From Deltaproteobacteria bacterium (GTDB taxonomy: Bacteria; Myxococcota_A; Polyangia; Polyangiales; JADJMO01): a stretch of 64,000 bases of DNA. The notes below the pieces were generated by a model, which was not told the DNA's origin, searched no databases, and saw nothing but the letters and a program-made list of their open reading frames with translations. Shown here in pieces: positions 1 to 64,000 of this stretch. The position numbers and the translations under genes are program-made. The stretch covers positions 1 to 64,000 of the forward strand of contig JANYDK010000082.1 of NCBI GenBank assembly GCA_025363655.1. The letters are read 5' to 3'. Each line of letters opens with the position of its first letter. The stretch's first letter is position 1.

Positions 1-930
1 CGCTTCCCTTTGTTGGTCGGCGCCGCGAGCAAATGCTCGCCGCTCCAAGCTCCGTTCGGGCTCGTCTGCCAGTTGTGATAGAGAACGTCGTTGGTGCCTA
101 CGTAAAAGACCTCGAGGCGTCGATCGGCGTCACGACCCACCGTGATCTGCTTTGCCTTGTTGGTCGGCGCCGCGAGCAAATGCTCACCGCTCCACGCGCC
201 ACCGGCCGAGGTCTGCCAATTGTGGAAGAGCACGTCGTTGGTGCCGATGTAGAAGACCTCGAGTCGACCATCGGCGTTTTGACCGACGGTGAGTTGCTTT
301 CCCTTGTTGGTCGGCGCCGCGAGCAAATGCTCGCCGCTCCAAGCCCCGTTCGGGCTCGTTTGCCAATTGTGGAAGAGCACGTCGTTGGTACCGATGTAGA
401 AGATCTCGAGTCGACCATCGGCGTTCTGACCGACGGTGAGTTGCTTTCCCTTGTTGGTCGGCGCCGCGAGCAAGTGCTCGCCGCTCCAAGCGCCGCCAGG
501 AGACGTCTGCCACGTGTGGAAGAGCACGTCGTTGGTACCGACGTAGAAGACCTCGAGGCGGCCGTCGTCGTTTCGACCAACTGCGATCTCCTTGGCCTTG
601 TTGGTCGACTCCGCCAGTAGATGTTCGGGGCTCCAAGCGCCGCCCGGCGACGTTTGCCACATATGAAAGAGCACGTCGTCGGTACCGAGGTAGAACACTT
701 CGAGTCGGCCGTCTCGATTGCTCGTGACCGCCAGTCTCTTGCCCTTGTTGCTCGTACGACCGAGGTAGTTCTCTTGGCTCCAATTGCCATTGGCCGTCAG
801 TTGCGTGACGTGGAACAGAGTGTCGTTGTCTCCGATGTAGAAGACTTCGAGGCGGCCATCCGTGTTGCGCGCGACGGCGACCTGCTTCGCGCGCTTGGTG
901 AGCTGAGCGACCGGCCCTTCGTAAGTGCAG
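1..930 (-). repeat. 147-bp tandem coding repeats (propeller blades)
   Basis: The block beginning ttggtcggcgccgcgagcaa recurs at about 13, 160, 307 and 454, with more diverged copies near 600 and 750, a period of 147 bases (49 codons). The copies nearest the left edge are almost identical, which suggests recent amplification or gene conversion. The repeats encode blades of the PLL-like propeller and produce long spurious frames on the other strand. Confidence 0.85.
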
Positions 931-1811
931 TGGACGACGTGCGAAGCGTCGATCGAGCCGTCGCTGATGACCTTCGCGCTCTCCGTCATGTCGATGTCGT
1001 CGCCGGATCCCGGGAGGACGGCCACGTTCGAGGAGAGCATCGCGTTGACGTCGACGAACTCGACATGTCCGAAGTTCGTCAGCTCGGTAATCTTGTCATT
1101 GACGTCCGGGCGCTCGACGATCCACTCGGCGCAATTGCCCCGGAGGGTCGTTCCTTTGGGGGCCGTGATGCGAAACGTCGTGGCGATTCCCGTCGTCGAG
1201 TTGCTGAAGAAGATGGTCCCGTCGGTCGGTGAGTCGACGGTGCAGATACAGGTGACTACGTCGTTCGGAGAGACGGAGAAGTTGGTGATGTCGACTGAAT
1301 TTTCGGGATACCACTCCCACCACGCGGAGATGGTTCGCGACGTATTTCCGTCGAATTTCGCATCGCAATCGACGCCCGCTTGGAAGACGTCGTCCGAACC
1401 GTCGCCATCGATTCCGACCCATATCGAAGAATGGTATTGGACGCCATTTCGAGCGGGGGCATTGGGTGTCGGTATGGTCCATTGCCCCGACACCGACACG
1501 AACGTCGCGCCGGCCGGCGCCTGCACGACGGCGCCCGACCAATTGTCGGAAAACGCCGTGTTTGCCGTCTCCGCTCGGTGGCGCGGTCTGTGGCGTTTGG
1601 TCTCGGAGCGCTGGAATGTCGGCTCGATGAAGGTCATCGGTCGGCCGACGGCGCGTTTCCAGCGCTCGAGCAACTCGGGATGGTTCGTCGGCGGTCGCGG
1701 CATACCGCTCGCCTTCAGCGAGGCTTCATCGGCGGTGAACAGATCGAAGCCTTTTGCCGGAACCGGAAACGTCGTTACGGTGGCGCCACTGGGCAGAACG
1801 GTCTTGGGCAT
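1..1811 (-). CDS. G1 (glutamic) endopeptidase with C-terminal PLL-like beta-propeller, 3' end beyond the left edge
   Basis: The reading frame starts at ATG 1811 (GAGG just upstream) and is open to the left edge, giving about 603 residues without a stop. Residues 88-245 match the eqolisin/G1 fold: NWSG near 90, WVGIDG at 131, the catalytic Gln in FQAG (Gln144), the AWWEWYPE strand near 163 and the catalytic Glu in AEWIVE (Glu233). These correspond to the Gln/Glu pair known from scytalidoglutamic peptidase. Residues 1-85 form a propeptide-like stretch with no clear signal peptide. From about residue 300 there are at least six 49-residue repeats (GRLEVFY, NDVLFH, WSGEHLL), typical of PLL/tectonin-like sugar-binding propellers. 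I infer a secreted acid protease targeted to glycans. The gene stands alone, with a 294-base gap to the next gene. Confidence 0.85.
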   Translation of the reverse strand, partial: MPKTVLPSGATVTTFPVPAKGFDLFTADEASLKASGMPRPPTNHPELLERWKRAVGRPMTFIEPTFQRSETKRHRPRHRAETANTAFSDNWSGAVVQAPAGATFVSVSGQWTIPTPNAPARNGVQYHSSIWVGIDGDGSDDVFQAGVDCDAKFDGNTSRTISAWWEWYPENSVDITNFSVSPNDVVTCICTVDSPTDGTIFFSNSTTGIATTFRITAPKGTTLRGNCAEWIVERPDVNDKITELTNFGHVEFVDVNAMLSSNVAVLPGSGDDIDMTESAKVISDGSIDASHVVHCTYEGPVAQLTKRAKQVAVARNTDGRLEVFYIGDNDTLFHVTQLTANGNWSQENYLGRTSNKGKRLAVTSNRDGRLEVFYLGTDDVLFHMWQTSPGGAWSPEHLLAESTNKAKEIAVGRNDDGRLEVFYVGTNDVLFHTWQTSPGGAWSGEHLLAAPTNKGKQLTVGQNADGRLEIFYIGTNDVLFHNWQTSPNGAWSGEHLLAAPTNKGKQLTVGQNADGRLEVFYIGTNDVLFHNWQTSAGGAWSGEHLLAAPTNKAKQITVGRDADRRLEVFYVGTNDVLYHNWQTSPNGAWSGEHLLAAPTNKGK

Positions 1812-2105
1812 GGATCCTCACTTTGGGACGGTAGCTGCGCGCGCGAAGTGCTGCGCACGACCACGCTGCGTCCTTCGACGTGGAGTGGAACGGTTGTGGG
1901 AGCGAAAATGGATATGACACGACGAACGGCGATGCGGTCAAGGCCCAGAGGGAGGCGGCTCCGTTCACCGTGCGGATCGAACCAACATACCCTATGGGGT
2001 CATCCTCGAACGTCACGGGGGCTCCCCGCGGGGAGTGCCATGCTTTGCGGTGGACCTTGGGCTGTTACTCCGCCCGTCCGCCAGCAGCGACGCCATCGTC
2101 GGCGT
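1812..2105. other. Non-coding gap with a 14-bp perfect palindrome
   Basis: There are 294 bases between the G1 peptidase start and the stop of the upstream membrane-protein gene, both on the minus strand. The gap should contain the peptidase promoter, but I see no convincing -35/-10 pair. A perfect GC-rich palindrome (ctccccgcggggag) lies at 2022-2035. It could be a weak terminator stem for the upstream gene, but no T-run follows it on either strand. Confidence 0.35.
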
Positions 2106-2948
2106 TCATGGCAGCGGGTGACCAGGCGCCCCGCCCAACCGTTGCGCGATCCCTGCCATGCGGTCGACGACGTCGGCGAGCTCGGCGATCGCCAGGGGCT
2201 CACGGCGAAGCCGAGATACGACGAACGGCTGGCCACGCCCATGGAGGCCCGAAGGTGTGACCTCGACGAAGATACCGAAGCCGGCGAGCTCGCCGATGAT
2301 CACCTGGGCCCCCGCCGGATCGACGGCCAGTGCAGGTAGGTTGGCCGCCACGAAGATGTCCAGGCGCGCCGGGTATCGTGCGTTGGTGGTGCTGCTTCGG
2401 GGCATGTAGCCGGTCGGGTCGAATTCGATCAGCACCGGAAAACCGATCGTCGCGCCGGTCGCGGCGACGTAGCCGGCCCCCGGGCAGAGGTTTCGGAGAT
2501 TGTACGCTGCCGCCCAGTGCGCATTGAGCCATTGCACGGCATGGTCCAAGGAGACCGGTCGGCCTCCACGTGCGTGTGCGAGCTCGGTGATGGCCTGCTG
2601 CCGGTCGGCGGTTCGACGCTGGTTGCGCAGTACGATCCACGACACGGCCGCGATCACTACGAGAAAGACGGCCCAGGCCTTCACGGCCATTCCGATGCGG
2701 TCGGCCTTGGACCAGGCTTCGAGCGCCGCGAAGACCGCAAAGGCGCCGGTCGACGCGAAGGCGCCTGCCATCGCCGCGTGGAAGACGAAGGTGTCCCAAG
2801 AGGTGCCGTCGAAGCGCGCGGCCTGGGTGCGCTCGGCGCGTACGAGGTCCAGTGCTTCGCGCGCCAGCGTCGCGCGTTCGTCAACGGGCGCTTCGAGCTG
2901 CTCCGAAGACGGTTCGAGAGCGGAGGAACGATTGCTCCTACCGGTCAT
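2106..2948 (-). CDS. Two-helix membrane protein of unknown function
   Basis: This is a 280-residue protein. The first 45 residues are polar and charged. Two hydrophobic helices follow at about 54-78 (containing HAAMAGAFASTGAF) and 88-110 (AWAVFLVVIAAVSWIVL). After a basic turn comes a globular domain of about 165 residues. The hairpin plus C-terminal domain suggests an inner-membrane protein with a soluble cytoplasmic domain, but I do not recognise the family. The start ATG lies inside the end of the upstream small ORF (11-base overlap), so the two are probably translationally coupled. The 2106 stop is followed by a long gap. Confidence 0.6.
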   Translation of the reverse strand: MTGRSNRSSALEPSSEQLEAPVDERATLAREALDLVRAERTQAARFDGTSWDTFVFHAAMAGAFASTGAFAVFAALEAWSKADRIGMAVKAWAVFLVVIAAVSWIVLRNQRRTADRQQAITELAHARGGRPVSLDHAVQWLNAHWAAAYNLRNLCPGAGYVAATGATIGFPVLIEFDPTGYMPRSSTTNARYPARLDIFVAANLPALAVDPAGAQVIIGELAGFGIFVEVTPSGLHGRGQPFVVSRLRREPLAIAELADVVDRMAGIAQRLGGAPGHPLP

Positions 2949-3177
2949 CGCCCACGCGCGTTACGGGCGCTTCGCACACGAACCGAAAAACGGCCCCGCC
3001 ACGATCCCGAACGCGCCCGATGTCGTTGCCGCCCTTGCTGCAGCGAAGAGCGAGCCGCCCGGCCGCGATGAGCGCAAGTTGCTCCGCTGGAGAGATCGCA
3101 AGCCACTCGGCCCGCGCCTCCCGCGAGAGCTCCTCGTTCGCGTTCGGGCCGCGCACGAGCCGCGAGGTCCAGGTCAT
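2938..3177 (-). CDS. Small hypothetical protein (79 residues)
   Basis: From ATG 3177, with a GGAAGG Shine-Dalgarno-like sequence 8 bases upstream, the frame encodes 79 residues. The region REARAEWLAISPAEQLALI is helical and amphipathic, followed by a short basic segment. A longer frame opens at 3315, but its extra 46 residues look non-coding and lack a ribosome site. The stop overlaps the start of the downstream membrane protein by 11 bases, which is the main support for this being a gene. No family is recognised. Confidence 0.45.
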   Translation of the reverse strand: MTWTSRLVRGPNANEELSREARAEWLAISPAEQLALIAAGRLALRCSKGGNDIGRVRDRGGAVFRFVCEAPVTRVGDDR

Positions 3178-3417
3178 GGCTCGCGCCTTCCTCCGTGCCG
3201 CAGCGTCCACCCTTGAAGAGTAGCGCCCAACCAGCCAGCTGACACTCGCCGTCTTCGATGCGCTCTCTCGGATCATTCCGCGACGGGAGCCTTCACCCTC
3301 CACATCGGACGACACGCCATCGCTCGATCGAGGTCGCGAACGCGGAGGGCCGTGCGATCGAGCCTCGAAGGGGCGCTGTAGGGAGTCGTCCAGGATTCGC
3401 CAAGGGCCGGGGGGCGA

Positions 3418-3473
3418 GGTCTGCGGTTCTTGGTCTGCGGTTTCGTCTGCGGTTTGGTCTGCAGTTTGGATCT
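3418..3473. repeat. Short tandem repeat, unit about 12 bp
   Basis: Four to five imperfect copies of ggtctgcggttt follow one another between the small hypothetical gene and the RCC1 lipoprotein stop. No gene covers this stretch. The rest of the gap (3178-3417) shows nothing else that I can interpret. Confidence 0.6.
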
Positions 3474-3484
3474 GCCTTACCCCT

Positions 3485-4813
3485 TCACCACTTCACGAGC
3501 GTCGGCTTCGTTGCATCGGTATGGCTCAAATCCCCATTCCCGACCTGCCCATACCCATTCATCCCCCAACACCGCAACACGCCACTCGTCACCGCACACG
3601 TATGCAGCGCGCTCGATCCCGATACGACGGTATCCGCCACCAACCCCGTCGCCGTCGGCACGTCGCGATCGGTCGTCGTCCCATCCCCGAGCTGCCCATA
3701 TCGATTCTGACCCCAACAAATGATGTTGCCGTCCGACCGACGCGCACACGAATGCTCATAACCGAGACTCACCAACGTAAACGTCCCGAGCCCCTTCACC
3801 GCAACAGGCGAAAAACGATCGGTCGTCGTCCCATCCCCAAGCTGCCCATTCGCGTTCTTACCCCAACAGCGCAGGTCGGTGCCGACGACGACGCAGGTGT
3901 GGTGTCCGCCCGATCCGAGGAACGTCGCGCCGCTGATGCCGGTCACCTTCTTCGGGGTCGCGCTGTCGGTGGTGGTGCCGTTGCCGAGCTGTCCTGATTC
4001 GTTCGCGCCCCAGCACGAGACGGTGCCATCGGTGAGCAGCGCGCAGGCGTGCTCGCGACCGACCGAGATGCGCGCCGCGCCGTCGAGGATGTGGGCCGGC
4101 TTGGGATCGAAGCCGCGACCTCCCCAGCAGTAGACGCTTCCGCTGGTGAGTCGTGCGCACGTCTCGTTGGCGCCTCCCGCGACCTCGGCGACCGACCCCA
4201 CGAGGCCGACGACGGGGAGGGGCTTCGGGTGCGCATCGACGTCTTTTGGGCCGATGCCGAGCTGCGCCGCGCCGTTGTCGCCCCAACAAGAGACCGAGTG
4301 ATCGTCGAGCACCGCGCAGGTGTGCCCGTTGCCCGCGGCGACTTGCAGCGCGGGCGCGAGCCCGACGACGTCGACCGGCACCGGCCAACTGTCCCCGGAG
4401 TCGAGCGTGCGGCCGAGCTGGCCGGAGATGCCTTGTCCCCAACAGCGCAAGGTGCCGGCGCCGATGCGTGCGCACGTGTGGTAGCCGCCGAGGACGACTT
4501 CGAACGTCACGACCGGCTCGAGGACATCGGGCAACGCCGAGTCACGCGTATCCGGTACGAAGGTGTCGGGCTTGAACGTGTCGGGCAGGAACGTGTCGGG
4601 CTCGACGAACGTGTCGACGACGAACGTGTCGGGCACGCGGGTGTCGGGAAGCCGCGTATCGGGCAGGTGGGTGTCGAAGCCGGAGTCGACGAACGTATCC
4701 GTCGCCGCGTCGTCGGGCGCCTCACCGTCGTAGAGCCCGGTGCGCACCCCGCAGCCGGCGAATGCGACGCATCCGACGACCCCGATAGCCCCCACGACTC
4801 TTCGCGTTCCCAT
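3485..4813 (-). CDS. Lipoprotein with seven RCC1-type repeats
   Basis: The protein has 442 residues from ATG 4813. I chose this start because it gives a compact signal peptide (MGTRRVVGAIGVVGC..) ending in an AFAGC lipobox; an upstream GTG at 4843 would add ten residues. After the lipid-anchored Cys there is an acidic tether made of repeated PDTF/PDTR pentads (about residues 35-95). Seven RCC1/BNR-like repeats follow, each carrying a CWG signature (for example RCWGKNANGQLG, ICWGQNRYGQLG), enough for one complete seven-bladed propeller. In bacteria such proteins are predicted surface or periplasmic binding scaffolds; the ligand here is unknown. The gene is flanked by gaps on both sides, so it is probably monocistronic. 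Confidence 0.85.
   Translation of the reverse strand: MGTRRVVGAIGVVGCVAFAGCGVRTGLYDGEAPDDAATDTFVDSGFDTHLPDTRLPDTRVPDTFVVDTFVEPDTFLPDTFKPDTFVPDTRDSALPDVLEPVVTFEVVLGGYHTCARIGAGTLRCWGQGISGQLGRTLDSGDSWPVPVDVVGLAPALQVAAGNGHTCAVLDDHSVSCWGDNGAAQLGIGPKDVDAHPKPLPVVGLVGSVAEVAGGANETCARLTSGSVYCWGGRGFDPKPAHILDGAARISVGREHACALLTDGTVSCWGANESGQLGNGTTTDSATPKKVTGISGATFLGSGGHHTCVVVGTDLRCWGKNANGQLGDGTTTDRFSPVAVKGLGTFTLVSLGYEHSCARRSDGNIICWGQNRYGQLGDGTTTDRDVPTATGLVADTVVSGSSALHTCAVTSGVLRCWGMNGYGQVGNGDLSHTDATKPTLVKW
4545..4680 (-). repeat. PDTF/PDTR pentapeptide-coding repeat in the lipoprotein tether
   Basis: The bases gaacgtgtcgggca and variants recur about eight times, encoding the motif P-D-T-F/R-x after the lipobox of the RCC1 lipoprotein. 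The period (12-15 bases) keeps the reading frame. The repeat could vary the distance between the membrane anchor and the propeller. Confidence 0.6.
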
Positions 4814-4911
4814 GGCAATCCATGCGTCGCGCGGCCGAGGCACCGCGTTACGTGCGATCGAAGCGGCGGTTGCCGGCGATCAATCCAAAGGAGGACCGCC
4901 GGCGGGAACGC

Positions 4912-5529
4912 CTACTTCTTCGTCTCTTGCTGCTTCTTCAGCTTCGCTTCGAGCTCTTCGATCTTCGCCGAGAGGCGCTGGACCTCGCTCTGGAGCTGCT
5001 GGAAGGGCGAGAAGCTGGTGAGGGCGGAGCGGACGCGCTCGTCGATGCGGCCCTGCAGCGCCTCGAAGGCCTCGCGGGACTGATCGAGGATGCCCTTCTT
5101 GTTCGGGTCAGCCTTGTCGTCCTTGGCCGGGGTGCCCCCGTACGTCGCGTGCTCGTCCACGGCGGCCTTCTCCTCCGGTGCCTTTTCCTCGCCGTCTTTC
5201 GGGAGGAGTCGACCGAGCGGGGTCTCACGGAGCTGCGACATCAGGCGCTCGCCGCGCTGATGGATGAGGTCGCGCAGCGTCGCGAGCGGCACCGAGCGGC
5301 TGTGCTGCTTCTGTTCTTCGTAGATGATCTGCGCGAGAGTGACCTCGGTGAGGTCGTCCTTCGTCGCGTTGTCGATGATCTGCACCTCTTCGCCGGCGCG
5401 GACCATCTCGGCGATTTGCAGGAGCGTGACGTAGCGGCTCTCGCGCGTGTCGTAGAGCTTGCGGTTGGAGTACCGCTTGACCACGCGCTTGCCGCGCTCG
5501 TGCGGCGGCTGGCTTCCCTGCGTCTGCAC
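4912..5529 (-). CDS. phaR: PhaR-type polyhydroxyalkanoate synthesis regulator
   Basis: This 205-residue protein starts at GTG 5529, chosen because AGGAGG lies four bases upstream; the frame extends to 5877, but the extra residues look random. Residues 15-80 match the PHB/PHA accumulation-regulator DNA-binding domain, with the hallmark KRYSNRKLYDT followed by YVTLLQIAEMV and IIDNATKDDLTEVTLAQII. The C-terminus is a charged coiled coil (LSAKIEELEAKLKKQQ). In proteobacteria PhaR represses phasin and PHA synthesis genes and senses the polymer. No PHA synthase or phasin gene is in this window, so the local target is unknown. The DNA-binding assignment is firm; the PHA role is inferred from the family. 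Confidence 0.85.
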   Translation of the reverse strand: MQTQGSQPPHERGKRVVKRYSNRKLYDTRESRYVTLLQIAEMVRAGEEVQIIDNATKDDLTEVTLAQIIYEEQKQHSRSVPLATLRDLIHQRGERLMSQLRETPLGRLLPKDGEEKAPEEKAAVDEHATYGGTPAKDDKADPNKKGILDQSREAFEALQGRIDERVRSALTSFSPFQQLQSEVQRLSAKIEELEAKLKKQQETKK

Positions 5530-5533
5530 CGTG

Positions 5534-5539
5534 CCTCCT
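5534..5539 (-). promoter_or_regulatory. Shine-Dalgarno AGGAGG that fixes the phaR start
   Basis: AGGAGG lies on the minus strand four bases before GTG 5529. It supports the short form of PhaR over the longer frame that would begin at 5877. A TTGACA hexamer further upstream (minus strand, 5590-5595) could be a -35 element, but no good -10 follows at the right distance. Confidence 0.6.
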
Positions 5540-5705
5540 CTATCCGTTGCGATCGTCTTGACGCAGAGCGAAACGCCTGCGCTGCGCGGTGTCAAGGAGG
5601 CGCCGATGCGCCCCCCCAAGCGTCCGTCCACTGAGCATGCCACGCCTTGCGTCAGGAATGTTGGGATCGGGCAATTTGCCGTGAAATCTCTTCGATTCGG
5701 CCCGT

Positions 5706-8123
5706 TTACGGCTTGCCGGTGGCGGCCTTCAACTCGCCGTCGAGATGCGCCGCGTCGTAAAGGGCGACGTAGGCGTAGTACGAGGTGAGGACCCGCTTCG
5801 TGTACTTCCGGGTCTCTTCGTAGGGGATCGACTCGCACCAGAGGTCGAACGAGTCGGCCAGCGGCGGGTTCATCCACCTTCGGGTCGCGCCCTCGCCGGC
5901 GTTGTACGAAGGGATGGCGAGGGCGGGGTTCTGCGCGAAGTCGTTGCGCAGCTTGTGGAGGAACGCGGTGCCGATCGGGATGTTGATTTCCGGTTGCGTC
6001 AGCGACTTGGCGTCGCTCTGCAGCTTGAGCGGCTTGGCGTACGCGGCCGCGGTCGGGAGAATCAGCTGAAGGAGGCCGTAGGCATCGGCGTGGGAGACCA
6101 CGTCGGGCTCGAACGCCGACTCCTCACGCATCACCGCCCAGATGACGGCCGCCGGCACGCCCTCGGCCGCGCTCGCCGCCGAGACGCTGTCGGCCCACGG
6201 ACGCGGATAGGCGAGCTCCCACGCTTGGCGCCATTTTCCGCTGGGGAAATGGTGCTGCCACTCGGTGACCTTGCCCCGCGGAAAGTTGTGCGCGGCCCTC
6301 GCCTCACCGACCGCGGCGAAGAGCGCGGCGGCGATCCACTGACCGTCGGGATCTTTGTTGGCGTCCTTGAGGAGGCCGAGCGACGAGAGCTCTTTGCGCG
6401 CGGGCTCGATCTCGCCGACGCGCGCGAGCTCGACGGCGCGGAGGAAACCGGGCGTCGTCAGCTCGGCGCGATCGTTTGGGTAGAGCGCTCCCGGTACTTC
6501 GGCGCCGGTCGCGTTCTCGAGCGAGGCCTTGATGCTCTTCGCGTCTTCACCGCCGCGAGCCGCGACGCGCGCGTAGGCCATCGCCGAGGCGAAGGACAGC
6601 GGCTCGCTGCCGACGACGCGCCCGAGCCGCTCGAGACCTTCCTTCACCTTGCCCGTCTCGAGCTCTGCACGCCCGAGGAAGTACGACGCGCGCCCGGCGA
6701 CGAAATAGCCGTCTTCGTGCGGCACGAGCGAGAGCGAGCGCTCGAGGAAAGGAACCGCTTCCTTCCATTTGCCCTCTTTCATGCGGGGCAGCGCGAGGCG
6801 GAAGAGCGCCTCGGCCTTCATGTCGCCGTCGGGATAATCGTCGGGGAGCGAGCCGAGCATCTTCTCGCCCTTGTCGGTCTCGCCTTGCTCGATCGCGATC
6901 AGCGCGCCACGAAAGCGGGCGTCGTCGGCGAGTCGGTGCTTGGGAAACAGCTTCTCGATCTCGGCGAAGCGAATGCGCGCGACCCCCGGCTGCTTGCCGG
7001 CCGCGAGCTTGGCCGAGTCGTAGAGGGCGGTGATCTTCGAGCCCTCGTCGGTGCAGGCGGCCGCGATGTCGCCATAGACGTCGATCGCCTTCGGCTTCTG
7101 CTTCGTCTTCTCGTGCACGCGCGCGAGGGCGAGCTCGCCTTTGCACCAGAGCTCTTTGCCCTTGTCCTTCTTGCCGCTGAGCGCGTTCAGCGCTTTTTCC
7201 AAGAGCGGGAGCGCATCTTTCGGTTTGCCGCCGTCGACGTAGGCGATGCCGGCGGTGATCTCTTCGGCCGGCGTCGGTGAGCCGAGCGTCGCTGCCGCTT
7301 TTTGATCTTTGGTCGCGAGGAGCGCCTTGCACTTCTGCTCGGCGTCCTCGGCGCGCGGGACGAGCGAGCTGCCCGGCACCTCGAAGCGCACGCGACGGGC
7401 ACCCTTGGCCGCCTCGAGCGCCTGCGCCGCATCGGCCGCCGCGACGACCTCTTCTGCATGACGAATCGATGCTTCGACCCAACGACCGCCTTTTCGTGCC
7501 CCTTCGAAGGCCGCCGCGGCGCCCGCGTGATCGCCCTTCTGCGCCAGCGCCTCCCCGAGCGCGACGCGTCGATCGTTCTCGAGCGGCTCGATGTCCTTCA
7601 CCGTTTCGAGGAGCGCCAACGCTTCGACGCCCTTGCCCTTCTTCGCGAGCAGCGCTGCACGTCGCACGTGCGCGTAGGGAGCGAGCGGAGACGCGTCGGT
7701 CACCAGCGCATAGGCCCCCTCGGCGCCATCGTCGTCCTTCGCCGCCACGAGCAGCCGACCGAGGAGAAAGCGCGCGCGATCGAGATCGTCACCGCTGAGT
7801 TTCCCTCCTTCGAGGACCGCGCGCAGACCATCGGCGGCGACGCGCCAGTCTTTGCGCGCCATCGCCTTGCCGACGACGTCGAGCGCAGGCTGCGCGACCA
7901 ACGCAGTGACGGCTTGCGCATTCCAACCCGTGGAGGCCGTCGGCGGCGCGGTGCTCGCGGTCGTCGACCCGGTCGTGCTCGGCGCCGTCGTCGGCGTCGC
8001 GACCGTCGCGCTCCCACTCGGGGCCGGCGCCGGCGTCGGCGTCCCTCCCGCGCAGCTCCCCGCCTGCAAAGCGCAGAGCGACGCGGTGACGAAAATAGTC
8101 GGCGAAGGGAGGAGGGAACGCAC
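5706..8123 (-). CDS. Soluble lytic murein transglycosylase (SLT) with TPR-rich N-terminal part
   Basis: This 805-residue protein starts at GTG 8123. The N-terminus resembles a lipoprotein signal (..CALQAGSC), followed by a Pro/Thr/Ala-rich linker. Residues 75-600 are helical repeats of TPR/SLT-superhelix type (for example ALAQKGDHAGAAAAFEGA). The catalytic SLT domain covers about 645-770, with the general-acid Glu in VMREESAF, the AYGLLQL motif and PSYNAGEG, all classic family-1 signatures. It should cleave the MurNAc-GlcNAc bond of peptidoglycan in the periplasm during wall turnover. The length is greater than E. coli Slt (about 620 residues). It has its own upstream gap (8124-8389) and sits upstream of phaR with 176 bases between. 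Confidence 0.9.
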   Translation of the reverse strand: MRSLLPSPTIFVTASLCALQAGSCAGGTPTPAPAPSGSATVATPTTAPSTTGSTTASTAPPTASTGWNAQAVTALVAQPALDVVGKAMARKDWRVAADGLRAVLEGGKLSGDDLDRARFLLGRLLVAAKDDDGAEGAYALVTDASPLAPYAHVRRAALLAKKGKGVEALALLETVKDIEPLENDRRVALGEALAQKGDHAGAAAAFEGARKGGRWVEASIRHAEEVVAAADAAQALEAAKGARRVRFEVPGSSLVPRAEDAEQKCKALLATKDQKAAATLGSPTPAEEITAGIAYVDGGKPKDALPLLEKALNALSGKKDKGKELWCKGELALARVHEKTKQKPKAIDVYGDIAAACTDEGSKITALYDSAKLAAGKQPGVARIRFAEIEKLFPKHRLADDARFRGALIAIEQGETDKGEKMLGSLPDDYPDGDMKAEALFRLALPRMKEGKWKEAVPFLERSLSLVPHEDGYFVAGRASYFLGRAELETGKVKEGLERLGRVVGSEPLSFASAMAYARVAARGGEDAKSIKASLENATGAEVPGALYPNDRAELTTPGFLRAVELARVGEIEPARKELSSLGLLKDANKDPDGQWIAAALFAAVGEARAAHNFPRGKVTEWQHHFPSGKWRQAWELAYPRPWADSVSAASAAEGVPAAVIWAVMREESAFEPDVVSHADAYGLLQLILPTAAAYAKPLKLQSDAKSLTQPEINIPIGTAFLHKLRNDFAQNPALAIPSYNAGEGATRRWMNPPLADSFDLWCESIPYEETRKYTKRVLTSYYAYVALYDAAHLDGELKAATGKP

Positions 8124-8389
8124 GGTGCCGGGAGGATAGGCGCGAGATTGCGCGTGGGGAAACTAGCGACGAAAGAAACGACGGGTGTTCGTGGGGCATT
8201 CCGCACACCGCGCCCGCGCCCTGCGCCCGCACTTCGCGAGTCACGCATGCGCGGCTCGATGGGGCGTTCGCCATCGCCGGAAGTGATTCGACGACGTGCC
8301 TCCGCCGACGCTTCCATGCGTTTCGTCCTCTCGAACGCGATGAAATCCGCGGCTTCTTTTCCGGGCCGCACGGGGTACCATCGGCCCCC

Positions 8390-9772
8390 ATGAGCTACTT
8401 GTACGGAGACTCGAGCCCTTCGCCGTTGCAGGTGAACATCATCGAGCTCCTGCGCGACGTGCTCAGTTTCTCGGTCGAGATGCTGCTCGCCGACGAAGAA
8501 GTGCGCGCGCTCAGCAAGAAGGAAATCGAGCTCCGCGGCTCGGCCGATGCAGAACACAAGCGCATCGAAGAGCTCTCGCGCATCGTCGCGCGCGCGATGG
8601 AAGGTGCGCCGACGGGCGGCGACGAGACGCCGACCGCGCACTGCGCGAAGGCAATCGTGCACGCCGCCGACGCTCAGGTCCGCGCCGCCATCGAGATGGT
8701 GCGCGCGACGTTGCTCGCAGAAAATAGGCAAATCGAGGCCCAGGCAGGCGAGCAGCGTCAACGGATGTTGAAGGCGCTCGAGGTCCTCCTCTGCAAGCAC
8801 GATCTCCCCGACGGCGCCTGGAGCTTGCAGCTGCAGCAGCAAGGGGGCGCGCGCTACATCGGTCGCATCGCGCTCACCGCCGACTGCGGCGTCGAAGGGC
8901 TCCTCGAGCTCGAGGTGCCGCAGGTCGCGCGCATCGAACGTATCTTCGGCGGCCCGCTCGAGGTGCACGCGCCCGAGGCCGGCGGCTTCTTCCGCAAAGA
9001 GATGAAGATGAAGCCGCAGCGTCTCGATCGCTACGCGCTCACCGAGCTCTCGCTCACCGACGAGGGAAGCTGGCTCAAGCTCCGCCTCAACGCCGACGGC
9101 ACCGGCGGAGGCTACGATCTCACCTTCGTCATTCGCGAAGGTCAGCCGCCCGAGACCCGCATCGCACGCGTCAGCGAGGTCGGTGAAGCGGCACCTTACG
9201 ACGTCCTCGAGGCCGACGCGCCCAAGCTGCACCAGCTCCACGAACGCGTCGTCACTTGCGCCGAAGAGTGGCGCATGAACCGCAAGCGCATCCTCGAGGC
9301 CAAGCTCGACGATCTCGTCTTCGTCGAGCACGACGAGCCCACCGTCATCGTCGAGCGCCTCGTGGAACAACTTGCGCCCACGGTGCAAGAAGTCGCCCGG
9401 CGCTCGAAATCGTCGACCGAGCTCGTCATCAAGCAGCTCCTCGAGAACGGTCGCCGCGAAGAGATCTTCGTCTCCAAGGCCGAGCTCCTCGCCATCGTCG
9501 CCACCATCCCGCCGCGCCTTCGAAAGCTCTTCGTTCCCCTCGGCCTCGAAGAAGCCAAGCCATCGACGCGCCCGCCGCCTCCCAGTGCGCCCGTCAGACC
9601 GAAGCGCAAACCGAGCCTCCCGCCGCCCGGGATGGGCCCCGACGACACCGTCGAGATGCACGCCGAGATGACGTCCGTCTCTTCGATCGAGGTCGCGGCT
9701 GCCGAAGCTGCCGAAGCTGCCGAAGCCGCCGAAGTCACCGAAGCCGTCGTCGTCGAACAAGACGAGAAGTGA
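8390..9772 (+). CDS. Conserved-looking hypothetical protein with acidic repetitive tail
   Basis: The protein has 460 residues. It opens with MSYLYGDSSPSPLQVNIIEL and continues with a long helical, charged region (about 20-135) likely to be coiled coil. A mixed alpha/beta region follows (140-290), then another helical segment (295-385) and a Pro-rich linker. The tail consists of AAE-type repeats encoded by gaagctgcc units. There is no signal peptide or transmembrane helix, so it is probably cytoplasmic. I do not recognise the family. The gene is divergent from the lytic transglycosylase across 266 bases, in which I see no clear promoter. Confidence 0.75.
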   Translation: MSYLYGDSSPSPLQVNIIELLRDVLSFSVEMLLADEEVRALSKKEIELRGSADAEHKRIEELSRIVARAMEGAPTGGDETPTAHCAKAIVHAADAQVRAAIEMVRATLLAENRQIEAQAGEQRQRMLKALEVLLCKHDLPDGAWSLQLQQQGGARYIGRIALTADCGVEGLLELEVPQVARIERIFGGPLEVHAPEAGGFFRKEMKMKPQRLDRYALTELSLTDEGSWLKLRLNADGTGGGYDLTFVIREGQPPETRIARVSEVGEAAPYDVLEADAPKLHQLHERVVTCAEEWRMNRKRILEAKLDDLVFVEHDEPTVIVERLVEQLAPTVQEVARRSKSSTELVIKQLLENGRREEIFVSKAELLAIVATIPPRLRKLFVPLGLEEAKPSTRPPPPSAPVRPKRKPSLPPPGMGPDDTVEMHAEMTSVSSIEVAAAEAAEAAEAAEVTEAVVVEQDEK

Positions 9773-9856
9773 GCTTCGGCCCCTAGCTCGACGCCCGCGC
9801 TCTCGTCGCGCGCATGTGCCTCGCTGACGATCGTTTGGTCGGCATCTCCGCGACGT

Positions 9857-10333
9857 TCACTTCTTCCTCCGACCGGCGTGCGCCTCTTCGGCGCCCTCGT
9901 CCACCCGCGCCTGCTCGGCTGCATCTCGCAAGGCCCGCCACTCGGCTTGCACCTTCTCGACGACGTCGAGCCCAGTCCGTGACGCGATGACCTGCGTTCG
10001 CTGCGCGTTCTCCTTCGCTTCGGCCTTCGCCTTCAGCGAGGTCGCGGCGGTGGTGCGTTCGGCGGCGAGCTGGAGGCGGCGCTCTTCGGCGAGATTGAAG
10101 GCTGCGAGCTGCGCCAGCTCGCGAGGAGAGGCCGCTGGGGCGAGGGCAGTCTCTTCCGCAGTTCTCCGTGCCCACGCAGCAGCGCGTGCATTCGCTTCTT
10201 CGGCGGTGGCACGTGCGGCCAGCTCTTCGGCGGTCATTCGATCGCGCGTCGCCGACTGCATCGCGCGCGCGGCTTCGTCGAGGGCACGTTGCCGCACCGT
10301 GCGTACGACCTCGAGGGGCGGCTTCTTCGCCAT
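9857..10333 (-). CDS. Ala/Glu/Arg-rich coiled-coil protein (FliJ/YscO-like shape)
   Basis: This 158-residue protein is almost entirely helical and made of Ala, Glu, Arg and Gln. It starts MAKKPPLEVVRTVRQRALDE and ends in a basic GRRKK tail. Length and composition resemble FliJ/YscO-type coiled-coil export proteins, and the opening L-x3-R-x2-RQ pattern is compatible with that. No flagellar or type III secretion gene lies nearby, so I would not assign that role. The start is 88 bases from the divergent TonB receptor gene. Confidence 0.6.
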   Translation of the reverse strand: MAKKPPLEVVRTVRQRALDEAARAMQSATRDRMTAEELAARATAEEANARAAAWARRTAEETALAPAASPRELAQLAAFNLAEERRLQLAAERTTAATSLKAKAEAKENAQRTQVIASRTGLDVVEKVQAEWRALRDAAEQARVDEGAEEAHAGRRKK

Positions 10334-10421
10334 GTGCGCAGTATCTCACGGGTGAAAACGGCCAAGGAGTCGGGCTCGCTGCTTGCGACGCGGGTAGTTC
10401 TTCGGCATCTATCGTCGGCCG

Positions 10422-13112
10422 ATGACTCTTCGTCCGCGCGCTCGAAACTCCGTCGCGGCCTTGCTCTTCGCGCTCGTGCCCACGGTCGCGGTGATCGCGC
10501 CGCTCGCCTTCGCGCAAAGCGGCGCGGTTCCCAATGGTCCGGGCACGGCCAAGGTCGTCCCCGCGCCCTCGAGCTCGACGACGTCCGCGGGCCCGGTGGT
10601 CGTCGCGCCGAAGATCAAGACGTACGTCGAGCCGGTCTATCCACCGGAGCGTCTCGCCAAGGGAGAGAAGGCCGACGTCGTCGTCGAGCTGGTCCTCGAT
10701 GCCACCGGCAAGGTGACGAACGCGAAGATCGTCCTCTCGGGTGGCGATGACTTCGACGCCGCCGCGCTCGCCGCCGCGCGTCAGCTCCTCTTCGAGCCCG
10801 CGACCAGCGACGGCAAGCCAATCCCCGCAAAAATAGCCAAATATCGCTTTCGCTTCGACTTCAAAGAGGTGCCGAAGGAGCCGACGCCGGGGCCGACGAC
10901 GAAGCCCGAGGTGCCGAGCGCGCCGTCCATCTCCATCTCCGGAAAGTTGAAGACGCCCACCGAGGAGCCGATCGCCGGCGCAGTCGTCGTCGCTGCAGCG
11001 TCGAACGGTACCAAGGTGCAAGCGGTCACCGACGCATCGGGCACCTTCCTCTTCGCCGATCTCCCCGATGGCAAGTACGAGCTCCACGTCGAGGTCCCCG
11101 GCTTCGCGCCGTTCGTCGCCGACGAGACCGTGAAGAAGGGCATCGTCACCGAGGTCGTCTATCGACCGTCGCTCGCCGACGGGGGCATCGACATCGTCGT
11201 CAAAGGCGAGAAGCCTCCGCGCGAGGTGGTGAAGCGCGTCCTCGAGCAGCGCGAAATCAGCCGTATTCCAGGCACCAACGGCGATGCGCTGCGCGCCATC
11301 CAGAACCTCCCGGGCGTCGCGCGTCCTCCCGGTTTCGCCGGGCTCCTCATCATTCGTGGTTCGGCGCCGACCGACACCAACGTCTTCATCGACGGCACCC
11401 TGGTCCCGCTCGTCTATCACTTCGGCGGTCTCTCCTCGGTGGTGCCGACCGAGGTCGTCGAGAAGTTCGACTTCTACCCCGGCAACTTCGGCACCGAGTA
11501 CGGCCGCGTGATGGGCGGCATCGTCGACGTCGCGCTGCGTTCGCCGACCAAAGAGGGCGCGCACGGCCTCATCCAATTCGACATCATCGACGGGCGCATC
11601 CTCGCCGAAGGGGCCATCGACTCCAAGACGCGCTTCCTCGTCGCCGGTCGTCGTTCGTGGGTCGACGTCTGGCTCAAGCCGGTCCTCGAAAAAACAGGCA
11701 CCGGCGTCTCGACTGCGCCCGTCTATTACGATTACCAATTGATGCTCGAGCGTGACCTCGACGCCAAGACGACCGCGCGCCTCGCCTTCTTCGGCTCCGA
11801 CGATCGCCTCGCGATCACGCTCAACACGCCGTCATCGGCCGATCCTGCCGCCGGCGGTGACATCTCGGCGCACACTGGTTTTTTCCGGCTGCAGGGGCGC
11901 ACCGACACCTTGCTGACGAAGGACACACACTGGATCAATACGGTGGCGTACGGGCGCGACGTCATCGACTTCACGATCGGCGACTACTTCTTCCGGCTCA
12001 ACTCGCACCCCATCACGTATCGATCCGACCTTCGCACCAAGCTCTCGAAGGAGATCGCCGTCATCGGCGGTGTCGACTTCCTCTGGAACCCCTTCGACGT
12101 CACCCTGCATTTCCCCCCTCCGCCGCAACCCGGCGAGGCCGCAGGGCCGTTCTTCGCGCGGCCCGCGCCGACGCTCTCCACCTCGTCGTCGCTCTTTCGA
12201 CCGGCGATTTACGGGCTCCTCGAGCTTTCGCCGACGAAGGTGCTCAAGTTCCTGCCGGGCGTGCGTCTCGACTACGCCAAAGACAGCCAGCAGTGGAACT
12301 TGAGTCCGCGCGTGGCGATGTTCCTCGACATCGTTCCCGAGTTTCCGAAGACGACGCTGAAGGCCGCGGCCGGCGTCTTCTTCCAGCCGCCGCAGCCGCA
12401 AGAGAGCATCTCGCCCTTCGGCACGCCGGGCCTGAAGAACAACCGCGCCATCCACTACGACGTCGGCGCGGTGCAGCAGCTCACCAAGCAGGTCGACATC
12501 ACCGTCGACGGCTTCTACAAAGATCTGAGCGATCTCGTCGTTCGCAAGAGCTCCGCGAGCACCACCGCCAGCGGCATCACCTACACCAACGACGGCATCG
12601 GGCGCGTGCTCGGCCTCGAGGTGCTGCTCAAGTACAAGCCCGACGATCGCTTCTTCGGCTGGCTCGCCTACACTCTCTCGCACAGCCAACGTCGCGACAC
12701 GGCGGGCGCACCGTGGCGCAACGCGCAGTACGATCAGACGCACATCTTCACCATCCTCGGCAGCTATCGACTCGGTCGCGGCTGGGAGCTCGGTGCGCGT
12801 TGGCGATACGTCAGCGGCAGCATGTTCACACCCAACCACGGCGGCGTCAGCGATTTCGACGCCGGCTCGTACGCGCCGATTCCCTCGTATCCGGCGTTCG
12901 GCGAGCGTCTGCCGGCGTTTCACCAGGGCGACATTCGCGTCGACAAAGTCTGGAAGTTCTCCAGTTGGAAGCTCTCGGCCTATCTCGACGTGCAGAACGT
13001 CTACAACCACGCCAACCCCGAGGGCGTGCGCTACAACTACAACTACAGCCAACGCGACATCATCACCGGCCTGCCCATCATCCCCAACCTCGGCATTCGA
13101 GGTGAGCTATGA
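10422..13112 (+). CDS. TonB-dependent receptor carrying an N-terminal TonB-C-like domain
   Basis: The protein has 896 residues: signal peptide (about 1-31), Pro/Ser linker, and a TonB C-terminal-like domain at 64-147 (EPVYPPERLAKGEKADVVV.. and FDAAALAAARQLLFEPA, the usual TonB_C pattern). A carboxypeptidase-regulatory-like beta-sandwich covers 168-250, a plug about 262-385 (IRGSAPTDTNVFIDGT), and the rest is an outer-membrane beta-barrel. It should import a bulky ligand across the outer membrane using TonB energy; the ligand is unknown. An N-terminal TonB_C module on a receptor is unusual, since that domain normally belongs to the inner-membrane TonB protein. The downstream lipoprotein overlaps by four bases (ATGA), so they form one operon. 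Confidence 0.88.
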   Translation: MTLRPRARNSVAALLFALVPTVAVIAPLAFAQSGAVPNGPGTAKVVPAPSSSTTSAGPVVVAPKIKTYVEPVYPPERLAKGEKADVVVELVLDATGKVTNAKIVLSGGDDFDAAALAAARQLLFEPATSDGKPIPAKIAKYRFRFDFKEVPKEPTPGPTTKPEVPSAPSISISGKLKTPTEEPIAGAVVVAAASNGTKVQAVTDASGTFLFADLPDGKYELHVEVPGFAPFVADETVKKGIVTEVVYRPSLADGGIDIVVKGEKPPREVVKRVLEQREISRIPGTNGDALRAIQNLPGVARPPGFAGLLIIRGSAPTDTNVFIDGTLVPLVYHFGGLSSVVPTEVVEKFDFYPGNFGTEYGRVMGGIVDVALRSPTKEGAHGLIQFDIIDGRILAEGAIDSKTRFLVAGRRSWVDVWLKPVLEKTGTGVSTAPVYYDYQLMLERDLDAKTTARLAFFGSDDRLAITLNTPSSADPAAGGDISAHTGFFRLQGRTDTLLTKDTHWINTVAYGRDVIDFTIGDYFFRLNSHPITYRSDLRTKLSKEIAVIGGVDFLWNPFDVTLHFPPPPQPGEAAGPFFARPAPTLSTSSSLFRPAIYGLLELSPTKVLKFLPGVRLDYAKDSQQWNLSPRVAMFLDIVPEFPKTTLKAAAGVFFQPPQPQESISPFGTPGLKNNRAIHYDVGAVQQLTKQVDITVDGFYKDLSDLVVRKSSASTTASGITYTNDGIGRVLGLEVLLKYKPDDRFFGWLAYTLSHSQRRDTAGAPWRNAQYDQTHIFTILGSYRLGRGWELGARWRYVSGSMFTPNHGGVSDFDAGSYAPIPSYPAFGERLPAFHQGDIRVDKVWKFSSWKLSAYLDVQNVYNHANPEGVRYNYNYSQRDIITGLPIIPNLGIRGEL

Positions 13113-14158
13113 AGACTGCTTCACGCGTCTCGAGATTCTCGCGATTCTCAATGGCGTTCGGCATCCTCGCCCCGCTGGCCACGCTCTTCGCTTGCTCCGG
13201 CGATTTCGATCCCGTCTCGCGCATCACCGACTTGCGTGTCCTCGCGGTGCACGCCGATCACACCTACGCCAAGCCGGGCGACACCGTGCACCTCGACACG
13301 CTCTGGTTCGCGCCGAAGAAAGACACGCGCGGTCGCAGTTGGGTGTGGGCGCGCTGCGTCGATCCCGACTCCACGAGCGTCGTCGGCTGCTTCCAGGCCA
13401 TCGCCAAAGAGCTGCGCGACAACCCCATCGATCCGAGCACCCTCGATCCGAGCAAGCCGCCGCCCGGCCCCTTCCTCAACTTCTTCATCCCCGGCACCGT
13501 CACCGGTGGCCGCGACCTCGACACGATGGACGTCACCGTCCCCACCGATGCGCTGAGCCGCCTCAACGAGAACGCGCGCATCAACGCCACGGTCGGCGTC
13601 ATCACCATCGTCTGCCCCGGCGCGGTCACGCTCGTCGACCCCAACACCCTCGGCCCCACCGACCTGCCCATCAAGTGTCTGGAAGACGGCACGAACCGTG
13701 ATCTCCCGCTCGACGAGTGGGTCATCGGCATCAAGCGCATCTTCGTCCGTCAAACCGATCAGAACGCAAACCCCGTATTTTCTCGCGTGAAGTGGGACAA
13801 CGAAGAGTGGAAGGAAGGCGACGTCAAAGAGGTCACCGCCTGCGACACCGACGGCAACCGCTTCGATCGTTGCGACGACTCGCTCGCCCACGAAGTCGCC
13901 ATCGAGCTCACGCCCGAGAGCTTCGAATCGGGCACCGACGAAGCCGGCAGCTCCTTCACCGAACAACTCGTCGCCCAGTACTACGCGACGCAAGGCCTCT
14001 TCGAGAACGAAGTCCGCATCGCCCGCAACTCGGCGACGAAGTTCGTCGCGCGGACGGTCGACGTGAAGGATGGCGGGAATTTGATCACGCTGTGGCTCGT
14101 CGCTAGGGACAATCGGGGTGGGGTTTCGTGGGTGACGCGGCAGGTGAGGGTCAAGTAG
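13109..14158 (+). CDS. Lipoprotein partner of the TonB receptor
   Basis: This 349-residue protein has a long hydrophobic signal ending in a lipobox-like LATLFAC followed by SGDFDPVS. The mature part is beta-rich (VRVLAVHADHTYAKPGDTVHLDT) and resembles an Ig-like fold, with Cys pairs (ARCVDPDSTSVVGC). I do not recognise a named family. Its ATG overlaps the receptor stop in the ATGA arrangement, so the two are co-translated. A surface lipoprotein that hands ligand to the receptor, as SusD-like or HmuY-like proteins do, is my inference. A perfect hairpin follows the stop. Confidence 0.75.
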   Translation: MKTASRVSRFSRFSMAFGILAPLATLFACSGDFDPVSRITDLRVLAVHADHTYAKPGDTVHLDTLWFAPKKDTRGRSWVWARCVDPDSTSVVGCFQAIAKELRDNPIDPSTLDPSKPPPGPFLNFFIPGTVTGGRDLDTMDVTVPTDALSRLNENARINATVGVITIVCPGAVTLVDPNTLGPTDLPIKCLEDGTNRDLPLDEWVIGIKRIFVRQTDQNANPVFSRVKWDNEEWKEGDVKEVTACDTDGNRFDRCDDSLAHEVAIELTPESFESGTDEAGSSFTEQLVAQYYATQGLFENEVRIARNSATKFVARTVDVKDGGNLITLWLVARDNRGGVSWVTRQVRVK

Positions 14159-14161
14159 CCG

Positions 14162-14187
14162 CGCCTGCGCCTACGCCCGCGCAGGCG
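14162..14187 (+). terminator. 9-bp perfect hairpin after the receptor operon
   Basis: cgcctgcgc and gcgcaggcg are exact inverted copies separated by eight bases, starting four bases after the lipoprotein stop. There is no T-run after the stem, so it is at best a stem-only terminator or mRNA 3' stabiliser. It belongs to a family of CACGCC/GCCTGCGC-type repeats seen elsewhere in the window (near 35620 and 62375). Confidence 0.45.
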
Positions 14188-14204
14188 TAAGATGCGGCAT
14201 CCTC

Positions 14205-15815
14205 ATGAAGTGCTCCTCTTCCTGCTGCGCCGTCGCGATCGCGCTCTCGCTCTCGCTCTCCGTATTCGGTTGCGGCAGCAGCAGCGACGCGCCGGCATCT
14301 CCCGACACCGGAACGCCCATCCTCGACGCAGGGGCTGATTCGCCGAACGACACCGGCGATACGGGTCTCGATGCTGGATTCGTCCTCGCACCTGGCGAGG
14401 TCGTCGAGGTGCCGCTCGATGGGACGAGCGGATCGGTGCGGCTGGCGACGCCGAAGGGGTCTGAACGTTTCGTCGCCATCCTCGCCTCGACCACCTTCAC
14501 GAAGAGCACGAGACCGCTCGCCTATGCGCTGACGTTCGATCCTCTGGCGAGCGCGCCCGAGCCCAAGCTGGTCACCGGTTGCTCGCTCGTCGACGGACCG
14601 TGGAAGGGCAAACCGCCGCCGGCAGAGACGGCGCCGAGCGGCACTGCGCCGGCGGTCGGCACCACGCGCACGCTCCAGGTCTCGACTTCGTCTGGTTTTC
14701 AAGCCATTCAAGCGAAGGTCATCGCCGTCGGCACGAGCTCGGTGGTGTGGGCCGACGTCACGCCCGAGCATCCGGCGAACCTCGACGCGGCGTTCGTCAG
14801 CGCCTTCCTCGCCGAATACGACGCCACCATTCTTCCGCGCGAGCGCGCCATCTTCGGCGTCGAGTCCGATCTCGATGGCGACGGTCACGTCGGGCTCGTC
14901 TTCACGCCGCTCACGCACGACACCGCGGTCGCCTTCTTCACCGGGTGCGACCTGCTCTCGACGCTCTCTGGATGCGACCCCGGCAACGGTGGCGAGATGA
15001 TCTACCTGACGCCGCCCGACGTCATCGATCCGCCCTACAACACGCCGGCGGCGATGAAGGAGATCCTCGCCCACGAGACTTCGCACCTCATTCACTTCAA
15101 TCGAAAAGTGCTCAAAAACAAGCTCTCCGACTGGTCGGACAGCGGGTACATGATCGAAGGCGTGGGGGGTTTCGCGCAGGACGTCATCGGATACCAAGCC
15201 GGCAATTTCTACGTGACGATGGCGGCGCTCGACGGCATCAACGACTTCTCGCTCTCCGACGTCCTCGTCGATCACACGAGCTACGACACCAAGCGCGACG
15301 GCGTGCTCCGCGGCGGCGGCTACCTCTTCGTGCGTTGGCTCTACGATCGCGCTGGCGCCGACGTCGCGCTCGCCGATGGCACCCTCGACGGCAAGGGCGG
15401 TCCAGCGATCGTCCGCGCGCTCCTCGACGCGCCTGCGTCGGTCGGCAAGACGCTGCCCACGGCATCGGGCTCGTCGATCGTCGATCTCGGAATGGACTTC
15501 TACACCACGGTCGCGATGAGCAACCGCGAGGAGCGCGGCGAGGCCAAGGCGGCGAATCCGTGCTTCGAGTACCTGAAGCCCTCGGACGATCCGGTGACCG
15601 GCAAATCGCGCGGCGCCGACGTCCTCGCGTCGTTCCACGGCATGGCGATGAAGGGACCGGCGGTGCAATCGACCGACAAGATGGATGGTCTGCTTCGCCT
15701 CGGCGGCGTCGAGTACGTGCAGATTCTCTCCGTCGCGGGGCAGCCCGAGGTCGACGTGACGTTGAACGTCGACGTGGCCGCGGGCGCGAGGCTCAGGATC
15801 GGTCGGATTCGTTGA
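14205..15815 (+). CDS. Lipoprotein zinc metallopeptidase, M30 (hyicolysin)-like
   Basis: The protein has 536 residues. The signal peptide ends in SVFGC, giving a lipoprotein, followed by an Asp/Thr-rich tether (PDTGTPILDAGADS). The zinc-binding HExxH motif is HETSHLIHF at about residue 290, followed by a Glu in GYMIEGVGGFAQ that could be a third ligand. The pattern (short signal, propeptide-like beta region, HExxH followed by an aromatic/Asn stretch) fits the M30 group, but sequence alone does not settle the family. It is probably a cell-surface protease. The stop is one base from that of the convergent MXAN_6640-type protease, so two unrelated metallopeptidase genes meet tail to tail. Confidence 0.78.
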   Translation: MKCSSSCCAVAIALSLSLSVFGCGSSSDAPASPDTGTPILDAGADSPNDTGDTGLDAGFVLAPGEVVEVPLDGTSGSVRLATPKGSERFVAILASTTFTKSTRPLAYALTFDPLASAPEPKLVTGCSLVDGPWKGKPPPAETAPSGTAPAVGTTRTLQVSTSSGFQAIQAKVIAVGTSSVVWADVTPEHPANLDAAFVSAFLAEYDATILPRERAIFGVESDLDGDGHVGLVFTPLTHDTAVAFFTGCDLLSTLSGCDPGNGGEMIYLTPPDVIDPPYNTPAAMKEILAHETSHLIHFNRKVLKNKLSDWSDSGYMIEGVGGFAQDVIGYQAGNFYVTMAALDGINDFSLSDVLVDHTSYDTKRDGVLRGGGYLFVRWLYDRAGADVALADGTLDGKGGPAIVRALLDAPASVGKTLPTASGSSIVDLGMDFYTTVAMSNREERGEAKAANPCFEYLKPSDDPVTGKSRGADVLASFHGMAMKGPAVQSTDKMDGLLRLGGVEYVQILSVAGQPEVDVTLNVDVAAGARLRIGRIR

Positions 15816-15816
15816 G

Positions 15817-17298
15817 CTAGGCGGTCGAGGTTCGTCGACGGCGCGCGACGAAGGCGCAAACGAGGGTCAACCCGATCGCGAATAGACCACGATTCTCAGA
15901 CGATCGTGCACGCTCGTCGAGCGCGCATCCGCCGCTACTTCCACCTCCGCCACCGCCGCCCGTATCGGCGAGAGGGCCTGCATCGACGCCGCCGTCCGCA
16001 TCGGGCGGAGGCACGGTCACGGCGGCGAGCGTGTAGGCGACATCGGTCTTCTTCGAGGAGCGTCCGGCGAGGAGGACGAGGGTCTCGCCCGTGACCACCG
16101 TCGGCAGCTTGGCGGCGAGATCGACGCGCGCCTTGCCGTCTTGCAGCGGCAGCGCGACGCCACCGAGCCGCGTGTCGTCGGCGGTGAGCTGGATCATACG
16201 TGGCGACGGATCGCGCAACATGACGTAGCGCGTGGAGTAGCCGGCGGTGGTGCCGCTCACCTGCGTCGGCAAGCCCATGGGGAATTCGACGGGCGCGGGG
16301 ATCATCGGATAGATGGCGGCGCTCGCGTATCCACCGGCGCTGCCTGCGCGCGTGCCGGTCGCAGCGTTCCAAGTGGCGAAGAGCGCGAAGTCGTCGGCGA
16401 GCGTCGTCTTCTCGCCGGCGAGCACCTGATCGACGTGATCGAGCACGGGACCCGCGCCAGTGCCGATGTTGGCGAAGATCTTCTGGATGACCTGCGGGCC
16501 GTGCGTTTCGCCGAGAAAGACGGGAAAAATCGCCGATCCGTAGAGGTATCCGGCGACCGCGCCGCCGGCCGGTGCGTCGAGAGGACGCTCGACCTGCGAG
16601 AAGAAGTCGGGGAGGAAGCGCTCGAGATCGAGGAGCTCGGGGTAGACCTGCTTGTCGGCCCACTCGGCGGTGCCTTCGGCCCAGAAGCGATCGATCGTCG
16701 AGTCGTAGCTGTTCTGCACGAGGTGGAAGAGCTCGTGCGGGACGACCGTCTTCGCGCCTTCGAGGAAGTTCTTGTAGCCGCGACCGGCGAACGTGTGATC
16801 GACGAGGAGGAAGCCTGGGCACACGGTGGTCTTGCCTGGGCCGGCCTTGCAACGCTCGCCGACCGTGAGGCCGTCGGAGCCGGTGAAGGAGATGAGATAG
16901 ACGTCGATGCGACCGTCGCCGCCGTTCGAGGCGCAGGCGGGAAAATCGCCGTCACGGAGCGGCGTCTGGTAGCCCATCTTGGCGTACTGCGCGAGCGCGT
17001 TCTCGAGAACGACGCCGACGTTCGCGACCGAGTCGGGCACGCCGTCGGCGCGGGTGCTCGTGAGCGGCGGCGCATGTTTTCCCGAGGGTGCGTACCAGAT
17101 GCGGCCGTTGCCTTCGGGCGTGTCGAAGGAGGTCGCGGCGGCGTCATAGACGTAGCCGAGGTATCCGCCGGGATCGGTCGGACGCTCTTGCGGACAATCG
17201 TCACCGGCAAACGCAGCTGTCGGCGTCAAGCATGTGAAGAGCGCCGTCGCGAAGGGCGCGAACCCGAGAGCCGCGGCGATGCGGCGATGCGTCGTCAT
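15817..17298 (-). CDS. MXAN_6640-type putative metalloprotease with MYXO-CTERM tail
   Basis: From ATG 17298 the protein has 493 residues; this start gives a clean signal peptide ending ..TPTAAFA. The zinc motif is HELFHLVQ near residue 187, followed by FWAEGTAEWAD, where the Glu may be the third ligand, as in gluzincin-like proteins. The C-terminus has a Gly/Ser run and a Cys (SSGGCALDE), then a membrane helix (LFAIGLTLVCAFVA) and RRRR. That is the MYXO-CTERM sorting signature recognised by myxosortase-type proteases, so the mature enzyme is expected on the surface. The gene starts seven bases after the HmuY-like gene stop and closes this three-gene operon. Confidence 0.82.
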   Translation of the reverse strand: MTTHRRIAAALGFAPFATALFTCLTPTAAFAGDDCPQERPTDPGGYLGYVYDAAATSFDTPEGNGRIWYAPSGKHAPPLTSTRADGVPDSVANVGVVLENALAQYAKMGYQTPLRDGDFPACASNGGDGRIDVYLISFTGSDGLTVGERCKAGPGKTTVCPGFLLVDHTFAGRGYKNFLEGAKTVVPHELFHLVQNSYDSTIDRFWAEGTAEWADKQVYPELLDLERFLPDFFSQVERPLDAPAGGAVAGYLYGSAIFPVFLGETHGPQVIQKIFANIGTGAGPVLDHVDQVLAGEKTTLADDFALFATWNAATGTRAGSAGGYASAAIYPMIPAPVEFPMGLPTQVSGTTAGYSTRYVMLRDPSPRMIQLTADDTRLGGVALPLQDGKARVDLAAKLPTVVTGETLVLLAGRSSKKTDVAYTLAAVTVPPPDADGGVDAGPLADTGGGGGGGSSGGCALDERARSSENRGLFAIGLTLVCAFVARRRRTSTA

Positions 17299-17305
17299 TC
17301 GAGGT

Positions 17306-18136
17306 TCATTTGAGCGCGGCGTACCGCAGCTTGTAGCGCCCACCCGCAGTCCCGTCGGTGCCGTCGGCGTTCGAGTAGTACGACTGCAGCTCGACTTTGT
17401 AGAAGTCGCCCTTCGAGCCGCGGACGAGCCACACGCTGCCGGCCTTCGGCGTCACCTTGGTCGTCGCCGAGTCGTAGGCATACCAGCCGTCGAACGACGT
17501 CTTCACCGAGCCGATGGCGTCGACTTGGAGCACGCAGTCGGAGTCGAACCAACTCTCGGTCTTGAAGGTGGCGGAGCTCGCGTCGGCGACGGTGATGGTG
17601 TCGAAGGCCTTGCTCGTGAGCATCGCCGCGCCGCCTCCCCCCGGTCCGCCGTCGCCGCTGTTGGTGTGGAGAATCGGGCGTTTGAGCGCCAAATCCCAGT
17701 TGGCGGCGGTGTACGAGGCTTTGTCGGTGAGGTCGACGCGCGTGCCCGTCGCCAGATCGACGTAGACCCAAGGGTTGTTCTTGGCGGCATCGACCCCGCC
17801 GGCGGAGGCGTCGATGAAGAGTGTCTTCACGCCGCCCGTGTCGGAGAGCGTGGTGACGGCGCCGCTCGAGACTTTGTCGATGGGACCGAGCGCGGTGTCG
17901 CGCGCCGAGGTGCAGACGCTGCCGCCGGTGTCGATGGGCACGTCGGTCGCAGCGTCGCTGCCGGTGTCGACGGCGACGTCGGCGCCGAGGTCGGCGGTGC
18001 CGCTGTCACTCGCGGGAGAAGTGCCGCCGCTGCTGCTGCTGCAACCGAGCGAGCTGCCGAGCGTGACGAGCGTGACGAGCGTGACGAGCCAACACGCGAG
18101 CGGTCGACGGAGGAGAGTCATGGGCATGGGAAGCAT
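17306..18136 (-). CDS. HmuY-family haem-binding lipoprotein
   Basis: Three in-frame ATGs lie at 18136, 18127 and 18121; the longest gives 276 residues. The signal peptide ends in LGSSLGC, followed by an Asp/Thr-rich tether. The domain from about residue 70 has the HmuY-type order: NNPWVYVDLATGTRV, NWDLALKRPILHTNSG, and a final GGRYKLRYA strand. In Porphyromonas HmuY strips haem from host haemoproteins and passes it to a TonB receptor. Here the gene sits between a chagasin-like lipoprotein and a metalloprotease, with two TonB receptors within 8 kb. That context suggests haem or metalloporphyrin scavenging, but haem ligands cannot be confirmed by eye. Confidence 0.75.
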   Translation of the reverse strand: MLPMPMTLLRRPLACWLVTLVTLVTLGSSLGCSSSSGGTSPASDSGTADLGADVAVDTGSDAATDVPIDTGGSVCTSARDTALGPIDKVSSGAVTTLSDTGGVKTLFIDASAGGVDAAKNNPWVYVDLATGTRVDLTDKASYTAANWDLALKRPILHTNSGDGGPGGGGAAMLTSKAFDTITVADASSATFKTESWFDSDCVLQVDAIGSVKTSFDGWYAYDSATTKVTPKAGSVWLVRGSKGDFYKVELQSYYSNADGTDGTAGGRYKLRYAALK

Positions 18137-18156
18137 GAGAAGAGGACAAAGGTAGC

Positions 18157-18591
18157 TCAGCGAACGGTCACGTCGAGGACGAACGGCGGGGGCAGCCGGT
18201 CGCCGTTCTTGGCGGTGATGGTGATCTTGGCATCGCCTTTGGCGACCGCGTCGAATCGATACACATGAAGGAATCGCCCGCCGTCGATGTCGCCGCTCGG
18301 TTCGGCGATCTTCTTTCCGCGCGACTCGACCGCCGCGCCGCCGATCACCGCTACGTCCCATTCGAAGCCCATGCCGTTCGAACGTGGGCTCGTCAGCTCG
18401 ACGTCGAAGGCGCCGAGGACCACGTCGACGTGCTTGCCATTCGAGGCCTGGAGAAACTTCACCGGCGTCGCATCGACGTGATCGAGCGCGTCGGGCCCGG
18501 CCTGCCCAGAGTCCTTCTTGTCGCGACAGCCCATCAGCGCGAAGGCCGCCAGAATCAGGGTGAACCTTCGCGCTCGAAAACATGTGCGCAC
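18157..18591 (-). CDS. Small lipoprotein, chagasin (I42 inhibitor)-like
   Basis: This 144-residue protein has a signal peptide ending in ALMGC, giving a lipoprotein. The remainder looks like one Ig-type beta-sandwich: a strand with VDVVLGAFDVELTS, a loop with SNGMGFEWDV, then FLHVYRFDAVAKGDAKITI and a C-terminal VLDVTVR strand. The order (G-x-W-type loop, then F-x-x-x-x-K-G-x-A-x-I) resembles chagasin/ICP cysteine-peptidase inhibitors. The resemblance is moderate and the partner enzyme is unknown. It leads the operon with the HmuY-like gene (20-base gap) and the metalloprotease, and is divergent from kinase A across 52 bases. Confidence 0.6.
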   Translation of the reverse strand: MRTCFRARRFTLILAAFALMGCRDKKDSGQAGPDALDHVDATPVKFLQASNGKHVDVVLGAFDVELTSPRSNGMGFEWDVAVIGGAAVESRGKKIAEPSGDIDGGRFLHVYRFDAVAKGDAKITITAKNGDRLPPPFVLDVTVR

Positions 18592-18630
18592 GCGTCAACG
18601 TTAGCTCACCCGGCCAGCTCCGCCGCACGG

Positions 18631-18636
18631 TATACT
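18631..18636 (+). promoter_or_regulatory. Possible -10 element (TATACT) for a leaderless kinase A transcript
   Basis: TATACT ends seven bases before GTG 18644, where a transcript would begin at or next to the start codon. No Shine-Dalgarno sequence is seen. No good -35 hexamer is present at 16-18 bases, so the call is tentative. Confidence 0.35.
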
Positions 18637-18643
18637 GCGAATC

Positions 18644-20521
18644 GTGGGGAAACCGCCGGAGGACGGGCGCAACACGACGCCATCGATCGGCCCGGCGACC
18701 GTGAGCGGGCCGCCGCCGGAGGAGTTCCCCGCGGCCGCCGAGCACCAGCCGCGGCTGACGATGGATCCGCGCGTCGGCACCGTGCTCTCCGATCGCTACA
18801 TGGTGATGAAGCGCCTCGGGCAGGGGGGCATGGCGCGCGTCTACTTGGCGCGGCACCAAATCATCGGTCGCAGCGTCGCCATCAAGGTGCTGCTCCCGCA
18901 CCTGGTCGAGGACGCGCTCATCGTTCGTCGCTTCGTCAACGAGGCGCGCGCCGCCGGGATGATCGGCCATCCGAACATCGTCGAGTCGGTCGACATCGGC
19001 ACCACCGACGACGGGCTGCCGTTCCTCGTCCTCGAATACCTCGAGGGCACCAGCCTCAGCGACGAGGTCGTGCGCGTGGGGCCGATGCCGGTCGAGCGCG
19101 CGGTCGGCATCGCCCTGCAAATCGCTTCGGCGCTGGCGGCGGCGCACGCGCAGTCGATCATCCATCGCGATCTCAAGTCGGAGAACGTCTACCTCGTCGA
19201 GCGCGACGGCCGCGCCGATCACGTGAAGGTGCTCGATTTCGGCGTCTCCAAGTTCGCCGGCGGCGTCAAAGATCAGAAGAGCCTCACGGCGCAGGGCTCG
19301 GTCCTCGGCACGCCGGAGTGCATGGCGCCCGAGCAGTTCATCGATCCCGACTCGGTCGACGCGCGCATCGACGTCTACGCGCTGGGCGTCCTTCTCTACG
19401 AGCTGCTCGGCGGGAAAACGCCTTTCCACGGCATCCCTTTTCCCAAGGTCCTGCACAGCATCGTCCACGAGGTGCCGGCGCCGCTCACGCAGAAGCGGCC
19501 CGACGTGCCGACGGAGCTCGACGCGCTGGTGCAGCGGGCGATGGCCAAGTCGCGCGACGATCGTCCGGCGTCGATGGACGAGCTCTACGAGATGCTGTTG
19601 CCGTTCGCTGGCAAGGCGCCGCCGCCGAAGTTCGTCGCCCGTCCGTCGACGCCCGACGGCGCGGGCATTCCGATGACCTATCGGCTCCCTCCGCGGGGCG
19701 CTCAGTCGACAGCGCTGAAGGCGTCGGCGCCCGCCGAGTCGTCGGCCGATCGAACGATGGTCTCCGGTCCGCACGCGCTCGGGCTCGGCGCGACGCAACG
19801 AGACGGTGCAGCGCCTCCGCCGGTGCGCGTCGTGGGCGCAGCTGCTCCACATGGCACCGATGGTCGTTCGACAGCCTCCGCAACCTCGGCGCCGGCAACG
19901 CCACAACGCGAGAGAGCGGGCTCGCGACTCTCGATCTTCGTCGCCCTCGCAATCGTCCTCATCGGCGCACCGGCCACCTATTTCGCGCTAAGAAGTGCCG
20001 GAAAAACGAGCACCGAGGGCTCTTCGACGACCCCGACCCCGCCTCCGCCCGCGAGCGGAACGGGCTCTGCGACGATCGCTGCGAGCACGACGACGAACAT
20101 GACCGCAAGCGCGAGCGACAAGCCCGCGGGCGCGAGCGCGACGACGACCGTACTGCCAGCGAGCAGCGTCGCCCTCGCGGTCCTCTGCCCGTTGCCCGGC
20201 GCGCGCGTCACCTTCCGTGGCCGTACGACGGCGCTGCCGTTCACCGACATCGTCAGCGCCGGCACGCAGACCGAGCCGATCGAGGTCAGCGCCGAAGGGC
20301 ACGAAGGCCGTCGCTACTTCGTCCGCGTCGATCATCCGATGTCGGTCACCGCCAAGCTCCCCACCGGCAAGGCCATCGTCGTCGACGCCACCGCCGCCGA
20401 GACCAGCGCCGCGCTCTCCGGAGGAGCCCCGGAGATACAGAAGTTTCCCGGTGCTCCCACGACCTCGGCGAAGGCGAGCGCGTCCGGCAAACCGACCGAC
20501 GACATCACCTTCGATCGCTGA
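18644..20521 (+). CDS. Transmembrane Ser/Thr protein kinase A
   Basis: The protein has 625 residues from GTG 18644. The kinase domain covers 50-320: glycine loop GQGGMARVY (59-67), Lys81 in AIKVL, Glu100, catalytic HRDLKSEN (Asp176), DFG (Asp198) and GTPECMAPEQ. A Pro/Ser/Ala-rich linker leads to one membrane helix at about 427-447 (FVALAIVLIGAPATYFAL). After it comes a Thr/Ser/Ala-rich stretch and a small PEGA-like beta domain (about 510-590). TATACT at 18631-18636 sits where a -10 element would make a leaderless transcript starting at or next to the GTG; ATG 18761 is the alternative start. The receptor gene starts nine bases downstream. I infer that the outer domain senses the envelope and shares an operon with its receptor. 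Confidence 0.9.
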   Translation: MGKPPEDGRNTTPSIGPATVSGPPPEEFPAAAEHQPRLTMDPRVGTVLSDRYMVMKRLGQGGMARVYLARHQIIGRSVAIKVLLPHLVEDALIVRRFVNEARAAGMIGHPNIVESVDIGTTDDGLPFLVLEYLEGTSLSDEVVRVGPMPVERAVGIALQIASALAAAHAQSIIHRDLKSENVYLVERDGRADHVKVLDFGVSKFAGGVKDQKSLTAQGSVLGTPECMAPEQFIDPDSVDARIDVYALGVLLYELLGGKTPFHGIPFPKVLHSIVHEVPAPLTQKRPDVPTELDALVQRAMAKSRDDRPASMDELYEMLLPFAGKAPPPKFVARPSTPDGAGIPMTYRLPPRGAQSTALKASAPAESSADRTMVSGPHALGLGATQRDGAAPPPVRVVGAAAPHGTDGRSTASATSAPATPQRERAGSRLSIFVALAIVLIGAPATYFALRSAGKTSTEGSSTTPTPPPPASGTGSATIAASTTTNMTASASDKPAGASATTTVLPASSVALAVLCPLPGARVTFRGRTTALPFTDIVSAGTQTEPIEVSAEGHEGRRYFVRVDHPMSVTAKLPTGKAIVVDATAAETSAALSGGAPEIQKFPGAPTTSAKASASGKPTDDITFDR

Positions 20522-20530
20522 AAGCGCACC

Positions 20531-23434
20531 ATGAACCGACGTCAGCTCACCGCCGTCGTCGTCCTCGCCGGGCTCTCCATCGCGGGCGCGGTGCTTTCTC
20601 CGGTCGCGCACGCCGACGACGTCGCCGACGAAGCCGACCTCCAGTTCCAACTCGGCGCCACGCGCTACAAGGCCGGCGACTTCCTCGGCGCGCTCGAGCA
20701 CTTCCTCGCCAGCAACCGCCTCGCGCCCAACCACAACGTCGTCTTCAACATCGCGCGTTGCTACGAGCGGCTCGAGCGCTACGCCGATGCATATCGATCG
20801 TATGCAATTGCCCTCGAGGGTGAGCAGAACCCCGACAAGCGCAAATCGATCAGCGATTCGCTGGCCGAGATCACGCCCAAGGTCGCGGTCCTCGACGTCG
20901 AGACCGACCCTCCCGGCGCCACCATCTACCTCAATCGGAAAGACCTCGGCGCACGTGGCGCGGCCCCACGACTCTTCGGGCTCAGCGCCGGCAAGTACAC
21001 CGTCATCGCCGAGCTCGCCGGCTACGAAGCGAAGACCTCGGGCGAGGTGACCATCGCGGTCGGCACCAAGACCACCGTCAACCTCGCGCTGGTACCGCTC
21101 CTCGCCACCGTCACCGTCACGGGCGCGGCAGCGACGGGCGCATCGGTGCGCGTCGACGACGCCAACGGCAAGGCCGAGTGCGTCGCTCCTTGCAGCGTCA
21201 AGCTCCTGCCTGGTCACCACACGCTCTTCCTCACGCGCGAAGGCTTCCAGCGCGCCGAAGTACCGCTCGATCTCGCGCCCAAAGCCACCCTCGAGGTGCG
21301 CCCCCCGATGTCGGTGCAGACCGGCAGCGTCGTCGTCAACTGCGACCTCCGCGGCGCGCTCATCGAGGTCGACGGAAAGTCGATGGGCTTCACGCCCGCC
21401 GTCGTTCAAGTGCCGCTCGGCGATCATCAGCTCAAGATCTCGCTCGCCGGCTATCGTCCGGAAGAGCGCCTGGTCAAAGTCGGTGCGACGGGCGACACGA
21501 CGGTCGAGGTGCAGCTCACCGAATCGTCCGAGGTCATCGCGGCGTCACGCGCGGCAGAGTCGGTCGAGGACGCCCCCGCCTCGGTCACCATCATTCCCAA
21601 GTACGAGCTCCTCGGGATGGGCTATCCGACCATCGCCGAAGCGCTGCGCGGCGTCCGCGGCGTCTACGTCAACGACGACCGCAGCTATTCGAGCCTTGGT
21701 TTTCGTGGCTTCGCGCATCCGGGCGACTACGGCAACCGGGTCCTCGTCACCATCGACGGGCAACCGACCAACGACAACTACATCGGTTCGTCTTACGTCG
21801 GCTTCGACGGCCGCGTCGATCTCGACGACGTCGATCGCATCGAGGTCATTCGCGGCCCGGGCTCGGCGCTCTACGGAACGTCGGCCTTCTTCGGCGTCGT
21901 CAACTTGGTCACGCGCAGTCGCAACTCGCCGACCCACGTCGAGGCCGGCGTCTCCGCGGTCGAATACGGCGTCCTCCGCGGCCGCATCCACGCGACCTAC
22001 AAGATCGACGACGAGGCCGGGTTCTGGATGTCGCTCTCCGGAGCGCGCACGCCCGACGGCCGCGACTTCACCATCGCCGAGTACGCCACCGACGGCGCGA
22101 CCGGCCAGAGCATCGGCAACGACGGCTTCAACGCCGGCACGCTGAGCGGCCGCGCGTGGTGGAAATCGCTCACTTTCCAGTGGTTCTACACGGCGCGGAA
22201 GAAGCGCCTTCCGACCGGCATCTACGACAGCGACTTCCCTTCGCACGACACCACGTTCTTCGATCGTCGCGCCTTCGGTGAGCTGCGCTTCGAGAAGGCC
22301 TTCGGCGAGACGCTGGTCTTGAGCCGCGCGCACGTGAACGTCTACAATTTCGATCAACAGCTCGCGTATCCCAACGATCCGGCGAACGACACCACCGGCT
22401 ACGAGACCGACAGCTTCCGCGGCACTTGGTTCGGCCTCGAGCAGCGCGCGGCGGCGGCGCTGGTCCCCAATCGTCTCCGCGTCACCGTCGGCGGCGAGGG
22501 GCAATACCACCTCAAGACACATCAATTCAACTCGACCGAGTTCGGCGGGAGCCTCCTCGATCGCAACGATCCATTTTGGCTCGGCACTGGCTATTTACTC
22601 GCCGATTGGACGCCGACCTCGGGCGTGAAGATCTCACCCGCCGCGCGCGCCGACTACTATTCGACGGTCGGATTTTCGGTCAATCCGCGCCTCGCGATCG
22701 CGCTCCACGCGACGCCGACGACGACCGTGAAGATCCTCGGCGGCAAGGCCTTCCGCGTCCCCAGCGTCTACGAGCTCTTCTTCGTCTCGGGGGCGCAACG
22801 GGCGCCGAGCTCGCTCAAGCCAGAAGAAATCTACTCGGGCGAGCTCGAGCTGAACCAACGCTTCTCGAGCACCGTTTCCGCCACGCTCGCGGGCTACGTC
22901 AACTACGTGCACCGCTTGATCGTGCTCCAGGGCGGCGGCTCGACGGCCGATCAGAACTACTACGCCAACTCCGACTTTCCCGTGCTCTCGAGCGGCTTCG
23001 AAGGAGAGATACGGCGCGACTTTCGCCAAGGGTGGATGATCTCCGCGCAAATTTCACTGCAGAAAACCCGCTATCTGCACGCGGGCAGCGAGCGTCGCGA
23101 GGTCCCCAACTCGCCCGAGCTCCTCGCTGGGGCGAAGGTCGGCATCCCCATCTTGCAGAAGGTGCTCGGCGTGATGTCGCGCTGGTCGCTCCTCGGTCCG
23201 CGTTGGGATCGCAACGAGAAGGCCGCCGATCCGCCGCAAGGAAAGCTCGACGGCGCGCTCGTCTGGGACGTGGTCTTCGGCGGCGAGGCCGAGCACCTCG
23301 GCGTGCGCTACGGGCTCGGCGTCTACAACGTCCTCGACACGCGCTGGGCGACGCCGGTGAGCGGCGAGTTCCGCCACCGGACGATGGTGCAGAGCGGGCG
23401 CACGCTCTACCTCTCGCTGGCGGTGACGATCTAG
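20531..23434 (+). CDS. TonB-dependent receptor with N-terminal TPR and three PEGA-like domains
   Basis: The protein has 967 residues. The signal peptide ends ..SPVAHA. Residues 35-112 are TPR-like (FQLGATRYKAGDFLGALEHF). Three PEGA-type beta units follow at about 117-186, 193-258 and 266-330 (GATIYLNRKDLG, GALIEVDGKSMG). The plug covers about 342-455 (DRIEVIRGPGSALYGT) and the barrel runs to the end (YLSLAVTI). Receptors normally enter the plug directly; the TPR-PEGA front end matches the partner proteins of kinases B and C. I infer that the front end is a periplasmic reporter that tells kinase A the receptor state. It begins nine bases after kinase A. Confidence 0.9.
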   Translation: MNRRQLTAVVVLAGLSIAGAVLSPVAHADDVADEADLQFQLGATRYKAGDFLGALEHFLASNRLAPNHNVVFNIARCYERLERYADAYRSYAIALEGEQNPDKRKSISDSLAEITPKVAVLDVETDPPGATIYLNRKDLGARGAAPRLFGLSAGKYTVIAELAGYEAKTSGEVTIAVGTKTTVNLALVPLLATVTVTGAAATGASVRVDDANGKAECVAPCSVKLLPGHHTLFLTREGFQRAEVPLDLAPKATLEVRPPMSVQTGSVVVNCDLRGALIEVDGKSMGFTPAVVQVPLGDHQLKISLAGYRPEERLVKVGATGDTTVEVQLTESSEVIAASRAAESVEDAPASVTIIPKYELLGMGYPTIAEALRGVRGVYVNDDRSYSSLGFRGFAHPGDYGNRVLVTIDGQPTNDNYIGSSYVGFDGRVDLDDVDRIEVIRGPGSALYGTSAFFGVVNLVTRSRNSPTHVEAGVSAVEYGVLRGRIHATYKIDDEAGFWMSLSGARTPDGRDFTIAEYATDGATGQSIGNDGFNAGTLSGRAWWKSLTFQWFYTARKKRLPTGIYDSDFPSHDTTFFDRRAFGELRFEKAFGETLVLSRAHVNVYNFDQQLAYPNDPANDTTGYETDSFRGTWFGLEQRAAAALVPNRLRVTVGGEGQYHLKTHQFNSTEFGGSLLDRNDPFWLGTGYLLADWTPTSGVKISPAARADYYSTVGFSVNPRLAIALHATPTTTVKILGGKAFRVPSVYELFFVSGAQRAPSSLKPEEIYSGELELNQRFSSTVSATLAGYVNYVHRLIVLQGGGSTADQNYYANSDFPVLSSGFEGEIRRDFRQGWMISAQISLQKTRYLHAGSERREVPNSPELLAGAKVGIPILQKVLGVMSRWSLLGPRWDRNEKAADPPQGKLDGALVWDVVFGGEAEHLGVRYGLGVYNVLDTRWATPVSGEFRHRTMVQSGRTLYLSLAVTI

Positions 23435-23484
23435 TTCGGGAATAGCCGAGCTCGCGAAGGCGCTGAGCTGACGGGAGGAAGCGC

Positions 23485-24081
23485 GTGACGATGAAGCCCC
23501 CGCGGCGCCTGATTTCAGCCCTTTCGCTGCTCGCGACGCTCGGTCCGGCGTCTCTCTCGGGCGCTTGTGTCGATACGACGTACGCGCGGCCGACCACGGT
23601 CGACGACGGGCGCACCGACGATCACTGGCTCGACGGCCCGCGTTGCACCGCGAACACGCCCTTCGATCCGGCGCTCGAGACCGAGGTGATCGAGCCGGGG
23701 ACGGGCGAGATCGTCGAACGAGGAATGACGGTGCGCGTGCACTTCCTCGTCACCACGCCGAGCGGCACCGTCCTCTACGACACCCACGCGCATGGCTCGC
23801 CACCGGACGACGTCGTCGTCGGCAGCACGCCCGTCGTCTGCGGTTTCGAGCGAGGGCTCCTCGGGATGCACGCCGGAGAACGTCGTCTGATTCGCGTCCC
23901 GTGGACGCTTGCGTTCGGAGAGGACGGTCGCTTTCCGAACGTCGGGCCTCGCAGCGACCTCATTTTTTTGGTCGATCTCTACTTGCCCGTCGATCACACG
24001 AATCCGGTGATTCTTCCGCTGCCGCAAGGGTGGTCGAAGCCCAGCTTCAGCGCCACCCGGCCCATCCGCATCAACCGCTGA
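23485..24081 (+). CDS. FKBP-type peptidyl-prolyl isomerase, lipoprotein
   Basis: This 198-residue protein starts at GTG 23485, with GGGAGGAA about six bases upstream; ATG 23491 is two codons inside. The signal peptide ends SLSGAC, a lipobox. The FKBP domain covers about 70-175: EVIEPGTG, MTVRVHFLVTTPSG, CGFERGLLGMHAGERR and the final strand LIFLVDLYL. It is expected to catalyse prolyl isomerisation, or act as a chaperone, on exported proteins in the periplasm or at the surface. It lies 50 bases after the TonB receptor and probably shares its operon, occupying the lipoprotein slot of the kinase cassettes. Confidence 0.85.
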   Translation: MTMKPPRRLISALSLLATLGPASLSGACVDTTYARPTTVDDGRTDDHWLDGPRCTANTPFDPALETEVIEPGTGEIVERGMTVRVHFLVTTPSGTVLYDTHAHGSPPDDVVVGSTPVVCGFERGLLGMHAGERRLIRVPWTLAFGEDGRFPNVGPRSDLIFLVDLYLPVDHTNPVILPLPQGWSKPSFSATRPIRINR

Positions 24082-24096
24082 CTCCTTCGAGTCGAC

Positions 24097-24912
24097 TCAC
24101 TTCAGGTCGATCGGATACTGAATCACGCTCTCGGCTTTCGGGTCTTCGTCGCCTTTGGCGTTCTTCCCGGTGGGAAATTTGAAGGCTTTCACCTCCGTGA
24201 GGATGCACTTCTTCAGCTCGGCGTCGGTGATGGTGGTGGTGTCTTTCACCTCGTCGCTCGCCGTGACGGTGCCGCCGACGACGGTGACCTTCATCATCAA
24301 CTTGCCGACCGCCGCCGCGCCCTTCTTCGCCTTCATCGCGTCGAGGTAGCAGCGGCCGATCGCCAGCTTGTTGTAGAAGAAGACCTTCTTCACCCTGTCG
24401 TAGTCGAGCTTGGCGCCGGTGACGGTCGCGCTCGCGCCGTCGACGTCGATGCCGAGCGAGAACTCGACCGGATAGCGAATGGACGCGACCGCCTTCGGGT
24501 CGTGCTCGCCCTTGTCGTTCTTGGCGAGGGGCATCTTCATCTTCAGCAAGACGCCGATGATGCATTTGTGCGCGTCCTCGAGCTTCATCGTCGACGCGTC
24601 GCGATCGGTGTCGGCGGCGATGACCTTGCCGTTCTGCGTGTCGAGCATGAGGACCACTTGCCCTTCGGCGAGCGCGTCCTTGTTCAGCGCCTTCTCGTAG
24701 CAGTCGTGCATGTCCTTCAAGTACGGCGAGAGGGCGGTCTCGAACTCTTCGCGCTTGAGCTTGCCGTTGGCCGGCACCGCGCCGACTTTGGCGGGCCCCG
24801 CGGCGGGCTTCTTGTCGGCGGCTTCGCTCGACCCAGCCATCGAGGCGACGGCAGCGGCCGAGGCGAGGGCAGCGAGTGCGGCGACCAGGAACGAGGGCAG
24901 GCGGCGGGACAT
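24097..24912 (-). CDS. Periplasmic protein with two AgmX/PglI C-terminal-like domains
   Basis: This 271-residue protein starts at ATG 24912, with GGAGG eight bases upstream. After a signal peptide (ALASAAAVASMAGSSEA) come two similar domains, at about 60-135 and 175-255. Each has a Cys pair and the pattern CYEKAL..GQVVLMLDTQNGKVIAADT..CIIGVL, then an FP or MP plus a charged segment. This resembles the AgmX/PglI C-terminal domain seen in myxobacterial gliding-motility and TonB-like proteins. No AgmX GYF domain or motility gene is nearby, so its role is unassigned. It is divergent from the PP2C gene. Confidence 0.72.
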   Translation of the reverse strand: MSRRLPSFLVAALAALASAAAVASMAGSSEAADKKPAAGPAKVGAVPANGKLKREEFETALSPYLKDMHDCYEKALNKDALAEGQVVLMLDTQNGKVIAADTDRDASTMKLEDAHKCIIGVLLKMKMPLAKNDKGEHDPKAVASIRYPVEFSLGIDVDGASATVTGAKLDYDRVKKVFFYNKLAIGRCYLDAMKAKKGAAAVGKLMMKVTVVGGTVTASDEVKDTTTITDAELKKCILTEVKAFKFPTGKNAKGDEDPKAESVIQYPIDLK

Positions 24913-25026
24913 GCGTGAAACCTCCGAGGCGTCACGGTGAACGTGAGCAACCCCATGGAAAGACGAGCTGGTGGCGTCGGGATTCACGTTTACAGCAAAA
25001 ACAGGGCCGCAAACGATACCTACTCG

Positions 25027-26469
25027 ATGATACGCTGTCAGCGCCTGGCCACCACGCGACCCACCCGAAGCAGCCAGCGGCCTACCCAGCCTGGCGCGGT
25101 CATCGGCGACTACTCCCTCCTCGGGCGTCGCGCGGTCGACGACTTCTGGGCGCGTCACGTCGATGGGACGAAGGTGCTGCTCGTCGTCGGCGGTTCCACC
25201 GCTTTGGCCATCGAGTCGCATGCCCTCGAGTCGATGCAGAGCAAGCTCCCGGTCCCCTCGGTCGTCGCCGGCGGTGAGGACCCGAAGCACGGTCCTTGGA
25301 TGGCGCTCGGCCTTCCTCCCGCCGGTGCCGCGGCGCCGAGCTGGATTCGCGACGTGCTGACGCCCGATCAGGCGATCGCGCTCATCCATCAAGCGGTCGA
25401 CTTCGCCGAGCAGTTGCAGGAGCACGGCATCGGTTGGGCGCCGCGCGTCGACGACTTCTACGTCCACGAAGGGCGGCTCGGATTGCGTCGATTGCGCGGC
25501 GGAAGACGCCTCGCCAAGCGCGGCCACATCGATGCGCGTCACGTCGTCGAAGAGCTCGGTGGGGCGCTGCTCGCCGAGCCGGGCACGCTCTTGCCGCCGT
25601 CATTCCTTCACTTCGTGCTTCCGGGACGCGTGCCGCGTGAGGGCGACGATCGCACGCTCGCCGCCGTTCGCGCCGGTCTCGCCGCGCTCGTCCCCGACAT
25701 CGCCGTGCCGCCCGACGACGCCGTCGGCCTCGGAACCCTAGGCGATCAAGGCCTCTTGCGCGAACGTCACGAAGACGCGGTCGCGGCTGCGCGTGGGGAC
25801 GACTTCGGCGTCCTCGTCGTCTGCGACGGAGTCTCGGCCAGCTATCGCAGCGATCTCGCGAGCAAGCTGGCGGTCGAGACGGTGCGCACGCGCCTCGTCG
25901 AACAACGGCACACCTCCGAGCCGACGGGCGCCATCCATGGGGCCATTCGAGAAGCTCACCGCGCGATTTGCCTCGAGCGCGATCGCACCGGCGACGATCC
26001 CGCCGGCACCACCATCGTCGCCGCGCTCGCGCAGAAGCGGCGCATCGCCATCGGTTGGGTCGGCGACAGTCGTGCGTATTGGCTCGGCACCGGCGGCAAC
26101 GTGCTCCTCTCACGCGATCACTCGTGGCTCAACGACGTCCTCGTCAGCGGCGTGATGACCGTCGAAGAGGCGCTCAGCTCCCCGCACGCGCACGCCCTCA
26201 CGCGTTGTCTCGGCCCGCTCGAAGGCGGCGATCCGCTCCTCCACGCCGAGCCCGACCTCCTCGAATTCGACGCGCCTGGCCCTGGCCACGTCGTCCTCTG
26301 CAGCGACGGCTTGTGGAACTATTTTCCCTCCGCCGACGATCTCGCGGTCCTCGCGTCGCGTGCTGGTGAGCCACCACGTCCGGCGGCGATCGCGCGCATC
26401 CTCGTCAACGCTGCCCTCGTGCAGGGCGGGCAAGACAACGTCACGGTCGCCGTGCTGAAAATCGACTGA
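25027..26469 (+). CDS. PP2C-family Ser/Thr protein phosphatase
   Basis: From ATG 25027 the protein has 480 residues. A longer frame from 24937 would leave only 24 bases to the divergent gene, too little for two promoters. The N-terminal half (about 1-235) is unassigned. The PP2C domain runs from about 240 to the end, with RHEDAV, LVVCDGVSAS, GTTIVAA, GWVGDSRAYWL, SRDHSWLND, LCSDGLWNY and the terminal GGQDNVTVAVLK. The Asp residues that bind Mg/Mn are present. It has no membrane helix, so it is cytosolic. It lies between kinases A and B and is the natural counter-enzyme to both; that pairing is inference. Confidence 0.9.
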   Translation: MIRCQRLATTRPTRSSQRPTQPGAVIGDYSLLGRRAVDDFWARHVDGTKVLLVVGGSTALAIESHALESMQSKLPVPSVVAGGEDPKHGPWMALGLPPAGAAAPSWIRDVLTPDQAIALIHQAVDFAEQLQEHGIGWAPRVDDFYVHEGRLGLRRLRGGRRLAKRGHIDARHVVEELGGALLAEPGTLLPPSFLHFVLPGRVPREGDDRTLAAVRAGLAALVPDIAVPPDDAVGLGTLGDQGLLRERHEDAVAAARGDDFGVLVVCDGVSASYRSDLASKLAVETVRTRLVEQRHTSEPTGAIHGAIREAHRAICLERDRTGDDPAGTTIVAALAQKRRIAIGWVGDSRAYWLGTGGNVLLSRDHSWLNDVLVSGVMTVEEALSSPHAHALTRCLGPLEGGDPLLHAEPDLLEFDAPGPGHVVLCSDGLWNYFPSADDLAVLASRAGEPPRPAAIARILVNAALVQGGQDNVTVAVLKID

Positions 26470-26493
26470 CCCACGCGCGGACCGAGAAAAAAG

Positions 26494-27699
26494 CTACGTT
26501 CCGGCGTCTTTGCACTTGGTCGCGATGGGTACGGCGTCGACCACTCTGGTCGCCGGCTGGATGTTGGCGACGTCGAAGGCGATGCCCACCGACATCGTGT
26601 TGCACTCGACGCCGGTCGCTTGGAGGAATGGCGCGCCTTCGACGAGATCCATCAGCTGCTTGACGTTGCGTAGGAGCGAATCGTAGAGCGGCGTCCCCGG
26701 ACAGAAGCCCGCTGCGCTCGCCACCGGCGCGAGGACGCCTTCGAACTTGTCGTAGGGGAGGCCCCCAGCGAGGACCGCGTGCGAGCCCCCCGAGTGATCT
26801 TCGAGGAGCTGCAGCGTGATCACCGCGCCGACGAGGTTGAACTCGGCGGGCACCGAGTTGATCGGCACCGGCGCGACCATCGGCCCGCCCTCGCCCGAGA
26901 CCCAGGTGTTGCCGCGCACGTACCCGTCGGGGAACACGCTGCGCGGTTTGCCGAGGTCGTGATCGGTCACCGAGACGGCGTCGATCTCGCGGATGTCGGT
27001 GCCGTCGAATTTCGGCGGCGTCGTCGGATAGCCGGAAAAATCAGCCGCTTTGTAGAGCCTTCCGGGCGCATAGGCGTCGTCGCGTCCGTCGTCGAGGTCG
27101 TCGATGACGAGGATCCAGGTGTTGTTGCCGCGCGCGATGGCGTCGTTGGCGTCTTGCTCGAAGGCGGCGTCGTAGAGCGCGATCAGCGGGACGAATTGCC
27201 CGCCGAAGTTGTTGTCGCGGCAGTCGACGCCGTCGACGAGGCTGTCCTTCTGCGCGCCGGCCGGACGAAGACACGTGCCGGTATTGTTGTCGGATTCGAT
27301 CGGGCCGGTGCACGTGCGATCGATGTCGTAGCCGAGCCCGCGCCAGGCCTCCTTCGTCGGCGTGCCGGTGCTGTCGAGCGCGCCCAATTGGAAGCGCTTG
27401 GCGATGGTCCAAATCGTCTTCCCCTTGCCCGAGGGCGCGCGATCGCCAGTCGGCCTTTGCGGAGGTCGTGCTGCCGTGGCGCTGCCAGCGTCGGGGTCGG
27501 TCTCCACCGTGGGCACGTCCCTGGCGACGTCGGCGCTGCCAGTGTCCAGCGTCGCGTCGCGACCGGCGTCGCTCGTGGCGGGACGATCCGAGAGCTCGTC
27601 GTACCCGAGCACCTGCGCGCAGTGGCAAAGAAAGCTCACCGCCGACAAGACCGACATCGCCGACACGAGCAGGCCGAGTCGAGCGGCCCGCTGCTTCAT
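26494..27699 (-). CDS. Lipoprotein of kinase B cassette
   Basis: The protein has 401 residues. The signal is followed by an FLCHC lipobox-like sequence, then an acidic Asp/Thr-rich tether (DAGRDATLDTGSADVARD). The mature region (about 90-395) is Cys-containing and beta-rich, with stretches such as DRTCTGPIESDNNTGTC. It resembles predicted surface lipoproteins of unknown family. Its start overlaps the stop of the TPR/PEGA gene (27699), so it is the third member of the kinase B operon. It may be a ligand-binding or scaffold subunit; that is inferred from position only. Confidence 0.72.
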   Translation of the reverse strand: MKQRAARLGLLVSAMSVLSAVSFLCHCAQVLGYDELSDRPATSDAGRDATLDTGSADVARDVPTVETDPDAGSATAARPPQRPTGDRAPSGKGKTIWTIAKRFQLGALDSTGTPTKEAWRGLGYDIDRTCTGPIESDNNTGTCLRPAGAQKDSLVDGVDCRDNNFGGQFVPLIALYDAAFEQDANDAIARGNNTWILVIDDLDDGRDDAYAPGRLYKAADFSGYPTTPPKFDGTDIREIDAVSVTDHDLGKPRSVFPDGYVRGNTWVSGEGGPMVAPVPINSVPAEFNLVGAVITLQLLEDHSGGSHAVLAGGLPYDKFEGVLAPVASAAGFCPGTPLYDSLLRNVKQLMDLVEGAPFLQATGVECNTMSVGIAFDVANIQPATRVVDAVPIATKCKDAGT

Positions 27700-28721
27700 C
27701 AGAAGCTACCGATCGCGCCGATTCCGGCGCCGTCTGCCGAGGCCCATGGGGTCACCGTCGTCCCCGTCGCCTTGTCTTTGCCGCTGCCGGGCCCTGCGCC
27801 GCTCGGCGTGAGGAAGTACCAGACGAGACCCGAGACGAGCGCGGCCGCGCCGATCGAAGTGACGATGGTCGACGCGTTGGCGAGCGACTTCCCCGACGAG
27901 AGCCCGTCGGGATCGCACAGCTTGGTGCCATTGCACGCCGAGTCCTTCTTCTTCATCGACGCATAACCGAGGCCGAGCCCGACGCCGACGCCCACCACTC
28001 CGACGACGGTGACGACGAGCGGCGCGACGCGCGAAGGAGCCGATTTCGGCACTCCCGACGCATCGAGCGTCGTCGCGTTCGGATCGACATCGAGCGCGAC
28101 GGAGATTGTCTTCGTCTGCTTCTCGGCGAGGTTCACCGAGCCTTCGAACGAGAGGCGCCCCGGTGCTTCGGCGTGCACCGCGTGATCGCCTGGGTCGACG
28201 TCGATTTGCGTGTCCCAGGCCGCCGGCAAGAGCGGCTCACCGTCGAGCATGATCTTGAGGCCGACGGGATGATCGCCCGGCGTCTTGATGGAGATGTGCG
28301 GAATGCGCGGCTCGAGGGCCTTCACCTCCGCGCGCGCGAAATCGGCCCATTTTTGCCGCTCCGGCTTTGGATCGAGCGGAGCTTTGCGCGCCAGCTCACG
28401 GAAGTCGCGCGCCGCGCTCGCGACCATCCCCAGACCCTTCTCGGTGTACGCGAGGTTGCGCAGCGCACCGAGCGCAGCTGGGTAGAGCTCGTACGCCTTG
28501 CGGAAGGAGTCGCGCGCTTCTTTGCACACGACGACGTCCGTCGGCTTGTCGTCGCAGTGGCCCTTCTCCATCTTCTCGACGCCCTTGTCGAAGAGATCGG
28601 TGGCGAGCTGCTTGGTCTTCGCCTCGCTCGCGTCTTTCTCGTCGGCGGCGAAGACGCTCGAAGGAAGCGAGGAGAGGGACACGCTCACCGCGACGACGGC
28701 GGCAATCGCGCGCGTCCGCAT
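27699..28721 (-). CDS. TPR/PEGA-like two-helix membrane protein, partner of kinase B
   Basis: This 340-residue protein starts at ATG 28721, which overlaps the kinase stop (TGATG). It has a signal peptide (1-25), a TPR-like region at 38-112 (FRKAYELYPAALGALRNLAY) and a PEGA-like beta domain at about 137-212. A helix at 232-255 and a second at 283-304 flank a loop with Cys263 and Cys269 and then GKS. The homologue at 58521 keeps this order, both Cys and GKS. The exported N-terminus puts the TPR in the periplasm. I infer a sensor or adaptor for kinase B. Confidence 0.8.
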   Translation of the reverse strand: MRTRAIAAVVAVSVSLSSLPSSVFAADEKDASEAKTKQLATDLFDKGVEKMEKGHCDDKPTDVVVCKEARDSFRKAYELYPAALGALRNLAYTEKGLGMVASAARDFRELARKAPLDPKPERQKWADFARAEVKALEPRIPHISIKTPGDHPVGLKIMLDGEPLLPAAWDTQIDVDPGDHAVHAEAPGRLSFEGSVNLAEKQTKTISVALDVDPNATTLDASGVPKSAPSRVAPLVVTVVGVVGVGVGLGLGYASMKKKDSACNGTKLCDPDGLSSGKSLANASTIVTSIGAAALVSGLVWYFLTPSGAGPGSGKDKATGTTVTPWASADGAGIGAIGSF

Positions 28722-30214
28722 CACATCTCGTCTTTCTTCTTCCAAAGGTCGTCGGATTTCTTGTTCAAATCGGTCGGCGGAGGCGTCACGGCGGTCGCCG
28801 TCGTCGTCGGCGGCGCGGCAGTCTTCTCGTCGACGGGCGTCTTCCCCGCACCCGGTTTCGGCTTCCAAGGAGCGAGCGGAGTCTTCGCGGTGGCGACGCC
28901 CTTCGCGCTCGCCTCTTCACTCGCAGCGGCCGTCGTCGTCGCAGAGGGCTGGGCCGAAGCCACGGGTGGTGACGTTGCCGCCGTCGAAGTCGATGTAGCC
29001 GGCTTCTCTCCAGTGCTGGCTGCTGCCGCTGGTTTTTCCGGTGATTGCGCGGCCGCGGCGCCTTGGCTGGTGGAGCTCCCGCGGTTCTGCGCGAGGTAGA
29101 GACCGACGCCGACACCCGCGATGGCGAGGAGACCGAAGGTGGCGAAGAGCGGCGCCCGACTGCGCGGCTGCGGAGGCGCCGAGCTGGTCACGGCCAAGGC
29201 CGGCTTGGCACCACCACCGACGGTGTGTTGCAGGCCCGTGACCGAGTCGGCCAGCTGAATCGCGAGACGCTCGGCGGCGGTCGAAGAGAACGCGCCGGTG
29301 CCGCCGTTGGCGCTGAGCCCCGAGACCATCGAGAGCGAATCGGCGAGCTCACGCGCGCTCTGGAAGCGCTGATCGGGCCGTTTGGCGAGACCCTTCTGCA
29401 CCCACAAATCGAACTCCGCGGGGAGATCGGGCGCGAGCTGCGTCGCCACCGGCGGCTCGGTGGAGACGATGCGCATCGCCAGCTCGCTGAGCGAGCCCGA
29501 TCCGAACGGAGGCTTGCCCGCAGCCATTCGGTAGGCCATCGCGGCGACCGCCCAGAGATCGGAGCGCGCGTCGATCGCCGAGTCGCCGGAGATTTGCTCC
29601 GGGCTCATGTAGTTCGGCGTGCCGATGAGGGCGCCGGCGCGCGTCGACTGGTTCTCGTCGTTCTCCAACGTCGCCTTGGCGACGCCGAAGTCGAGGAGCT
29701 TCACCATCACCTCGCCCTCCTCCTCGCAGAGGAAGACGTTGGCCGGCTTGAGATCGCGGTGGATGACGCCAGCGCCGTGCGCGACGTGGAGCGCGCGACA
29801 GAGCTGCGAGATGACCTTGGCGACGAGGCTGATGGGCAGACGACGCTCGCGCTTGAGGCGCACCTCGAGCCCTTCGCCCTGCAGCAGCTCCATCACCAGG
29901 TAGGGAGTGCCCTCGGCGCTGATGCCGTGATCGGTGACGCGCGTGATGTGACGCGACGCTTCGCCGAGCTTGGCCGCGAGCCGTGCTTCACGCTCGAAGC
30001 GCGAACGAGGTTCGACCGACATCGCGACCGAGCCGTGGAGGAACTTCACCGCGACGAGGTGCCCGAGCGTCGCGTGCCGCGCGCTCCACACCGAGCCCAT
30101 CGCGCCTTCACCACGCGGTTCGACGAGGCGGTACTTGCCCTCCACGAGGAGACCCTCGCGTAGCATCGACCCGCCTGTCTCCGTCGCCGCCTCTCCCATC
30201 GTTCTCCGCACCAT
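28721..30214 (-). CDS. Transmembrane Ser/Thr protein kinase B
   Basis: The protein has 497 residues. The kinase domain covers 28-300: GEGAMGSVW (35-43), Lys57, HRDLKPANV (Asp154), DFGVAK (Asp175) and GTPNYMSPEQ. A membrane helix lies at about 355-375 (LFATFGLLAIAGVGVGLYLA), followed by a Thr/Ser/Pro-rich periplasmic tail ending KKKDEM. The stop codon overlaps the ATG of the partner gene by one base, so the two products are coupled. Catalytic residues are complete, so it should be active. It is probably the first gene of the three-gene operon; 118 bases separate its start from the DUF3501 stop, which may hold the promoter. Confidence 0.9.
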   Translation of the reverse strand: MVRRTMGEAATETGGSMLREGLLVEGKYRLVEPRGEGAMGSVWSARHATLGHLVAVKFLHGSVAMSVEPRSRFEREARLAAKLGEASRHITRVTDHGISAEGTPYLVMELLQGEGLEVRLKRERRLPISLVAKVISQLCRALHVAHGAGVIHRDLKPANVFLCEEEGEVMVKLLDFGVAKATLENDENQSTRAGALIGTPNYMSPEQISGDSAIDARSDLWAVAAMAYRMAAGKPPFGSGSLSELAMRIVSTEPPVATQLAPDLPAEFDLWVQKGLAKRPDQRFQSARELADSLSMVSGLSANGGTGAFSSTAAERLAIQLADSVTGLQHTVGGGAKPALAVTSSAPPQPRSRAPLFATFGLLAIAGVGVGLYLAQNRGSSTSQGAAAAQSPEKPAAAASTGEKPATSTSTAATSPPVASAQPSATTTAAASEEASAKGVATAKTPLAPWKPKPGAGKTPVDEKTAAPPTTTATAVTPPPTDLNKKSDDLWKKKDEM

Positions 30215-30332
30215 CCGTCGCGCGGATGTGCCTACTTAGAGTGCCCTCGTTTGCGCAAGAAGACCAGTGTCACGCCAATGTTCCGGTGACGCTGTGTTCC
30301 GATGTGCGTGACGCGGTCCGCCCTCACGCCTC

Positions 30333-30905
30333 CTAGCCGAGGTCGTCGGCGAGTGAGGCGACGGTGGCGGCCGAGAGCGTCGTCTGCGCACGGTAGTTGG
30401 CGTGGTCGACGAGGAGCGCGACGACCTTGCCCGCCCGTACGGCGGAGGTGGCCGCCGGCGTCAGGGGGAACTTGAGGTACTGCACGGCAGCCGCACGTCC
30501 ACGATCGCGTCGCCCTTCCTCGAAGGTGGCCTGCAGGCGTTCGCCCCCGATTTCGAGCGCCACGTGCTCTTCGATGGCGCAGAGGCGGGTGAGCATCTCT
30601 TCGCGGCGGGCCTGATCGGGGATCTCGATGAAGAGCGTCGCCGAGAGCTCGCCGTCGGCCGGCACCAGCTCGTTGTAGGTCTCGATTTCGTGCGCGATCG
30701 CCTTCTCGGCGGTGATGCGCTCGGTGCGCAGCATCTCCTGCACCTGCATGAGCATCGTGTCGTGGTTCTCGAAGACGAGGGAGATCTCTTCGCCGAGCGG
30801 AAGACGTCGCACCTTTTTCATGTCGATGACGCGCTTGCGGAACGGGTCGCGCACGCGCTCGTACTCACCGAGCGGGAGGATCTCGCTGCGATCGATCTTC
30901 TTCAT
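30333..30905 (-). CDS. DUF3501 family protein
   Basis: The protein has 190 residues from ATG 30905, overlapping the stop of the upstream Fe-S protein gene (TGATG). The sequence opens MKKIDRSEILPLGEYERVRD and continues VIDMKKVRRLPLGEEISLVF, matching the DUF3501 pattern. Its biochemical role is unknown, but the family is commonly encoded beside rubrerythrin and heterodisulfide-reductase-like Fe-S proteins, exactly as here. It is the last gene of the peroxide-defence cluster. Confidence 0.82.
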   Translation of the reverse strand: MKKIDRSEILPLGEYERVRDPFRKRVIDMKKVRRLPLGEEISLVFENHDTMLMQVQEMLRTERITAEKAIAHEIETYNELVPADGELSATLFIEIPDQARREEMLTRLCAIEEHVALEIGGERLQATFEEGRRDRGRAAAVQYLKFPLTPAATSAVRAGKVVALLVDHANYRAQTTLSAATVASLADDLG

Positions 30906-32305
30906 CACGTCTCTGCTTTCTTCACGCCGATCACCGGCTTCTGCGACGAGACGCCGAGCGCGTCGGCGATGGCTTCGATCGGATGCACGGCAGGCTTGCC
31001 CGTCTCGTGGTGGATGCGCAGCGCCGACAGAGGGCAGTCGGTGAGGTACATCTCGGCCTCGCTCTCGCGCATCCCGCGGAGCATCTTCTGCGCGTATTTT
31101 CGGCCGGTCTCGTAGTACTGCGCCTTCATGCCCCAGGTGCCGTCGACGGCGCTGCACTCGGCCACGACCTCGACCTCTGCGCCGAGCGCCTCGAGCACAG
31201 GCGCCGAGGGATAAGCGATTTTCTGCGCGCGGAGATGACACGGCGCCTGCACCGCGACCTTGCCGAGGGGCTTCTTCGTCTCGCGCTTCAGCTTCTTCGT
31301 CCGGCGCAGCTCGAGGTCGACGAACTTCATCAAGTCGATGCACGCAGCGGCCACCGCACCCGCGTGCTCCGCGCCGACGCCGTCGATCATCTCCGGGTAC
31401 TCTTTGGTCATCATGTAGCTGCAGGTCGGGCCGGGGATGACGACCTTGCGGCCTTTGGCGACGTGCGGGTACAGCACCTTGACGTTCTGCTTCGCCTTCT
31501 CCTGCGCGCGCGGGACGTCGCCGCCGTCGAGGTTGGGCATGCCGCAGCAGGTGTTGTCGTCGGCGTAGAAGACGGTGTAGCCGTGCGCCTCGAGCACCTC
31601 GACCGCGGCGATGGCGGGGCCGGTGGTGTTGTAGTCGCCGTAACAGGTCGGAAAAATGACCACCTCGAGGCGACCTTCGATCGGCGTCTCTTCGGCAGCG
31701 GCCTGCTTCTTCGCGCGACCGGTGCGCTTCCACCACGAAGGGAAGCTCTCTTCGGCGAAGGTCGGCAGAGGGAACTTGCTGCTGATGCCGAGCGTCTTCT
31801 CGGCGCCCTTGCGCACGAGCGACTTGGCGTTGACGAAGTTGGCGATGGGCGCGAGCTCACCCGCGGTGAGCATGCCGAGGAGCTGCGGCTCGCCGAGCAC
31901 TTGGTCTTGCAACGTCACCCCGTCGCGCCGCGCCCGCTGCGCTTTTTCGCGGAGCATGATGCGGGGAAAATCGAGGAGCCAGGGGTGCCCTTCGTCCTCG
32001 GTGTAGGGGCATTTGATGTAGCAGAGCTTGCACTGGAAGCAGTTGTCGACGACCGACTTGATGTCCGTCTCGTCGAGCTTCTCGGCGCCCTTCGCCTCGC
32101 CGCGATCGATGTACCCGTCGACGCGCGCGAAGAGGTCGGGGAACGACGGACAGTAGGGGAGACACATCCGGCACGTGTGGCAGACGTCGAGGATGCGGTG
32201 GATCTCTTGGTCGAGATCGACCGGGTCGAAATAGCGCTCGTCGGTGGGCGCGTAGGCCGGCTTCCGCTTCGGGTTCGGGTCCATTCCGCTCACGAGGGTC
32301 TCCAT
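30905..32305 (-). CDS. CCG-domain iron-sulfur protein (heterodisulfide reductase/GlpC-like)
   Basis: The protein has 466 residues. Two [4Fe-4S] ferredoxin-type motifs are present: CHTCRMCLPYCP near residue 42 and CFQCKLCYIKCP near 89. Two cysteine-rich CCG-type modules follow; the first is intact (CCGMPNLDGGD near 255) and the second has a single Cys (ECSAVDGTWGMK near 390), a common variant. The protein probably moves electrons or binds an additional cluster. Encoded between rubrerythrin and DUF3501, it is likely the electron donor module for peroxide reduction; that role is inferred from gene order. There are 85 bases between it and rubrerythrin, which contain a palindrome. Confidence 0.85.
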   Translation of the reverse strand: METLVSGMDPNPKRKPAYAPTDERYFDPVDLDQEIHRILDVCHTCRMCLPYCPSFPDLFARVDGYIDRGEAKGAEKLDETDIKSVVDNCFQCKLCYIKCPYTEDEGHPWLLDFPRIMLREKAQRARRDGVTLQDQVLGEPQLLGMLTAGELAPIANFVNAKSLVRKGAEKTLGISSKFPLPTFAEESFPSWWKRTGRAKKQAAAEETPIEGRLEVVIFPTCYGDYNTTGPAIAAVEVLEAHGYTVFYADDNTCCGMPNLDGGDVPRAQEKAKQNVKVLYPHVAKGRKVVIPGPTCSYMMTKEYPEMIDGVGAEHAGAVAAACIDLMKFVDLELRRTKKLKRETKKPLGKVAVQAPCHLRAQKIAYPSAPVLEALGAEVEVVAECSAVDGTWGMKAQYYETGRKYAQKMLRGMRESEAEMYLTDCPLSALRIHHETGKPAVHPIEAIADALGVSSQKPVIGVKKAET

Positions 32306-32370
32306 CCGTGACGAGCCCGCGGCCCCCCCCGACGCCGAACGACGCAGCGCTCGGGGAGGTGCGCGAGCCG

Positions 32371-32390
32371 ATACTTAACAGTGTTATGTA

Positions 32391-32391
<1 letters not shown>
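32371..32391. promoter_or_regulatory. 21-bp AT-rich near-perfect palindrome upstream of the Fe-S protein gene
   Basis: The arms atacttaaca and tgttatgtat pair at 9 of 10 positions around a central g. The site begins at the last base of the rubrerythrin stop and is 66 bases from the Fe-S gene start. It is strikingly AT-rich for this genome and is not followed by a T-run, so an operator is likelier than a terminator. The regulator could be the PerR-like protein encoded just upstream or another redox-responsive factor. Confidence 0.5.
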
Positions 32392-32816
<425 letters not shown>

Positions 32817-32896
32817 TTCGTTTCTCCTTTTCCAACTTCGTGCAGATACGACTTCGTGGACACGAACGCCGCGAGCCGAAGCGCGCGACGCGAAAA

Positions 32897-33340
32897 CTAA
32901 CGGCAGTTCGCGCAGAGGCCGCGATAGACGCGCTCGACGGCGCGGACCTCGAAGCCGTCGAGATCGCCTTCGTCGGGGAGACGCGCGCGTTTGGCCGGTT
33001 CGATGTCGCGGACGGCGCCGCAGGTCTCGCAGATGGCGTGATCGTGGGCGTCGACGCGCGGATCGAAGCGGGCGCTGCCGTCGTCGTGGACGCGGAGGAC
33101 TCGACAACTGCCCGCGCGCTCGAGCGCATCGAGCGTGTTGTAGACGGTGGCGAAGCTCATCGTCGGCATCGCGCGGCGCAGGCGATCGAAGATTTGTTGC
33201 GCCGTCGGATGGGTGGTGTCGTCGACGAACGCACGGACGATGGCCAGCCGCTGCGGCGTCTTGCGGAGGTGCGCCCGCTCGAGCGCATCGAGCGCAGAAC
33301 GCACGCGAGGGCTCGTCTTGCTCGCTTCGCGGGCTTCCAT
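32897..33340 (-). CDS. Fur-family regulator, PerR-like
   Basis: The protein has 147 residues. The winged-helix region (about 25-85) contains [11 protein letters not shown] and [17 protein letters not shown], the Fur-family recognition core. The metal region has [12 protein letters not shown], and a second CxxC at the end (LCANCR), which gives the Cys4 structural zinc. An Asp follows the CETCG stretch (AVRDIEP), as in PerR. Together with the rubrerythrin downstream, this supports a peroxide sensor that represses its own operon. The same-strand order perR-rbr-FeS-DUF3501 suggests co-transcription, possibly with an internal promoter. Confidence 0.85.
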
Positions 33341-33358
33341 GGCGGGCCGGTATGATGT

Positions 33359-33373
33359 TTAGAATCGTTCTTC
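33359..33373. promoter_or_regulatory. PerR/Fur-box-like site ahead of the PerR-like gene
   Basis: ttagaatcgttcttc contains the inverted repeat agaa-tcg-ttct and matches the PerR consensus pattern at about 9 of 14 positions by eye. It lies 19 bases upstream of the PerR-like start and also upstream of the divergent gene, so it could control both. Confidence 0.45.
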
Positions 33374-33430
33374 GTTACAAGTCATTTCTCCATGGCTCGT
33401 TCCCCATCCCACCACGCTATCCTCCTGCCC

Positions 33431-34990
33431 ATGCCGGACCGCGTCCTCCCCTGGCTCAAGCCCGCCTCCTGGCCGGGATGGAGCCTCTGCCCCTGTCGTC
33501 CGCTCCTCGGCCACACCTCCGAGGACATCCCGTGGCTCGCGTACGGGACGATGAACTACGACACCTTCGAGCTGGTGACGCTCGAGAAGGCGGGCGGACG
33601 GAGTCAGGAAGATCTCGAGGCGGAGGCGGTGCCGCATCTGCTCGAGGTCCGGCCGTCGTGGAAGGTGGTGCAGCAGCGGAAGAAGTTCCTCGGGCTGCAG
33701 GCGAAGCCGAGCGTGCTCGCGATCGAGGACGATCCGCGCGCCGCCGAGCGCATCCTCGATCCCGAGCTCTTGAAGACGGCCGAGACCATCCTCGAGTGCA
33801 AGCTCCTCGCGGTCGGCATTCCGGTGCGTGGGCTCTTGATGTGCGCGTCGGCCGAGCATCACGACGAGATGCCGAGCTTTCTCCGTTGGGTGGAGAAGAA
33901 CTACAAGAAGGCCTCGGGCGCGACGCCGATCACCGATCGCGTGTTCCTCGTACGCCAAGGCGTGATCATCGGCACCGCGCAGCCCGGGCGTGCGCCTGAA
34001 TCGCGACGCGCCAAAGAAGGCGCGCGGCCGTTCGATCTCGACGTCACGTTCTGGCAGCCCGACGTCTCGGGCACCTTTCGTTCGATTCGCAACCTCGGCA
34101 TCCTCGGCGACGAAATCGCCCCGCCCGACAGGTTGAGCGTCGACGGCGTCGCCCGTGATCCCGACGAGAGTTGGCTCGAGAAGGCCGCGCAACAGTGCAC
34201 GCGCAAGGTCGTCGCCGAGTGGGATTCGAACGGCGAGACGAACCGGCGGCTTCGTTACTATCGCAACAGCGCGGTGCGTTTGCAGATGAAGGACATGCCG
34301 CTCGACACCGAGGCGATCGTGGCGATGCTCGCCGCCGTTCCGTTCCGCGTGGCCACCTTCGCGTCGCTCTACGGGGCGCCGCCGAAGTCCTATCGCGAGC
34401 TCAACGAGACGGTCGTCGACGACGGCGGCGGTGACGTCGGCTTCCGCTTCGGGCCCGATCAACACCCGCTCGGCTTCGCGGTCGCGTTCAAAGGCGATGG
34501 TCACAAGCGCGTCGTCTCCAAGCGCTTCCTCCAGCATGGTCCGTGGAAGCTCATCGAAGAGGGCGACGTCTCGTTCGTGCAATTCCACGCGGAAACTGCC
34601 GATGAAGAGACGGCGAAGGCGCAATCGGCGATCGGCCACGCGCGCCTCGCGCTCGGTGCGGTGCCGGCGACGTTGGAGATGCGTCACGAGCTCAAGGGCT
34701 TCTACGTCGGCAGCGAGAGGCAGCTGCGCCTGACGGTGGAGGGCGACGCTGCGCTCGATCCGCGTCGTCTCCTCGAAGCACGTCAGGCGGCGCGCATCGG
34801 ACACGAGCTGGAGCCGGGGAAACCGATCGAGTCGATCACCTTCGTCTTCACCAACGAAGCGGGCGCGCGCATCAATCTCCACGAGCTCTGGCTGCGGGAG
34901 CTGCCCTGTTCGCTCTCGCAGAACGGCACGGAAAAGCGCCTCGACGCGACGTATGCGCCCGAGCGCACGCCACCCGACTGGGCGGTCTGA
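33431..34990 (+). CDS. Hypothetical protein
   Basis: The protein has 519 residues from ATG 33431 (MPDRVLPWLKPASWPG). A start at 33392 is possible, but it would leave only about 50 bases to the divergent PerR-like gene. The opening is Trp/Pro/Cys-rich (WSLCPCRPLL). The body is mixed alpha/beta with no signal peptide, membrane helix or repeat, and the end is ERTPPDWAV. I do not recognise a domain. It reads as a cytoplasmic protein with no clear operon partner, and ends 25 bases from the convergent proline-rich gene. Confidence 0.7.
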   Translation: MPDRVLPWLKPASWPGWSLCPCRPLLGHTSEDIPWLAYGTMNYDTFELVTLEKAGGRSQEDLEAEAVPHLLEVRPSWKVVQQRKKFLGLQAKPSVLAIEDDPRAAERILDPELLKTAETILECKLLAVGIPVRGLLMCASAEHHDEMPSFLRWVEKNYKKASGATPITDRVFLVRQGVIIGTAQPGRAPESRRAKEGARPFDLDVTFWQPDVSGTFRSIRNLGILGDEIAPPDRLSVDGVARDPDESWLEKAAQQCTRKVVAEWDSNGETNRRLRYYRNSAVRLQMKDMPLDTEAIVAMLAAVPFRVATFASLYGAPPKSYRELNETVVDDGGGDVGFRFGPDQHPLGFAVAFKGDGHKRVVSKRFLQHGPWKLIEEGDVSFVQFHAETADEETAKAQSAIGHARLALGAVPATLEMRHELKGFYVGSERQLRLTVEGDAALDPRRLLEARQAARIGHELEPGKPIESITFVFTNEAGARINLHELWLRELPCSLSQNGTEKRLDATYAPERTPPDWAV

Positions 34991-35015
34991 CGCGGTCTGC
35001 GCGCGGACGACCCGA

Positions 35016-35555
35016 CTACTTCTTTCGCTTCGGAGGCGGCGGAGCGTCGTCTTCGTCCTCGCGAGGGATCGAAGCGCGCGGTTTCGGCGGGGGCCTGAAC
35101 GGCGGTGATGCAGGGGTCCTCGGAGCCGATGCCGCCGCGGTCCTCGGAGCCGGCGGCGTGGCGGCCGGACGTGCGGGTATCTTGGGCAAGCTCGCCGGTC
35201 GCGGCGGCACCTTCGACGTGCGCGAACTGGGCGTTTTCTTCGCGTCTTTGACGTCTTTGACGTCTTTCGGCTCTTTCGTGTCTTTCGCCTCTTCGTCGAA
35301 GAGCCACGCGGGATCGACCTCCATCGTCGACGCCGCCCCCGCACGCCGCCGCGGCACCGGCGGCATCTTCGACGGCATCCGCGCCGAGACGTTCACCTCT
35401 TCGATCTTCACCTTCGGAATCGGCGGCATCTTCGACGGCCGCCCCTTCTTCTCGAGGGGCTTGAGCTCGTCGAGCCCTTCGAGCCAAGCGGGATCGACGT
35501 CGATGGTGGTCTTGAGGAGAGCGTTGGCGCGACGCGGAGGTCGGGAAGCGGCCAT
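35016..35555 (-). CDS. Proline-rich disordered protein with two VDPAWL motifs
   Basis: The protein has 179 residues. The sequence is low in hydrophobic residues and rich in Pro, Lys and Ala, so it is probably disordered. The motif VDPAWL occurs twice (TIDVDPAWLEGLDE and MEVDPAWLFDEE, about residues 17 and 78), and SKMPP-x-P also occurs twice. A charged KDTKEPKDVKDVKDAKK run lies between them and a Pro-rich basic end (PPPPKRKK). The paired motifs look like short binding sites for a partner. The frame extends further upstream to 36887, but the longer part has no coding look. Confidence 0.55.
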   Translation of the reverse strand: MAASRPPRRANALLKTTIDVDPAWLEGLDELKPLEKKGRPSKMPPIPKVKIEEVNVSARMPSKMPPVPRRRAGAASTMEVDPAWLFDEEAKDTKEPKDVKDVKDAKKTPSSRTSKVPPRPASLPKIPARPAATPPAPRTAAASAPRTPASPPFRPPPKPRASIPREDEDDAPPPPKRKK

Positions 35556-35619
35556 GGGAGAGAGCGTAGCAAGACGTTCGGGGGTCGGGGCGATAGGGCG
35601 ATGGGTATGAGGGTGATGG

Positions 35620-35660
35620 CGGCGTGGGCGCGTGCGCGGGTGCGGGCGCAGGCCTGCGCA
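35620..35660. repeat. CACGCC/GCCTGCGC-type low-complexity repeat with 14-bp palindrome
   Basis: The G/C-only run ggcgtgggcgcgtgcgcggg continues into the perfect palindrome gcgcaggcctgcgc (35646-35659). Similar sequence occurs at 14162-14187 and 62375-62430, and in the coding repeat at 58402-58500. It occupies part of the 318-base gap before the giant gene. Confidence 0.45.
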
Positions 35661-35661
35661 C

Positions 35662-35792
35662 TGTCTCGACAAGACCGAGGTCACCGTCGCTGCCTTCCGC
35701 GCGTGCGTGAAAGCGGGGAAGTGCACGGAGCCCGACGCCTCCGGAACAGGCCAAAAAAGGCCTGTAACTGGCAACGCGCGGACGCGGACCAA
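35662..35792 (+). pseudogene. Degenerate fragment of a formylglycine-generating-enzyme-type (SUMF1) domain
   Basis: Frame 1 reads CLDKTEVTVAAFRACVKAG followed by KCTEPD, close to the C-x-D-K-x-E-V-T-V-A opening of SUMF1-type proteins. One base out of phase, at 35763, the frame CNWQRADADQ continues the typical C-N-W segment. Adding one A to the A6 run at 35753-35758 would join the two frames. There is no start, no catalytic C-terminal part and no downstream continuation, so this is a short remnant in otherwise non-coding DNA. Confidence 0.45.
35746..35765. repeat. Perfect inverted repeat around A6 (acaggcc-A6-ggcctgt)
   Basis: Seven-base arms flank a run of six A residues, at the point where the SUMF1-like fragment loses its reading frame. 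There is no following T-run, so it is not a standard terminator. Confidence 0.5.
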
Positions 35793-35873
35793 GTGACGAC
35801 GGTCTCTGGATGCGCCTCTCCCGCGGGGTGACGCGCCGTTTCGCGCCCGGATGAAACGGCTAGCATCCTCCGC

Positions 35874-38800
35874 ATGCGCAAGCTCGTGCCGGTGATCGCC
35901 CTCCTCGCGTGTTCGAGCTCGACGAACGAGGGCTCGGAGATCCGACGATATGCCGCGCCGCTCCCGCCGGTCGTCACGGCCGTCGAGCGCATCGCCCCGA
36001 AGGGCGTCGGCCCGTCGCGGTTGCACGTCGAGGCGCTCGCCGATGGAGCGCTGATGGTGCAGCACGGCGGAGAGACGCTGCGGCTTCGTCCGGAGTTGGC
36101 GTTGCCGACGGGGTCGGTGGTGAAGGGGGCTTTGCTCGAGCGGGCGCGCGGTCCCCTCGTCGAGCTCGTCGCCGAGCGGCCCGACGGTGTGGAGGTGTCG
36201 TGGCGATTCGCCGAGCGGCCGAGCGATTCGCGCGATGCGCGGGTGACCCTCGCGCTCGAGGGAGCGAGGGTCTTTGCGCGTTCGTCCGACGGAGTGCTCG
36301 TCCGGCGCGGCGATACGTTCTTTCGCCTGAGCGAAGGGATGTGGGTCGACGCCGCCGGGCACCAGACGAAGGTCCCGATCGAGGTCGTGGACGGCGCGGT
36401 CGTCTATGCGGTGCCGCAAGACGTCGTGAAGACCTCGTCGTACCCGGCCGTGCTCGACCCGACGATCTCTGCCGAGACGGAGATCGAGGGTCCCGTCGAC
36501 GTCGTCGCTCCCGGAAGCGCCACGGCTACGCCGCGTTTCGACGGCACGAATTTCGAGGTGAACGGCGGCGTCGTATTGGCGGCGCGCGTGGGGCGCTCGC
36601 GTCGCACCCACTTCTCGACGACCGGCGCGCGCGTCGGCGGCATCGTCACCCTGCCGTCGCTCGGTGGCGCCTCCGTCCTGCTCGGGGCGACCGAGTCGCT
36701 CGTGCTGTCGACCGGCACCGATGGCCTCAGCCTCGGTTTCCGCCGCGTCGATGCGGCGTGGGCGTACCTCGATACTGCCGTCACGCCGATCGGTGCGCTC
36801 GGCTCGTCGGGTGCATTCGCCGCGGCATTCGACGGGTCTCAGTACGTCGTCGTGTGGGACGACGGCACGAGCTCGCGCCTCGACCACGTGTCGTCTTCGG
36901 GCCTGCTAACGCACGTCGCATCGCTGGGTCTCGAGCGGCTGTCGTACTCGTCGCCGAGCCTGACGTGCACGAGCGGGACGTGCCTCCTCGTCGACGGCGG
37001 GCTCGGCACCGCGCGTCGCCTCGGTTCAATCGGTGCGCTGGGGGTTCCCTTCGCGCTCTCGACGCTCGGCGAGTCGTTACGGGCCGTCGGGACGAACGGG
37101 GGTGCGTTCGAGCTCCTGTCCACCAACTACTCCACCGACTACCAGCTGCGAACGCTCTCGGCCGCGGGCGTGCTCGGTGCGCCGACGACCATCGCCGCCG
37201 CCGGGGCCAGCGCCTACGTGTCCTTCGCCAGCGGACCGAGCGGCCACCTCGTCGTCTGGGAGTCGCAGCCGCGGTTCGGCTTCCCTGTTCCCTTGAACCT
37301 CGCACGCCTCGACGGGTCGGCGGCCACCAAGTGGTCCGGCACGTTCGTCGACGACGTCGGGTCGTACTCGGAGGCGCCGGGCGTCTCGCTCGTCGGCGAC
37401 GTGGCGATGATCACCTGGCTCACCAACCAAGTGCAGAAGGCGCACGCGATGGTCTTCGACTCGAGCATCAAGCCGAGCGCGCCGCCGACGGCGATCGACG
37501 TCTGGCGAGGCTCGCCGGGTCAGTACAACTCGGCGATGGCCAGCGACGGAACGAACCACCTCGTCGCCTGGTTGGAGGAGCGCGACGGCGAGCTGCAGGT
37601 TCGCGCGCGTCGAATCGACGGCACGGGCAAGCCGCTCGAGGCGGCGTCACTCCTCCTCACGACGCTCCCTCCCAGCCCGTTCGGTCAAGGTATCGCCGAC
37701 CTCGCCGTAGGCTGGGACGGCGCGCGCTACCACGTCGCTTGGCGAAGGCCGATCACCGATTTGCGCCGCCCGCTCGAGCGCGTGCGCGTCGCCGCTGACG
37801 GCACGCTCATCGACGCAAGCCCGCTCGTTCTCGACGCGGGAGGATACACCGCGTCGGCGGCGGCGATCGCCGGTCACTCGGCGCGATCCGTCATCGCATG
37901 GTCGGACGCCGGCAACGTCTACGTGCGCCGGTTCGACGACAAAGGCGAGCCGCTCGGCGCGACGCCGACGAAGATCGCCCTCACGATCCACGCCGGAGGC
38001 GGGGGCGACCAGAACTCGCTCGACGTCGCCTGTGACGCCAAGCGATGCCTCGTGACGTTCGCCGTCGATGCCGGCGCGAGCACCGATCTCGCGGGGGCGT
38101 TCGTCGACGACGCCGGCGCGGTCTCGCCGACGATTCCGCTGGTGACGACGGCCGGCGAGCAATCGTTCCCCGCGGTTAGCTGGAGCGGCAGCGCCTACCT
38201 CGTCGCCTGGACGGAGGTCCGGCCGGCGACCAAGACCGAGCTCCGCGCGACGCGCTTCGGGCCTGACGGCAAGGCGCTCGACGCGGCACCGGTGGTCCTC
38301 GCCGACGGGATCGCCGACTTCACCGCGCCCGACGTGGTGTGGGACGGTCGCGCGTTCGTCGTCGGCGCGCGACGATCTACGTCCGACCCCGACATGCGGG
38401 AAATCGTGCTCGCTCGCGTTCGCGCCGATGGGGTCGCGGTCGCCGAGCCGCCGTGGTCGATCACCACGGCAGCGATGAACACCTACTCGACCCGTCGCGT
38501 GACCCTCTCCAGCGACGGCAAGGGTACGACGTTCGTCGCGCATGCACGCGTCGTCGACGCCGAGCCCTACGTCGGCGCTCGCCTCCGCCTCCACGCGTTC
38601 GTCGCCGCGCAGCCGAGCGGCGGCGCGTGCAAGGCCCCCACCGATTGCGACAGCGGTTTTTGCGTCGACGGTGTCTGCTGCAGCTCGCCTTGCAGCGGGC
38701 CGTGCGAGGCCTGCGACGTCGCGGGCGCGTTCGGCACGTGCACGCCGGTCGGCGGTCGACCGCACGGCGCGCGGAGTTGCACGGGCGGCGCCGGCGACGC

Positions 38801-41800
38801 GTGCACGAGCGGCGCTTGCGATGGAAAGGACGCGACGAAGTGCGCCAACTTCGCGCTCGAAATCGGCGGCGTCTGCGGCGCACCGTCTTGCACGGGCACG
38901 TCGTTCACCGGGGCGGCGACGTGCAGCGACGGGCGCGTCTGCACGACGCCGGCGGTCGTCGAGTGCGCGCCGTACCGGTGCGCGCCGGGCGGCTGCCTCA
39001 AGACGTGCGCGAACGACGGCGATTGCGTGAGCCGTGCGAGTTGCCTGACCGGGAGCTGCGTGCCGTCGACGTCCGGAGCGCGCTGCAGCGACGACAAGCT
39101 CTCGTCGATCGGCGCCGACGGCGTGGTCACCAGCTGCGCGCCGCTGCGATGCAATACCGACGGCACGTGCTTCAAGTCCTGCAGCAGCTCGGACGAGTGC
39201 GTGCCCGGCTTCATCTGCGACACCGCGACGGCCGCGTGTCTTCCTGCCGACACGAGCAGCAGCGGCAGCAGCGGCTGCGCGACGGGCCCGAACGAGTCGT
39301 CTTCTTGGGGTTCGCTCGGCGCGTGCATCGTGCTCGCCGTCGGTGCGGTGTTGCGCCGGCGCCGACGCCAGGCGTTGCGCTCTCTCTCCGCGTTGGCCGT
39401 CATCGGCCTGGTCGCACTCGTCGGCTGTCGCTCCAACGTCGCCGAGCCGGCCCCTCGACCCGCAGCGGGCACGACGACGTCCGCGCTCGTCGTCGGCGCC
39501 GAGAGCACCACGGTCGACACCGCAGACACGGTGGGTCCCGGTCTCGGTTCCCGCGTCGCCTGTGCGACGTCGGGGTGCCTCGTCGTTTCGTCGCCCTCGG
39601 TGAATCTCGACATTCCGTGGCTCGCCGGCCATCGGCTCGATGCCAGCGGCGCGTACGTTCCCGCGAGCGGGTTCGTCATCGCCAACATCGGCGACGTCGG
39701 TTATGGCGGTGCTGCCGTCGGCAGCAACGGCACCGACTACCTCGTCGTCTGGAACCAGTTCTTCGCCTCGCCATTGGCGCAGCGCGTGTCGGGCTCCGGT
39801 GCACTCGTGGGGACTCCCATTCCGCTCGTCGAGCGGTCGTCGTTCGCCACCGGGCCGACGGTGGGATGGGACGGCTCCCACTGGCTCGTCACCTGGAGCG
39901 AAGGGCGCTCCGGCAAGACCGAGGTGGTCGGAGCGCGCCTCGCGACGGACGGCTCGCTGGTCGACACCGACGGTTTCACGATCGTCGGCGGCAGTGCGGC
40001 GAAGCCGATCATGGGCCAAATCTGGCAGGGTTGCGACGCCGGCGGCTGCACCGTGCTCGCGGGTGCGGATCGCAGCACCAGCGTCGCTCGCATCGTCGAC
40101 GGCAAGGTCTCCGCGCCGGTCGAGCTCTCCTTCAAGCTTGGCTCGGCTGCGCGCGTCGGCAGTTCGATCGCGATCCTCGGTCGTGACGCCTCGGTGCCTT
40201 CGAGCCCGCCTGCGGCGATCCAAATCTCACCGACGGGGACTTTGCTGGGTCCGGTCGTGGCACTGCCCACCGGGGTCGTCGCCGGCCCGGTGGCTGGCGT
40301 CGGCTTCGATCTGCTCGTCACGGACGGCACGCAGCTCCAGCGTCTCGACTCCTCGTACGCCTTGGTCGAGAGCCTGACGTTCACTGGGCCCGTCGTCTAC
40401 GTGGCCCCGAACGCGGTCCCGTTCGCGGGCCGGATGCTGGTTCCGGCCTCGTTCACCGGTGGTCCGTTCGGGAGCGACGAGGGCCTCTACGTCGCGGACA
40501 AGTCGCCGCTTCGATGGACTCGCGTCCCCGTCGAGCACCGCGCCGCCCCACACGTGCTGCCACGCGTGGCCTCCAATGGCACGCAGAGCCTCGTCGCATT
40601 TCTGCGCCAGGGACCGACGGGCGATCAGATCGTCTTCGCCAAGAGCGGTGGCGGCGTCCTCACGCCGACGAGCGGCACGGTCATCGCGTCCGAAGGCGCC
40701 ACGGTCTACGACCTCGACGTCCGCTGGGACGGCACGAACTTCGTCGTGGCGTGGGTGACGGCCGCGCGCGTCGCTTTTGCGCGCATCGATCCGAGCGGAT
40801 CCTCGCTCGATCCCGGCGGCATTCGCCTCCTCGGTCGGGGCACCGGGAGCTCGTGGTACGGCGGAGTGCGACTCGGCCACGGGACTGACGGCGCGGTCGC
40901 CGTGCTGGTTCCCCTCAACGACTGCACCACGACCTGCACGGCCCTGCCGCCGGGGACGATCCGCCTCAAGGGCAGCGCCGCGCTCGACGCCGCGCCCCAG
41001 CCGTTCACCGTCTCCTCCTATTTCACCACCAGCCTCGACAGGGCCCCGTCCGCCCGGCGCTTCGCCGTCGGAAGCCATGCCGGTAGCTCGATCGTCGTGT
41101 GGGGCACCGACACCCTCCGCGCGATCCGCCTCGGTCCCGACGGCAAGGCCATCGGTGGCGAGGTGGCGCTGACGACGCCGTCCTTTTCCTATCCATCGCG
41201 CGCATCGATCGTCGACGACGGTGCCGGCTACACGCTCGTCTTCGGCGACTCGCGCAAGGGAAGCTTGGGTTCCGACATCTTCGCGATACACGTCGCTTAC
41301 GACCTCTCCGGTACGCCCGACGAGTGGCTGGTGTCGGCGCGCGACGCCAACCAGCTCGACGCGTCGATCGCCGTCGACGGCGGCCGCGCCGTGGTCACCT
41401 GGACCGAACGCACGCCGACGAGCGACGAACTACGCGCGTCCCTCGTCGATCTCTCGAAGAAGAAGGTCCTCGTCGACGCGGTGAAGCTCGACGGCTTCGG
41501 CAGCGGCGAGATCGTCGACGAGAACCTCGCGAGCTGGACTGCGGGCAAGGCCGAGCTCGTCTACGAGCGGGCCGATCGCGACCCGACGATTCTCGCGTCG
41601 CGAGTCAAGGCACGCACCTTCTCGTTCGACTCCCTCGGTGGCGCCACGTGCACCAAGGACGCCGACTGCGAGCTCGGTCCCTGCATCGACGGAGTCTGCT
41701 GCAACACCAAGTGCGACGGGACATGCGAAGCCTGCGACGTCCCCGGCTCGGTCGGCACGTGCAAGACCATCGCGGGCAAGCCCCACGGGGCGCGTGCGTG

Positions 41801-42386
41801 CGCCACCGGCACCACCTGCGCCGAGGCGACGTGCGACGGATTCGAGCCGAAATCGTGCGCGAAATTCGCCCACGCGTTCGAGACCAAGTGCGCCGAGCCG
41901 AAGTGCGACGGGGCCATCTTTTCCTCGCCCAGCTACTGCGATGGAAAGGGTGGCTGCAGCGCTCCGACGACGGCGTCGTGCGCGCCCTTCGCCTGCGACT
42001 CCAACGGTTGCCTGACCACCTGCACGAGCGACGCGAGCTGCGCCAAATCCTTCACGTGCAAGGACCACACGTGCGTGGCGGCGGAGAACGGCGCGGTGTG
42101 CGTGAACGACGGGCTCGGGTCGAAGGGCGTCGATGGCGCGGTGAAGGACTGCTCGCCCTATCGGTGCGACGTGAAGGGCACTTGCGCGCAGTCGTGCGAT
42201 TCGGCCGCGCAATGCGCCCCGGGGTTCGCTTGTGATCCGTCGGGGCAATGCGTCGCGGCAGCGTCCGGGAGCAGCGGCGGGTGCGTCGTCGGCAGCGTCT
42301 CGACGACGACCACCGAGACCGCAGCCTATGCCCTCGCCTTCGTCGCCGCCCTCGGTCTCGCGCGTACCCGACGGCGACGCGGTTAG
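35874..42386 (+). CDS. Giant in-frame fusion of two lipoprotein/MYXO-CTERM beta-repeat proteins
   Basis: There are 2170 residues without a stop. Residues 1-1171 start with a lipoprotein signal (VIALLAC) and contain repeats of the type WDG-x-x-[YF]-x-V-x-W. They end in a Cys-rich block (about 920-1120; GVCCSSPCSGPCEACDVAG) and a MYXO-CTERM-like tail (Gly/Ser, Cys, helix, RRRRR). Residues 1172-2170 restart with a second lipoprotein-type signal (LSALAVIGLVALVGC), similar WDG repeats, a homologous Cys-rich block (GVCCNTKCDGTCEACDVPG) and a second tail (LGLARTRRRRG). An in-frame TTG at 39387 would start the second unit. A tail and a signal in the middle of one chain conflict topologically. A lost stop codon, a sequencing error or a processed precursor are all possible. 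The WDG repeats suggest a surface propeller; function unknown. Confidence 0.85.
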   Translation: MRKLVPVIALLACSSSTNEGSEIRRYAAPLPPVVTAVERIAPKGVGPSRLHVEALADGALMVQHGGETLRLRPELALPTGSVVKGALLERARGPLVELVAERPDGVEVSWRFAERPSDSRDARVTLALEGARVFARSSDGVLVRRGDTFFRLSEGMWVDAAGHQTKVPIEVVDGAVVYAVPQDVVKTSSYPAVLDPTISAETEIEGPVDVVAPGSATATPRFDGTNFEVNGGVVLAARVGRSRRTHFSTTGARVGGIVTLPSLGGASVLLGATESLVLSTGTDGLSLGFRRVDAAWAYLDTAVTPIGALGSSGAFAAAFDGSQYVVVWDDGTSSRLDHVSSSGLLTHVASLGLERLSYSSPSLTCTSGTCLLVDGGLGTARRLGSIGALGVPFALSTLGESLRAVGTNGGAFELLSTNYSTDYQLRTLSAAGVLGAPTTIAAAGASAYVSFASGPSGHLVVWESQPRFGFPVPLNLARLDGSAATKWSGTFVDDVGSYSEAPGVSLVGDVAMITWLTNQVQKAHAMVFDSSIKPSAPPTAIDVWRGSPGQYNSAMASDGTNHLVAWLEERDGELQVRARRIDGTGKPLEAASLLLTTLPPSPFGQGIADLAVGWDGARYHVAWRRPITDLRRPLERVRVAADGTLIDASPLVLDAGGYTASAAAIAGHSARSVIAWSDAGNVYVRRFDDKGEPLGATPTKIALTIHAGGGGDQNSLDVACDAKRCLVTFAVDAGASTDLAGAFVDDAGAVSPTIPLVTTAGEQSFPAVSWSGSAYLVAWTEVRPATKTELRATRFGPDGKALDAAPVVLADGIADFTAPDVVWDGRAFVVGARRSTSDPDMREIVLARVRADGVAVAEPPWSITTAAMNTYSTRRVTLSSDGKGTTFVAHARVVDAEPYVGARLRLHAFVAAQPSGGACKAPTDCDSGFCVDGVCCSSPCSGPCEACDVAGAFGTCTPVGGRPHGARSCTGGAGDACTSGACDGKDATKCANFALEIGGVCGAPSCTGTSFTGAATCSDGRVCTTPAVVECAPYRCAPGGCLKTCANDGDCVSRASCLTGSCVPSTSGARCSDDKLSSIGADGVVTSCAPLRCNTDGTCFKSCSSSDECVPGFICDTATAACLPADTSSSGSSGCATGPNESSSWGSLGACIVLAVGAVLRRRRRQALRSLSALAVIGLVALVGCRSNVAEPAPRPAAGTTTSALVVGAESTTVDTADTVGPGLGSRVACATSGCLVVSSPSVNLDIPWLAGHRLDASGAYVPASGFVIANIGDVGYGGAAVGSNGTDYLVVWNQFFASPLAQRVSGSGALVGTPIPLVERSSFATGPTVGWDGSHWLVTWSEGRSGKTEVVGARLATDGSLVDTDGFTIVGGSAAKPIMGQIWQGCDAGGCTVLAGADRSTSVARIVDGKVSAPVELSFKLGSAARVGSSIAILGRDASVPSSPPAAIQISPTGTLLGPVVALPTGVVAGPVAGVGFDLLVTDGTQLQRLDSSYALVESLTFTGPVVYVAPNAVPFAGRMLVPASFTGGPFGSDEGLYVADKSPLRWTRVPVEHRAAPHVLPRVASNGTQSLVAFLRQGPTGDQIVFAKSGGGVLTPTSGTVIASEGATVYDLDVRWDGTNFVVAWVTAARVAFARIDPSGSSLDPGGIRLLGRGTGSSWYGGVRLGHGTDGAVAVLVPLNDCTTTCTALPPGTIRLKGSAALDAAPQPFTVSSYFTTSLDRAPSARRFAVGSHAGSSIVVWGTDTLRAIRLGPDGKAIGGEVALTTPSFSYPSRASIVDDGAGYTLVFGDSRKGSLGSDIFAIHVAYDLSGTPDEWLVSARDANQLDASIAVDGGRAVVTWTERTPTSDELRASLVDLSKKKVLVDAVKLDGFGSGEIVDENLASWTAGKAELVYERADRDPTILASRVKARTFSFDSLGGATCTKDADCELGPCIDGVCCNTKCDGTCEACDVPGSVGTCKTIAGKPHGARACATGTTCAEATCDGFEPKSCAKFAHAFETKCAEPKCDGAIFSSPSYCDGKGGCSAPTTASCAPFACDSNGCLTTCTSDASCAKSFTCKDHTCVAAENGAVCVNDGLGSKGVDGAVKDCSPYRCDVKGTCAQSCDSAAQCAPGFACDPSGQCVAAASGSSGGCVVGSVSTTTTETAAYALAFVAALGLARTRRRRG

Positions 42387-42394
42387 CCTGGAAT

Positions 42395-43180
42395 TCAGGC
42401 TCCTTCGTCGTCTTCGGTCTCGCGCGGTCCCGGCACCACCACGCGCGGCTCTTCGTTGCGCACGTCGGTCACGATGTTGCCATCGCGCATCGTGACGACG
42501 CGCGCGGCGCAGGCTGCGACGTCATGCTCGTGCGTGACCAGCACGATGGTGATGCCTTGGTCGCGATTGAGCCGTTGAAGGAGCGCGAGGATGTCGTCGC
42601 TGGTCCGCGTGTCGAGGTTGCCCGTCGGCTCGTCGGCGAGAATGAGCGGCGGCCGGGTCACGAGCGCGCGCGCGATGGCCACGCGCTGCTGCTGACCGCC
42701 GGAGAGTTGGTTCGGGCTGTGGTGCACGCGGCCTTGGAGGCCGACGTCGTCGAGCGCTTCGAGCGCCCGCTTGCGACGCTCGCCGGAGCCGACGCCGCGA
42801 TACTGCAGCGGGAGCTCGACGTTCTCGAGCGCGCTGGTGCGCGGCAAGAGATTGAAACCCTGAAAAATGAAGCCGATCAGACGATTGCGGACGATCGCGC
42901 GGGCGTCGTTGCTGCGCTGTCCGACCTCGATGCCCTCGAGCAGGTAATGACCGCGCGTGGGGCGATCGAGGCAACCGAGGACGTTCATCATCGTCGACTT
43001 GCCGCTGCCGCTGGTGCCGACGACGGCGACGAACTCGCCCCGCTCGATGGTCAAGCTGACGTCACGCAGCGCGTGCACCGTGCCGCCCGCCGACACGTAG
43101 TCGCGACCGACGCCGTCGAGGTGGATGAGGACGTCGGGGCCGTCTCGATTCGCCTCGCGCTGACTCTCGACGGCGCTCAT
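42395..43180 (-). CDS. ABC transporter ATP-binding protein (MacB/LolD type)
   Basis: From ATG 43180 ([10 protein letters not shown]) the protein has 261 residues; this start lies seven bases after the adaptor stop, and the longer frame overlaps that gene. Walker A is GTSGSGKST, the Q-loop is [10 protein letters not shown], the signature is [15 protein letters not shown], Walker B is [12 protein letters not shown] and the His switch is VLVTHEHD. The [16 protein letters not shown] segment is typical of the LolD/MacB/FtsE group. No permease gene follows; the gene ends eight bases from the giant ORF. It must pair with a permease encoded elsewhere or the locus has lost one. Confidence 0.9.
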
Positions 43181-43187
43181 CGGCGTC

Positions 43188-44486
43188 TCAGAAGAGGCCC
43201 TTCGGTTTCTTCTGGCCGGCCGCGTCGTCGCTCTCGTCGACGACGACCTTCTGCCCGGCCGTGAGCCCATCGACGATGACCGTGAAGAGCCCGTCGCTGA
43301 CCCCGATGCCGACGATCTTCATCACCGCGTCGCCCTGTTGATCACCGACCGGCGGCAGGAAAATACGGCCCTTTCCTTTGGCGAGCGGCGGCTCGGGGCG
43401 ACCCGGCACCGGCTTGCCATCGGGGCCTGGCGGGGGTGTCGGCTTGAAGCGCAACGCAGCGTTGGGCACGCGCACGGCGTCCTTCACGTTGGCGGTGCGA
43501 ATGCTGATGGTGGCGGTCATTCCCGGGCGGAGCTTGAGATCGGCGTTGCCGACGTCGATGACGGCAGGATAGGTGACGACGCCCGCGGTGGTGGTGGCGT
43601 TGAAGCGCACCTCGGAGAGCGTCCCTTTGAAGGTGTCGCCAGGGAAGGCCGACACTTGGACGTCGACCTCGGGGTGCTGCGACGCGCCGAGACGACCGAG
43701 ATCGGCCTCGTCGATGTCGGCGAGGACGTTCATGCGGCGAAGGTCTTCGGCGATGACGAAGAGGACCGGCGCCGTGAACGACGCGGCCACCGTCTGCCCT
43801 TCGTCGATTTGCCGACTCACCACCACGCCGTCGATCGGAGCGAAAATTTTCGTGTATTGGAGCGACGTCTGCGAGTTCTTGAGCGAGGCGAGGGCCGTCG
43901 TCAGGCCCGCTTCGGTGCCCTTCACGTTGGCAACCGCCGACTCTTGGTTGCCGCGCGCGGTGATGAGGTCGGCCTCGCCGAGGAGCCCCTGACCGTGGAG
44001 GAGCACGGCGCGGTCGTAGTTCGCCTTGGCGAGCGTGAGCTGCGCCTTGGCCCCCTCGATTTGGGCTTGCGCCGCCGCGACTTGAGCCTGGTCGCGCGAG
44101 ACGTTGGCGCGAAAGAGCGTGGGATCGAGCTCGGCGAGGAGGTCGCCCTTCTTCACCACCGAGTTGAAGTCGACGTAGCGCTTGAGGATGCGCCCCGACA
44201 CCTGCGCGCCGACCTGAACCTGTGTCACGGGCTGGACCGTGCCGGTCGATTGGATGGTCTCGACGACGTCACCCTTCGAGACCTCTTCCGAGAGGAAGCG
44301 CGGCGGCTTCGGCGTCGGGTGGAGCTTCTTCCAGCGGAGGTAGAAGAGGACGCTCCCGACCACGATCAGTAGGAAAATTCCGCGGTAGATCCACTTTCGG
44401 CCGCCCTCTTCTCGCGCGATCGCCTTGCGCACGCCAGCTGGGTCGGCGGAGCGCTGGGTGGGGCGGGGGGCGGCAGCAGTGCTCAT
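43188..44486 (-). CDS. MacA-like periplasmic adaptor (membrane fusion protein)
   Basis: From ATG 44486 the protein has 432 residues; the frame extends to 44816 but the added part is random. A membrane anchor (YRGIFLLIVVGSVLFYLRW) is followed by the lipoyl/barrel half motif (GDVVETIQSTGTVQP, VQVGAQVSGRI), a helical hairpin (about 120-185) and a beta-barrel. The C-terminal region has a Pro/Gly-rich insertion (PPPGPDGKPVPG). It should bridge an inner-membrane transporter and an outer-membrane channel. It lies seven bases upstream of the ATPase gene, an arrangement like macA-macB but without the permease. Confidence 0.85.
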   Translation of the reverse strand: MSTAAAPRPTQRSADPAGVRKAIAREEGGRKWIYRGIFLLIVVGSVLFYLRWKKLHPTPKPPRFLSEEVSKGDVVETIQSTGTVQPVTQVQVGAQVSGRILKRYVDFNSVVKKGDLLAELDPTLFRANVSRDQAQVAAAQAQIEGAKAQLTLAKANYDRAVLLHGQGLLGEADLITARGNQESAVANVKGTEAGLTTALASLKNSQTSLQYTKIFAPIDGVVVSRQIDEGQTVAASFTAPVLFVIAEDLRRMNVLADIDEADLGRLGASQHPEVDVQVSAFPGDTFKGTLSEVRFNATTTAGVVTYPAVIDVGNADLKLRPGMTATISIRTANVKDAVRVPNAALRFKPTPPPGPDGKPVPGRPEPPLAKGKGRIFLPPVGDQQGDAVMKIVGIGVSDGLFTVIVDGLTAGQKVVVDESDDAAGQKKPKGLF

Positions 44487-44712
44487 GCAGAAAGCGGGGG
44501 CTCCGAGCCCGAAGGTGACCGTAGCATGGGGCAACGCCTCAGATGCCGCAGCGCCCTCAGAGGACGCAGGGCCAGGACCTGGGCCCGCACACCGCATTCG
44601 GGGCTTGCCGCGCGGCCCGTCACGCCTCACAAGCCGCGTTGCATCGTGCCAGGGCCGCTCGGGGGGGCGCCCGCCGCATCCTGATTTTCGGCACTTCGAG
44701 GAGAATCGTTCC
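44487..44712. other. Divergent intergenic region between the adaptor and citrate synthase genes
   Basis: There are 226 bases with no convincing ORF. It should hold promoters for both directions. I see a Shine-Dalgarno-like GAGGAG about ten bases before the citrate synthase ATG (44713) but no clear promoter hexamers. Confidence 0.4.
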
Positions 44713-45870
44713 ATGTCCGACGAGAAGGCGAAGAGCGCAGCCAAGCCCGCAGCAGGTCTCGAGGGCATGGTCGCCGGCGACAGCGCGGTGTGTTTCATCG
44801 ACGGGCAAAAAGGCATCCTGCGCTATCGCGGTTACGACATCGCCGAGCTCGGCCCGTCGTCGACCTTCGAAGAAGTGGTGTGGCTCTTGTGGAAGGGCGA
44901 GCTGCCGAAGGGCGCCGAGCTCGCGGCTTTCAGCAAGGAGCTGGCCGCCGAGACCAAGGTGCCGGTCGAGGTCGCCGCGGCGATGCAGACGCTCCCGCCG
45001 AAGAGCCACCCGATGGCCGCGCTGCGCACGCTCGTCTCCATCGCCGGCAACGTCGACGCCGATGCCGAGTGTGATCCGAGCGACGTCGCCGCCAACCTCC
45101 GCAAGGCGACCCGCCTCCTCGGGCAGACGAGCGCGATCAGCGCCGCTTGGGAGCGCGTGCGCAACGGCAAGCCGATCGTCGAGGCCGATCCGAAGCTCTC
45201 CTTCGCCGGCAACTTCCTCCGCATGATCTCCGGAGAAAACCCGACCGAAGTGAGCACGCGCGTCTTCGACGAGTGTCTCGTCCTCCACGCCGATCACGAG
45301 TTCAACGCCTCGACCTTCACCGCGCGCGTCATCGCCGCGACGCTCCCCGATCTGCACAGCGCCCTCGTTGGCGCCATCGGCGCGCTCAAGGGGCCGCTCC
45401 ACGGCGGCGCCAACACCGCCGTCATGCACATGCTGATCGAGATCGACAAGAAGGGCGGCTCGCCCGCCGAGTGGGTGCGTGAGGCGCTCGCGGCGAAGAA
45501 GAAGATCAGCGGCTTCGGTCACCGCGTCTACAAGACCGACGACCCGCGCGCGACGCGCCTCAAGGTGCTCGCCGAGCTCGTCGCCACGCAGCCCGGCGTC
45601 GCGCGCAAGTGGTTCGATTTGTCGACCGAGGTCGCCAAGGCCTTCCACGATCAGAAGAACCTCCCCGCCAACGTCGACTTCTACAGCGCCTCGACGTATT
45701 TCGCGCTCGGCATCGCGCCCGACATGTTCACCCCGATCTTCGCCGTCTCGCGCACGAGCGGCTGGATCGCCCACGTGCTCGAGCAGTTCGCCAACAACCG
45801 CCTCATCCGCCCGCTCGCCAGCTACGTCGGATCGGAGCCGCGCTCGTACGTTGCGATGGCCAAGCGCTAG
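44713..45870 (+). CDS. gltA: Citrate synthase
   Basis: The protein has 385 residues from ATG 44713, with a GAGGAG ribosome-binding site. Characteristic segments include GILRYRGYDIAELG, HADHEFNASTF, GPLHGGANTAVM, the catalytic-region FGHRVYKTDDPRA and NVDFYSASTYFALGI, then AHVLEQFANNRLIRP. It condenses acetyl-CoA with oxaloacetate, the first step of the TCA cycle. The length is that of the short (type II/archaeal-like) citrate synthase / 2-methylcitrate synthase group, and the two activities cannot be told apart here. No prp operon genes are nearby, so citrate synthase is preferred. Confidence 0.92.
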   Translation: MSDEKAKSAAKPAAGLEGMVAGDSAVCFIDGQKGILRYRGYDIAELGPSSTFEEVVWLLWKGELPKGAELAAFSKELAAETKVPVEVAAAMQTLPPKSHPMAALRTLVSIAGNVDADAECDPSDVAANLRKATRLLGQTSAISAAWERVRNGKPIVEADPKLSFAGNFLRMISGENPTEVSTRVFDECLVLHADHEFNASTFTARVIAATLPDLHSALVGAIGALKGPLHGGANTAVMHMLIEIDKKGGSPAEWVREALAAKKKISGFGHRVYKTDDPRATRLKVLAELVATQPGVARKWFDLSTEVAKAFHDQKNLPANVDFYSASTYFALGIAPDMFTPIFAVSRTSGWIAHVLEQFANNRLIRPLASYVGSEPRSYVAMAKR

Positions 45871-45881
45871 TATGTGAAGGC

Positions 45882-46631
45882 GTGAGCGCGCCGGACCCGT
45901 ACCGCAGCGTCGCGCCGCTTCGTAGCTATCGAGTCTATGCCGCGTGGGGAGCGGTGGCGGCGAGGGTGTTCGCCGCGCTGCTCCTGGTCGGGCTGGTGGT
46001 CGCCGTCGTCCTCGCCCCGCAGGCGCACGGTGTCGGGCCGCTCGCGCTGGTGTTCGTCGTCACCCTCGCGCTTCTCTTTCTCCTGCGCGGGCTCGGCGCG
46101 CTGATCGTCCCGCGCGGCGCGACGGTCGACGTCCACCGAGACAAAATCGTGGTGCCACGCGCGTGGGGCTCGCCGCGCGTCTTCGACGTCGCCGTGCTGG
46201 TGGTCGAGGTCGTCACCCAACAAGGCGAACGCAGCATCGTCGTCCGTGGACAGCGGGTGATGGCGCCGTACGCGCTCCCCGTGCGCATCACGCTGCGTGA
46301 CGAGAAGCACGAGCTCACCCTCTCGGCCGCGCTCTTCGAGACCCGTTGGGACGCTCAACGGCTGGCGAGCGACATCGCGCGCCTGAAGGCCGGTCGCGAG
46401 CTCGCCGATCACGACAACCCCGACGCGAAGGAGATCTTCGCCGAGGCGATGCCGAGGGTGCGCGAGCTGATGGAGCAGGTGCGCAGCCGCGTGGAGGCGC
46501 AGCCTGCTACGAAAAACGTAGCGCTGCACGCGTCCCGGGAAGACGAAGAGTTGCGGCGCATCGAGGACGAGCTGCGAGAGCAGACCGACGAGTCCGAGCC
46601 GGACGCGAAACGCCGACGGCCCTCGCGCTGA
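45882..46631 (+). CDS. Two-helix membrane protein with PH-like domain
   Basis: From GTG 45882 (GAAGG immediately upstream) the protein has 249 residues. Two adjacent membrane helices lie at about 22-42 and 50-72 (VFAALLLVGLVVAVVLA, ALVFVVTLALLFLLRGL). The domain at 75-165 (GATVDVHRDKIVVPRAWG, RVFDVAVLVVEVVT) resembles a bacterial PH-like domain. A charged, acidic C-terminal tail follows. It begins 11 bases after citrate synthase, so the two may share a transcript. The function is unknown. Confidence 0.72.
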   Translation: MSAPDPYRSVAPLRSYRVYAAWGAVAARVFAALLLVGLVVAVVLAPQAHGVGPLALVFVVTLALLFLLRGLGALIVPRGATVDVHRDKIVVPRAWGSPRVFDVAVLVVEVVTQQGERSIVVRGQRVMAPYALPVRITLRDEKHELTLSAALFETRWDAQRLASDIARLKAGRELADHDNPDAKEIFAEAMPRVRELMEQVRSRVEAQPATKNVALHASREDEELRRIEDELREQTDESEPDAKRRRPSR

Positions 46632-46651
46632 ATCGCAGCATTTCCACGCCG

Positions 46652-47371
46652 ATGGCGAGCCGCCTTGCCCGCCTCGGAGGCGTCGCCTACACGGCGCAAC
46701 CTCCCATGTCGTCCGTCCCCTATCCGCGCAAGGTCCGCGCGAACGATCCGTACGCCGACGCGCCCTATCTTCCCGGCAAGGCCACCGAGTCCGTCGAGCT
46801 CGAGTCACTCTTCGCGGCGGCCGCTGGACGTCCGATCGAAATCGAAATCGGCGGTGGTCGTGGCGCCTTTGCCTACGAGCGCGCGACCGTGCTCGCGGCC
46901 GAAGAGGGTTGTCTCGTCGGCCTCGAGATTCGCAAGAAGTGGGCGACCATCGTCGACAAGAAGCTCGCCTCGCTCGGGCTCGGGGCGCGCGCGCGTTGTT
47001 TCGCCGAAGATGCTCGCTTCGCTCTTCCGCGGCTTTCGCCGAGCGCTCGCGTGCGCGCGGTCTTTCTTCATTTCCCCGATCCATGGTGGAAGAAGAAGCA
47101 CGAGAAGCGGCTCGTCATGGGAGACGTCGTGCAGGACGAAATCGAGCGGCTCCTCGTCCCTGGCGGCGAGCTCTTCGTCCAGACCGACGTCGATCATCGC
47201 GCCGAGCAATATCGAACCTTCCTCGATGCGCGCCCGGCCTTGATGCCGAAGGGCGATCGCGAGGGCGAGCCGTGGCTGGCGGAGAATCCGTACGACGCGC
47301 GGAGCCCGCGGGAGAAGCGCGCGATCCTCGACGGGCTGCCGATTCACCGGATGCGGTTTGTGAAGAAGTGA
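46652..47371 (+). CDS. trmB: tRNA (guanine-N7-)-methyltransferase
   Basis: From ATG 46652 the protein has 239 residues; ATG 46706 (MSSVPYPRKVRAND) is an alternative. The SAM-binding motif is IEIGGGRGAF, then VGLEIRKKW. The family-specific FLHFPDPWWKKKHEKRL, the (S/V)PGGELFVQTD segment and the C-terminal HRMRFVKK region are clear. It methylates G46 of tRNA. The class I Rossmann methyltransferase core is complete. Confidence 0.93.
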   Translation: MASRLARLGGVAYTAQPPMSSVPYPRKVRANDPYADAPYLPGKATESVELESLFAAAAGRPIEIEIGGGRGAFAYERATVLAAEEGCLVGLEIRKKWATIVDKKLASLGLGARARCFAEDARFALPRLSPSARVRAVFLHFPDPWWKKKHEKRLVMGDVVQDEIERLLVPGGELFVQTDVDHRAEQYRTFLDARPALMPKGDREGEPWLAENPYDARSPREKRAILDGLPIHRMRFVKK

Positions 47372-47450
47372 AAAGCGGCGGCCGGAAATAGCGGCGCCGC
47401 CCGTGCAAAATGAGGTGGATCCCTTCCCGGGGCGTCTGCATCTGAGCCAC

Positions 47451-47475
47451 ATTACGAAACGCCGCGTATCGTAAT
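47451..47475. promoter_or_regulatory. Inverted repeat attacga-N11-tcgtaat, candidate TetR operator
   Basis: Perfect seven-base arms 11 bases apart lie nine bases before the RND permease ATG. A TetR-family regulator is encoded as the third gene of that operon, and TetR proteins typically bind such spaced palindromes. Autorepression of the efflux operon is the simple reading. Confidence 0.55.
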
Positions 47476-47483
47476 TCGGCCCT

Positions 47484-50400
47484 ATGTGGATCGTCCGCCT
47501 CGCGCTCCGTCGTCCGTACACGTTCGTCGTCATGGCGATGATGATCCTCGTCGCCGGGGCGCTGTCGATCGTGCGCATGCCGACCGACGTGTTCCCCGAG
47601 ATCGACATCCCGGTCATCTCGGTCGTTTGGCAGTACCAGGGGATGCCTGCTTCCGAGATCGAGAAGCGCATCACCTCGAACTACGAGCGCGCGCTCACCA
47701 CCACCGTCAACGGCATCGAGCACATCGAGAGCCAGTCGCTCGCCGGCGTCAGCATCACCAAGATTTTCTTCCATCCAGGGGCGAAGATCGAAGCGGCCAC
47801 CGCGCAGGTGACGGCGATCTCGCAGACGGTGACGCGCCAGATGCCGCCGGGCATCACGCCGCCGCTCATCCTCCAGTACAGCGCGTCGAACGTGCCGGTG
47901 CTCCAGGCGTCGATCTCGAGCGAGACCCTCTCCGAGCAGCAGCTCTTCGATCTCACGGCGGTCTTCTTCCGCACCGGCCTCGCGACCGTGCAAGGCGCGC
48001 AGATGCCCTGGCCGTACGGCGGCAAGCAGCGGCAAATCATGATCGATCTCGATCTCGAGAAGCTGTGGGCGCAGCAGCTCTCGCCGCGTGACGTGACCAC
48101 CGCGGTCGGGTTGCAGAACCTCATCGTCCCGAGCGGCACCGCCAAGTTCGGTGAGCAAGAGCTCTTCGTCAGGCTCAACGCCGCGCCCGACGCCATCTCC
48201 GACCTCGCCCTCTTGCCGATCAAGTCGACGGCCGGCACCACCATCACCGTCGGCGACGTCGCTTCGGTGCGCGACGGCTTCTCGCCACAGACCAGCATCG
48301 TCCACGTCGACGGTAAAAAAGGGGCGCTTCAGAGCATCCTCAAGTCGGGTGGCGCCTCCACGCTCGACATCGTCAGTCGCGTCCGCGCCGCGCTCCCGGG
48401 CACGCTGGCGATGCTGCCGAAGGACTACAAAGTCGACCTCCTCTTCGATCAATCGGTGTTCGTCCGCGCCGCCGTCGAGGGCGTGGTCAAAGAGGCGATC
48501 ATCGCCGCGGGGCTCACCGCGCTGATGATTCTCCTCTTCCTCGGGAGCTGGCGGAGCACGCTGATCGTCGTCGTCTCGATTCCCCTCTCGATCCTCGTCG
48601 CCATCACCGTTCTCGCGCTGATGGGGCACTCGCTCAACCTGATGACGCTGGGCGGCCTCGCGCTGGCGGTCGGCATCCTCGTCGACGACGCGACGGTCGA
48701 AATCGAGAATGTCCACCGCAACCTCGCGCAGAGGAAGCCGCTGGTGCGGGCGATCCTCGACGGCGCCGAGCAAATCGCGACGCCGGCGCTGGTGGCGACG
48801 CTCTGCATCTGCATCGTCTTCGTGCCGGTGGTCTTCATCACCGGCGCGGCCAAGTCGCTCTTCACGCCGCTCGCGCTCGCGGTCGTCTTCGCGATGCTCA
48901 CGTCGTACCTCCTCTCGCGCACGCTGGTGCCGACGATGGTGAAATATCTGCTCGGTGCAGAGGCCGAGATGCATCGTGAGCACAAGGAAGGCACCGGGCT
49001 CATCTGGCGCGTGCACCACGTGTTCAACCTCGGATTCGAGGCGTTTCGTCGTTTTTACGGCGGGTGGCTCTCCTTCGCGCTCTCGCACCGGAAGTCGATG
49101 ATGCTCGGCTTCACCGCCTTCGTCGCCGCGTCGTGCGTGCTCATTTTTCCTCGCGTCGGTCGTGACTTCTTCCCCACCGTCGACGCCGGACAAATCAGGC
49201 TCCACGTGCGCGCTCCGCCGGGGACGCGCGTCGAAGAGACCGAGAAGTGGTTCGCCAAGGTCGAGGACGAGATTCGCGCGAGCCTGCCGAAGGGCGAAAT
49301 CAAGACGATCATCGACAACATGGGGGTGCCGGTCAGCGGCATCAACTTGTCACTCGGCGATCCGTCGATGGTCTCGTCGGCCGACGGCGAGATCCTCATC
49401 GCCCTCGACGAGCAGCACAAGAAGCCGACGCCCGAGTACGTCGCCGAGCTTCGTCGTCGCCTCGGCGCCAAGTTTCCCTCGCTCACCTTCTTCTTCCTCG
49501 CGCCCGACATCACCACGCAAGTGCTCAATTTCGGGCTCTCCGCGCCGATCGACCTCCAGGTGGTGGGTCCCGCGAGCAACGATCTCGCCGACCTCGCGCT
49601 CGCGCGTCGGCTCCGTGAGCGCATCGAGAAGATCCCCGGCGCCGTCGACGTGCACCTCCATCAGGTCGTCGGTGCGCCCGAGCTCCGCGTCGACGTCGAT
49701 CGGGTCGAGGCGAGCCAGGCTGGCCTCACCCAACGCGACGTCGCCAGCGATCTCCTCGTCTCCCTCAGCTCCAGTGGTCAGACGGCGCCGGCGTACTGGC
49801 TCGATCCGAAGAAGGGCGTGCAGTACCTCGTCGCCGTGCAGACGCCGCAGTACCGCATCGACACCCTCGAAGCCCTGCAAAATACGCCTCTTTCGGTGCC
49901 GAATGGCGGCCTCGGGCTCGAGCCGCAGCTCCTCGGCAACCTCGCGACGTTCCATCGCAGCGAGGCGCCTGTGAACATCACCCACTGGAACGTCGCCACG
50001 ACGTATGACGTCCTCGCCAACGTCCAGGGTGCCGATCTCGGCTCGGTGAGCGACCAGATCGAAGCCATCGTCGCCGAGGTTCGACCGACGTTGCCGCGCG
50101 GCACCACCATCGTCACCCGCGGCCAGGCCGAAAGCATGGCGACGTCGTTCAAGGGACTCGCCTATGGCCTCATCTTCGCGGTCGTCCTCGTCTACTTCCT
50201 GATGGTGGTGAATTTCCAGTCGTGGCTCGATCCGCTGATCATCTTGATGGCGTTGCCGGGCGCGCTGGCGGGCATTCTCTGGATGCTCTTCGTCACGGGC
50301 ACCACCCTGAGCGTCCCGGCGCTGATGGGCGCGATCATGAGCATCGGCGTCGCTACCTCGAACAGCATCCTCCTCATCACCTTCGCCAACGATCAGCGCG

Positions 50401-50717
50401 CGCACGGCCTCGACTCGGTGAAGGCCGCGTTCGCCGCTGGCGTCACCCGATTGCGCCCGGTGGTGATGACCGCGCTGGCGATGATCATCGGCATGCTCCC
50501 GATGTCGCTCGGCCTCGGCGAGGGTGGAGAGCAGAACGCGCCGCTCGGTCGCGCGGTCATCGGTGGCCTCGCGCTCGCCACCTTCGCCACCCTCTTCTTC
50601 GTGCCGGTCGTCTACAGCGTGCTCCGTCAGAAGCGGGCGCGGACGTTGGAAGAGATGGCCGCCGAAATCGACGACGTCGCCGAGACGATCACCGCTCGCG
50701 GCCCTAGGAGTGCTTGA
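47484..50717 (+). CDS. RND efflux permease (AcrB/HAE1-like)
   Basis: The protein has 1077 residues, the normal length. The N-terminus (RPYTFVVMAMMILVAGALSIVRMP) opens the first membrane helix; two periplasmic loops and about 12 helices follow. The proton-relay pair is Asp402-Asp403 in AVGILVDDATVE. Repeated motifs GKKGALQSILKSGG and NLMTLGGLALA fit the family. It uses the proton gradient to export drugs, lipids or other hydrophobic compounds. The adaptor gene follows after three bases. There is no outer-membrane channel in the window. Confidence 0.95.
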   Translation: MWIVRLALRRPYTFVVMAMMILVAGALSIVRMPTDVFPEIDIPVISVVWQYQGMPASEIEKRITSNYERALTTTVNGIEHIESQSLAGVSITKIFFHPGAKIEAATAQVTAISQTVTRQMPPGITPPLILQYSASNVPVLQASISSETLSEQQLFDLTAVFFRTGLATVQGAQMPWPYGGKQRQIMIDLDLEKLWAQQLSPRDVTTAVGLQNLIVPSGTAKFGEQELFVRLNAAPDAISDLALLPIKSTAGTTITVGDVASVRDGFSPQTSIVHVDGKKGALQSILKSGGASTLDIVSRVRAALPGTLAMLPKDYKVDLLFDQSVFVRAAVEGVVKEAIIAAGLTALMILLFLGSWRSTLIVVVSIPLSILVAITVLALMGHSLNLMTLGGLALAVGILVDDATVEIENVHRNLAQRKPLVRAILDGAEQIATPALVATLCICIVFVPVVFITGAAKSLFTPLALAVVFAMLTSYLLSRTLVPTMVKYLLGAEAEMHREHKEGTGLIWRVHHVFNLGFEAFRRFYGGWLSFALSHRKSMMLGFTAFVAASCVLIFPRVGRDFFPTVDAGQIRLHVRAPPGTRVEETEKWFAKVEDEIRASLPKGEIKTIIDNMGVPVSGINLSLGDPSMVSSADGEILIALDEQHKKPTPEYVAELRRRLGAKFPSLTFFFLAPDITTQVLNFGLSAPIDLQVVGPASNDLADLALARRLRERIEKIPGAVDVHLHQVVGAPELRVDVDRVEASQAGLTQRDVASDLLVSLSSSGQTAPAYWLDPKKGVQYLVAVQTPQYRIDTLEALQNTPLSVPNGGLGLEPQLLGNLATFHRSEAPVNITHWNVATTYDVLANVQGADLGSVSDQIEAIVAEVRPTLPRGTTIVTRGQAESMATSFKGLAYGLIFAVVLVYFLMVVNFQSWLDPLIILMALPGALAGILWMLFVTGTTLSVPALMGAIMSIGVATSNSILLITFANDQRAHGLDSVKAAFAAGVTRLRPVVMTALAMIIGMLPMSLGLGEGGEQNAPLGRAVIGGLALATFATLFFVPVVYSVLRQKRARTLEEMAAEIDDVAETITARGPRSA

Positions 50718-50720
50718 AAT

Positions 50721-52013
50721 ATGGCCAAAACCGACGTCTCGCGCGAACACGACGAAGACGAGCTGTTCGATCCGACACCGCATCAGCCGCGCACGCGCAC
50801 CGTCGCGCTCGTCGGCCTCGTCGCCTTCGCGGTCTTCGTCGGCCTCTTCGTCCTCGGCGTCCTCCCGCGGTTGCAAAAGAAGGCAGCGGCCGATCAAGCA
50901 GCGAAGGCGACGGCGAGCGAGATCGTGCACGTCGCCGCGACGAAGCCGATCCGCGGCAAGCTCGACTCCGAGGTCTCGCTGCCGGCGACGCTCCTCCCGT
51001 TGCAAGAGACGACGCTCTACGCGCGCACCGGCGGGTTCGTGAAGCGTTGGCTCGTCGACCTCGGCGACTCGGTGAAAGAAGGGCAGCTCCTCGCCGAGAT
51101 CGAGACGCCCGAGCTCGATCGCGAAATCGATCAGGCCAACGCCGCCAGCGCCCAGGCCCAAGCGGTCGTCGCGCAAACCAAGAGCAAGCTCGCCCTCGCA
51201 CGCACCACGAGCGATCGCTTCAAGACGCTCGCCGTCTCCGGGCTCGCCTCGCAGCAAGATCTCGAGGAAAAAGCGGCCAACGTCACCGCCGAAGAGGCCA
51301 ACGTGCGCGCCGCCGAGGCGAGCGTGAACAGCGCCTTCGCCAACGCGCGTCGGCTCGGTGAGCTCAAGACCTTCGCCAAAGTGGTCGCGCCCTTCGACGG
51401 CACGATCACCGCGCGAAACGTGGAGATCGGCGCACTCATCACCGCCGGCGGCACCACCGGCCAGGCCCTCTTCAAGGTGGCGACGACGACCACCGTGCGT
51501 CTCTTCGTCCAGGTGCCGCAGCTCTACGCCACGAGCATCGCCGTCGGCCTCGACGTCAAGGTGACGCTGCGCGACGAGCCGAAGAAGGCGTTCCTCGGTA
51601 AGGTCACGCGCACGACCAAGGCGCTCGACATGGCGACGCACACGCTCAAGACCGAGGTGCAGATCGTCAACACCGACGGCGCGCTTCTTCCCGGCATGTA
51701 CGTGCAGGCGAAGGTTCCGGCGAAGGTCGTCGCCGCGCCGCTGATGGTGCCCGCGACCGCGCTCATGATCGACGCTTCCGGCCCCAAAATCGCCAAGATC
51801 GTCGACGGCACTGTCCATTGGGTGACGGTCGACGTCGGCGCCGATCTCGGGGACAAGGTGGCGCTCGTCGGCGGGGTCGGCGAAGGCGACGACGTGGTCA
51901 CGGTGCCGAGCGATCAGCTCCTCGAGGGGATGAAGGTCGTGCTCGATTCGCCTCCGCCGGCTGCCAAGCCCGACGCGAAGCCTGACGCGAAGCCTTCCGC
52001 GAAGGCGCCATGA
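50721..52013 (+). CDS. RND efflux periplasmic adaptor subunit
   Basis: The protein has 430 residues. A membrane anchor (LVGLVAFAVFVGLFVLGVLP) near 32-52 is followed by the lipoyl half motif, then a coiled-coil hairpin (AQAQAVVAQTKSKLALAR), then the second half and beta-barrel (VVAPFDGTITARNVEIG). The C-terminus carries short DAKPDAKP repeats. It partners the permease encoded three bases upstream and joins it to an outer-membrane exit duct encoded elsewhere. The TetR gene overlaps its stop by four bases (ATGA). Confidence 0.92.
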   Translation: MAKTDVSREHDEDELFDPTPHQPRTRTVALVGLVAFAVFVGLFVLGVLPRLQKKAAADQAAKATASEIVHVAATKPIRGKLDSEVSLPATLLPLQETTLYARTGGFVKRWLVDLGDSVKEGQLLAEIETPELDREIDQANAASAQAQAVVAQTKSKLALARTTSDRFKTLAVSGLASQQDLEEKAANVTAEEANVRAAEASVNSAFANARRLGELKTFAKVVAPFDGTITARNVEIGALITAGGTTGQALFKVATTTTVRLFVQVPQLYATSIAVGLDVKVTLRDEPKKAFLGKVTRTTKALDMATHTLKTEVQIVNTDGALLPGMYVQAKVPAKVVAAPLMVPATALMIDASGPKIAKIVDGTVHWVTVDVGADLGDKVALVGGVGEGDDVVTVPSDQLLEGMKVVLDSPPPAAKPDAKPDAKPSAKAP

Positions 52014-52624
52014 CCAAGCTCGCCGCCCGTCGAGACGAAGAGGCCGACGAGAAGCCGCGTCGTGGTCGTCCGCGGTGCTTGATTCGTCGCCACGCGGTGC
52101 TCGAGTCGTCGCTCGTGCTCCTCGGCGAGCGCGGGTTTCGTGGAGTGACGATGGAGGCCATCGCCGAGCACGCCGGCGTCGGCAAGGTGACCCTCTATCG
52201 TCATTGGCCGAGCAAAGCCGCCATTTTCATGGACGCGTTCCTCGCCAAGCAACAAGCCGAGGTCCCCTTCGGTGACACCGGCTCTGCGCTCGACGATCTC
52301 CGCATCGGCATGCTCTCGCTGATGAAGCTCTTCCGCGGTCCGATGGGTCCGCAGGTGGCCGGACTCATTGCCGAGGGCATTCTCGATCCGGAGGTGGGCG
52401 AGATCTTGCGCACGCGTTGGGTGAGGCCGCGGCGCGCAGAGGCGGCGAAAATCGTGCAACGCGGGATCGACGCCGGCCAGCTGCCGAAGGACTGCGACGC
52501 CGAGGCGCTGCTCGATGCGCTCTACGGGCCGATTTATCTGCGGCTGATGCTCGGACACGAGAAGATCGATCGCGCGTTCGTCGAGAAGACGTTCGCGACG
52601 GTGACGAAGGGGATTCGACCCTGA
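52010..52624 (+). CDS. TetR-family transcriptional regulator
   Basis: The protein has 204 residues. The N-terminal helix-turn-helix (about 30-75) has GFRGVTMEAIAEHAGVGKVTLYRHWPSKA, a canonical TetR recognition sequence. The C-terminal ligand-binding half is helical. Its start overlaps the adaptor stop, so it is translated from the efflux transcript, a closed autoregulatory loop. The candidate operator is the inverted repeat ahead of the permease. The inducer is unknown. Confidence 0.92.
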   Translation: MTKLAARRDEEADEKPRRGRPRCLIRRHAVLESSLVLLGERGFRGVTMEAIAEHAGVGKVTLYRHWPSKAAIFMDAFLAKQQAEVPFGDTGSALDDLRIGMLSLMKLFRGPMGPQVAGLIAEGILDPEVGEILRTRWVRPRRAEAAKIVQRGIDAGQLPKDCDAEALLDALYGPIYLRLMLGHEKIDRAFVEKTFATVTKGIRP

Positions 52625-52646
52625 TTTCGTGGTGAGTTCGCGCTGC

Positions 52647-55424
52647 CTACTTCTTCTCGAAATACTCTCGCAAGCTCGCTTCCTGCTTCTTCCTCTTCAC
52701 GAGGCAGAGCTCGATTCTCTCGAGCGCTCCGGCGAGGTTGCGCGGACCGCCTTCCAGCTTGGCGATGCGTGGCGTGAAGAACTTTTCGGCTGCAGTGGCG
52801 TGCGCTTCGTCGCAGAACCGCGCGGCGATCCACGGCAGACCGCCGGCGCGTTCGGGCGAGATGCGCGCGACGAGGTCGTCGAAGTGGGCGAGGAGCCAGT
52901 TCCAGGCGTCGTCGCGAGAGTCGCGCGAGTCGAGCTGGGCGTAGAGGGGCCAGAGCGCCTCGCTCACCTTGAGCACCGGATCGAGCGAGAGCGCGCGCGC
53001 GCGTTCGGCGAGCTTCGGATCTTTGACCCGGCCGAGCGCGTCGATGAGGCGGCCGCGGACCACCGAGTCGTCGGTCGTCGCCAAGAGCGCGAGGACGGCA
53101 TCGAAGAGCTTCGCGTCGCCGTCCTCCATCGCCACGCCGAGCGCGACGCCGGCCCAGTTGGAGTCGACCGCCTCGGGGTGGAGCTTGCCGTCGGCGCCGT
53201 AGCCGACGTACGCGAGGCCGCGTTTTTTCGCTTCCTTGCGCGTCGCCTCGTCGCCTGCGCTCATCGCCAAGTAGCCGATGACCGAAGCGCGGAGCGTGGT
53301 GCGCTCAGGGTCTTCTCCCGGCTTGGTGACGAAGCCGAGCTCCTTCATCGGCGCCGCGTAGAGCTTGCGACCGAGCGCTTCGACCTTGGCGCGTAGCGGC
53401 AGCTCGTCCCAGAACCAGTCGCGTCCTTGCCAGAGGATGCTCATCGGCTGCGTCGCCAGCGAAGGGAAGTGCTCCTTCGCGAAGGGCTCGAGCGCCGTCG
53501 CCACCGACTTGGCGCTGCTCGTTCCCCGCGAGTACCCGGCCCAGAGCGAGTCGGCGAAGGCGAAGCGCTCGGCAGTGGTGAGCTTGCCGAACGAGCTCGT
53601 CAGCGCTCGAAGATCTTTCTCGGCGAGACCGAAGCGGAAGTAGCCCGAAGCTTCGGCGTTCGGCATCACCCAGCTCGGACACTTGTCGCCCTCGAACGGG
53701 AGCTCGCCGTCTTTCGCGGAGAGGAGCGTGCAGGTCTCTTTCGCGTCTTTCCCGTCTTTTGCGAGCCCATAGCGCGCGCAAATGGGGATTTGCCACGTTT
53801 GATCGACGTTGCCTTTGGAGCCGAGCGGGAAGTGCCGTGACTGATGGAGCGAGAGCCGCGGCTTGCCCTCGCACGTGAGCGTCGCCGAGACGAAGGGCAC
53901 GCCCGGCTGCTCGAGGAACGTTTCGAAGGGTGCGCGCGCCTTCTCGGGGAGCGAAGCGAGGAAGTCCTTCGACGTCGCGCTGCCGAAGCGGTGGTCCATC
54001 AAGTACTTATGAATCGACTCCTGAAAGACCTTGGGGCCGATCCAGCGCTCGAACATCGAGAGGACGCCGGCGCCCTTCTGGTAGGTGATGCCGTCGAACG
54101 CGTTCTGGATGTCGTGGCTGCTCTCGATCGGCTGACGAATCTTCCGCGCCGAGACGAGCGCGTCGGTGCCCATCGCGTCTTGGATGCGGCCGAGGAGGAA
54201 GAGATCGGCATGCGAATGCGGGTCCCAGAGCGCGTGCGCCTTGGTGCCCATCCAGGTGGCGAAGGCCTCGTTGAGCCAGATGTCGTCCCACCACGCGTGC
54301 GTCACCAGATCGCCGAACCAGATGTGCGCCAGCTCGTGCGCCATCACGCTGGCGAAGGCGCGCTTCTGGTTGACCGGGGCCGTCTTCTCGTCGACGAGCA
54401 AGAGAAAGTCGTTGAAGGTGATCGCGCCGGGGTTCTCCATCGCGCCGTCGCGATCGGGCACCGCGAGGACGTCGAGCTTGTCGAAGGGATAGGCGACGCC
54501 GGTGTAACCCTCGATGGTGGAGACGAGCTCACCGGTGTGCGCGAGCGCGTAGGCGAGCTCCGGTCCCCGACCCTTGGCGGCGATTCCCCTAATTTTCAAG
54601 GGCGCTTTGCGATCACCGAAGGGCGCCACCGACTTGCCTTCGACGACGTCGAGCGGACCGACGGCCCACGCGAGGAGGTACGTCGGCAGTGGCTGTGTGG
54701 TGACGAAGGTGACGGCCGTTTTCCCGCCCTCGTCCACGCGCGCTCGCTCGTTCGTGTTGGCGATGGCGACGTCGCCCTTCGGGACCTTCAAGGTGACGTC
54801 GAACGGCGTCTTGAAGCGCGGCTCGTCGAAGCCGGGGAACGCGTGGCGCGCCGAGATCGCCTCGAACTGAGTGAACGCATATCCGAGCGGCGCGCCGCCC
54901 TCGCGCGGCTTCACCTTCACTTGGTAGAGGCCGCGAAGCTGCGTGGGGAAGGCGGCATCGAACTCGAGCTCGATGCGCGCGGTGCCCGCAGGAACCTGTT
55001 TTTCCGGCCTTAGCGCGGCAATGCCGCTCGGGTGCACCTCTTCGTACGCGGCGGCGACCTTCGCGCCTCCCTGCGGGGTGATCGACGCAGAGCTCACATG
55101 AAGATTGCGCCCATGAAACCAGATGACGGGGCGTGGGCTCGCGATCGTGACGTCGATGCTGACGTGTCCCGAGAAGCGCGCGAGCTCCGGATCGACCTCG
55201 AGCGTCAACGCATAGTGCGTCGGCGTCACGTCGTCGGAGAGCTTTCCCAACGGCGGCGCTTCGGTCGACGAAGGAGGCAGCGCGACCTGGCTCGTGCTCG
55301 CAGACGTCGAAGGTGTCGGCGATGGGAGCGTCGTCGGCTGCGGACCGTTGCCGGCGCACGCGGAGGCGAGCGCAGAGAGCGTGATCAACGTGAGCAGCGA
55401 AGGTTGCGAGGTGGCGCGTGACAC
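52647..55424 (-). CDS. M1-family zinc aminopeptidase, lipoprotein
   Basis: The protein has 925 residues from GTG 55424 with AAGGAG five bases upstream. The signal peptide ends ALASAC, a lipobox, and a Thr/Ser/Pro-rich tether follows. The exopeptidase motif GAMEN is at about 330, the zinc motif HELAHIWFGDL at about 361, and the third ligand Glu in LNEAFATWMG about 20 residues on. The C-terminal half is the helical ERAP-like region. It removes N-terminal residues from peptides. It is anchored by lipid, so probably acts at the envelope or surface in peptide nutrition. The gene has no operon partner. Confidence 0.93.
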   Translation of the reverse strand: MSRATSQPSLLTLITLSALASACAGNGPQPTTLPSPTPSTSASTSQVALPPSSTEAPPLGKLSDDVTPTHYALTLEVDPELARFSGHVSIDVTIASPRPVIWFHGRNLHVSSASITPQGGAKVAAAYEEVHPSGIAALRPEKQVPAGTARIELEFDAAFPTQLRGLYQVKVKPREGGAPLGYAFTQFEAISARHAFPGFDEPRFKTPFDVTLKVPKGDVAIANTNERARVDEGGKTAVTFVTTQPLPTYLLAWAVGPLDVVEGKSVAPFGDRKAPLKIRGIAAKGRGPELAYALAHTGELVSTIEGYTGVAYPFDKLDVLAVPDRDGAMENPGAITFNDFLLLVDEKTAPVNQKRAFASVMAHELAHIWFGDLVTHAWWDDIWLNEAFATWMGTKAHALWDPHSHADLFLLGRIQDAMGTDALVSARKIRQPIESSHDIQNAFDGITYQKGAGVLSMFERWIGPKVFQESIHKYLMDHRFGSATSKDFLASLPEKARAPFETFLEQPGVPFVSATLTCEGKPRLSLHQSRHFPLGSKGNVDQTWQIPICARYGLAKDGKDAKETCTLLSAKDGELPFEGDKCPSWVMPNAEASGYFRFGLAEKDLRALTSSFGKLTTAERFAFADSLWAGYSRGTSSAKSVATALEPFAKEHFPSLATQPMSILWQGRDWFWDELPLRAKVEALGRKLYAAPMKELGFVTKPGEDPERTTLRASVIGYLAMSAGDEATRKEAKKRGLAYVGYGADGKLHPEAVDSNWAGVALGVAMEDGDAKLFDAVLALLATTDDSVVRGRLIDALGRVKDPKLAERARALSLDPVLKVSEALWPLYAQLDSRDSRDDAWNWLLAHFDDLVARISPERAGGLPWIAARFCDEAHATAAEKFFTPRIAKLEGGPRNLAGALERIELCLVKRKKQEASLREYFEKK

Positions 55425-55460
55425 CTCGGCTCCTTAGCACGCCTCTCCTTTGGCATGCGG

Positions 55461-56429
55461 CTAGCTCGCTTCACCCTTCACGGCCAACGCCTCTTCGGCC
55501 AGCGCCTCGTACGACATCTTCTGCGCGCGCTCGAGCTCGACCTCGTCGTTGAGGCGCGCGAGGTACTGCGGGTGGACGCCGGCGAGACGCGAGAGCACCG
55601 GACCGAACGCCCTGCGCAACGCCGGATTCTCGAACGCGACCTGCAGCGTGTGCATGAAGCGACCGAAGGGACGATCTTTCACGCCCGGCTTCTCGCCGAG
55701 GAGTTGGAAACGACGAAACGCCTCGCGCAGCCGAGTGCCCGTCGGATCGACACGACCCATCGGGACGAAGAAGACGTCGCGGAAGAAGGGCTTCACCCGC
55801 CAGATGACATTGGCGAAGGTCCACCACGCGCGCGCCTCTTCCCGCAGCGTCCCGCGCGGGCGCGTCGCGTCTTTCTCGCGGTACTCGGCCGACGCGTAGT
55901 ACTCGACCATGTGGTAGTCGATGGCGATGTGTCGTGACTCGTCGCGGTTGATGAGCCGCATCGCCGCGGCGCTCATCGGATCGGCGACGTAGTCGTTGAT
56001 CGAGCGGAGGAGCGCGATGTCGAGCATCAGCTCGCCGGCGGTGACGTAGGCATTGGCGACGTCGTCGGCGAGGAGGCGGATCGCGGAGATGAAGTGCGGC
56101 GCGAAGACGCGGAGACTCTCGCTCCGCTCGTATTTCCGGAACTCGTGCACGTCGTAATAGCGCGCGAGACGCTCGGCGGTTTCGGCGTGGCGAATCTCGT
56201 CGACGATGAAGGTCTTGAAAATCGCCTTCAGCGTCGGCTCCTTGGCGCGGCGCTCTTGTTCGCGAAAGAGCGCGCCCGCGAGCCGCTCGATTTCCGCCAT
56301 GTCGGTGAAGAGTTGGCAGATGGCCTCCTCGTCGTCGCGCGACATCGGCCGAGGTGGACGCGACCAATCGAGATCGGTGACCTTCCACTGATCGCGCCGG
56401 CACTTCTCGAGCATCACCGCGAGGTCCAT
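55461..56429 (-). CDS. Ferritin-like/AurF-type diiron protein
   Basis: The protein has 322 residues from ATG 56429; the frame extends to 56750 without a coding look. Iron ligands are suggested by two ExxH motifs: VDEIRHAETAE near 90 and NRDESRHIAIDYH near 170, plus Glu residues in GALFREQE and TAGELMLDIA. This fits the AurF-like group of diiron N-oxygenases and related ferritin-like proteins, but the substrate is unknown. Its start is 45 bases from the divergent TerB-like gene, so the two may share regulation. Confidence 0.75.
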   Translation of the reverse strand: MDLAVMLEKCRRDQWKVTDLDWSRPPRPMSRDDEEAICQLFTDMAEIERLAGALFREQERRAKEPTLKAIFKTFIVDEIRHAETAERLARYYDVHEFRKYERSESLRVFAPHFISAIRLLADDVANAYVTAGELMLDIALLRSINDYVADPMSAAAMRLINRDESRHIAIDYHMVEYYASAEYREKDATRPRGTLREEARAWWTFANVIWRVKPFFRDVFFVPMGRVDPTGTRLREAFRRFQLLGEKPGVKDRPFGRFMHTLQVAFENPALRRAFGPVLSRLAGVHPQYLARLNDEVELERAQKMSYEALAEEALAVKGEAS

Positions 56430-56474
56430 CGCCCGATCGTGCCAGAAGAGCCGAGGGGCGTGTACTCTCGGGAG

Positions 56475-56915
56475 ATGGAGTACACCCGGCTGGGCAAGGA
56501 CGTGTTTCTCGCGCTCGCGACCATCGCCTGGGCCGACGGCGTGGTCGCGCCGGCAGAGGCCGAGGCGCTGGTGCGTGCCGCCCGCGCATCGGGCCTCGCG
56601 GGGGACGATCTCGCCGCCGTCGAAGCAGCGCTCCGCGAACGCAGCGCACTCGACGTCGTCGGCACGCTCCACCTCGACGATGAAGAAAAACTCTATGTCT
56701 TCTGCCTCGCGCATTGGATCGCCGGCGTCGACGGGTTCGTCGACGATCAAGAGAAGGTCGCGCTCACCGAGCTCGGCGATCGACTCGGGCTCTCGGCCGA
56801 CGATCGCGCGCGCGCGGCAGGAACGGCGGCGCTCCTCGAGTCCGACAGCACCGCCTCGACGCGCCGCAGCCTCACCGATTTGGCACGCGCCATCGAGCGC
56901 GCCGCGGCCGAGTGA
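56475..56915 (+). CDS. TerB-like protein
   Basis: The protein has 146 residues from ATG 56475 (GGGAG adjacent). The helical sequence FLALATIAWADGVVAPAEAEAL and the later acidic VDGFVDDQEKVALTEL resemble the two half-motifs of TerB/DjlA-type domains, which bind metal through acidic residues. The family was named from tellurite resistance but is often part of general envelope-stress modules. No other Ter genes are nearby. It is divergent from the AurF-like gene. Confidence 0.7.
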   Translation: MEYTRLGKDVFLALATIAWADGVVAPAEAEALVRAARASGLAGDDLAAVEAALRERSALDVVGTLHLDDEEKLYVFCLAHWIAGVDGFVDDQEKVALTELGDRLGLSADDRARAAGTAALLESDSTASTRRSLTDLARAIERAAAE

Positions 56916-57159
56916 CGGAACGCGAGCTCAGCTAGCGCTCGCCGGCCTGGCGCCGCGCGTCCGTTGAGAGCGTGCGGGTTTGGGTCACGACGGTGAAACG
57001 CAGAGTGTCGCGGCGCTTACAGCACGGGCAGCGGCGAGCTGCCCCACATGTGGCACTCTGCGACATCGAAGAGCGGCGAGTTCAAAAAATCACAAAACAT
57101 CCTAAAAAAAGCTTCGGTCGGGACTTGACCACGATCACGCGTGCTAGCGTGACCCTTCG
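56916..57159 (+). promoter_or_regulatory. Kinase C promoter region with phased A-tracts
   Basis: This 244-base gap contains A-tracts at 57084-57089, 57094-57097 and 57104-57110, whose centres are 9 and 11-12 bases apart, so the DNA is likely curved or acts as an UP element. TTGACC follows at 57125-57130 as a possible -35. The best -10-like sequence (TAGCGT at 57145-57150) is only 14 bases away, so the sigma class is unclear. The rest of the gap shows nothing I can interpret. Confidence 0.5.
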
Positions 57160-58524
57160 ATGGAGCTCGCGGCTCTTGCTCGGGGCCTTCGGGTGGCCGA
57201 CCGCTATGAGCTCGAGCGTCCCCTTGCGCGCGGGGGGATGGGCGAGGTCTGGAAGGCGAGGCACGCCACCTTGGGTGGTGACGTCGCCATCAAGTTCATC
57301 CTTCCGGAAGCCGCGGAGGGGACTGAAGCCACCGAGCGTTTTCGCTTCGAGGCGCAGGTCGCGTCACGGCTGTCGAAGCGATCGCGACACATCGTCTCGG
57401 TGATCGATCACGGCGAGTTCCTCGGGCGCTCGTATCTGGTGATGGAGCTCGTCGACGGGCTCTCGCTCGACGACTGGATGATGCGTCAGCGCCTCGATCT
57501 CCCGCTCACCTCGGCGGTCGTCACCCAGATCGCCAAGGGCCTCGCGCAGGCGCATGCCGACGGCCTCTTCCATCGCGATTTGAAGCCGTCGAACGTGCTC
57601 CTGACGAGCGACGAAGAGGGCCACGCGCTCGCGAAGATCCTCGACTTCGGCATCGCCAAGGCGAGCCGCCGTCACCACTCGATGCCTCCTCCGGGATGGA
57701 TCGAGAAAGATCACACCACCGAGCAAGGCGTGATCCTCGGCACGCCCGCGTACATGAGCCCTGAGCAGGCGAGGGGCCTGAAGAGCCTCGATTTCCGCTG
57801 TGACATCTGGTCTCTGGCAGTCATCGCCTACGAGGCTCTCACCAGTCAGCTCCCCTACGACGGCGAGACGACCGCCGATCTCCTCGTCAACCTCTGCACC
57901 CAACGTCCGATCCCGGTGCGCAGGTACGCGCCCGAGCTCCCCGAATCCCTCGACGCGCTCTTCGCCCGCGCCTTCGCCTCGCGCATCGACGATCGCTTCC
58001 AATCCGCGCTGGCCTTCGCCGAGGGCATGACCGCCATCCTCGAGACCAGCGAGTCCAACGCGCCGCTCCCGCCCGTGGTCCGTACCCCCGAGACCCTCGT
58101 CGTCGCGGCCAGCCCACCCTCGACGCCAGCGATCAGCGCCGACTCGCGTCCCCAACTCCCGATCCGACGTCCCCGTATCGGCGTCGCTTTGGCAGTCGTC
58201 GCGACACTAGTCGCCGCAGTGCTCGTCGCCGTTCTCCTTCGCGGCAGTAAGCCCACGGTCACCGTCGAAGACCCCACGATCGTCACCGTGCCCGCCAAGC
58301 CGCCCCCACCCAAAGTGCCTGAATCGACGCAAATTCAAGCCCCGTCGCCGTCTCCATCCCCGTCCGCCTCTCCCTCGCCCCCCAAAACCAAACCCCTCAA
58401 GCCCACGCCCACGCCCGCACCCACGCCCACGCCCGCACCCACGCCCACGCCCGCACCCACGCCCACGCCCACGCCCGCACCCACGCCCACGCCCACGCCC
58501 GTCGACAAGGGCGACATCCTATGA
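57160..58524 (+). CDS. Transmembrane Ser/Thr protein kinase C
   Basis: The protein has 454 residues. The kinase domain covers 15-290: ARGGMGEVW (23-31), Lys45, HRDLKPSNVLL (Asp140), DFGIAK (Asp162) and GTPAYMSPEQ. A membrane helix lies at about 345-366 (VALAVVATLVAAVLVAVLL), then an Asp/Thr/Val segment, and finally a Thr-Pro-Ala-Pro repeat that ends PVDKGDIL. The stop overlaps the next ATG (ATGA). Catalytic residues are complete. It heads a three-gene cassette and shares the layout of kinase B. The outer tail is short, so the sensor is probably the partner protein. Confidence 0.92.
   Translation: MELAALARGLRVADRYELERPLARGGMGEVWKARHATLGGDVAIKFILPEAAEGTEATERFRFEAQVASRLSKRSRHIVSVIDHGEFLGRSYLVMELVDGLSLDDWMMRQRLDLPLTSAVVTQIAKGLAQAHADGLFHRDLKPSNVLLTSDEEGHALAKILDFGIAKASRRHHSMPPPGWIEKDHTTEQGVILGTPAYMSPEQARGLKSLDFRCDIWSLAVIAYEALTSQLPYDGETTADLLVNLCTQRPIPVRRYAPELPESLDALFARAFASRIDDRFQSALAFAEGMTAILETSESNAPLPPVVRTPETLVVAASPPSTPAISADSRPQLPIRRPRIGVALAVVATLVAAVLVAVLLRGSKPTVTVEDPTIVTVPAKPPPPKVPESTQIQAPSPSPSPSASPSPPKTKPLKPTPTPAPTPTPAPTPTPAPTPTPTPAPTPTPTPVDKGDIL
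58402..58500 (+). repeat. Hexamer repeat cccacg/cccgca encoding a Thr-Pro/Ala-Pro tail
   Basis: About 16 copies of cccacg or cccgca encode alternating Pro-Thr and Pro-Ala at the end of kinase C. It is a likely site of length variation. The next gene has a shorter Pro-Thr stretch (about 59178-59208), and related sequence occurs in intergenic DNA at 14162 and 62375. Confidence 0.75.
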
Positions 58525-59576
58525 ACCGCCCCCTCTCTCTCCTCCTCTCGCTCACCCTCTCTCTCTCCTCCTTCTCCCTCTCTTCTCTCTCTCTCCCCAC
58601 GCTCGCCAACGCCGACGGCGCCAGCGACGCCAAAGACCTCTTCGCCCGGGGTCGCGACCTCCGCGCCAAAGGCGATTGCCAAGGCGCGCTTCCACTCTTC
58701 CGCAAGGCCTACTCCGTTTACCCCGCCGGTCTCGGCAGCCTCCGCAATGCCGCCGAGTGCGAAGAGAAGCTCTCCCTCTGGGCCTCGGCGCGGCGCGATT
58801 GGCTCGATCTCAAGCGCGCGCTCCTCGTCGTCAAAGACGTGAAATACGCTGGCTGGGATGCTGATTGTGACGCGGCGGCCACGCGCCTGGCGCCGAAAAT
58901 CGCGCGCCTCGTGGTGCGGGTGACCGACGCCGGAGGCGAGGATCTCTCGGCGCGCGGCGGGCTGAAGGTGACCCTCAACGAGGAAGCGATCGAACGAACG
59001 TTGCTCGGCACCGATCTCGAACGCGATCCGGGCGCGTACGTCGTCGTCGCGACGCTCGACGAAACGACGGGCACGTCGAAGGCGACGCTGGTTGCCGGAG
59101 AGTCGAAGGCCGTGACGGTGACGTTGACCCTTCCGGCGAAGCCTCTCGTGCCGCCGCCCGTCGTCGAGGTCGAGAACCCCACGCCCACGCCGACGCCCGC
59201 TCCCGAGACGCCGATCACCGATCACGATCGCGGCGCGACGATGCGAACGTTCGGCTACGTCGGCGTCGCGCTCGGTGGCGCCTTCGCCATCGGCACCATC
59301 GCCGCAATCGCGGTGCGCAGCTCGGCGCTCTCCAGCGTGTCGAACAAGTGTCCCGACTACACCACCGCGGCGTGCGGCCCCTCGGTGCGCGACGACGTCG
59401 ATCGTGGCAAGAGCGCGGCGACGCTGGTGAACGTCTTCGGCGCGCTCACCCTCGTCTCTGTCGGCGTCGGCGCGACCTTGATTTTGACGAACCCGAAGCC
59501 CGATCGACCGCCCGTCGCGCTCTCGCCCCTCTTCCTCGTCGGCGGCGGTGGCGCGGCCATTTCCGGTGGATTTTGA
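58521..59576 (+). CDS. TPR/PEGA-like two-helix membrane protein, partner of kinase C
   Basis: The protein has 351 residues. It has a signal peptide (1-31), a TPR-like segment at 36-100 (FRKAYSVYPAGLGSLRNAAE), a PEGA-like domain (about 125-205), a Pro-Thr linker (220-230), a helix at about 244-265, a loop with Cys277 and Cys285 then GKS, and a second helix at about 301-322. It parallels the 27699 protein domain by domain, including the paired Cys and GKS. The start overlaps the kinase stop (ATGA) and its own stop overlaps the next ATG (TGATG), so the three genes are tightly coupled. Confidence 0.82.
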   Translation: MNRPLSLLLSLTLSLSSFSLSSLSLPTLANADGASDAKDLFARGRDLRAKGDCQGALPLFRKAYSVYPAGLGSLRNAAECEEKLSLWASARRDWLDLKRALLVVKDVKYAGWDADCDAAATRLAPKIARLVVRVTDAGGEDLSARGGLKVTLNEEAIERTLLGTDLERDPGAYVVVATLDETTGTSKATLVAGESKAVTVTLTLPAKPLVPPPVVEVENPTPTPTPAPETPITDHDRGATMRTFGYVGVALGGAFAIGTIAAIAVRSSALSSVSNKCPDYTTAACGPSVRDDVDRGKSAATLVNVFGALTLVSVGVGATLILTNPKPDRPPVALSPLFLVGGGGAAISGGF

Positions 59577-60274
59577 TGCGTCGCCTCCCTTCTTTCCTCT
59601 TCGCCGTGCTCCCGCTCGGCGTCACTTTCGCTGCCCTCGGCGTGGCCTGCTCCTTCCCCGACGTCTCCATCGACGACAGGCTGGGCGACTCGTCGTTCGA
59701 CAGCGCCGGCTCCGACACCGATCTCGGCGGTGACGCGGCGAAGGACACCTCGAGCGGTGACGGTGGTGATGGCGGTGATGTCGGTGACGTCTCGCATGCG
59801 GACGTCGGCGATACGAACGTCGAGGGTGGCGGCGAGGTCGGGCCCGATGGCGGTGATGGCAGTGACGCGAAGCTCGACGTCGGCGACACACGCGATGCCG
59901 GCGATACGACGCCGACCTGCACGAAGGCCTGCGACTGCGACGACGACACCGACAAGGCCAACGCCGGCACTTGCGGCGGACTCGACTGCGACGACTACGA
60001 TCCACGCGCCAGCAGCAAGATCACTGCGTTCAACGCGACCGACTTGGCGACACTGACGACCAAGGGCGACTGGAACTGCAACAAGACGTTGGAGAAGCAG
60101 TATCCGATCAACGTCAGCTGCTCGAAGTTGGCGCTCGGCGGGTGCGACGGACAACAAGGATTTTCCGGCGATCCTGCGTGCGCGACGAGCGGCGTCTACG
60201 TCTTCTGCAAGACCAACCTCGCAGTCGCGTGCGTCGAAGATCACAACGAGACGAGGACGCAGGGCTGCAAATGA
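59576..60274 (+). CDS. Lipoprotein of kinase C cassette
   Basis: The protein has 232 residues. The signal peptide ends in LGVAC, giving a lipoprotein. A long acidic Asp/Gly/Thr-rich tether (about residues 25-110) leads to a Cys-rich domain (about 115-230; CTKACDCDDDTDKANAGTC, CGGLDCDDYDP), with many Cys and Asp. The C-terminal region (CDGQQGFSGDPACATSG) also pairs Cys. It fills the same slot as the 26494 protein but is not an obvious sequence homologue, so the slot rather than the protein is conserved. It could be a calcium-binding surface protein. Confidence 0.75.
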   Translation: MRRLPSFLFAVLPLGVTFAALGVACSFPDVSIDDRLGDSSFDSAGSDTDLGGDAAKDTSSGDGGDGGDVGDVSHADVGDTNVEGGGEVGPDGGDGSDAKLDVGDTRDAGDTTPTCTKACDCDDDTDKANAGTCGGLDCDDYDPRASSKITAFNATDLATLTTKGDWNCNKTLEKQYPINVSCSKLALGGCDGQQGFSGDPACATSGVYVFCKTNLAVACVEDHNETRTQGCK

Positions 60275-60325
60275 GGTGACTTGCGGCCCGCCGGGGTGCG
60301 TTCATCCTGTGAGGCGGAGGAAGTC

Positions 60326-61513
60326 ATGAACGAGCGCCTTGCTTTCATCGGTCTGGCGTCGATCTTGGTCGCGACCGGGTGCGGCGGCGCCTCGGGATCG
60401 GGTACCCCGCTCGGCGGAGGCGGCGACGACGCGTCTTTCGATGGCGGCGGCGGCGGCGGCGAGGGTGGCGAAGACTCTCCGTTCGGCCTCGGCTGCTCGC
60501 CGGCGTGCGCTGCCGATCAGCTCTGTTCCGTCACCAAGACCTGCATCGCCAAGGGCGCGTGCGCTGGCGACGGTGATTGCGTGGCCGGTCAGGTCTGCGA
60601 TCTGGCGAAGAAGACGTGCGTTCCCGGCGGCGAGTGCGGCGCCGACTACGCGACCGCGGCGATCGTCCCCGCGAACTTGCTGGTGGTGCTCGATCGCTCC
60701 TGCTCGATGACCGAGGTCATCGGCACGCAGGACAAGTGGCAAATCGCGGTCGCGGCCATGCAGAAGATGACGACGACCTACAAGGATCGCATCCGCTTCG
60801 GCCTCACGCTCTTCCCCGACACCGACGCCGACAAGTGCAACCAGGGGACGATCCCGATCGGCGTCGCGCCCGGCAACGAGACCAAGATCGCGACGCTCCT
60901 GACGAGCGCGCTCGCCAAGACCGACCCTTATTTTCCCGATGGTCCGTGCGTCACCAACATCGACACCGCGATGAAGCAGGCGTCGGGCGAGCCGGCGTTC
61001 AAGGACGCGACGCGCAAGAGCTACGCGCTGCTGATGACCGACGGCGCGCAGGCCGGGTGCAGCGCGGCCGGTGGCGATCCGGGTACGGTCAAGATCATCG
61101 GCGACATGGCGACCGCCGGCGTCCCCACCTTCGTCGTCGGATTCGGCAAGGGCGTGAAGGCTGCGTCGCTCAACTCGTTCGCGGTCGCCGGCGGCGTGCC
61201 GACCAGCGATCCGACGACCAAGTATTACCAAGCCGACGATGCCAAGAGCCTCGACTCCGCGCTCGCCACCATCGCCAGCAAGACGCTCGGCTGCGTCTTC
61301 ACGCTCAGCAAGACGCCGCCCGATCCCACGAAAATCTACGTATTTTTCGACAAAACCAAGGAAGTGCTTCGCGACCCGACGCACGCCAATGGTTGGGACT
61401 ACGACCCGAAGACCAACCAGCTGACGTTCTACGGAGCGGCTTGCGACGACATCAAGTCGGGCAAGGTCACCGACGTCGCCATCGTCTTCGGGTGCCACAA
61501 GGCCCCGGCCTGA
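60326..61513 (+). CDS. Surface lipoprotein with Cys-rich segment and von Willebrand A domain
   Basis: From ATG 60326 (GGAGG five bases upstream) the protein has 395 residues. The signal ends LVATGC, followed by a Gly/Asp-rich tether. A Cys-rich stretch with repeated C-x-x-D motifs (about 57-104) precedes the vWA domain from about 112. The MIDAS metal site DRSCS (123-127) is intact, followed by the typical TDGAQAGCSA region. It is likely to be an adhesion or protein-binding lipoprotein. It is 51 bases from the kinase C cassette and may belong to the same transcript. Confidence 0.88.
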   Translation: MNERLAFIGLASILVATGCGGASGSGTPLGGGGDDASFDGGGGGGEGGEDSPFGLGCSPACAADQLCSVTKTCIAKGACAGDGDCVAGQVCDLAKKTCVPGGECGADYATAAIVPANLLVVLDRSCSMTEVIGTQDKWQIAVAAMQKMTTTYKDRIRFGLTLFPDTDADKCNQGTIPIGVAPGNETKIATLLTSALAKTDPYFPDGPCVTNIDTAMKQASGEPAFKDATRKSYALLMTDGAQAGCSAAGGDPGTVKIIGDMATAGVPTFVVGFGKGVKAASLNSFAVAGGVPTSDPTTKYYQADDAKSLDSALATIASKTLGCVFTLSKTPPDPTKIYVFFDKTKEVLRDPTHANGWDYDPKTNQLTFYGAACDDIKSGKVTDVAIVFGCHKAPA

Positions 61514-61516
61514 CTC

Positions 61517-62338
61517 TCACGTCGACCAACAGCCCGCGCGCGGAATGCGTAGCGAGAGGCAGGTGAGCGCGCCGTCGGCCTTGTGCATCTCGCCGACGTC
61601 GACGACGTGCACGTCGAGCCCTTCGGCGCGGAGGAGCTCGGCGGTCTTCGGCGCGGCGAGCGAGACGAGGACTGCGCCACCGAGCGCGAGGACGTTGGCG
61701 CCAGCGGCTTCGGGTGCCGGCATCACGCGCAGTCCGATGCCGAGAAAACAAGCCAATTCTTCGTCGCCGAGGACGCGCGCGTCGTAAACGAGCAGACCCG
61801 CGCTCGCGAGCGTGCAGGCCGACTTGAGGTGAAGTCCATCGCGCACCGTCAGACGAACGACGCGAATCCCAGAGCCCTTCGCCGCGAGCTCGAGCGCGGC
61901 GGCGCCGGCTGCGTTGGTACGCGACGAGAGACCGACGAAGAGATGCTCGCCGACGCGCAGCACGTCACCTCCATCGAGCGTCGCCGGGAGCTGCATTTCG
62001 ATCACGTCGGTGACGTGGGTGAGTCGTCGCACCGCGCGTGTCACCGGCTCGACTTCGCGCCGACGTGCAGGTGCACCGGGCATCGTCGCGAGCGAGCGCG
62101 CGTCCATCACCACCGCAGTATCTTCGAGAAAACAAGCGTCCGGCGCGTCGTCGTCGGCTTCGACCGACTCGACGACGAGCCCCAACCGTTCGAGCGCCTC
62201 GACGTAGCCACGGTGTTGCGTGCGCGCGCGATCGACGTCGATGGCGATGTTGGCGTCACTGCGGAGGCACTCGGCGAAGCGAGAGGAGATGGGGCGGACG
62301 AGGAGCTTCGCAGGGGCGGCGAAGGATGAGGATCCCAT
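61517..62338 (-). CDS. DDAH-family amidinotransferase-fold hydrolase
   Basis: The protein has 273 residues from ATG 62338. Signature pieces of the guanidino-group-modifying fold are FLEDTAVV (Glu/Asp), ATLDGGDVLRVG, a His in DGLHLKS and a Cys near the end in ALTCLSLRI. This combination matches dimethylarginine dimethylaminohydrolase, although some arginine deiminase-like enzymes share it. It would hydrolyse methylated arginine or a related guanidine. It is convergent with the vWA lipoprotein (gap of three bases), so unlikely to be co-expressed with it. Confidence 0.85.
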   Translation of the reverse strand: MGSSSFAAPAKLLVRPISSRFAECLRSDANIAIDVDRARTQHRGYVEALERLGLVVESVEADDDAPDACFLEDTAVVMDARSLATMPGAPARRREVEPVTRAVRRLTHVTDVIEMQLPATLDGGDVLRVGEHLFVGLSSRTNAAGAAALELAAKGSGIRVVRLTVRDGLHLKSACTLASAGLLVYDARVLGDEELACFLGIGLRVMPAPEAAGANVLALGGAVLVSLAAPKTAELLRAEGLDVHVVDVGEMHKADGALTCLSLRIPRAGCWST

Positions 62339-62374
62339 GGCGTCGAGGTAGTCCAGCGCGGCTGCGGGCGCGAG

Positions 62375-62430
62375 CGCGCCTGCGCCCACGCCTACGCCTG
62401 CGCCAGACGCCCACGCCCGCGCTCGCGCTC
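62375..62430. repeat. Intergenic CACGCC/GCCTGCGC repeat
   Basis: cgcctgcgcccacgcctacg and nearby variants repeat between the DDAH-family gene and the small lipoprotein gene. The sequence resembles the hairpin at 14162-14187. The divergent promoters must lie around it. Confidence 0.5.
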
Positions 62431-62459
62431 CCTCTCGCGGACAGCTACCTTTCTCCCCC

Positions 62460-62747
62460 ATGCCCCCGCAACGCTCCCCCCTCTTCCCCGCCATCGTCCT
62501 CGCGGGCATCTCTCTCACCGCCCCCGGTTGCGGCAACGACACCCAAATCGTCGCCGATGACACCGGCAAGGCGAGCGATGCAAAGAGTGACGTCAGCGCA
62601 GCCGACACGACCCTCGGCGACACGGGCAGCGCAGACACCGGCGTCGTCGACAGCACCAGCAGCGACGTCACCGACACGCTCGACGCCGCCGATGGATGTC
62701 CTCCGGACTCGGAAATTCCAACGCCGCCCTGCTCGTTCATCCGCTGA
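62460..62747 (+). CDS. Small acidic lipoprotein
   Basis: The protein has 95 residues. The signal peptide ends LTAPGC, giving a lipoprotein, followed by an Asp/Thr/Ser-rich chain and a short C-terminal motif with two Cys (GCPPDSEIPTPPCSFIR). There is no globular domain. The C-terminal Cys pair might form a disulfide loop that docks a partner. The ferritin-like gene begins 14 bases downstream, so the two probably work together. Confidence 0.7.
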   Translation: MPPQRSPLFPAIVLAGISLTAPGCGNDTQIVADDTGKASDAKSDVSAADTTLGDTGSADTGVVDSTSSDVTDTLDAADGCPPDSEIPTPPCSFIR

Positions 62748-62760
62748 GCGAGGCGTCGTC

Positions 62761-63459
62761 ATGAAGCTGCCCGACGACCCGACGATCGCTGCGCTCGACG
62801 AAGAGACGCGACGGGCGATCGCCGCGCACTGGTTGCATCGCGCGTCGGCCGAGCTCGGCGTCGCCGTCGCGTTCGAGGCGTTGCGGCCGAGGCTCGTGGG
62901 CGTCGGAGCCGCGCCGCCGGTGCTCGCGCTCGCCGACAAGGCGATGGTCGACGAAAGGCGACACGGCGCGCTCTGCGTCCAGCTCGCCGCCCGCTACCTC
63001 GATACGGACGTCGCCACCCCTGCACCGCGCGATGGCGCGCTCCCCGACTTCGGCACTGGCGCCGAAGAGCTCGAGGTCGCGCTCCTCGTGCTCGGGACCT
63101 GCTGCATCAACGAATCCATAGCGTCTGAATGGATTCGCTCCTGCTTCCGCATCGCCACCGCTCCCACCGCCCTCGCCGCCAACCGCGCTCACCTCCAAGA
63201 CGAAATCGACCATGCACGTCTCGGGTGGGCACACCTCGCATCGCCGGCCATCTCCGATGCTCTTCGACGTCGCCTTCGCCCGTGGGTGCCCCGGCTCCTC
63301 GACGTCAATGTCGCGCAGTGGATGAAGCCCGATCCGCACTTGCCCCGAGAGGGCATCGCGGCGCATGGACACCTAAGTGTCGAAGAGAACGAGGCCGCGA
63401 TCGACGCTGCAGTGAGGGATGTCGTGATGCCGGGGCTAAAACTCGTCGGCTTGGCGTAG
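62761..63459 (+). CDS. Ferritin-like diiron protein
   Basis: The protein has 232 residues. Helical segments carry the expected iron ligands: SAELGVAVAFE near 30, DERRHGALC near 61, INESIASEWI near 119 and QDEIDHARLGW near 149 (two E-x-x-H motifs). There is no signal peptide, so it is cytoplasmic, which makes a direct partnership with the upstream lipoprotein puzzling. It is distinct from the AurF-like protein at 55461. Iron binding is likely; storage, oxidation or oxygenation cannot be told apart. Confidence 0.75.
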   Translation: MKLPDDPTIAALDEETRRAIAAHWLHRASAELGVAVAFEALRPRLVGVGAAPPVLALADKAMVDERRHGALCVQLAARYLDTDVATPAPRDGALPDFGTGAEELEVALLVLGTCCINESIASEWIRSCFRIATAPTALAANRAHLQDEIDHARLGWAHLASPAISDALRRRLRPWVPRLLDVNVAQWMKPDPHLPREGIAAHGHLSVEENEAAIDAAVRDVVMPGLKLVGLA

Positions 63460-63610
63460 GTCTGCGCCCACACCGCCGTCCGCGCGCCTCTCCGTGAACA
63501 TCGACGGCACGCCGGGTGAAGAACTGCAAAACGCCCGAGATTCTTGCGTCGATCGCGAGCCTCGCCCGTTCAACGGTCGCAAGCTACGAAACCATCGGAG
63601 GCTCGTCGCC

Positions 63611-64000
63611 ATGAACGTCACGCTCATCACGCTTCGTCGCATCGCTCTCGTCCCCGGTCTCGCCGCGCTCCTCGCGGTGGCGGCCTGTAGCGCGCCGGCG
63701 CCGGGCACCGCCAACGCGCCCAACGTTCCCACGGCGGGCGGGACGACTGCGCAGGCCGAGAAGGCGCACGAGCCGCTCCTCGCCGGCGCGTTCCAGCTTG
63801 CCGACCTCAGCACCGCGCAGAGCACCAAGCTGCAAGAGCTCGAGACCAAGTTGGTGACCGCGGGTGCGCCGCGACGTGTGGCGCAGAGAGAGCTGGCCGA
63901 GCTCTTCGCCGTCGGGCTCGAGAAGGGCGCGCTCGACGAGACGGCCGCGAACGCGAAAATCGAGCAGATCGGCACCCTCGCCGTCGCCGAGAAAGACGCC
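63611..64000 (+). CDS. Lipoprotein, 3' end beyond the right edge
   Basis: ATG 63611 (GGAGG about nine bases upstream) opens 130 residues with no stop. The signal peptide ends AVAAC, giving a lipoprotein, and an Ala/Pro/Thr-rich linker follows. The visible mature part (from about 65) is helical and charged (STAQSTKLQELETKL, RELAELFAVGLEKGALD). It faintly resembles Spy/CpxP-like helical periplasmic proteins, but too little is seen to assign it. The preceding 151 bases show no other gene. Confidence 0.7.
   Translation, partial: MNVTLITLRRIALVPGLAALLAVAACSAPAPGTANAPNVPTAGGTTAQAEKAHEPLLAGAFQLADLSTAQSTKLQELETKLVTAGAPRRVAQRELAELFAVGLEKGALDETAANAKIEQIGTLAVAEKDA

What the first reader, a model, noticed from the sequence alone, without database searches (positions are those of the whole stretch)
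18644..60274. Three copies of a cassette: Ser/Thr kinase + TPR/PEGA envelope protein + lipoprotein
Kinase B (30214 to 28721), a TPR/PEGA two-helix protein and a lipoprotein overlap head to tail on the minus strand. Kinase C (57160 to 58524), a homologous TPR/PEGA protein (shared TPR motif, two Cys in the loop, GKS, two helices) and a lipoprotein overlap on the plus strand. Kinase A is followed by a TPR-PEGA protein fused to a TonB receptor barrel and an FKBP lipoprotein. Order, tight stop/start overlaps and shared TPR-PEGA architecture suggest a recurrent signalling unit in which a periplasmic TPR/PEGA protein reports envelope or receptor state to the kinase.
Basis: partly seen in the sequence, partly recalled or inferred. 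Interest (0 to 1): 0.8.

Follow-up and report, generated by a model that had tools for sequence, protein, structure and literature searches.

The report
Kinase tails that dock envelope partners
In genomes related to myxobacteria, many membrane kinases sit beside a gene for an envelope protein with a TPR domain, and the last few amino acids of each kinase's outer tail change in step with that TPR domain, as if the tail plugs into its own partner across the cell envelope.

Summary
B and C are homologous kinase > TPR/PEGA/two-helix > lipoprotein units. A is a variant: kinase > TPR-PEGA-TonB receptor > FKBP protein. The unit is not local: in the window's genome 29 of 63 genes matching the partner profile have a listed kinase upstream on the same strand. 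In a genome of another family in 5 contigs, 24 of 84 do, against 1.1 expected.

The new result is how the two proteins may connect. Paired kinases have a predicted membrane helix, then about 100 residues of low-complexity outer tail ending in a conserved short peptide. Across 88 kinase>partner pairs the last 8 residues co-vary with the partner's TPR domain (partial r 0.36, 0/500), not with the kinase's own domain (-0.02) or the partner's membrane part (-0.03); the linker shows nothing. It holds in 19 pairs with rearranged gene order (0.37, 0/500), so DNA linkage alone does not explain it.

Best reading: the kinase's C-terminal peptide docks in the TPR groove of a cognate, probably outer-membrane, partner, coupling a TonB receptor or lipoprotein to a Hanks-type kinase. 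Docking is inferred; no complex or assay was run.

The parts
18644..20521 (+). Kinase A: Hanks-type kinase, predicted TM at aa 431-449, 176-aa outer tail
   Evidence: PF00069 E 6e-42; TM and tail
20498..20518 (+). C-terminal tail peptide of kinase A (DDITFDR-COOH)
   Evidence: The 14 other tails seen upstream of homologous TonB-type partners also end in R (DIQLSR, DIILKR, DIRLHR, IKTRR and others); 2 of the 14 are cut fragments without the kinase domain
20531..23434 (+). Partner A: signal peptide, TPR, 2 PEGA, TonB plug and C-terminal barrel region
   Evidence: PF08308 1.7e-25, PF07715 3.4e-20, TPR_2 below cut-off; family profile E 7.6e-19
23491..24081 (+).
   Evidence: PF00254 E 1.6e-15
28721..30214 (-). 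Kinase B: Hanks-type kinase, predicted TM aa 356-374, 123-aa outer tail (gene caller prefers the start at 30199)
28724..28753 (-). C-terminal tail peptide of kinase B (DDLWKKKDEM-COOH)
   Evidence: Related loci L154, L156, L157 end DLWKK[KT]DEM (L154 and L157 seen as tail fragments only); L158, L159 end SGW[GS]NK[HQ]EL; L155 ends differently and looks frame-shifted
27699..28721 (-). Partner B: signal peptide, TPR, PEGA-like domain, two hydrophobic helices, C-terminal beta-hairpin ending in Phe
28305..28649 (-). TPR domain of partner B (aa 25-139), proposed docking groove
   Evidence: AlphaFold pLDDT above 90 for most of it; TPR matches in PDB
27915..27935 (-). Cys pair (C263, C269) at the tip of the helix hairpin of partner B
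   Evidence: Invariant in 21 of 21; C-x(2-12)-C in 170 of 194
26494..27699 (-). Lipoprotein B: Cys followed by AQVLGYDEL, acidic linker, unnamed conserved domain
   Evidence: homologs follow the partner in L154-L157
57160..58524 (+). Kinase C: Hanks-type kinase, predicted TM aa 342-360, 94-aa outer tail
   Evidence: PF00069 E 3.9e-38
58504..58521 (+). C-terminal tail peptide of kinase C (DKGDIL-COOH)
   Evidence: The pair nearest by TPR, L145, ends FDKGEVL
58521..59576 (+). Partner C: same architecture as partner B
59576..60274 (+). Lipoprotein C (CSFPDVSIDD..., acidic linker, Cys-rich end)

Best explanation
Each cassette encodes a split receptor kinase. The kinase sits in the inner membrane with its catalytic domain in the cytoplasm; one helix and about 100 residues of Pro/Ala/Ser/Thr-rich tail reach outwards. 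The last 6-10 residues of the tail are a short peptide that docks in the TPR groove of its own partner. The partner's TPR-PEGA domain is periplasmic and is held at the outer membrane either by a TonB-type barrel (A) or, probably, by a Gly-rich helix hairpin with a Cys-pair tip and an aromatic C-terminus (B, C). The partner, often with a cognate lipoprotein carrying a variable outer domain, passes on receptor or envelope state by holding, releasing, clustering or pulling on the tail, which changes kinase activity. Different peptide/TPR pairings would insulate dozens of such units in one cell. Shown by sequence: gene pairing, architecture, conserved tail ends, tail/TPR co-variation. Inferred: physical docking, outer-membrane placement, signal direction, role of the lipoprotein.
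For: Pairing beyond chance in two genomes of different families. A predicted TM helix after the kinase domain in 107 of 108 paired kinases, with a median 103 aa beyond it (IQR 90.5-113). Tail ends are far from random: 2.8 bits at the last residue, 2.3 at -2, 1.8 at -5, against a null maximum of 0.26; Phi-x(2,3)-R-x-COOH in 32 of 102 paired kinases, 1 of 21 unpaired ones, 37 of 741 other proteins, 35 of 5916 internal tail windows. Tail ~ TPR partial Mantel r 0.359 given kinase, PEGA and TM (0/500); tail ~ kinase given TPR -0.023; tail ~ TM given the rest -0.029; linker ~ TPR 0.042 (74/500). The signal remains among remote kinases (0.335, 0/200) and repeats within the window's family (0.205), within the other loci (0.544) and between the two (0.259), each 0/300. 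In 19 rearranged pairs r is 0.372 (0/500), and 0.170 (0/500) against normal-order pairs, duplicates removed (0.417 and 0.179 with one duplicate). A divergent kinase ending HHGVTSSGL has a partner whose TPR is nearest to those of kinases ending AHEGVTSSGI and VHEGVTSSGL. TPR residue 101 is Ala with R-type and Val with G-type tails in 65 of 66 rows. Partners with a Cys-rich N-domain instead of the TPR: 4 of 4 go with a C..P[FY]...C tail, found in no other kinase of the set. The kinase A unit is widespread in the order: in 15 of 19 TonB-type loci the kinase lies directly upstream (13 with the domain seen, 2 as a cut tail), all 15 tails ending in R.
Against: No complex was predicted or measured. 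Net charge of the tail does not follow net charge of the whole TPR domain (rho -0.13, p 0.17); the four sites that do (rho -0.46) were picked afterwards. On the kinase tree the tail class changes 9 times, but only 4 independent pairs stand on well-supported branches (3 agree, 0 against, 1 no difference; p 0.25). Mantel permutations do not fully correct for relatedness. PEGA also carries a weak signal (0.059, 8/500 in normal pairs; 0.071, 11/500 across orders). 35 of 108 tails fit neither main class, those of kinases B and C among them. 30 of 63 profile matches in the window's genome had no listed kinase within 3 kb, though 5 of these were later seen beside one; the family may also work elsewhere or in trans. 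In 4 of 19 TonB-type loci the gene upstream is not a kinase. Outer-membrane placement of the two-helix partners is indirect.
Confidence: 0.62

Rival explanations
1. DNA linkage only: the tail-coding end of the kinase gene abuts the TPR-coding start of the partner gene, and recombination in the low-complexity linker moves both together, so they co-vary without touching.
For: In normal-order pairs the association falls with distance along the partner gene: TPR 0.36, PEGA 0.05, TM -0.03.
Against: Co-variation persists when the gene order is divergent, convergent or partner-first, where the two ends are not neighbours: r 0.372 (0/500) among 19 such pairs, 0.170 (0/500) against normal-order pairs. 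The linker, which would travel with the tail, shows none. Tail ends are conserved as peptides.
Confidence: 0.12
2. The partner is a substrate or scaffold: the tail peptide recruits it, but it carries no signal to the kinase.
For: The partner is usually encoded downstream of the kinase, as an output gene might be; partner-like genes without a kinase nearby also exist.
Against: The partner's folded domain is behind a signal peptide, out of reach of ATP and the catalytic domain. In A the partner is a TonB-type receptor, a natural input. Third-gene lipoproteins carry varied outer domains.
Confidence: 0.15
3. The association reflects expansion by duplication of a kinase-partner operon, with co-inheritance as the only cause of tail similarity.
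For: Close relatives keep kinase, partner, lipoprotein and tail together.
Against: Tail similarity does not follow kinase-domain similarity once TPR similarity is allowed for (-0.023), and the signal stands among kinases under 40% identical.
Confidence: 0.11

Closest known systems
TonB-dependent cell-surface signalling (FecA-FecR, HasR-HasS, PupB-PupR)
   Same: An outer-membrane receptor with a periplasmic N-terminal domain is paired with an inner-membrane regulator; for HasS the outer segment is partly disordered (abstract of PMC3984077; the others from the search listing and recall).
   Different: The regulator is a Hanks-type kinase, not an anti-sigma factor; the receptor N-domain is TPR-PEGA, with no STN domain in the Pfam table; contact is proposed through a C-terminal peptide; many partners are not TonB receptors.
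Ser/Thr kinases with fused outer TPR, WD40 or sulfatase-modifying-factor domains (Planctomycetota; 26% of Sorangium cellulosum kinases carry TPR)
   Same: Cytoplasmic kinase, one TM helix, TPR mostly on the outer side (passages of PMC11032199).
   Different: There the TPR is part of the kinase polypeptide; here it is a separate gene product matched to a short tail peptide. The sulfatase-modifying-factor domain here sits on third-gene lipoproteins (5 of 20 scanned).
PknG-GlnX-GlnH of actinobacteria
   Same: A kinase receives a signal from separate membrane and extracytoplasmic proteins (passage of PMC11032199).
   Different: PknG is cytoplasmic with its own TPR; no tail peptide and no outer-membrane receptor (recalled).
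PASTA kinases (PknB/Stk1/PrkC)
   Same: Kinase, TM helix, outer part.
   Different: No PASTA repeats found; NF033483 scores 233-286 bits against a cut-off of 450.
TPR domains that bind C-terminal peptides (Tah1, Sgt2, FKBP38 with Hsp90/Hsp70 tails)
   Same: TPR fold; VIA-align Z 11.5-12.1 over 78-92 residues. Recalled: these bind C-terminal EEVD peptides.
   Different: Periplasmic, different peptide ends; a Z near 12 is common for helical repeats (note).

Membership tests
Hanks-type Ser/Thr protein kinases | Pkinase domain above curated cut-off | tested here: met
   131.8-144.3 bits against 31.7 for A, B, C
PASTA kinases (PknB/Stk1) | Outer PASTA repeats; NF033483 above cut-off | tested here: not met
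   No PASTA family in the Pfam table at E<=0.01; NF033483 285.5, 232.6, 246.7 against 450
TonB-dependent receptors (partner A) | Plug domain | tested here: met
   PF07715 73 bits against 23.9
TonB-dependent receptors (partner A) | TonB-type beta-barrel | tested here: inconclusive
   PF00593 not in the table for partner A; NCBIfam receptor models run through the barrel region but below cut-off; the homologue in L077 passes PF00593
TonB-dependent transducers (FecA type) | N-terminal STN signalling domain | tested here: not met
   TPR-PEGA in its place; no STN in the Pfam table at E<=0.01
TonB-dependent transducers (FecA type) | Adjacent anti-sigma regulator and ECF sigma factor | tested here: inconclusive
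   The gene directly upstream is a Pkinase, and so in 13 of 19 TonB-type loci plus 2 cut ones; other flanking genes were not scanned for sigma factors
PEGA-domain proteins (partners B, C) | PF08308 above cut-off | tested here: not met
   No PEGA hit for partners B and C at E<=0.01; 2 of 21 family members hit it. 'PEGA-like' is my reading of the modelled sheet
TPR proteins (partners B, C) | TPR repeats | tested here: inconclusive
   Weak hits only: TPR_16 in 7 and TPR_2 in 6 of 21 members at E<=0.01; modelled helices 25-139 match TPR structures
EEVD-type carboxylate-clamp TPR | Groove binds a C-terminal peptide | not testable with these tools
   Co-variation fits it; no complex model or binding data

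The most novel reading that the evidence does not exclude
A whole order of Myxococcota uses a common wiring rule: inner-membrane Hanks kinases carry outer tails of near-constant length that end in address peptides, each read by the TPR domain of a cognate outer-membrane partner. The cell thereby runs dozens of insulated, envelope-spanning kinase receptors (TonB receptors, other barrels, helix-hairpin proteins with exchangeable sensor lipoproteins), and the peptide/TPR code can be read from genome sequence to assign partners, including unlinked ones.
Probability: 0.45. Interest if true: 0.9.

Novelty: new variant of a known kind. Interest (0 to 1): 0.8.

Why it matters
Myxobacteria hold among the largest sets of Hanks kinases of any bacteria (passages of PMC11032199), and what most of them sense is, as far as I recall, unknown. 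If the tail peptide is an address read by a partner TPR, kinases can be assigned to receptors from sequence alone, tested with short synthetic peptides, and rewired by swapping tails in a harmless laboratory myxobacterium. It would also be another way, besides TonB and anti-sigma regulators, for an inner-membrane protein to read the state of an outer-membrane receptor across the periplasm.

Tried and rejected
Rejected: (1) GKS as a P-loop: not conserved, sits at a hydrophobic helix. (2) A constant lipoprotein as the core of the cassette: B and C lipoproteins unrelated by BLAST; a same-strand lipoprotein within 150 bases, by a simple lipobox rule, follows 78 of 206. (3) Plain charge matching between tail and TPR: rho -0.13. 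(4) A cytoplasmic loop between the two helices by the positive-inside rule: the loop is slightly acidic (K+R 0.119, D+E 0.150 per residue) and the stretch after helix 2 is more basic (0.165, 0.111). (5) Linkage alone as the source of co-variation. (6) Fold of lipoprotein B: AlphaFold mean pLDDT 64.4; Foldseek in PDB gave nothing at E<=0.001, best E 0.72. Foldseek for partner B gave nothing at E<=0.001 either, best 1.1e-3. (7) Rfam (gathering scores) and tRNA scans of the window: nothing.

Limits of the data: the co-variation set comes from high-scoring profile matches in fetched loci, not a random draw. From 102 kinase>partner pairs, 88 were kept (at least 200 profile positions of the kinase domain, partner match starting at profile position 60 or earlier). 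One kept row, L125, has a tail that looks frame-shifted (RRRPIRPRCRRR); it was left as read, and repeats the test without it (0.346, 0/500). Checking for this report showed that L253_3 is a cut copy of partner L252_2 and that these two and L253_1 share one kinase; searches count it more than once, one search does not. Genes were called by a codon-usage script trained on the window.

Literature: full-text searches of an open-access library listed no paper that I recognised, from titles and abstract starts, as describing kinase/TPR-PEGA pairs or tail peptides. Two papers were opened: passages of PMC11032199, abstract and outline of PMC3984077. Perez et al. 2008 and Han et al. 2013, cited there, were not seen.
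Full report
WHAT IS THERE. The window is contig C63, bases 1-64000, of a 9.0-Mb, 150-contig assembly. The nearest named records are metagenome assemblies labelled Myxococcales or Deltaproteobacteria. Codon-based gene calls put kinase A at 18644-20521, its partner at 20531-23434 and an FKBP protein at 23491-24081 (+); kinase B at 28721-30199 (or 30214), partner B at 27699-28721 and lipoprotein B at 26494-27699 (-); kinase C at 57193 (or 57160)-58524, partner C at 58521-59576 and lipoprotein C at 59576-60274 (+). All three kinases pass the Pkinase cut-off. Partners B and C are homologous. Partner A is joined to them only by a profile over its TPR-PEGA part and carries a TonB plug.

THE PARTNER FAMILY. 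An alignment of 21 members from this genome shows signal peptide, TPR, PEGA-like domain, a hydrophobic helix, a loop, a second hydrophobic helix and a C-terminal end (three of the 21, L018, L020 and L023, have a shortened N-domain). Invariant are both loop cysteines, the terminal Phe, one Ala and one Gly. In a wider set of 194 complete two-helix members, 184 end in F or W (other proteins in the same loci: 95 of 938) and 170 keep a cysteine pair. AlphaFold (10 sequences, mean pLDDT 77.6) gives TPR helices at 25-139 and a PEGA-like sheet at 142-207, mostly at about 90 or above, a helix hairpin 232-304 at about 70-75 whose tip holds the cysteines, and a low-confidence beta-hairpin 321-338. The TPR part matches peptide-binding and other TPR structures, a common result for helical repeats. 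The loop is not positively charged and the helices are 20-26% Gly. With the cysteine pair and the aromatic terminus this leans towards an outer-membrane hairpin; that is inference. Neither Pfam at E<=0.01 nor NCBIfam at E<=0.05 names partner B, and partner C has only a weak TPR_16 hit.

IT IS A RECURRENT UNIT. In this genome the profile finds 73 matches, merged into 63 genes. Against 150 listed kinase places, 29 have their nearest kinase upstream on the same strand within 3 kb, 2 downstream, 2 on the opposite strand, 30 none; 5 of the 30 were later seen beside a kinase missing from the list. In G110, another family, 9.5 Mb in 5 contigs, 96 matches were merged into 84; 24 of 84 have a kinase upstream on the same strand within 1.5 kb against 1.09 in 2000 random placements (maximum 6), and 36 of 84 one in any orientation against 4.25 (maximum 12). 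In a phylum sample of 114 genomes the profile rings in 76 at E<=1e-15, in 22 of the 23 of the class (18 of 18 in the order), while kinases are in 108. In all fetched loci, chosen for a partner and so not random, 206 partners split into kinase>partner 102, divergent 13, partner>kinase 11, convergent 5, kinase>x>partner 2, none 50, cut at an end 23; one of the 206 is a cut copy of another. Kinase>partner junctions, counted with a wider partner definition, overlap in 40 of 116 and are within 50 bases in 92 of 116, median 11; other same-strand neighbours overlap in 115 of 572 and are within 50 bases in 317 of 572.

THE TAIL. Of 108 paired kinase rows 107 have a predicted TM helix after the domain, with a median 103 residues beyond it (IQR 90.5-113); of 21 control kinase entries from the unpaired sample 14 have one. 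Measured against internal tail windows, the last residue carries 2.8 bits, position -2 2.3 bits and -5 1.8 bits; random draws reach 0.26 at most. By simple rules, 42 of 108 ends are R-type (R second from last, or a terminal R three or four residues behind a hydrophobic one), 31 G-type (G then F, Y, I or L), 35 neither. Kinases B and C fall in the last group but have conserved ends of their own: DLWKK[KT]DEM in three related loci of B, DKG[DE][IV]L for C and its neighbour L145. The 14 other kinase A-type tails seen all end in R.

CO-VARIATION. For 88 kinase>partner pairs I compared distances of the last 8 tail residues with distances of the TPR, PEGA and membrane parts of the partner and of the kinase domain. 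Tail follows TPR (partial r 0.359, 0 of 500 permutations as large), PEGA hardly (0.053, 22 of 500), membrane part not (-0.029), kinase domain not (-0.023 given TPR). The 8 residues that end 14 before the terminus, the linker control, follow nothing (TPR 0.042, 74 of 500). The result stays when kinases more than 40% identical are left out (0.335, 0 of 200), in two disjoint sets and between them (0.205, 0.544, 0.259, each 0 of 300; PEGA 0.097, 2 of 300, between them), and without the frame-shifted-looking row (0.346, 0 of 500). In a contest of nearest neighbours the tail is closer to the TPR-nearest pair in 31 and to the kinase-nearest in 18 of 51 (p 0.012).

LINKAGE TEST. Tail and TPR are encoded side by side in normal order, so shared recombination could mimic contact. 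In pairs with divergent, partner-first or convergent order the association is r 0.372 (0 of 500) among 19, and 0.170 (0 of 500) between these and 86 normal-order pairs, duplicates removed; PEGA, TM and kinase give 0.050, -0.003, -0.204 among the 19, and 0.071 (11 of 500), 0.049 (40 of 500), 0.010 across. Before removal of a duplicate the figures were 0.417 and 0.179. Concrete cases: divergent L228 ends HHGVTSSGL and its partner's TPR is nearest to those of kinases ending AHEGVTSSGI and VHEGVTSSGL; divergent L250 ends DPFAKRR, nearest TPRs go with SLWDRRH, NPFDRRH and NPFDKRL. A weaker case: convergent L249 ends TDPGF, its nearest TPR is only 35% identical.

SWITCHES. TPR residue 101 (partner B numbering) is Ala with R-type ends in 37 and Val with G-type ends in 28, with one exception among 66 rows (three of which share one kinase); 7 classed rows with another residue there were not counted. 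Sites 41, 75, 92 and 109 tend to swap charge between the two types, but net charge of the domain does not follow the tail. On the kinase tree the tail class changes 9 times; only 4 contrasts are on supported branches, 3 in agreement, 1 without difference. Four of four partners without a normal TPR, having a Cys-rich N-domain, go with kinases whose tail has a C..P[FY]...C motif; no other kinase in the set has it.

UNIT A. The first 460 residues of partner A find relatives in 15 of 37 genomes of the order at E<=1e-30. Of 25 places, 19 span the plug and are counted as the TPR-PEGA-TonB kind; six weaker hits are shorter proteins and are left out. In 15 of these 19, the window's own included, the kinase lies directly upstream (13 with the domain seen, 2 as a cut tail), and in 4 another gene or none is seen there (L304, L307, L317, L321). 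Other TPR-PEGA proteins beside kinases in this genome carry a TonB receptor (L077), a plug (L083), or weak OMP-barrel (L074) or autotransporter (L071) hits. This is the firmest sign that tails reach outer-membrane partners.

THIRD GENE. A same-strand lipoprotein within 150 bases follows 78 of 206 partners. Gly at +5 after the lipid Cys is in 46% of these against 17% of other lipoproteins; the pattern C-x(0,6)-G-Phi-[DEN] is in 20 of 78 against 12 of 179. Of 20 scanned out of 45 candidates, Pfam named sulfatase-modifying-factor domains in 5, Kelch in 1, LTD in 1, STIG1 in 2, Lcl_C (below cut-off) in 1 and nothing in 10. This fits exchangeable sensors on a common anchor; untested.

VERDICT. What is new is the address-like tail end matched to the partner's TPR. 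What is missing is any physical evidence.

Noticed in passing
L067, L069, L217, L241: Partners whose N-domain is Cys-rich instead of TPR pair with kinases ending in a C..P[FY]...C motif; possibly a second docking mode, perhaps with disulfides.
   Followed up: partly
27915-27935 and family members: Cysteine pair (spacing mostly 4-6 residues) at the tip of a Gly-rich hydrophobic helix hairpin, and a C-terminal F/W in 184 of 194; role unexplained.
   Followed up: partly
26494-27699 and downstream lipoproteins of related loci: Lipoproteins after the partner often share a short motif just behind the lipid Cys (like CAQVLGYDEL) followed by an acidic linker and a variable domain.
   Followed up: partly
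L155:6891-9214, L156:6960-9256: Two tandem homologous lipoproteins follow partner B's relatives.
   Followed up: no
L109:162-1505: A kinase without a recognised partner next to it ends GAAGVSSSY, like partnered kinases ending GVSS[FAY] (L073, L074); a candidate for pairing in trans.
   Followed up: no
L252, L253: One kinase lies between two partner genes, divergent from one and directly upstream of the other.
   Followed up: no
window 60281-61513: VWA-domain protein with a lipobox-like start directly after cassette C on the same strand.
   Followed up: no
L125:4172-5413 (same gene in L155): Relative of kinase B whose tail end reads RRRPIRPRCRRR; looks like a frame shift near the 3' end or an assembly error; left as read.
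   Followed up: no

Follow-up and report, generated by a model that had tools for sequence, protein, structure and literature searches.

One gene of a myxobacterium-type genome encodes two predicted surface lipoproteins joined by an internal sorting tag and signal peptide, probably as a precursor cut by proteases

Surface proteins of bacteria normally follow the rule of one gene, one signal peptide and one anchor. In Myxococcota, surface proteins are sorted by myxosortases (MrtX, MrtC; profile models TIGR03901, TIGR03382 and NF040594) by means of the tripartite MYXO-CTERM tag, composed of a Cys, a helix and an Arg cluster, which ends the chain. Internal tags are known but have been called rare. 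In MXAN_5598 of Myxococcus xanthus an internal MYXO-CTERM lies within one ORF, which Guo, Haft and Wall (2025, PMC11980579) read as a possible gene fusion, proposing that the N-terminal part is processed and surface-anchored; the same paper has an E. coli assay with co-expressed myxosortase. In Archaea, HVO_0405 of Haloferax volcanii is a fused ORF with a centrally placed archaeosortase site, which was shown to be cut in vivo (PMC7157517). A further model, NF058595 invert_tail ('lipo-invert putative C-terminal anchoring domain'), suggests a related idea by its name.

In this work we focused on a single ORF in a stretch of 64,000 nucleotides (hereafter the window), positions 1 to 64,000 of contig JANYDK010000082.1 (assembly GCA_025363655.1, 150 contigs) of a Deltaproteobacteria bacterium of the order Polyangiales. 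The initial annotation had described it as two lipoprotein/MYXO-CTERM proteins fused without a stop codon, and this observation was confirmed. The ORF encodes 2170 aa without a stop and comprises twice the same succession of signal peptide with lipobox, propeller-like body, Cys-rich block and MYXO-CTERM. Its features are as follows.

35874..42386 (+), the whole fused ORF, 2170 aa
35874..35912 (+), first signal peptide, MRKLVPVIALLAC, with lipobox Cys13
38628..39239 (+), first Cys-rich block (residues about 919-1122), homologous to the second
39276..39368 (+), internal MYXO-CTERM tag: Cys1135, helix 1145-1160, Arg cluster 1161-1165
39354..39428 (+), internal type II signal peptide reusing the Arg cluster as n-region, RRRRRQALRSLSALAVIGLVALVGC, with lipobox Cys1185
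39375..39377 (+), in-frame TTG that could start a separate second protein, without a Shine-Dalgarno-like sequence
41649..42254 (+), second Cys-rich block (residues 1926-2127)
42282..42383 (+), terminal MYXO-CTERM tag (Cys2137 to the end)

The tag (Cys1135 ... WGSLGACIVLAVGAVL-RRRRR, residues 1135-1165) is directly followed by ALRSLSALAVIGLVALVGC, whose lipobox Cys1185 lies at 39426-39428, and 1005 further residues follow the first tag. The two halves are homologous (27% identity over 766 aa, E 3e-55). GC3 is continuous, at 0.77-0.92 along the whole length of the ORF and 0.84 at the junction. Two points of the initial annotation had to be corrected. It had placed a possible TTG start of the second protein at 39387, but that codon is TCC; the in-frame TTGs are at 39375 and 39393, with GTG 39330, GTG 39348 and TTG 39351 upstream, and none of them is preceded by a Shine-Dalgarno-like purine run. 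It had also considered that a tail and a signal in the middle of one chain conflict in topology, which is wrong, as the two helices form an out-in-out hairpin by our inference: the tag helix runs out-to-in, the signal helix in-to-out, and the Arg cluster is cytoplasmic for both. A promoter and terminator scan at the junction found nothing.

Profile models were used to evaluate the tags. As an isolated tail, the internal tag of the window matches TIGR03382 with 17.8 bits (cut-off 15.85) but TIGR03901 with only 12.5 (cut-off 20), and the terminal tag scores 12.0 with TIGR03901; the whole protein gives no reported match to either model at E up to 1. By contrast, two paralogs on other contigs (C25 and C127; the proteins are 2142 and 2096 aa long) have internal tails that pass TIGR03901 with 21.7 and 24.6 bits, and their terminal tags score 26.1 and 20.3. 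The internal signal peptide matches the PROSITE lipobox pattern PS51257 with its basic n-region, as do, by the strict pattern, 63 of 76 parsed junctions. Among the protease genes, MrtC is encoded in the genome (NF040594, 246 bits, cut-off 195), and is over cut-off in 162 of 179 genomes of the order. LspA is also over its cut-off, while Lgt was found only below the curated cut-off (106 of 118.9 bits).

The open junction of this one ORF is not significant alone, since A is rare there (9 of 153 bases) and the chance of no stop in 50 codons is 0.59; we therefore did not count it as evidence. The significance comes from the paralogs and orthologs. The two paralogs, at 43-46% identity, keep the open junction, the first start and the first lipobox Cys. 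C1135, R1163-1165 and G1184 C1185 R1186 are invariant in the three paralogs, and in the domain tree the fusion predates them. A fourth fusion in this genome and about ten in other genera of its family have the same junction; about a dozen Cys-rich fusions occur in this genome and in four genomes of other genera of the family. The tags in this set are either terminal (4-63 aa left) or internal and followed at once by a lipobox.

The genome's best TIGR03901 match (35.7 bits, cut-off 20) is itself internal, in an unrelated protein of 1464 aa, hereafter the second family, with relatives across the order (122 of 184 genomes match) and the phylum (151 of 379). We read 84 distinct fused ORFs of this family, including those of complete Sorangium cellulosum genomes; by pattern, 83 have the tag and 82 also the lipobox run. 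Cultured members of the order (Polyangium or Sorangium) carry the second family (loci L275, L268 and L305). In 14 phylum-wide sequences the tag Cys and one Arg are invariant, and the lipobox Gly-Cys is nearly invariant. In 87 such junctions 73 stops would be expected by composition. Two orthologs are split exactly at the junction, by a TGATG overlap in one (G017) and a GTGA overlap in the other (L318), and in these split orthologs only is the second signal peptide N-terminal. Stand-alone first-half paralogs (loci L267 and L311) end in the tag.

Searches for function gave little. Pfam returned no family for the window protein, and a PDB sequence search returned no convincing relative for either family. 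An AlphaFold model of half 2, built with three sequences, was mostly strands at a mean pLDDT of 57.7, and Foldseek gave only generic beta-propeller proteins at low TM-score, so that no function is claimed from it.

The most likely explanation, to which we give a probability of about 0.7, is that the gene makes a single precursor of two tandem surface lipoproteins. In this view half 1 crosses the inner membrane and its MYXO-CTERM helix stops translocation with the Arg cluster in the cytoplasm. The same cluster would then serve as n-region of the internal signal peptide, which would re-start export so that half 2 is also outside. Myxosortase (MrtC) would cut at Cys1135 and free half 1, lipid-anchored at its new C terminus, whereas Lgt would lipidate Cys1185 and LspA cut in front of it, freeing half 2 as an ordinary lipoprotein and discarding a hairpin of about 50 residues. 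Half 2 ends in its own MYXO-CTERM and would be processed the same way, resulting in two surface proteins in 1:1 amount from one ORF. The fusion, both signals, their conservation, the split orthologs of the second family and the protease genes rest directly on the analysis, but the topology, both cleavages, lipidation, surface anchoring and the purpose are inferred from sequence. We found no bacterial study of myxosortase cleavage of an internal tag or of Lgt/LspA action on an internal signal peptide. HVO_0405 provides a precedent for the cut. The interpretation of the initial annotation was thus partly supported: of its three options, a precursor split by sorting proteases is supported, whereas a sequencing error or a stop codon lost in this gene is not.

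Two alternatives are unlikely, to about the same degree. In the first, the chain is left uncut and the hairpin stays in the inner membrane, holding two periplasmic domains together. Nothing in the sequence forces cleavage, and two helices with a basic loop are a valid membrane anchor. However, what is kept across distant sequences is the protease signals themselves (tag Cys, Arg and lipobox Gly-Cys), while the helices drift; moreover stand-alone paralogs use the tag at their end, split orthologs exist without a tether, and a cut archaeal analogue exists. In the second, only one cut is made, so that either LspA/Lgt cut at Cys1185 and half 1 keeps the hairpin, or myxosortase alone acts and half 2 stays anchored by an uncleaved signal helix. 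Each enzyme acts on a different helix, and experimental precedent on such a substrate is lacking for both, but both recognition Cys residues are conserved together in the 14 phylum-wide orthologs of the second family and in the three paralogs.

Slightly less likely still are in-frame overlapping genes, with half 2 made mainly by internal initiation at GTG 39348, TTG 39351 or TTG 39375 and an incidental read-through product. TTG 39375 would give the good lipoprotein start MRSLSALAVIGLVALVGC, tandem relatives exist as ATGA- or GTGA-overlapping gene pairs, and one junction (locus L049) has GGAGG before ATG-ATG. Against this, the window's candidates lack a Shine-Dalgarno-like sequence, and 10 comparable junctions (loci L009, L045 and L097 and seven orthologs of the second family) have no usable ATG, GTG or TTG at all. 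With no stop, every ribosome starting at the first ATG must make the fusion, although extra separate initiation is not excluded, as several junctions, including the window's, contain possible internal start codons. Finally, a sequencing or assembly error or a decaying gene, although compatible with a 150-contig assembly and a junction often open by chance, is refuted for practical purposes by the same junction in the paralogs, in other genera and, in the second family, in closed isolate genomes, by the continuous GC3 and by the age of the fusion.

A broader reading, somewhat more likely than not, is that Myxococcota use a general bacterial polyprotein device: a two-helix cassette, in which a myxosortase tag and a lipoprotein signal peptide share one Arg cluster, letting a single ORF deliver two separately lipidated surface proteins in a fixed 1:1 ratio. 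It would be conserved in one family since early in the phylum and have arisen several times (probably three or more) among Cys-rich surface proteins. If cut as predicted, the protein is a bacterial polyprotein processed by two different membrane proteases, it gives a clean size-shift reporter for myxosortase in vivo, as HVO_0405 did for archaeosortase, and it shows that Lgt/LspA can act on an internal signal peptide. It also warns annotators that internal MYXO-CTERM tags are not rare and that such ORFs may encode two mature proteins.

The tag-plus-lipobox junction and its phylum-wide conservation appear undescribed in the papers we could search, where internal lipoboxes, lipo-invert and bacterial polyprotein lipoproteins gave nothing relevant. 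NF058595 is described as a C-terminal anchor and not as a link between two large proteins; the junctions of the window and of locus L161 score only 21.0 and 19.8 bits against its curated cut-off of 37, and none of 28 genomes passes it, while the internal tag of L161 reaches 29.4 bits as a MYXO-CTERM. The overlapping tandem genes of the same families (TGATG, GTGA or ATGA; G017 and L318, and loci L090, L076 and L078) keep the same order, tag protein first and lipoprotein second, but a stop and a start separate them, so they are made as two chains. HVO_0405 depends on the archaeosortase ArtA instead of a CPBP protease, is a strain-specific fusion, and is not described there as followed by a lipobox. 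In MXAN_5598 the C-terminal part is an outer-membrane beta-barrel with OmpA domains and not a lipoprotein, and it was described as a rare case, whereas here the arrangement is recurrent and in one family conserved across the phylum. Compared with ordinary MYXO-CTERM proteins, the tag is the same and the cognate MrtC gene is in the genome, but the tag is internal and directly followed by an in-frame lipoprotein signal peptide and a whole second protein, instead of ending the chain.

The ORF at 35874-42386 (+) is open for 2170 codons and its features, in the order in which they lie in the window, are as follows:

35874-42386 (+), the whole ORF, made of two halves in one frame
35874-35912, lipoprotein-type signal peptide of half 1, MRKLVPVIALLAC, with its lipobox
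residues 919-1122 (approximately), Cys-rich block of half 1, preceded by a long strand-rich body
39276-39368, internal MYXO-CTERM tag, with Cys1135, a helix at residues 1145-1160 and Arg at 1161-1165
39354-39428, in-frame signal peptide and lipobox of half 2, ALRSLSALAVIGLVALVGC, ending at Cys1185 and followed by a second body and a second Cys-rich block
42282-42383, terminal MYXO-CTERM tag of half 2

The two halves are homologous, with 27% identity over 766 aa (E 3e-55). The fused frame described in the initial annotation was confirmed, except that the in-frame TTG codons lie at 39375 and 39393, and not at 39387. GC3 stays at 0.77-0.92 along the whole ORF and is 0.84 at the junction, so no frame change is hidden. 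The junction is poor in A, so the absence of a stop in this one copy is not surprising by itself (P 0.59).

The fusion is not an error. The same genome (G000, 9.0 Mb in 150 contigs) holds two paralogs with the same uninterrupted architecture on other contigs, one on C25 (locus L009, 2142 aa) and one on C127 (locus L010, 2096 aa). Over the three sequences, which share 43-46% identity, the junction keeps the tag Cys, three Arg and the lipobox Gly-Cys-Arg, while the two helices drift and one has a small insertion. In a tree of 89 Cys-rich domains, first halves group with first halves (window and C25, 100/97) and second halves with second halves (100/99), so the fusion predates the triplication. 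A fourth fusion in this genome, at locus L085 on contig C71 and bearing Kelch repeats, has counterparts in two other genera, g2 and g3 (loci L043, L045, L100 and L069), and further fusions were found at loci L049, L097, L102, L105 and L120. L043 seems frame-shifted near the end of its 1476-aa ORF, in the second half, and L045 has a run of N just after the lipobox; both are assembly weaknesses and are not part of the argument. The strongly supported branches of the tree force at least three changes of state, which is compatible with three separate fusions but could also be one gain and two losses, and several origins are therefore considered likely but not shown. In this set the tags fall into two classes, terminal ones with 4-63 residues to the stop and internal ones with at least 500 residues left, and every internal one is followed at once by a signal-peptide helix with a lipobox.

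A second, unrelated family shows the same arrangement across the phylum. The best TIGR03901 match in the genome (35.7 bits, cut-off 20) is itself internal, in a 1464-aa protein on contig C58 (loci L131 and L161; 6101-10492 (-) in L161). This conserved protein belongs to no Pfam family, and its second half has no terminal MYXO-CTERM. A search with a 550-aa query spanning its junction found relatives in 122 of 184 genomes of the order (63 of 84 genera) and in 151 of 379 genomes of the phylum. Among the loci whose DNA was read, 84 distinct ORFs hold both halves in one frame; 83 of them show the tag and 82 also the lipobox run by pattern, one exception being a pattern miss and the other a degenerate tail. 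They include complete genomes of Sorangium cellulosum So ce26 and So ceGT47 and the genome of Polyangium fumosum DSM 14668, so assembly of metagenomes is not the cause. In 14 phylum-wide sequences the tag Cys and one Arg are invariant and the lipobox Gly-Cys nearly so. In 87 such junctions (5982 codons) composition alone would give 73 stops, a figure that serves as a guide and not as a probability, since the sequences are related. At locus L335, a distant ortholog has a degenerate tag in which the Cys and the helix are kept but the Arg cluster is not adjacent to the helix, which may show loss of the cut.

Split genes provided natural controls. Two orthologs of the second family are split, both exactly between the tag and the signal peptide. 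In genome G017 (99% complete) the first ORF ends with WRRRSSRRDARTKAVK and a stop, and the second begins in a TGATG overlap with MNARTCLVGALALTLAGVANPGC. In locus L318, around the end of an 888-aa ORF, a GTGA overlap starts a lipoprotein ending ...VFQGC, but that contig has low coverage, and this could be a real split or a one-base error. Stand-alone paralogs of the first half of the C58-type protein (loci L267 and L311) end in the tag and stop. Tandem Cys-rich relatives also occur with ATGA, GTGA or TGATG overlaps (loci L090, L078 and L076) or with a 60-nt gap (L086). In L090, L108, L078 and L076, tag-protein genes are followed by lipoprotein genes with 1- or 4-base overlaps; these pairs are likely translationally coupled and are possible precursors of in-frame fusion. 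The two halves thus look like the same units whether fused or not, and the fused state looks like the end of a series from tandem to overlapping to in-frame.

In the mechanism that we consider probable, the tag helix leaves the Arg cluster in the cytoplasm, and the next helix starts from that same Arg cluster and leads out again. The distance from the first Arg to the lipobox Cys is 14-25 residues in the Cys-rich fusions and 19-48 in the second family, the size of a signal peptide, and the piece between the two Cys has a median of 43 and 58 residues. The myxosortase MrtC (246 bits, cut-off 195) and LspA are encoded in the genome, an Lgt-like gene was found just under the curated cut-off, and MrtC is over the cut-off in 162 of 179 genomes of the order. 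Myxosortase is known to cut near the tag Cys and to anchor the protein (PMC11980579). Whereas the fusions, the conservation of their junctions and the split orthologs were read directly from sequence, the topology, the two cuts, the discarded hairpin and the two lipid-anchored products are inferred, without expression, cleavage or localisation data, and the designation as surface proteins rests on the signals alone. Of the explanations proposed in the initial annotation, only a precursor split by sorting proteases is supported, and only by inference; a sequencing error and a lost stop codon in this gene are not. As each half carries both an N-terminal lipobox and a MYXO-CTERM tag, each mature half could be lipid-anchored at both ends. 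Internal starts could add extra second product in some genes, but ten junctions have no usable start codon, so there the second protein must come from the fused chain. The structural model of half 2 is weak (mean pLDDT 57.7) and indicates only that it is predicted to be strand-rich with a propeller-like look.

A tag followed by a lipobox, its recurrence, its conservation through the phylum and the split orthologs were not described in the papers that we could search, a set that leaves out most subscription papers. NCBIfam contains a model called 'lipo-invert', which these junctions do not pass. Internal MYXO-CTERM tags have been noted to occur 'in rare cases' by Guo, Haft and Wall 2025, who discuss MXAN_5598 as a possible gene fusion and propose that its N-terminal part is processed (PMC11980579). 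HVO_0405 of Haloferax volcanii, a fusion with a central archaeosortase site, is cut in vivo (PMC7157517).
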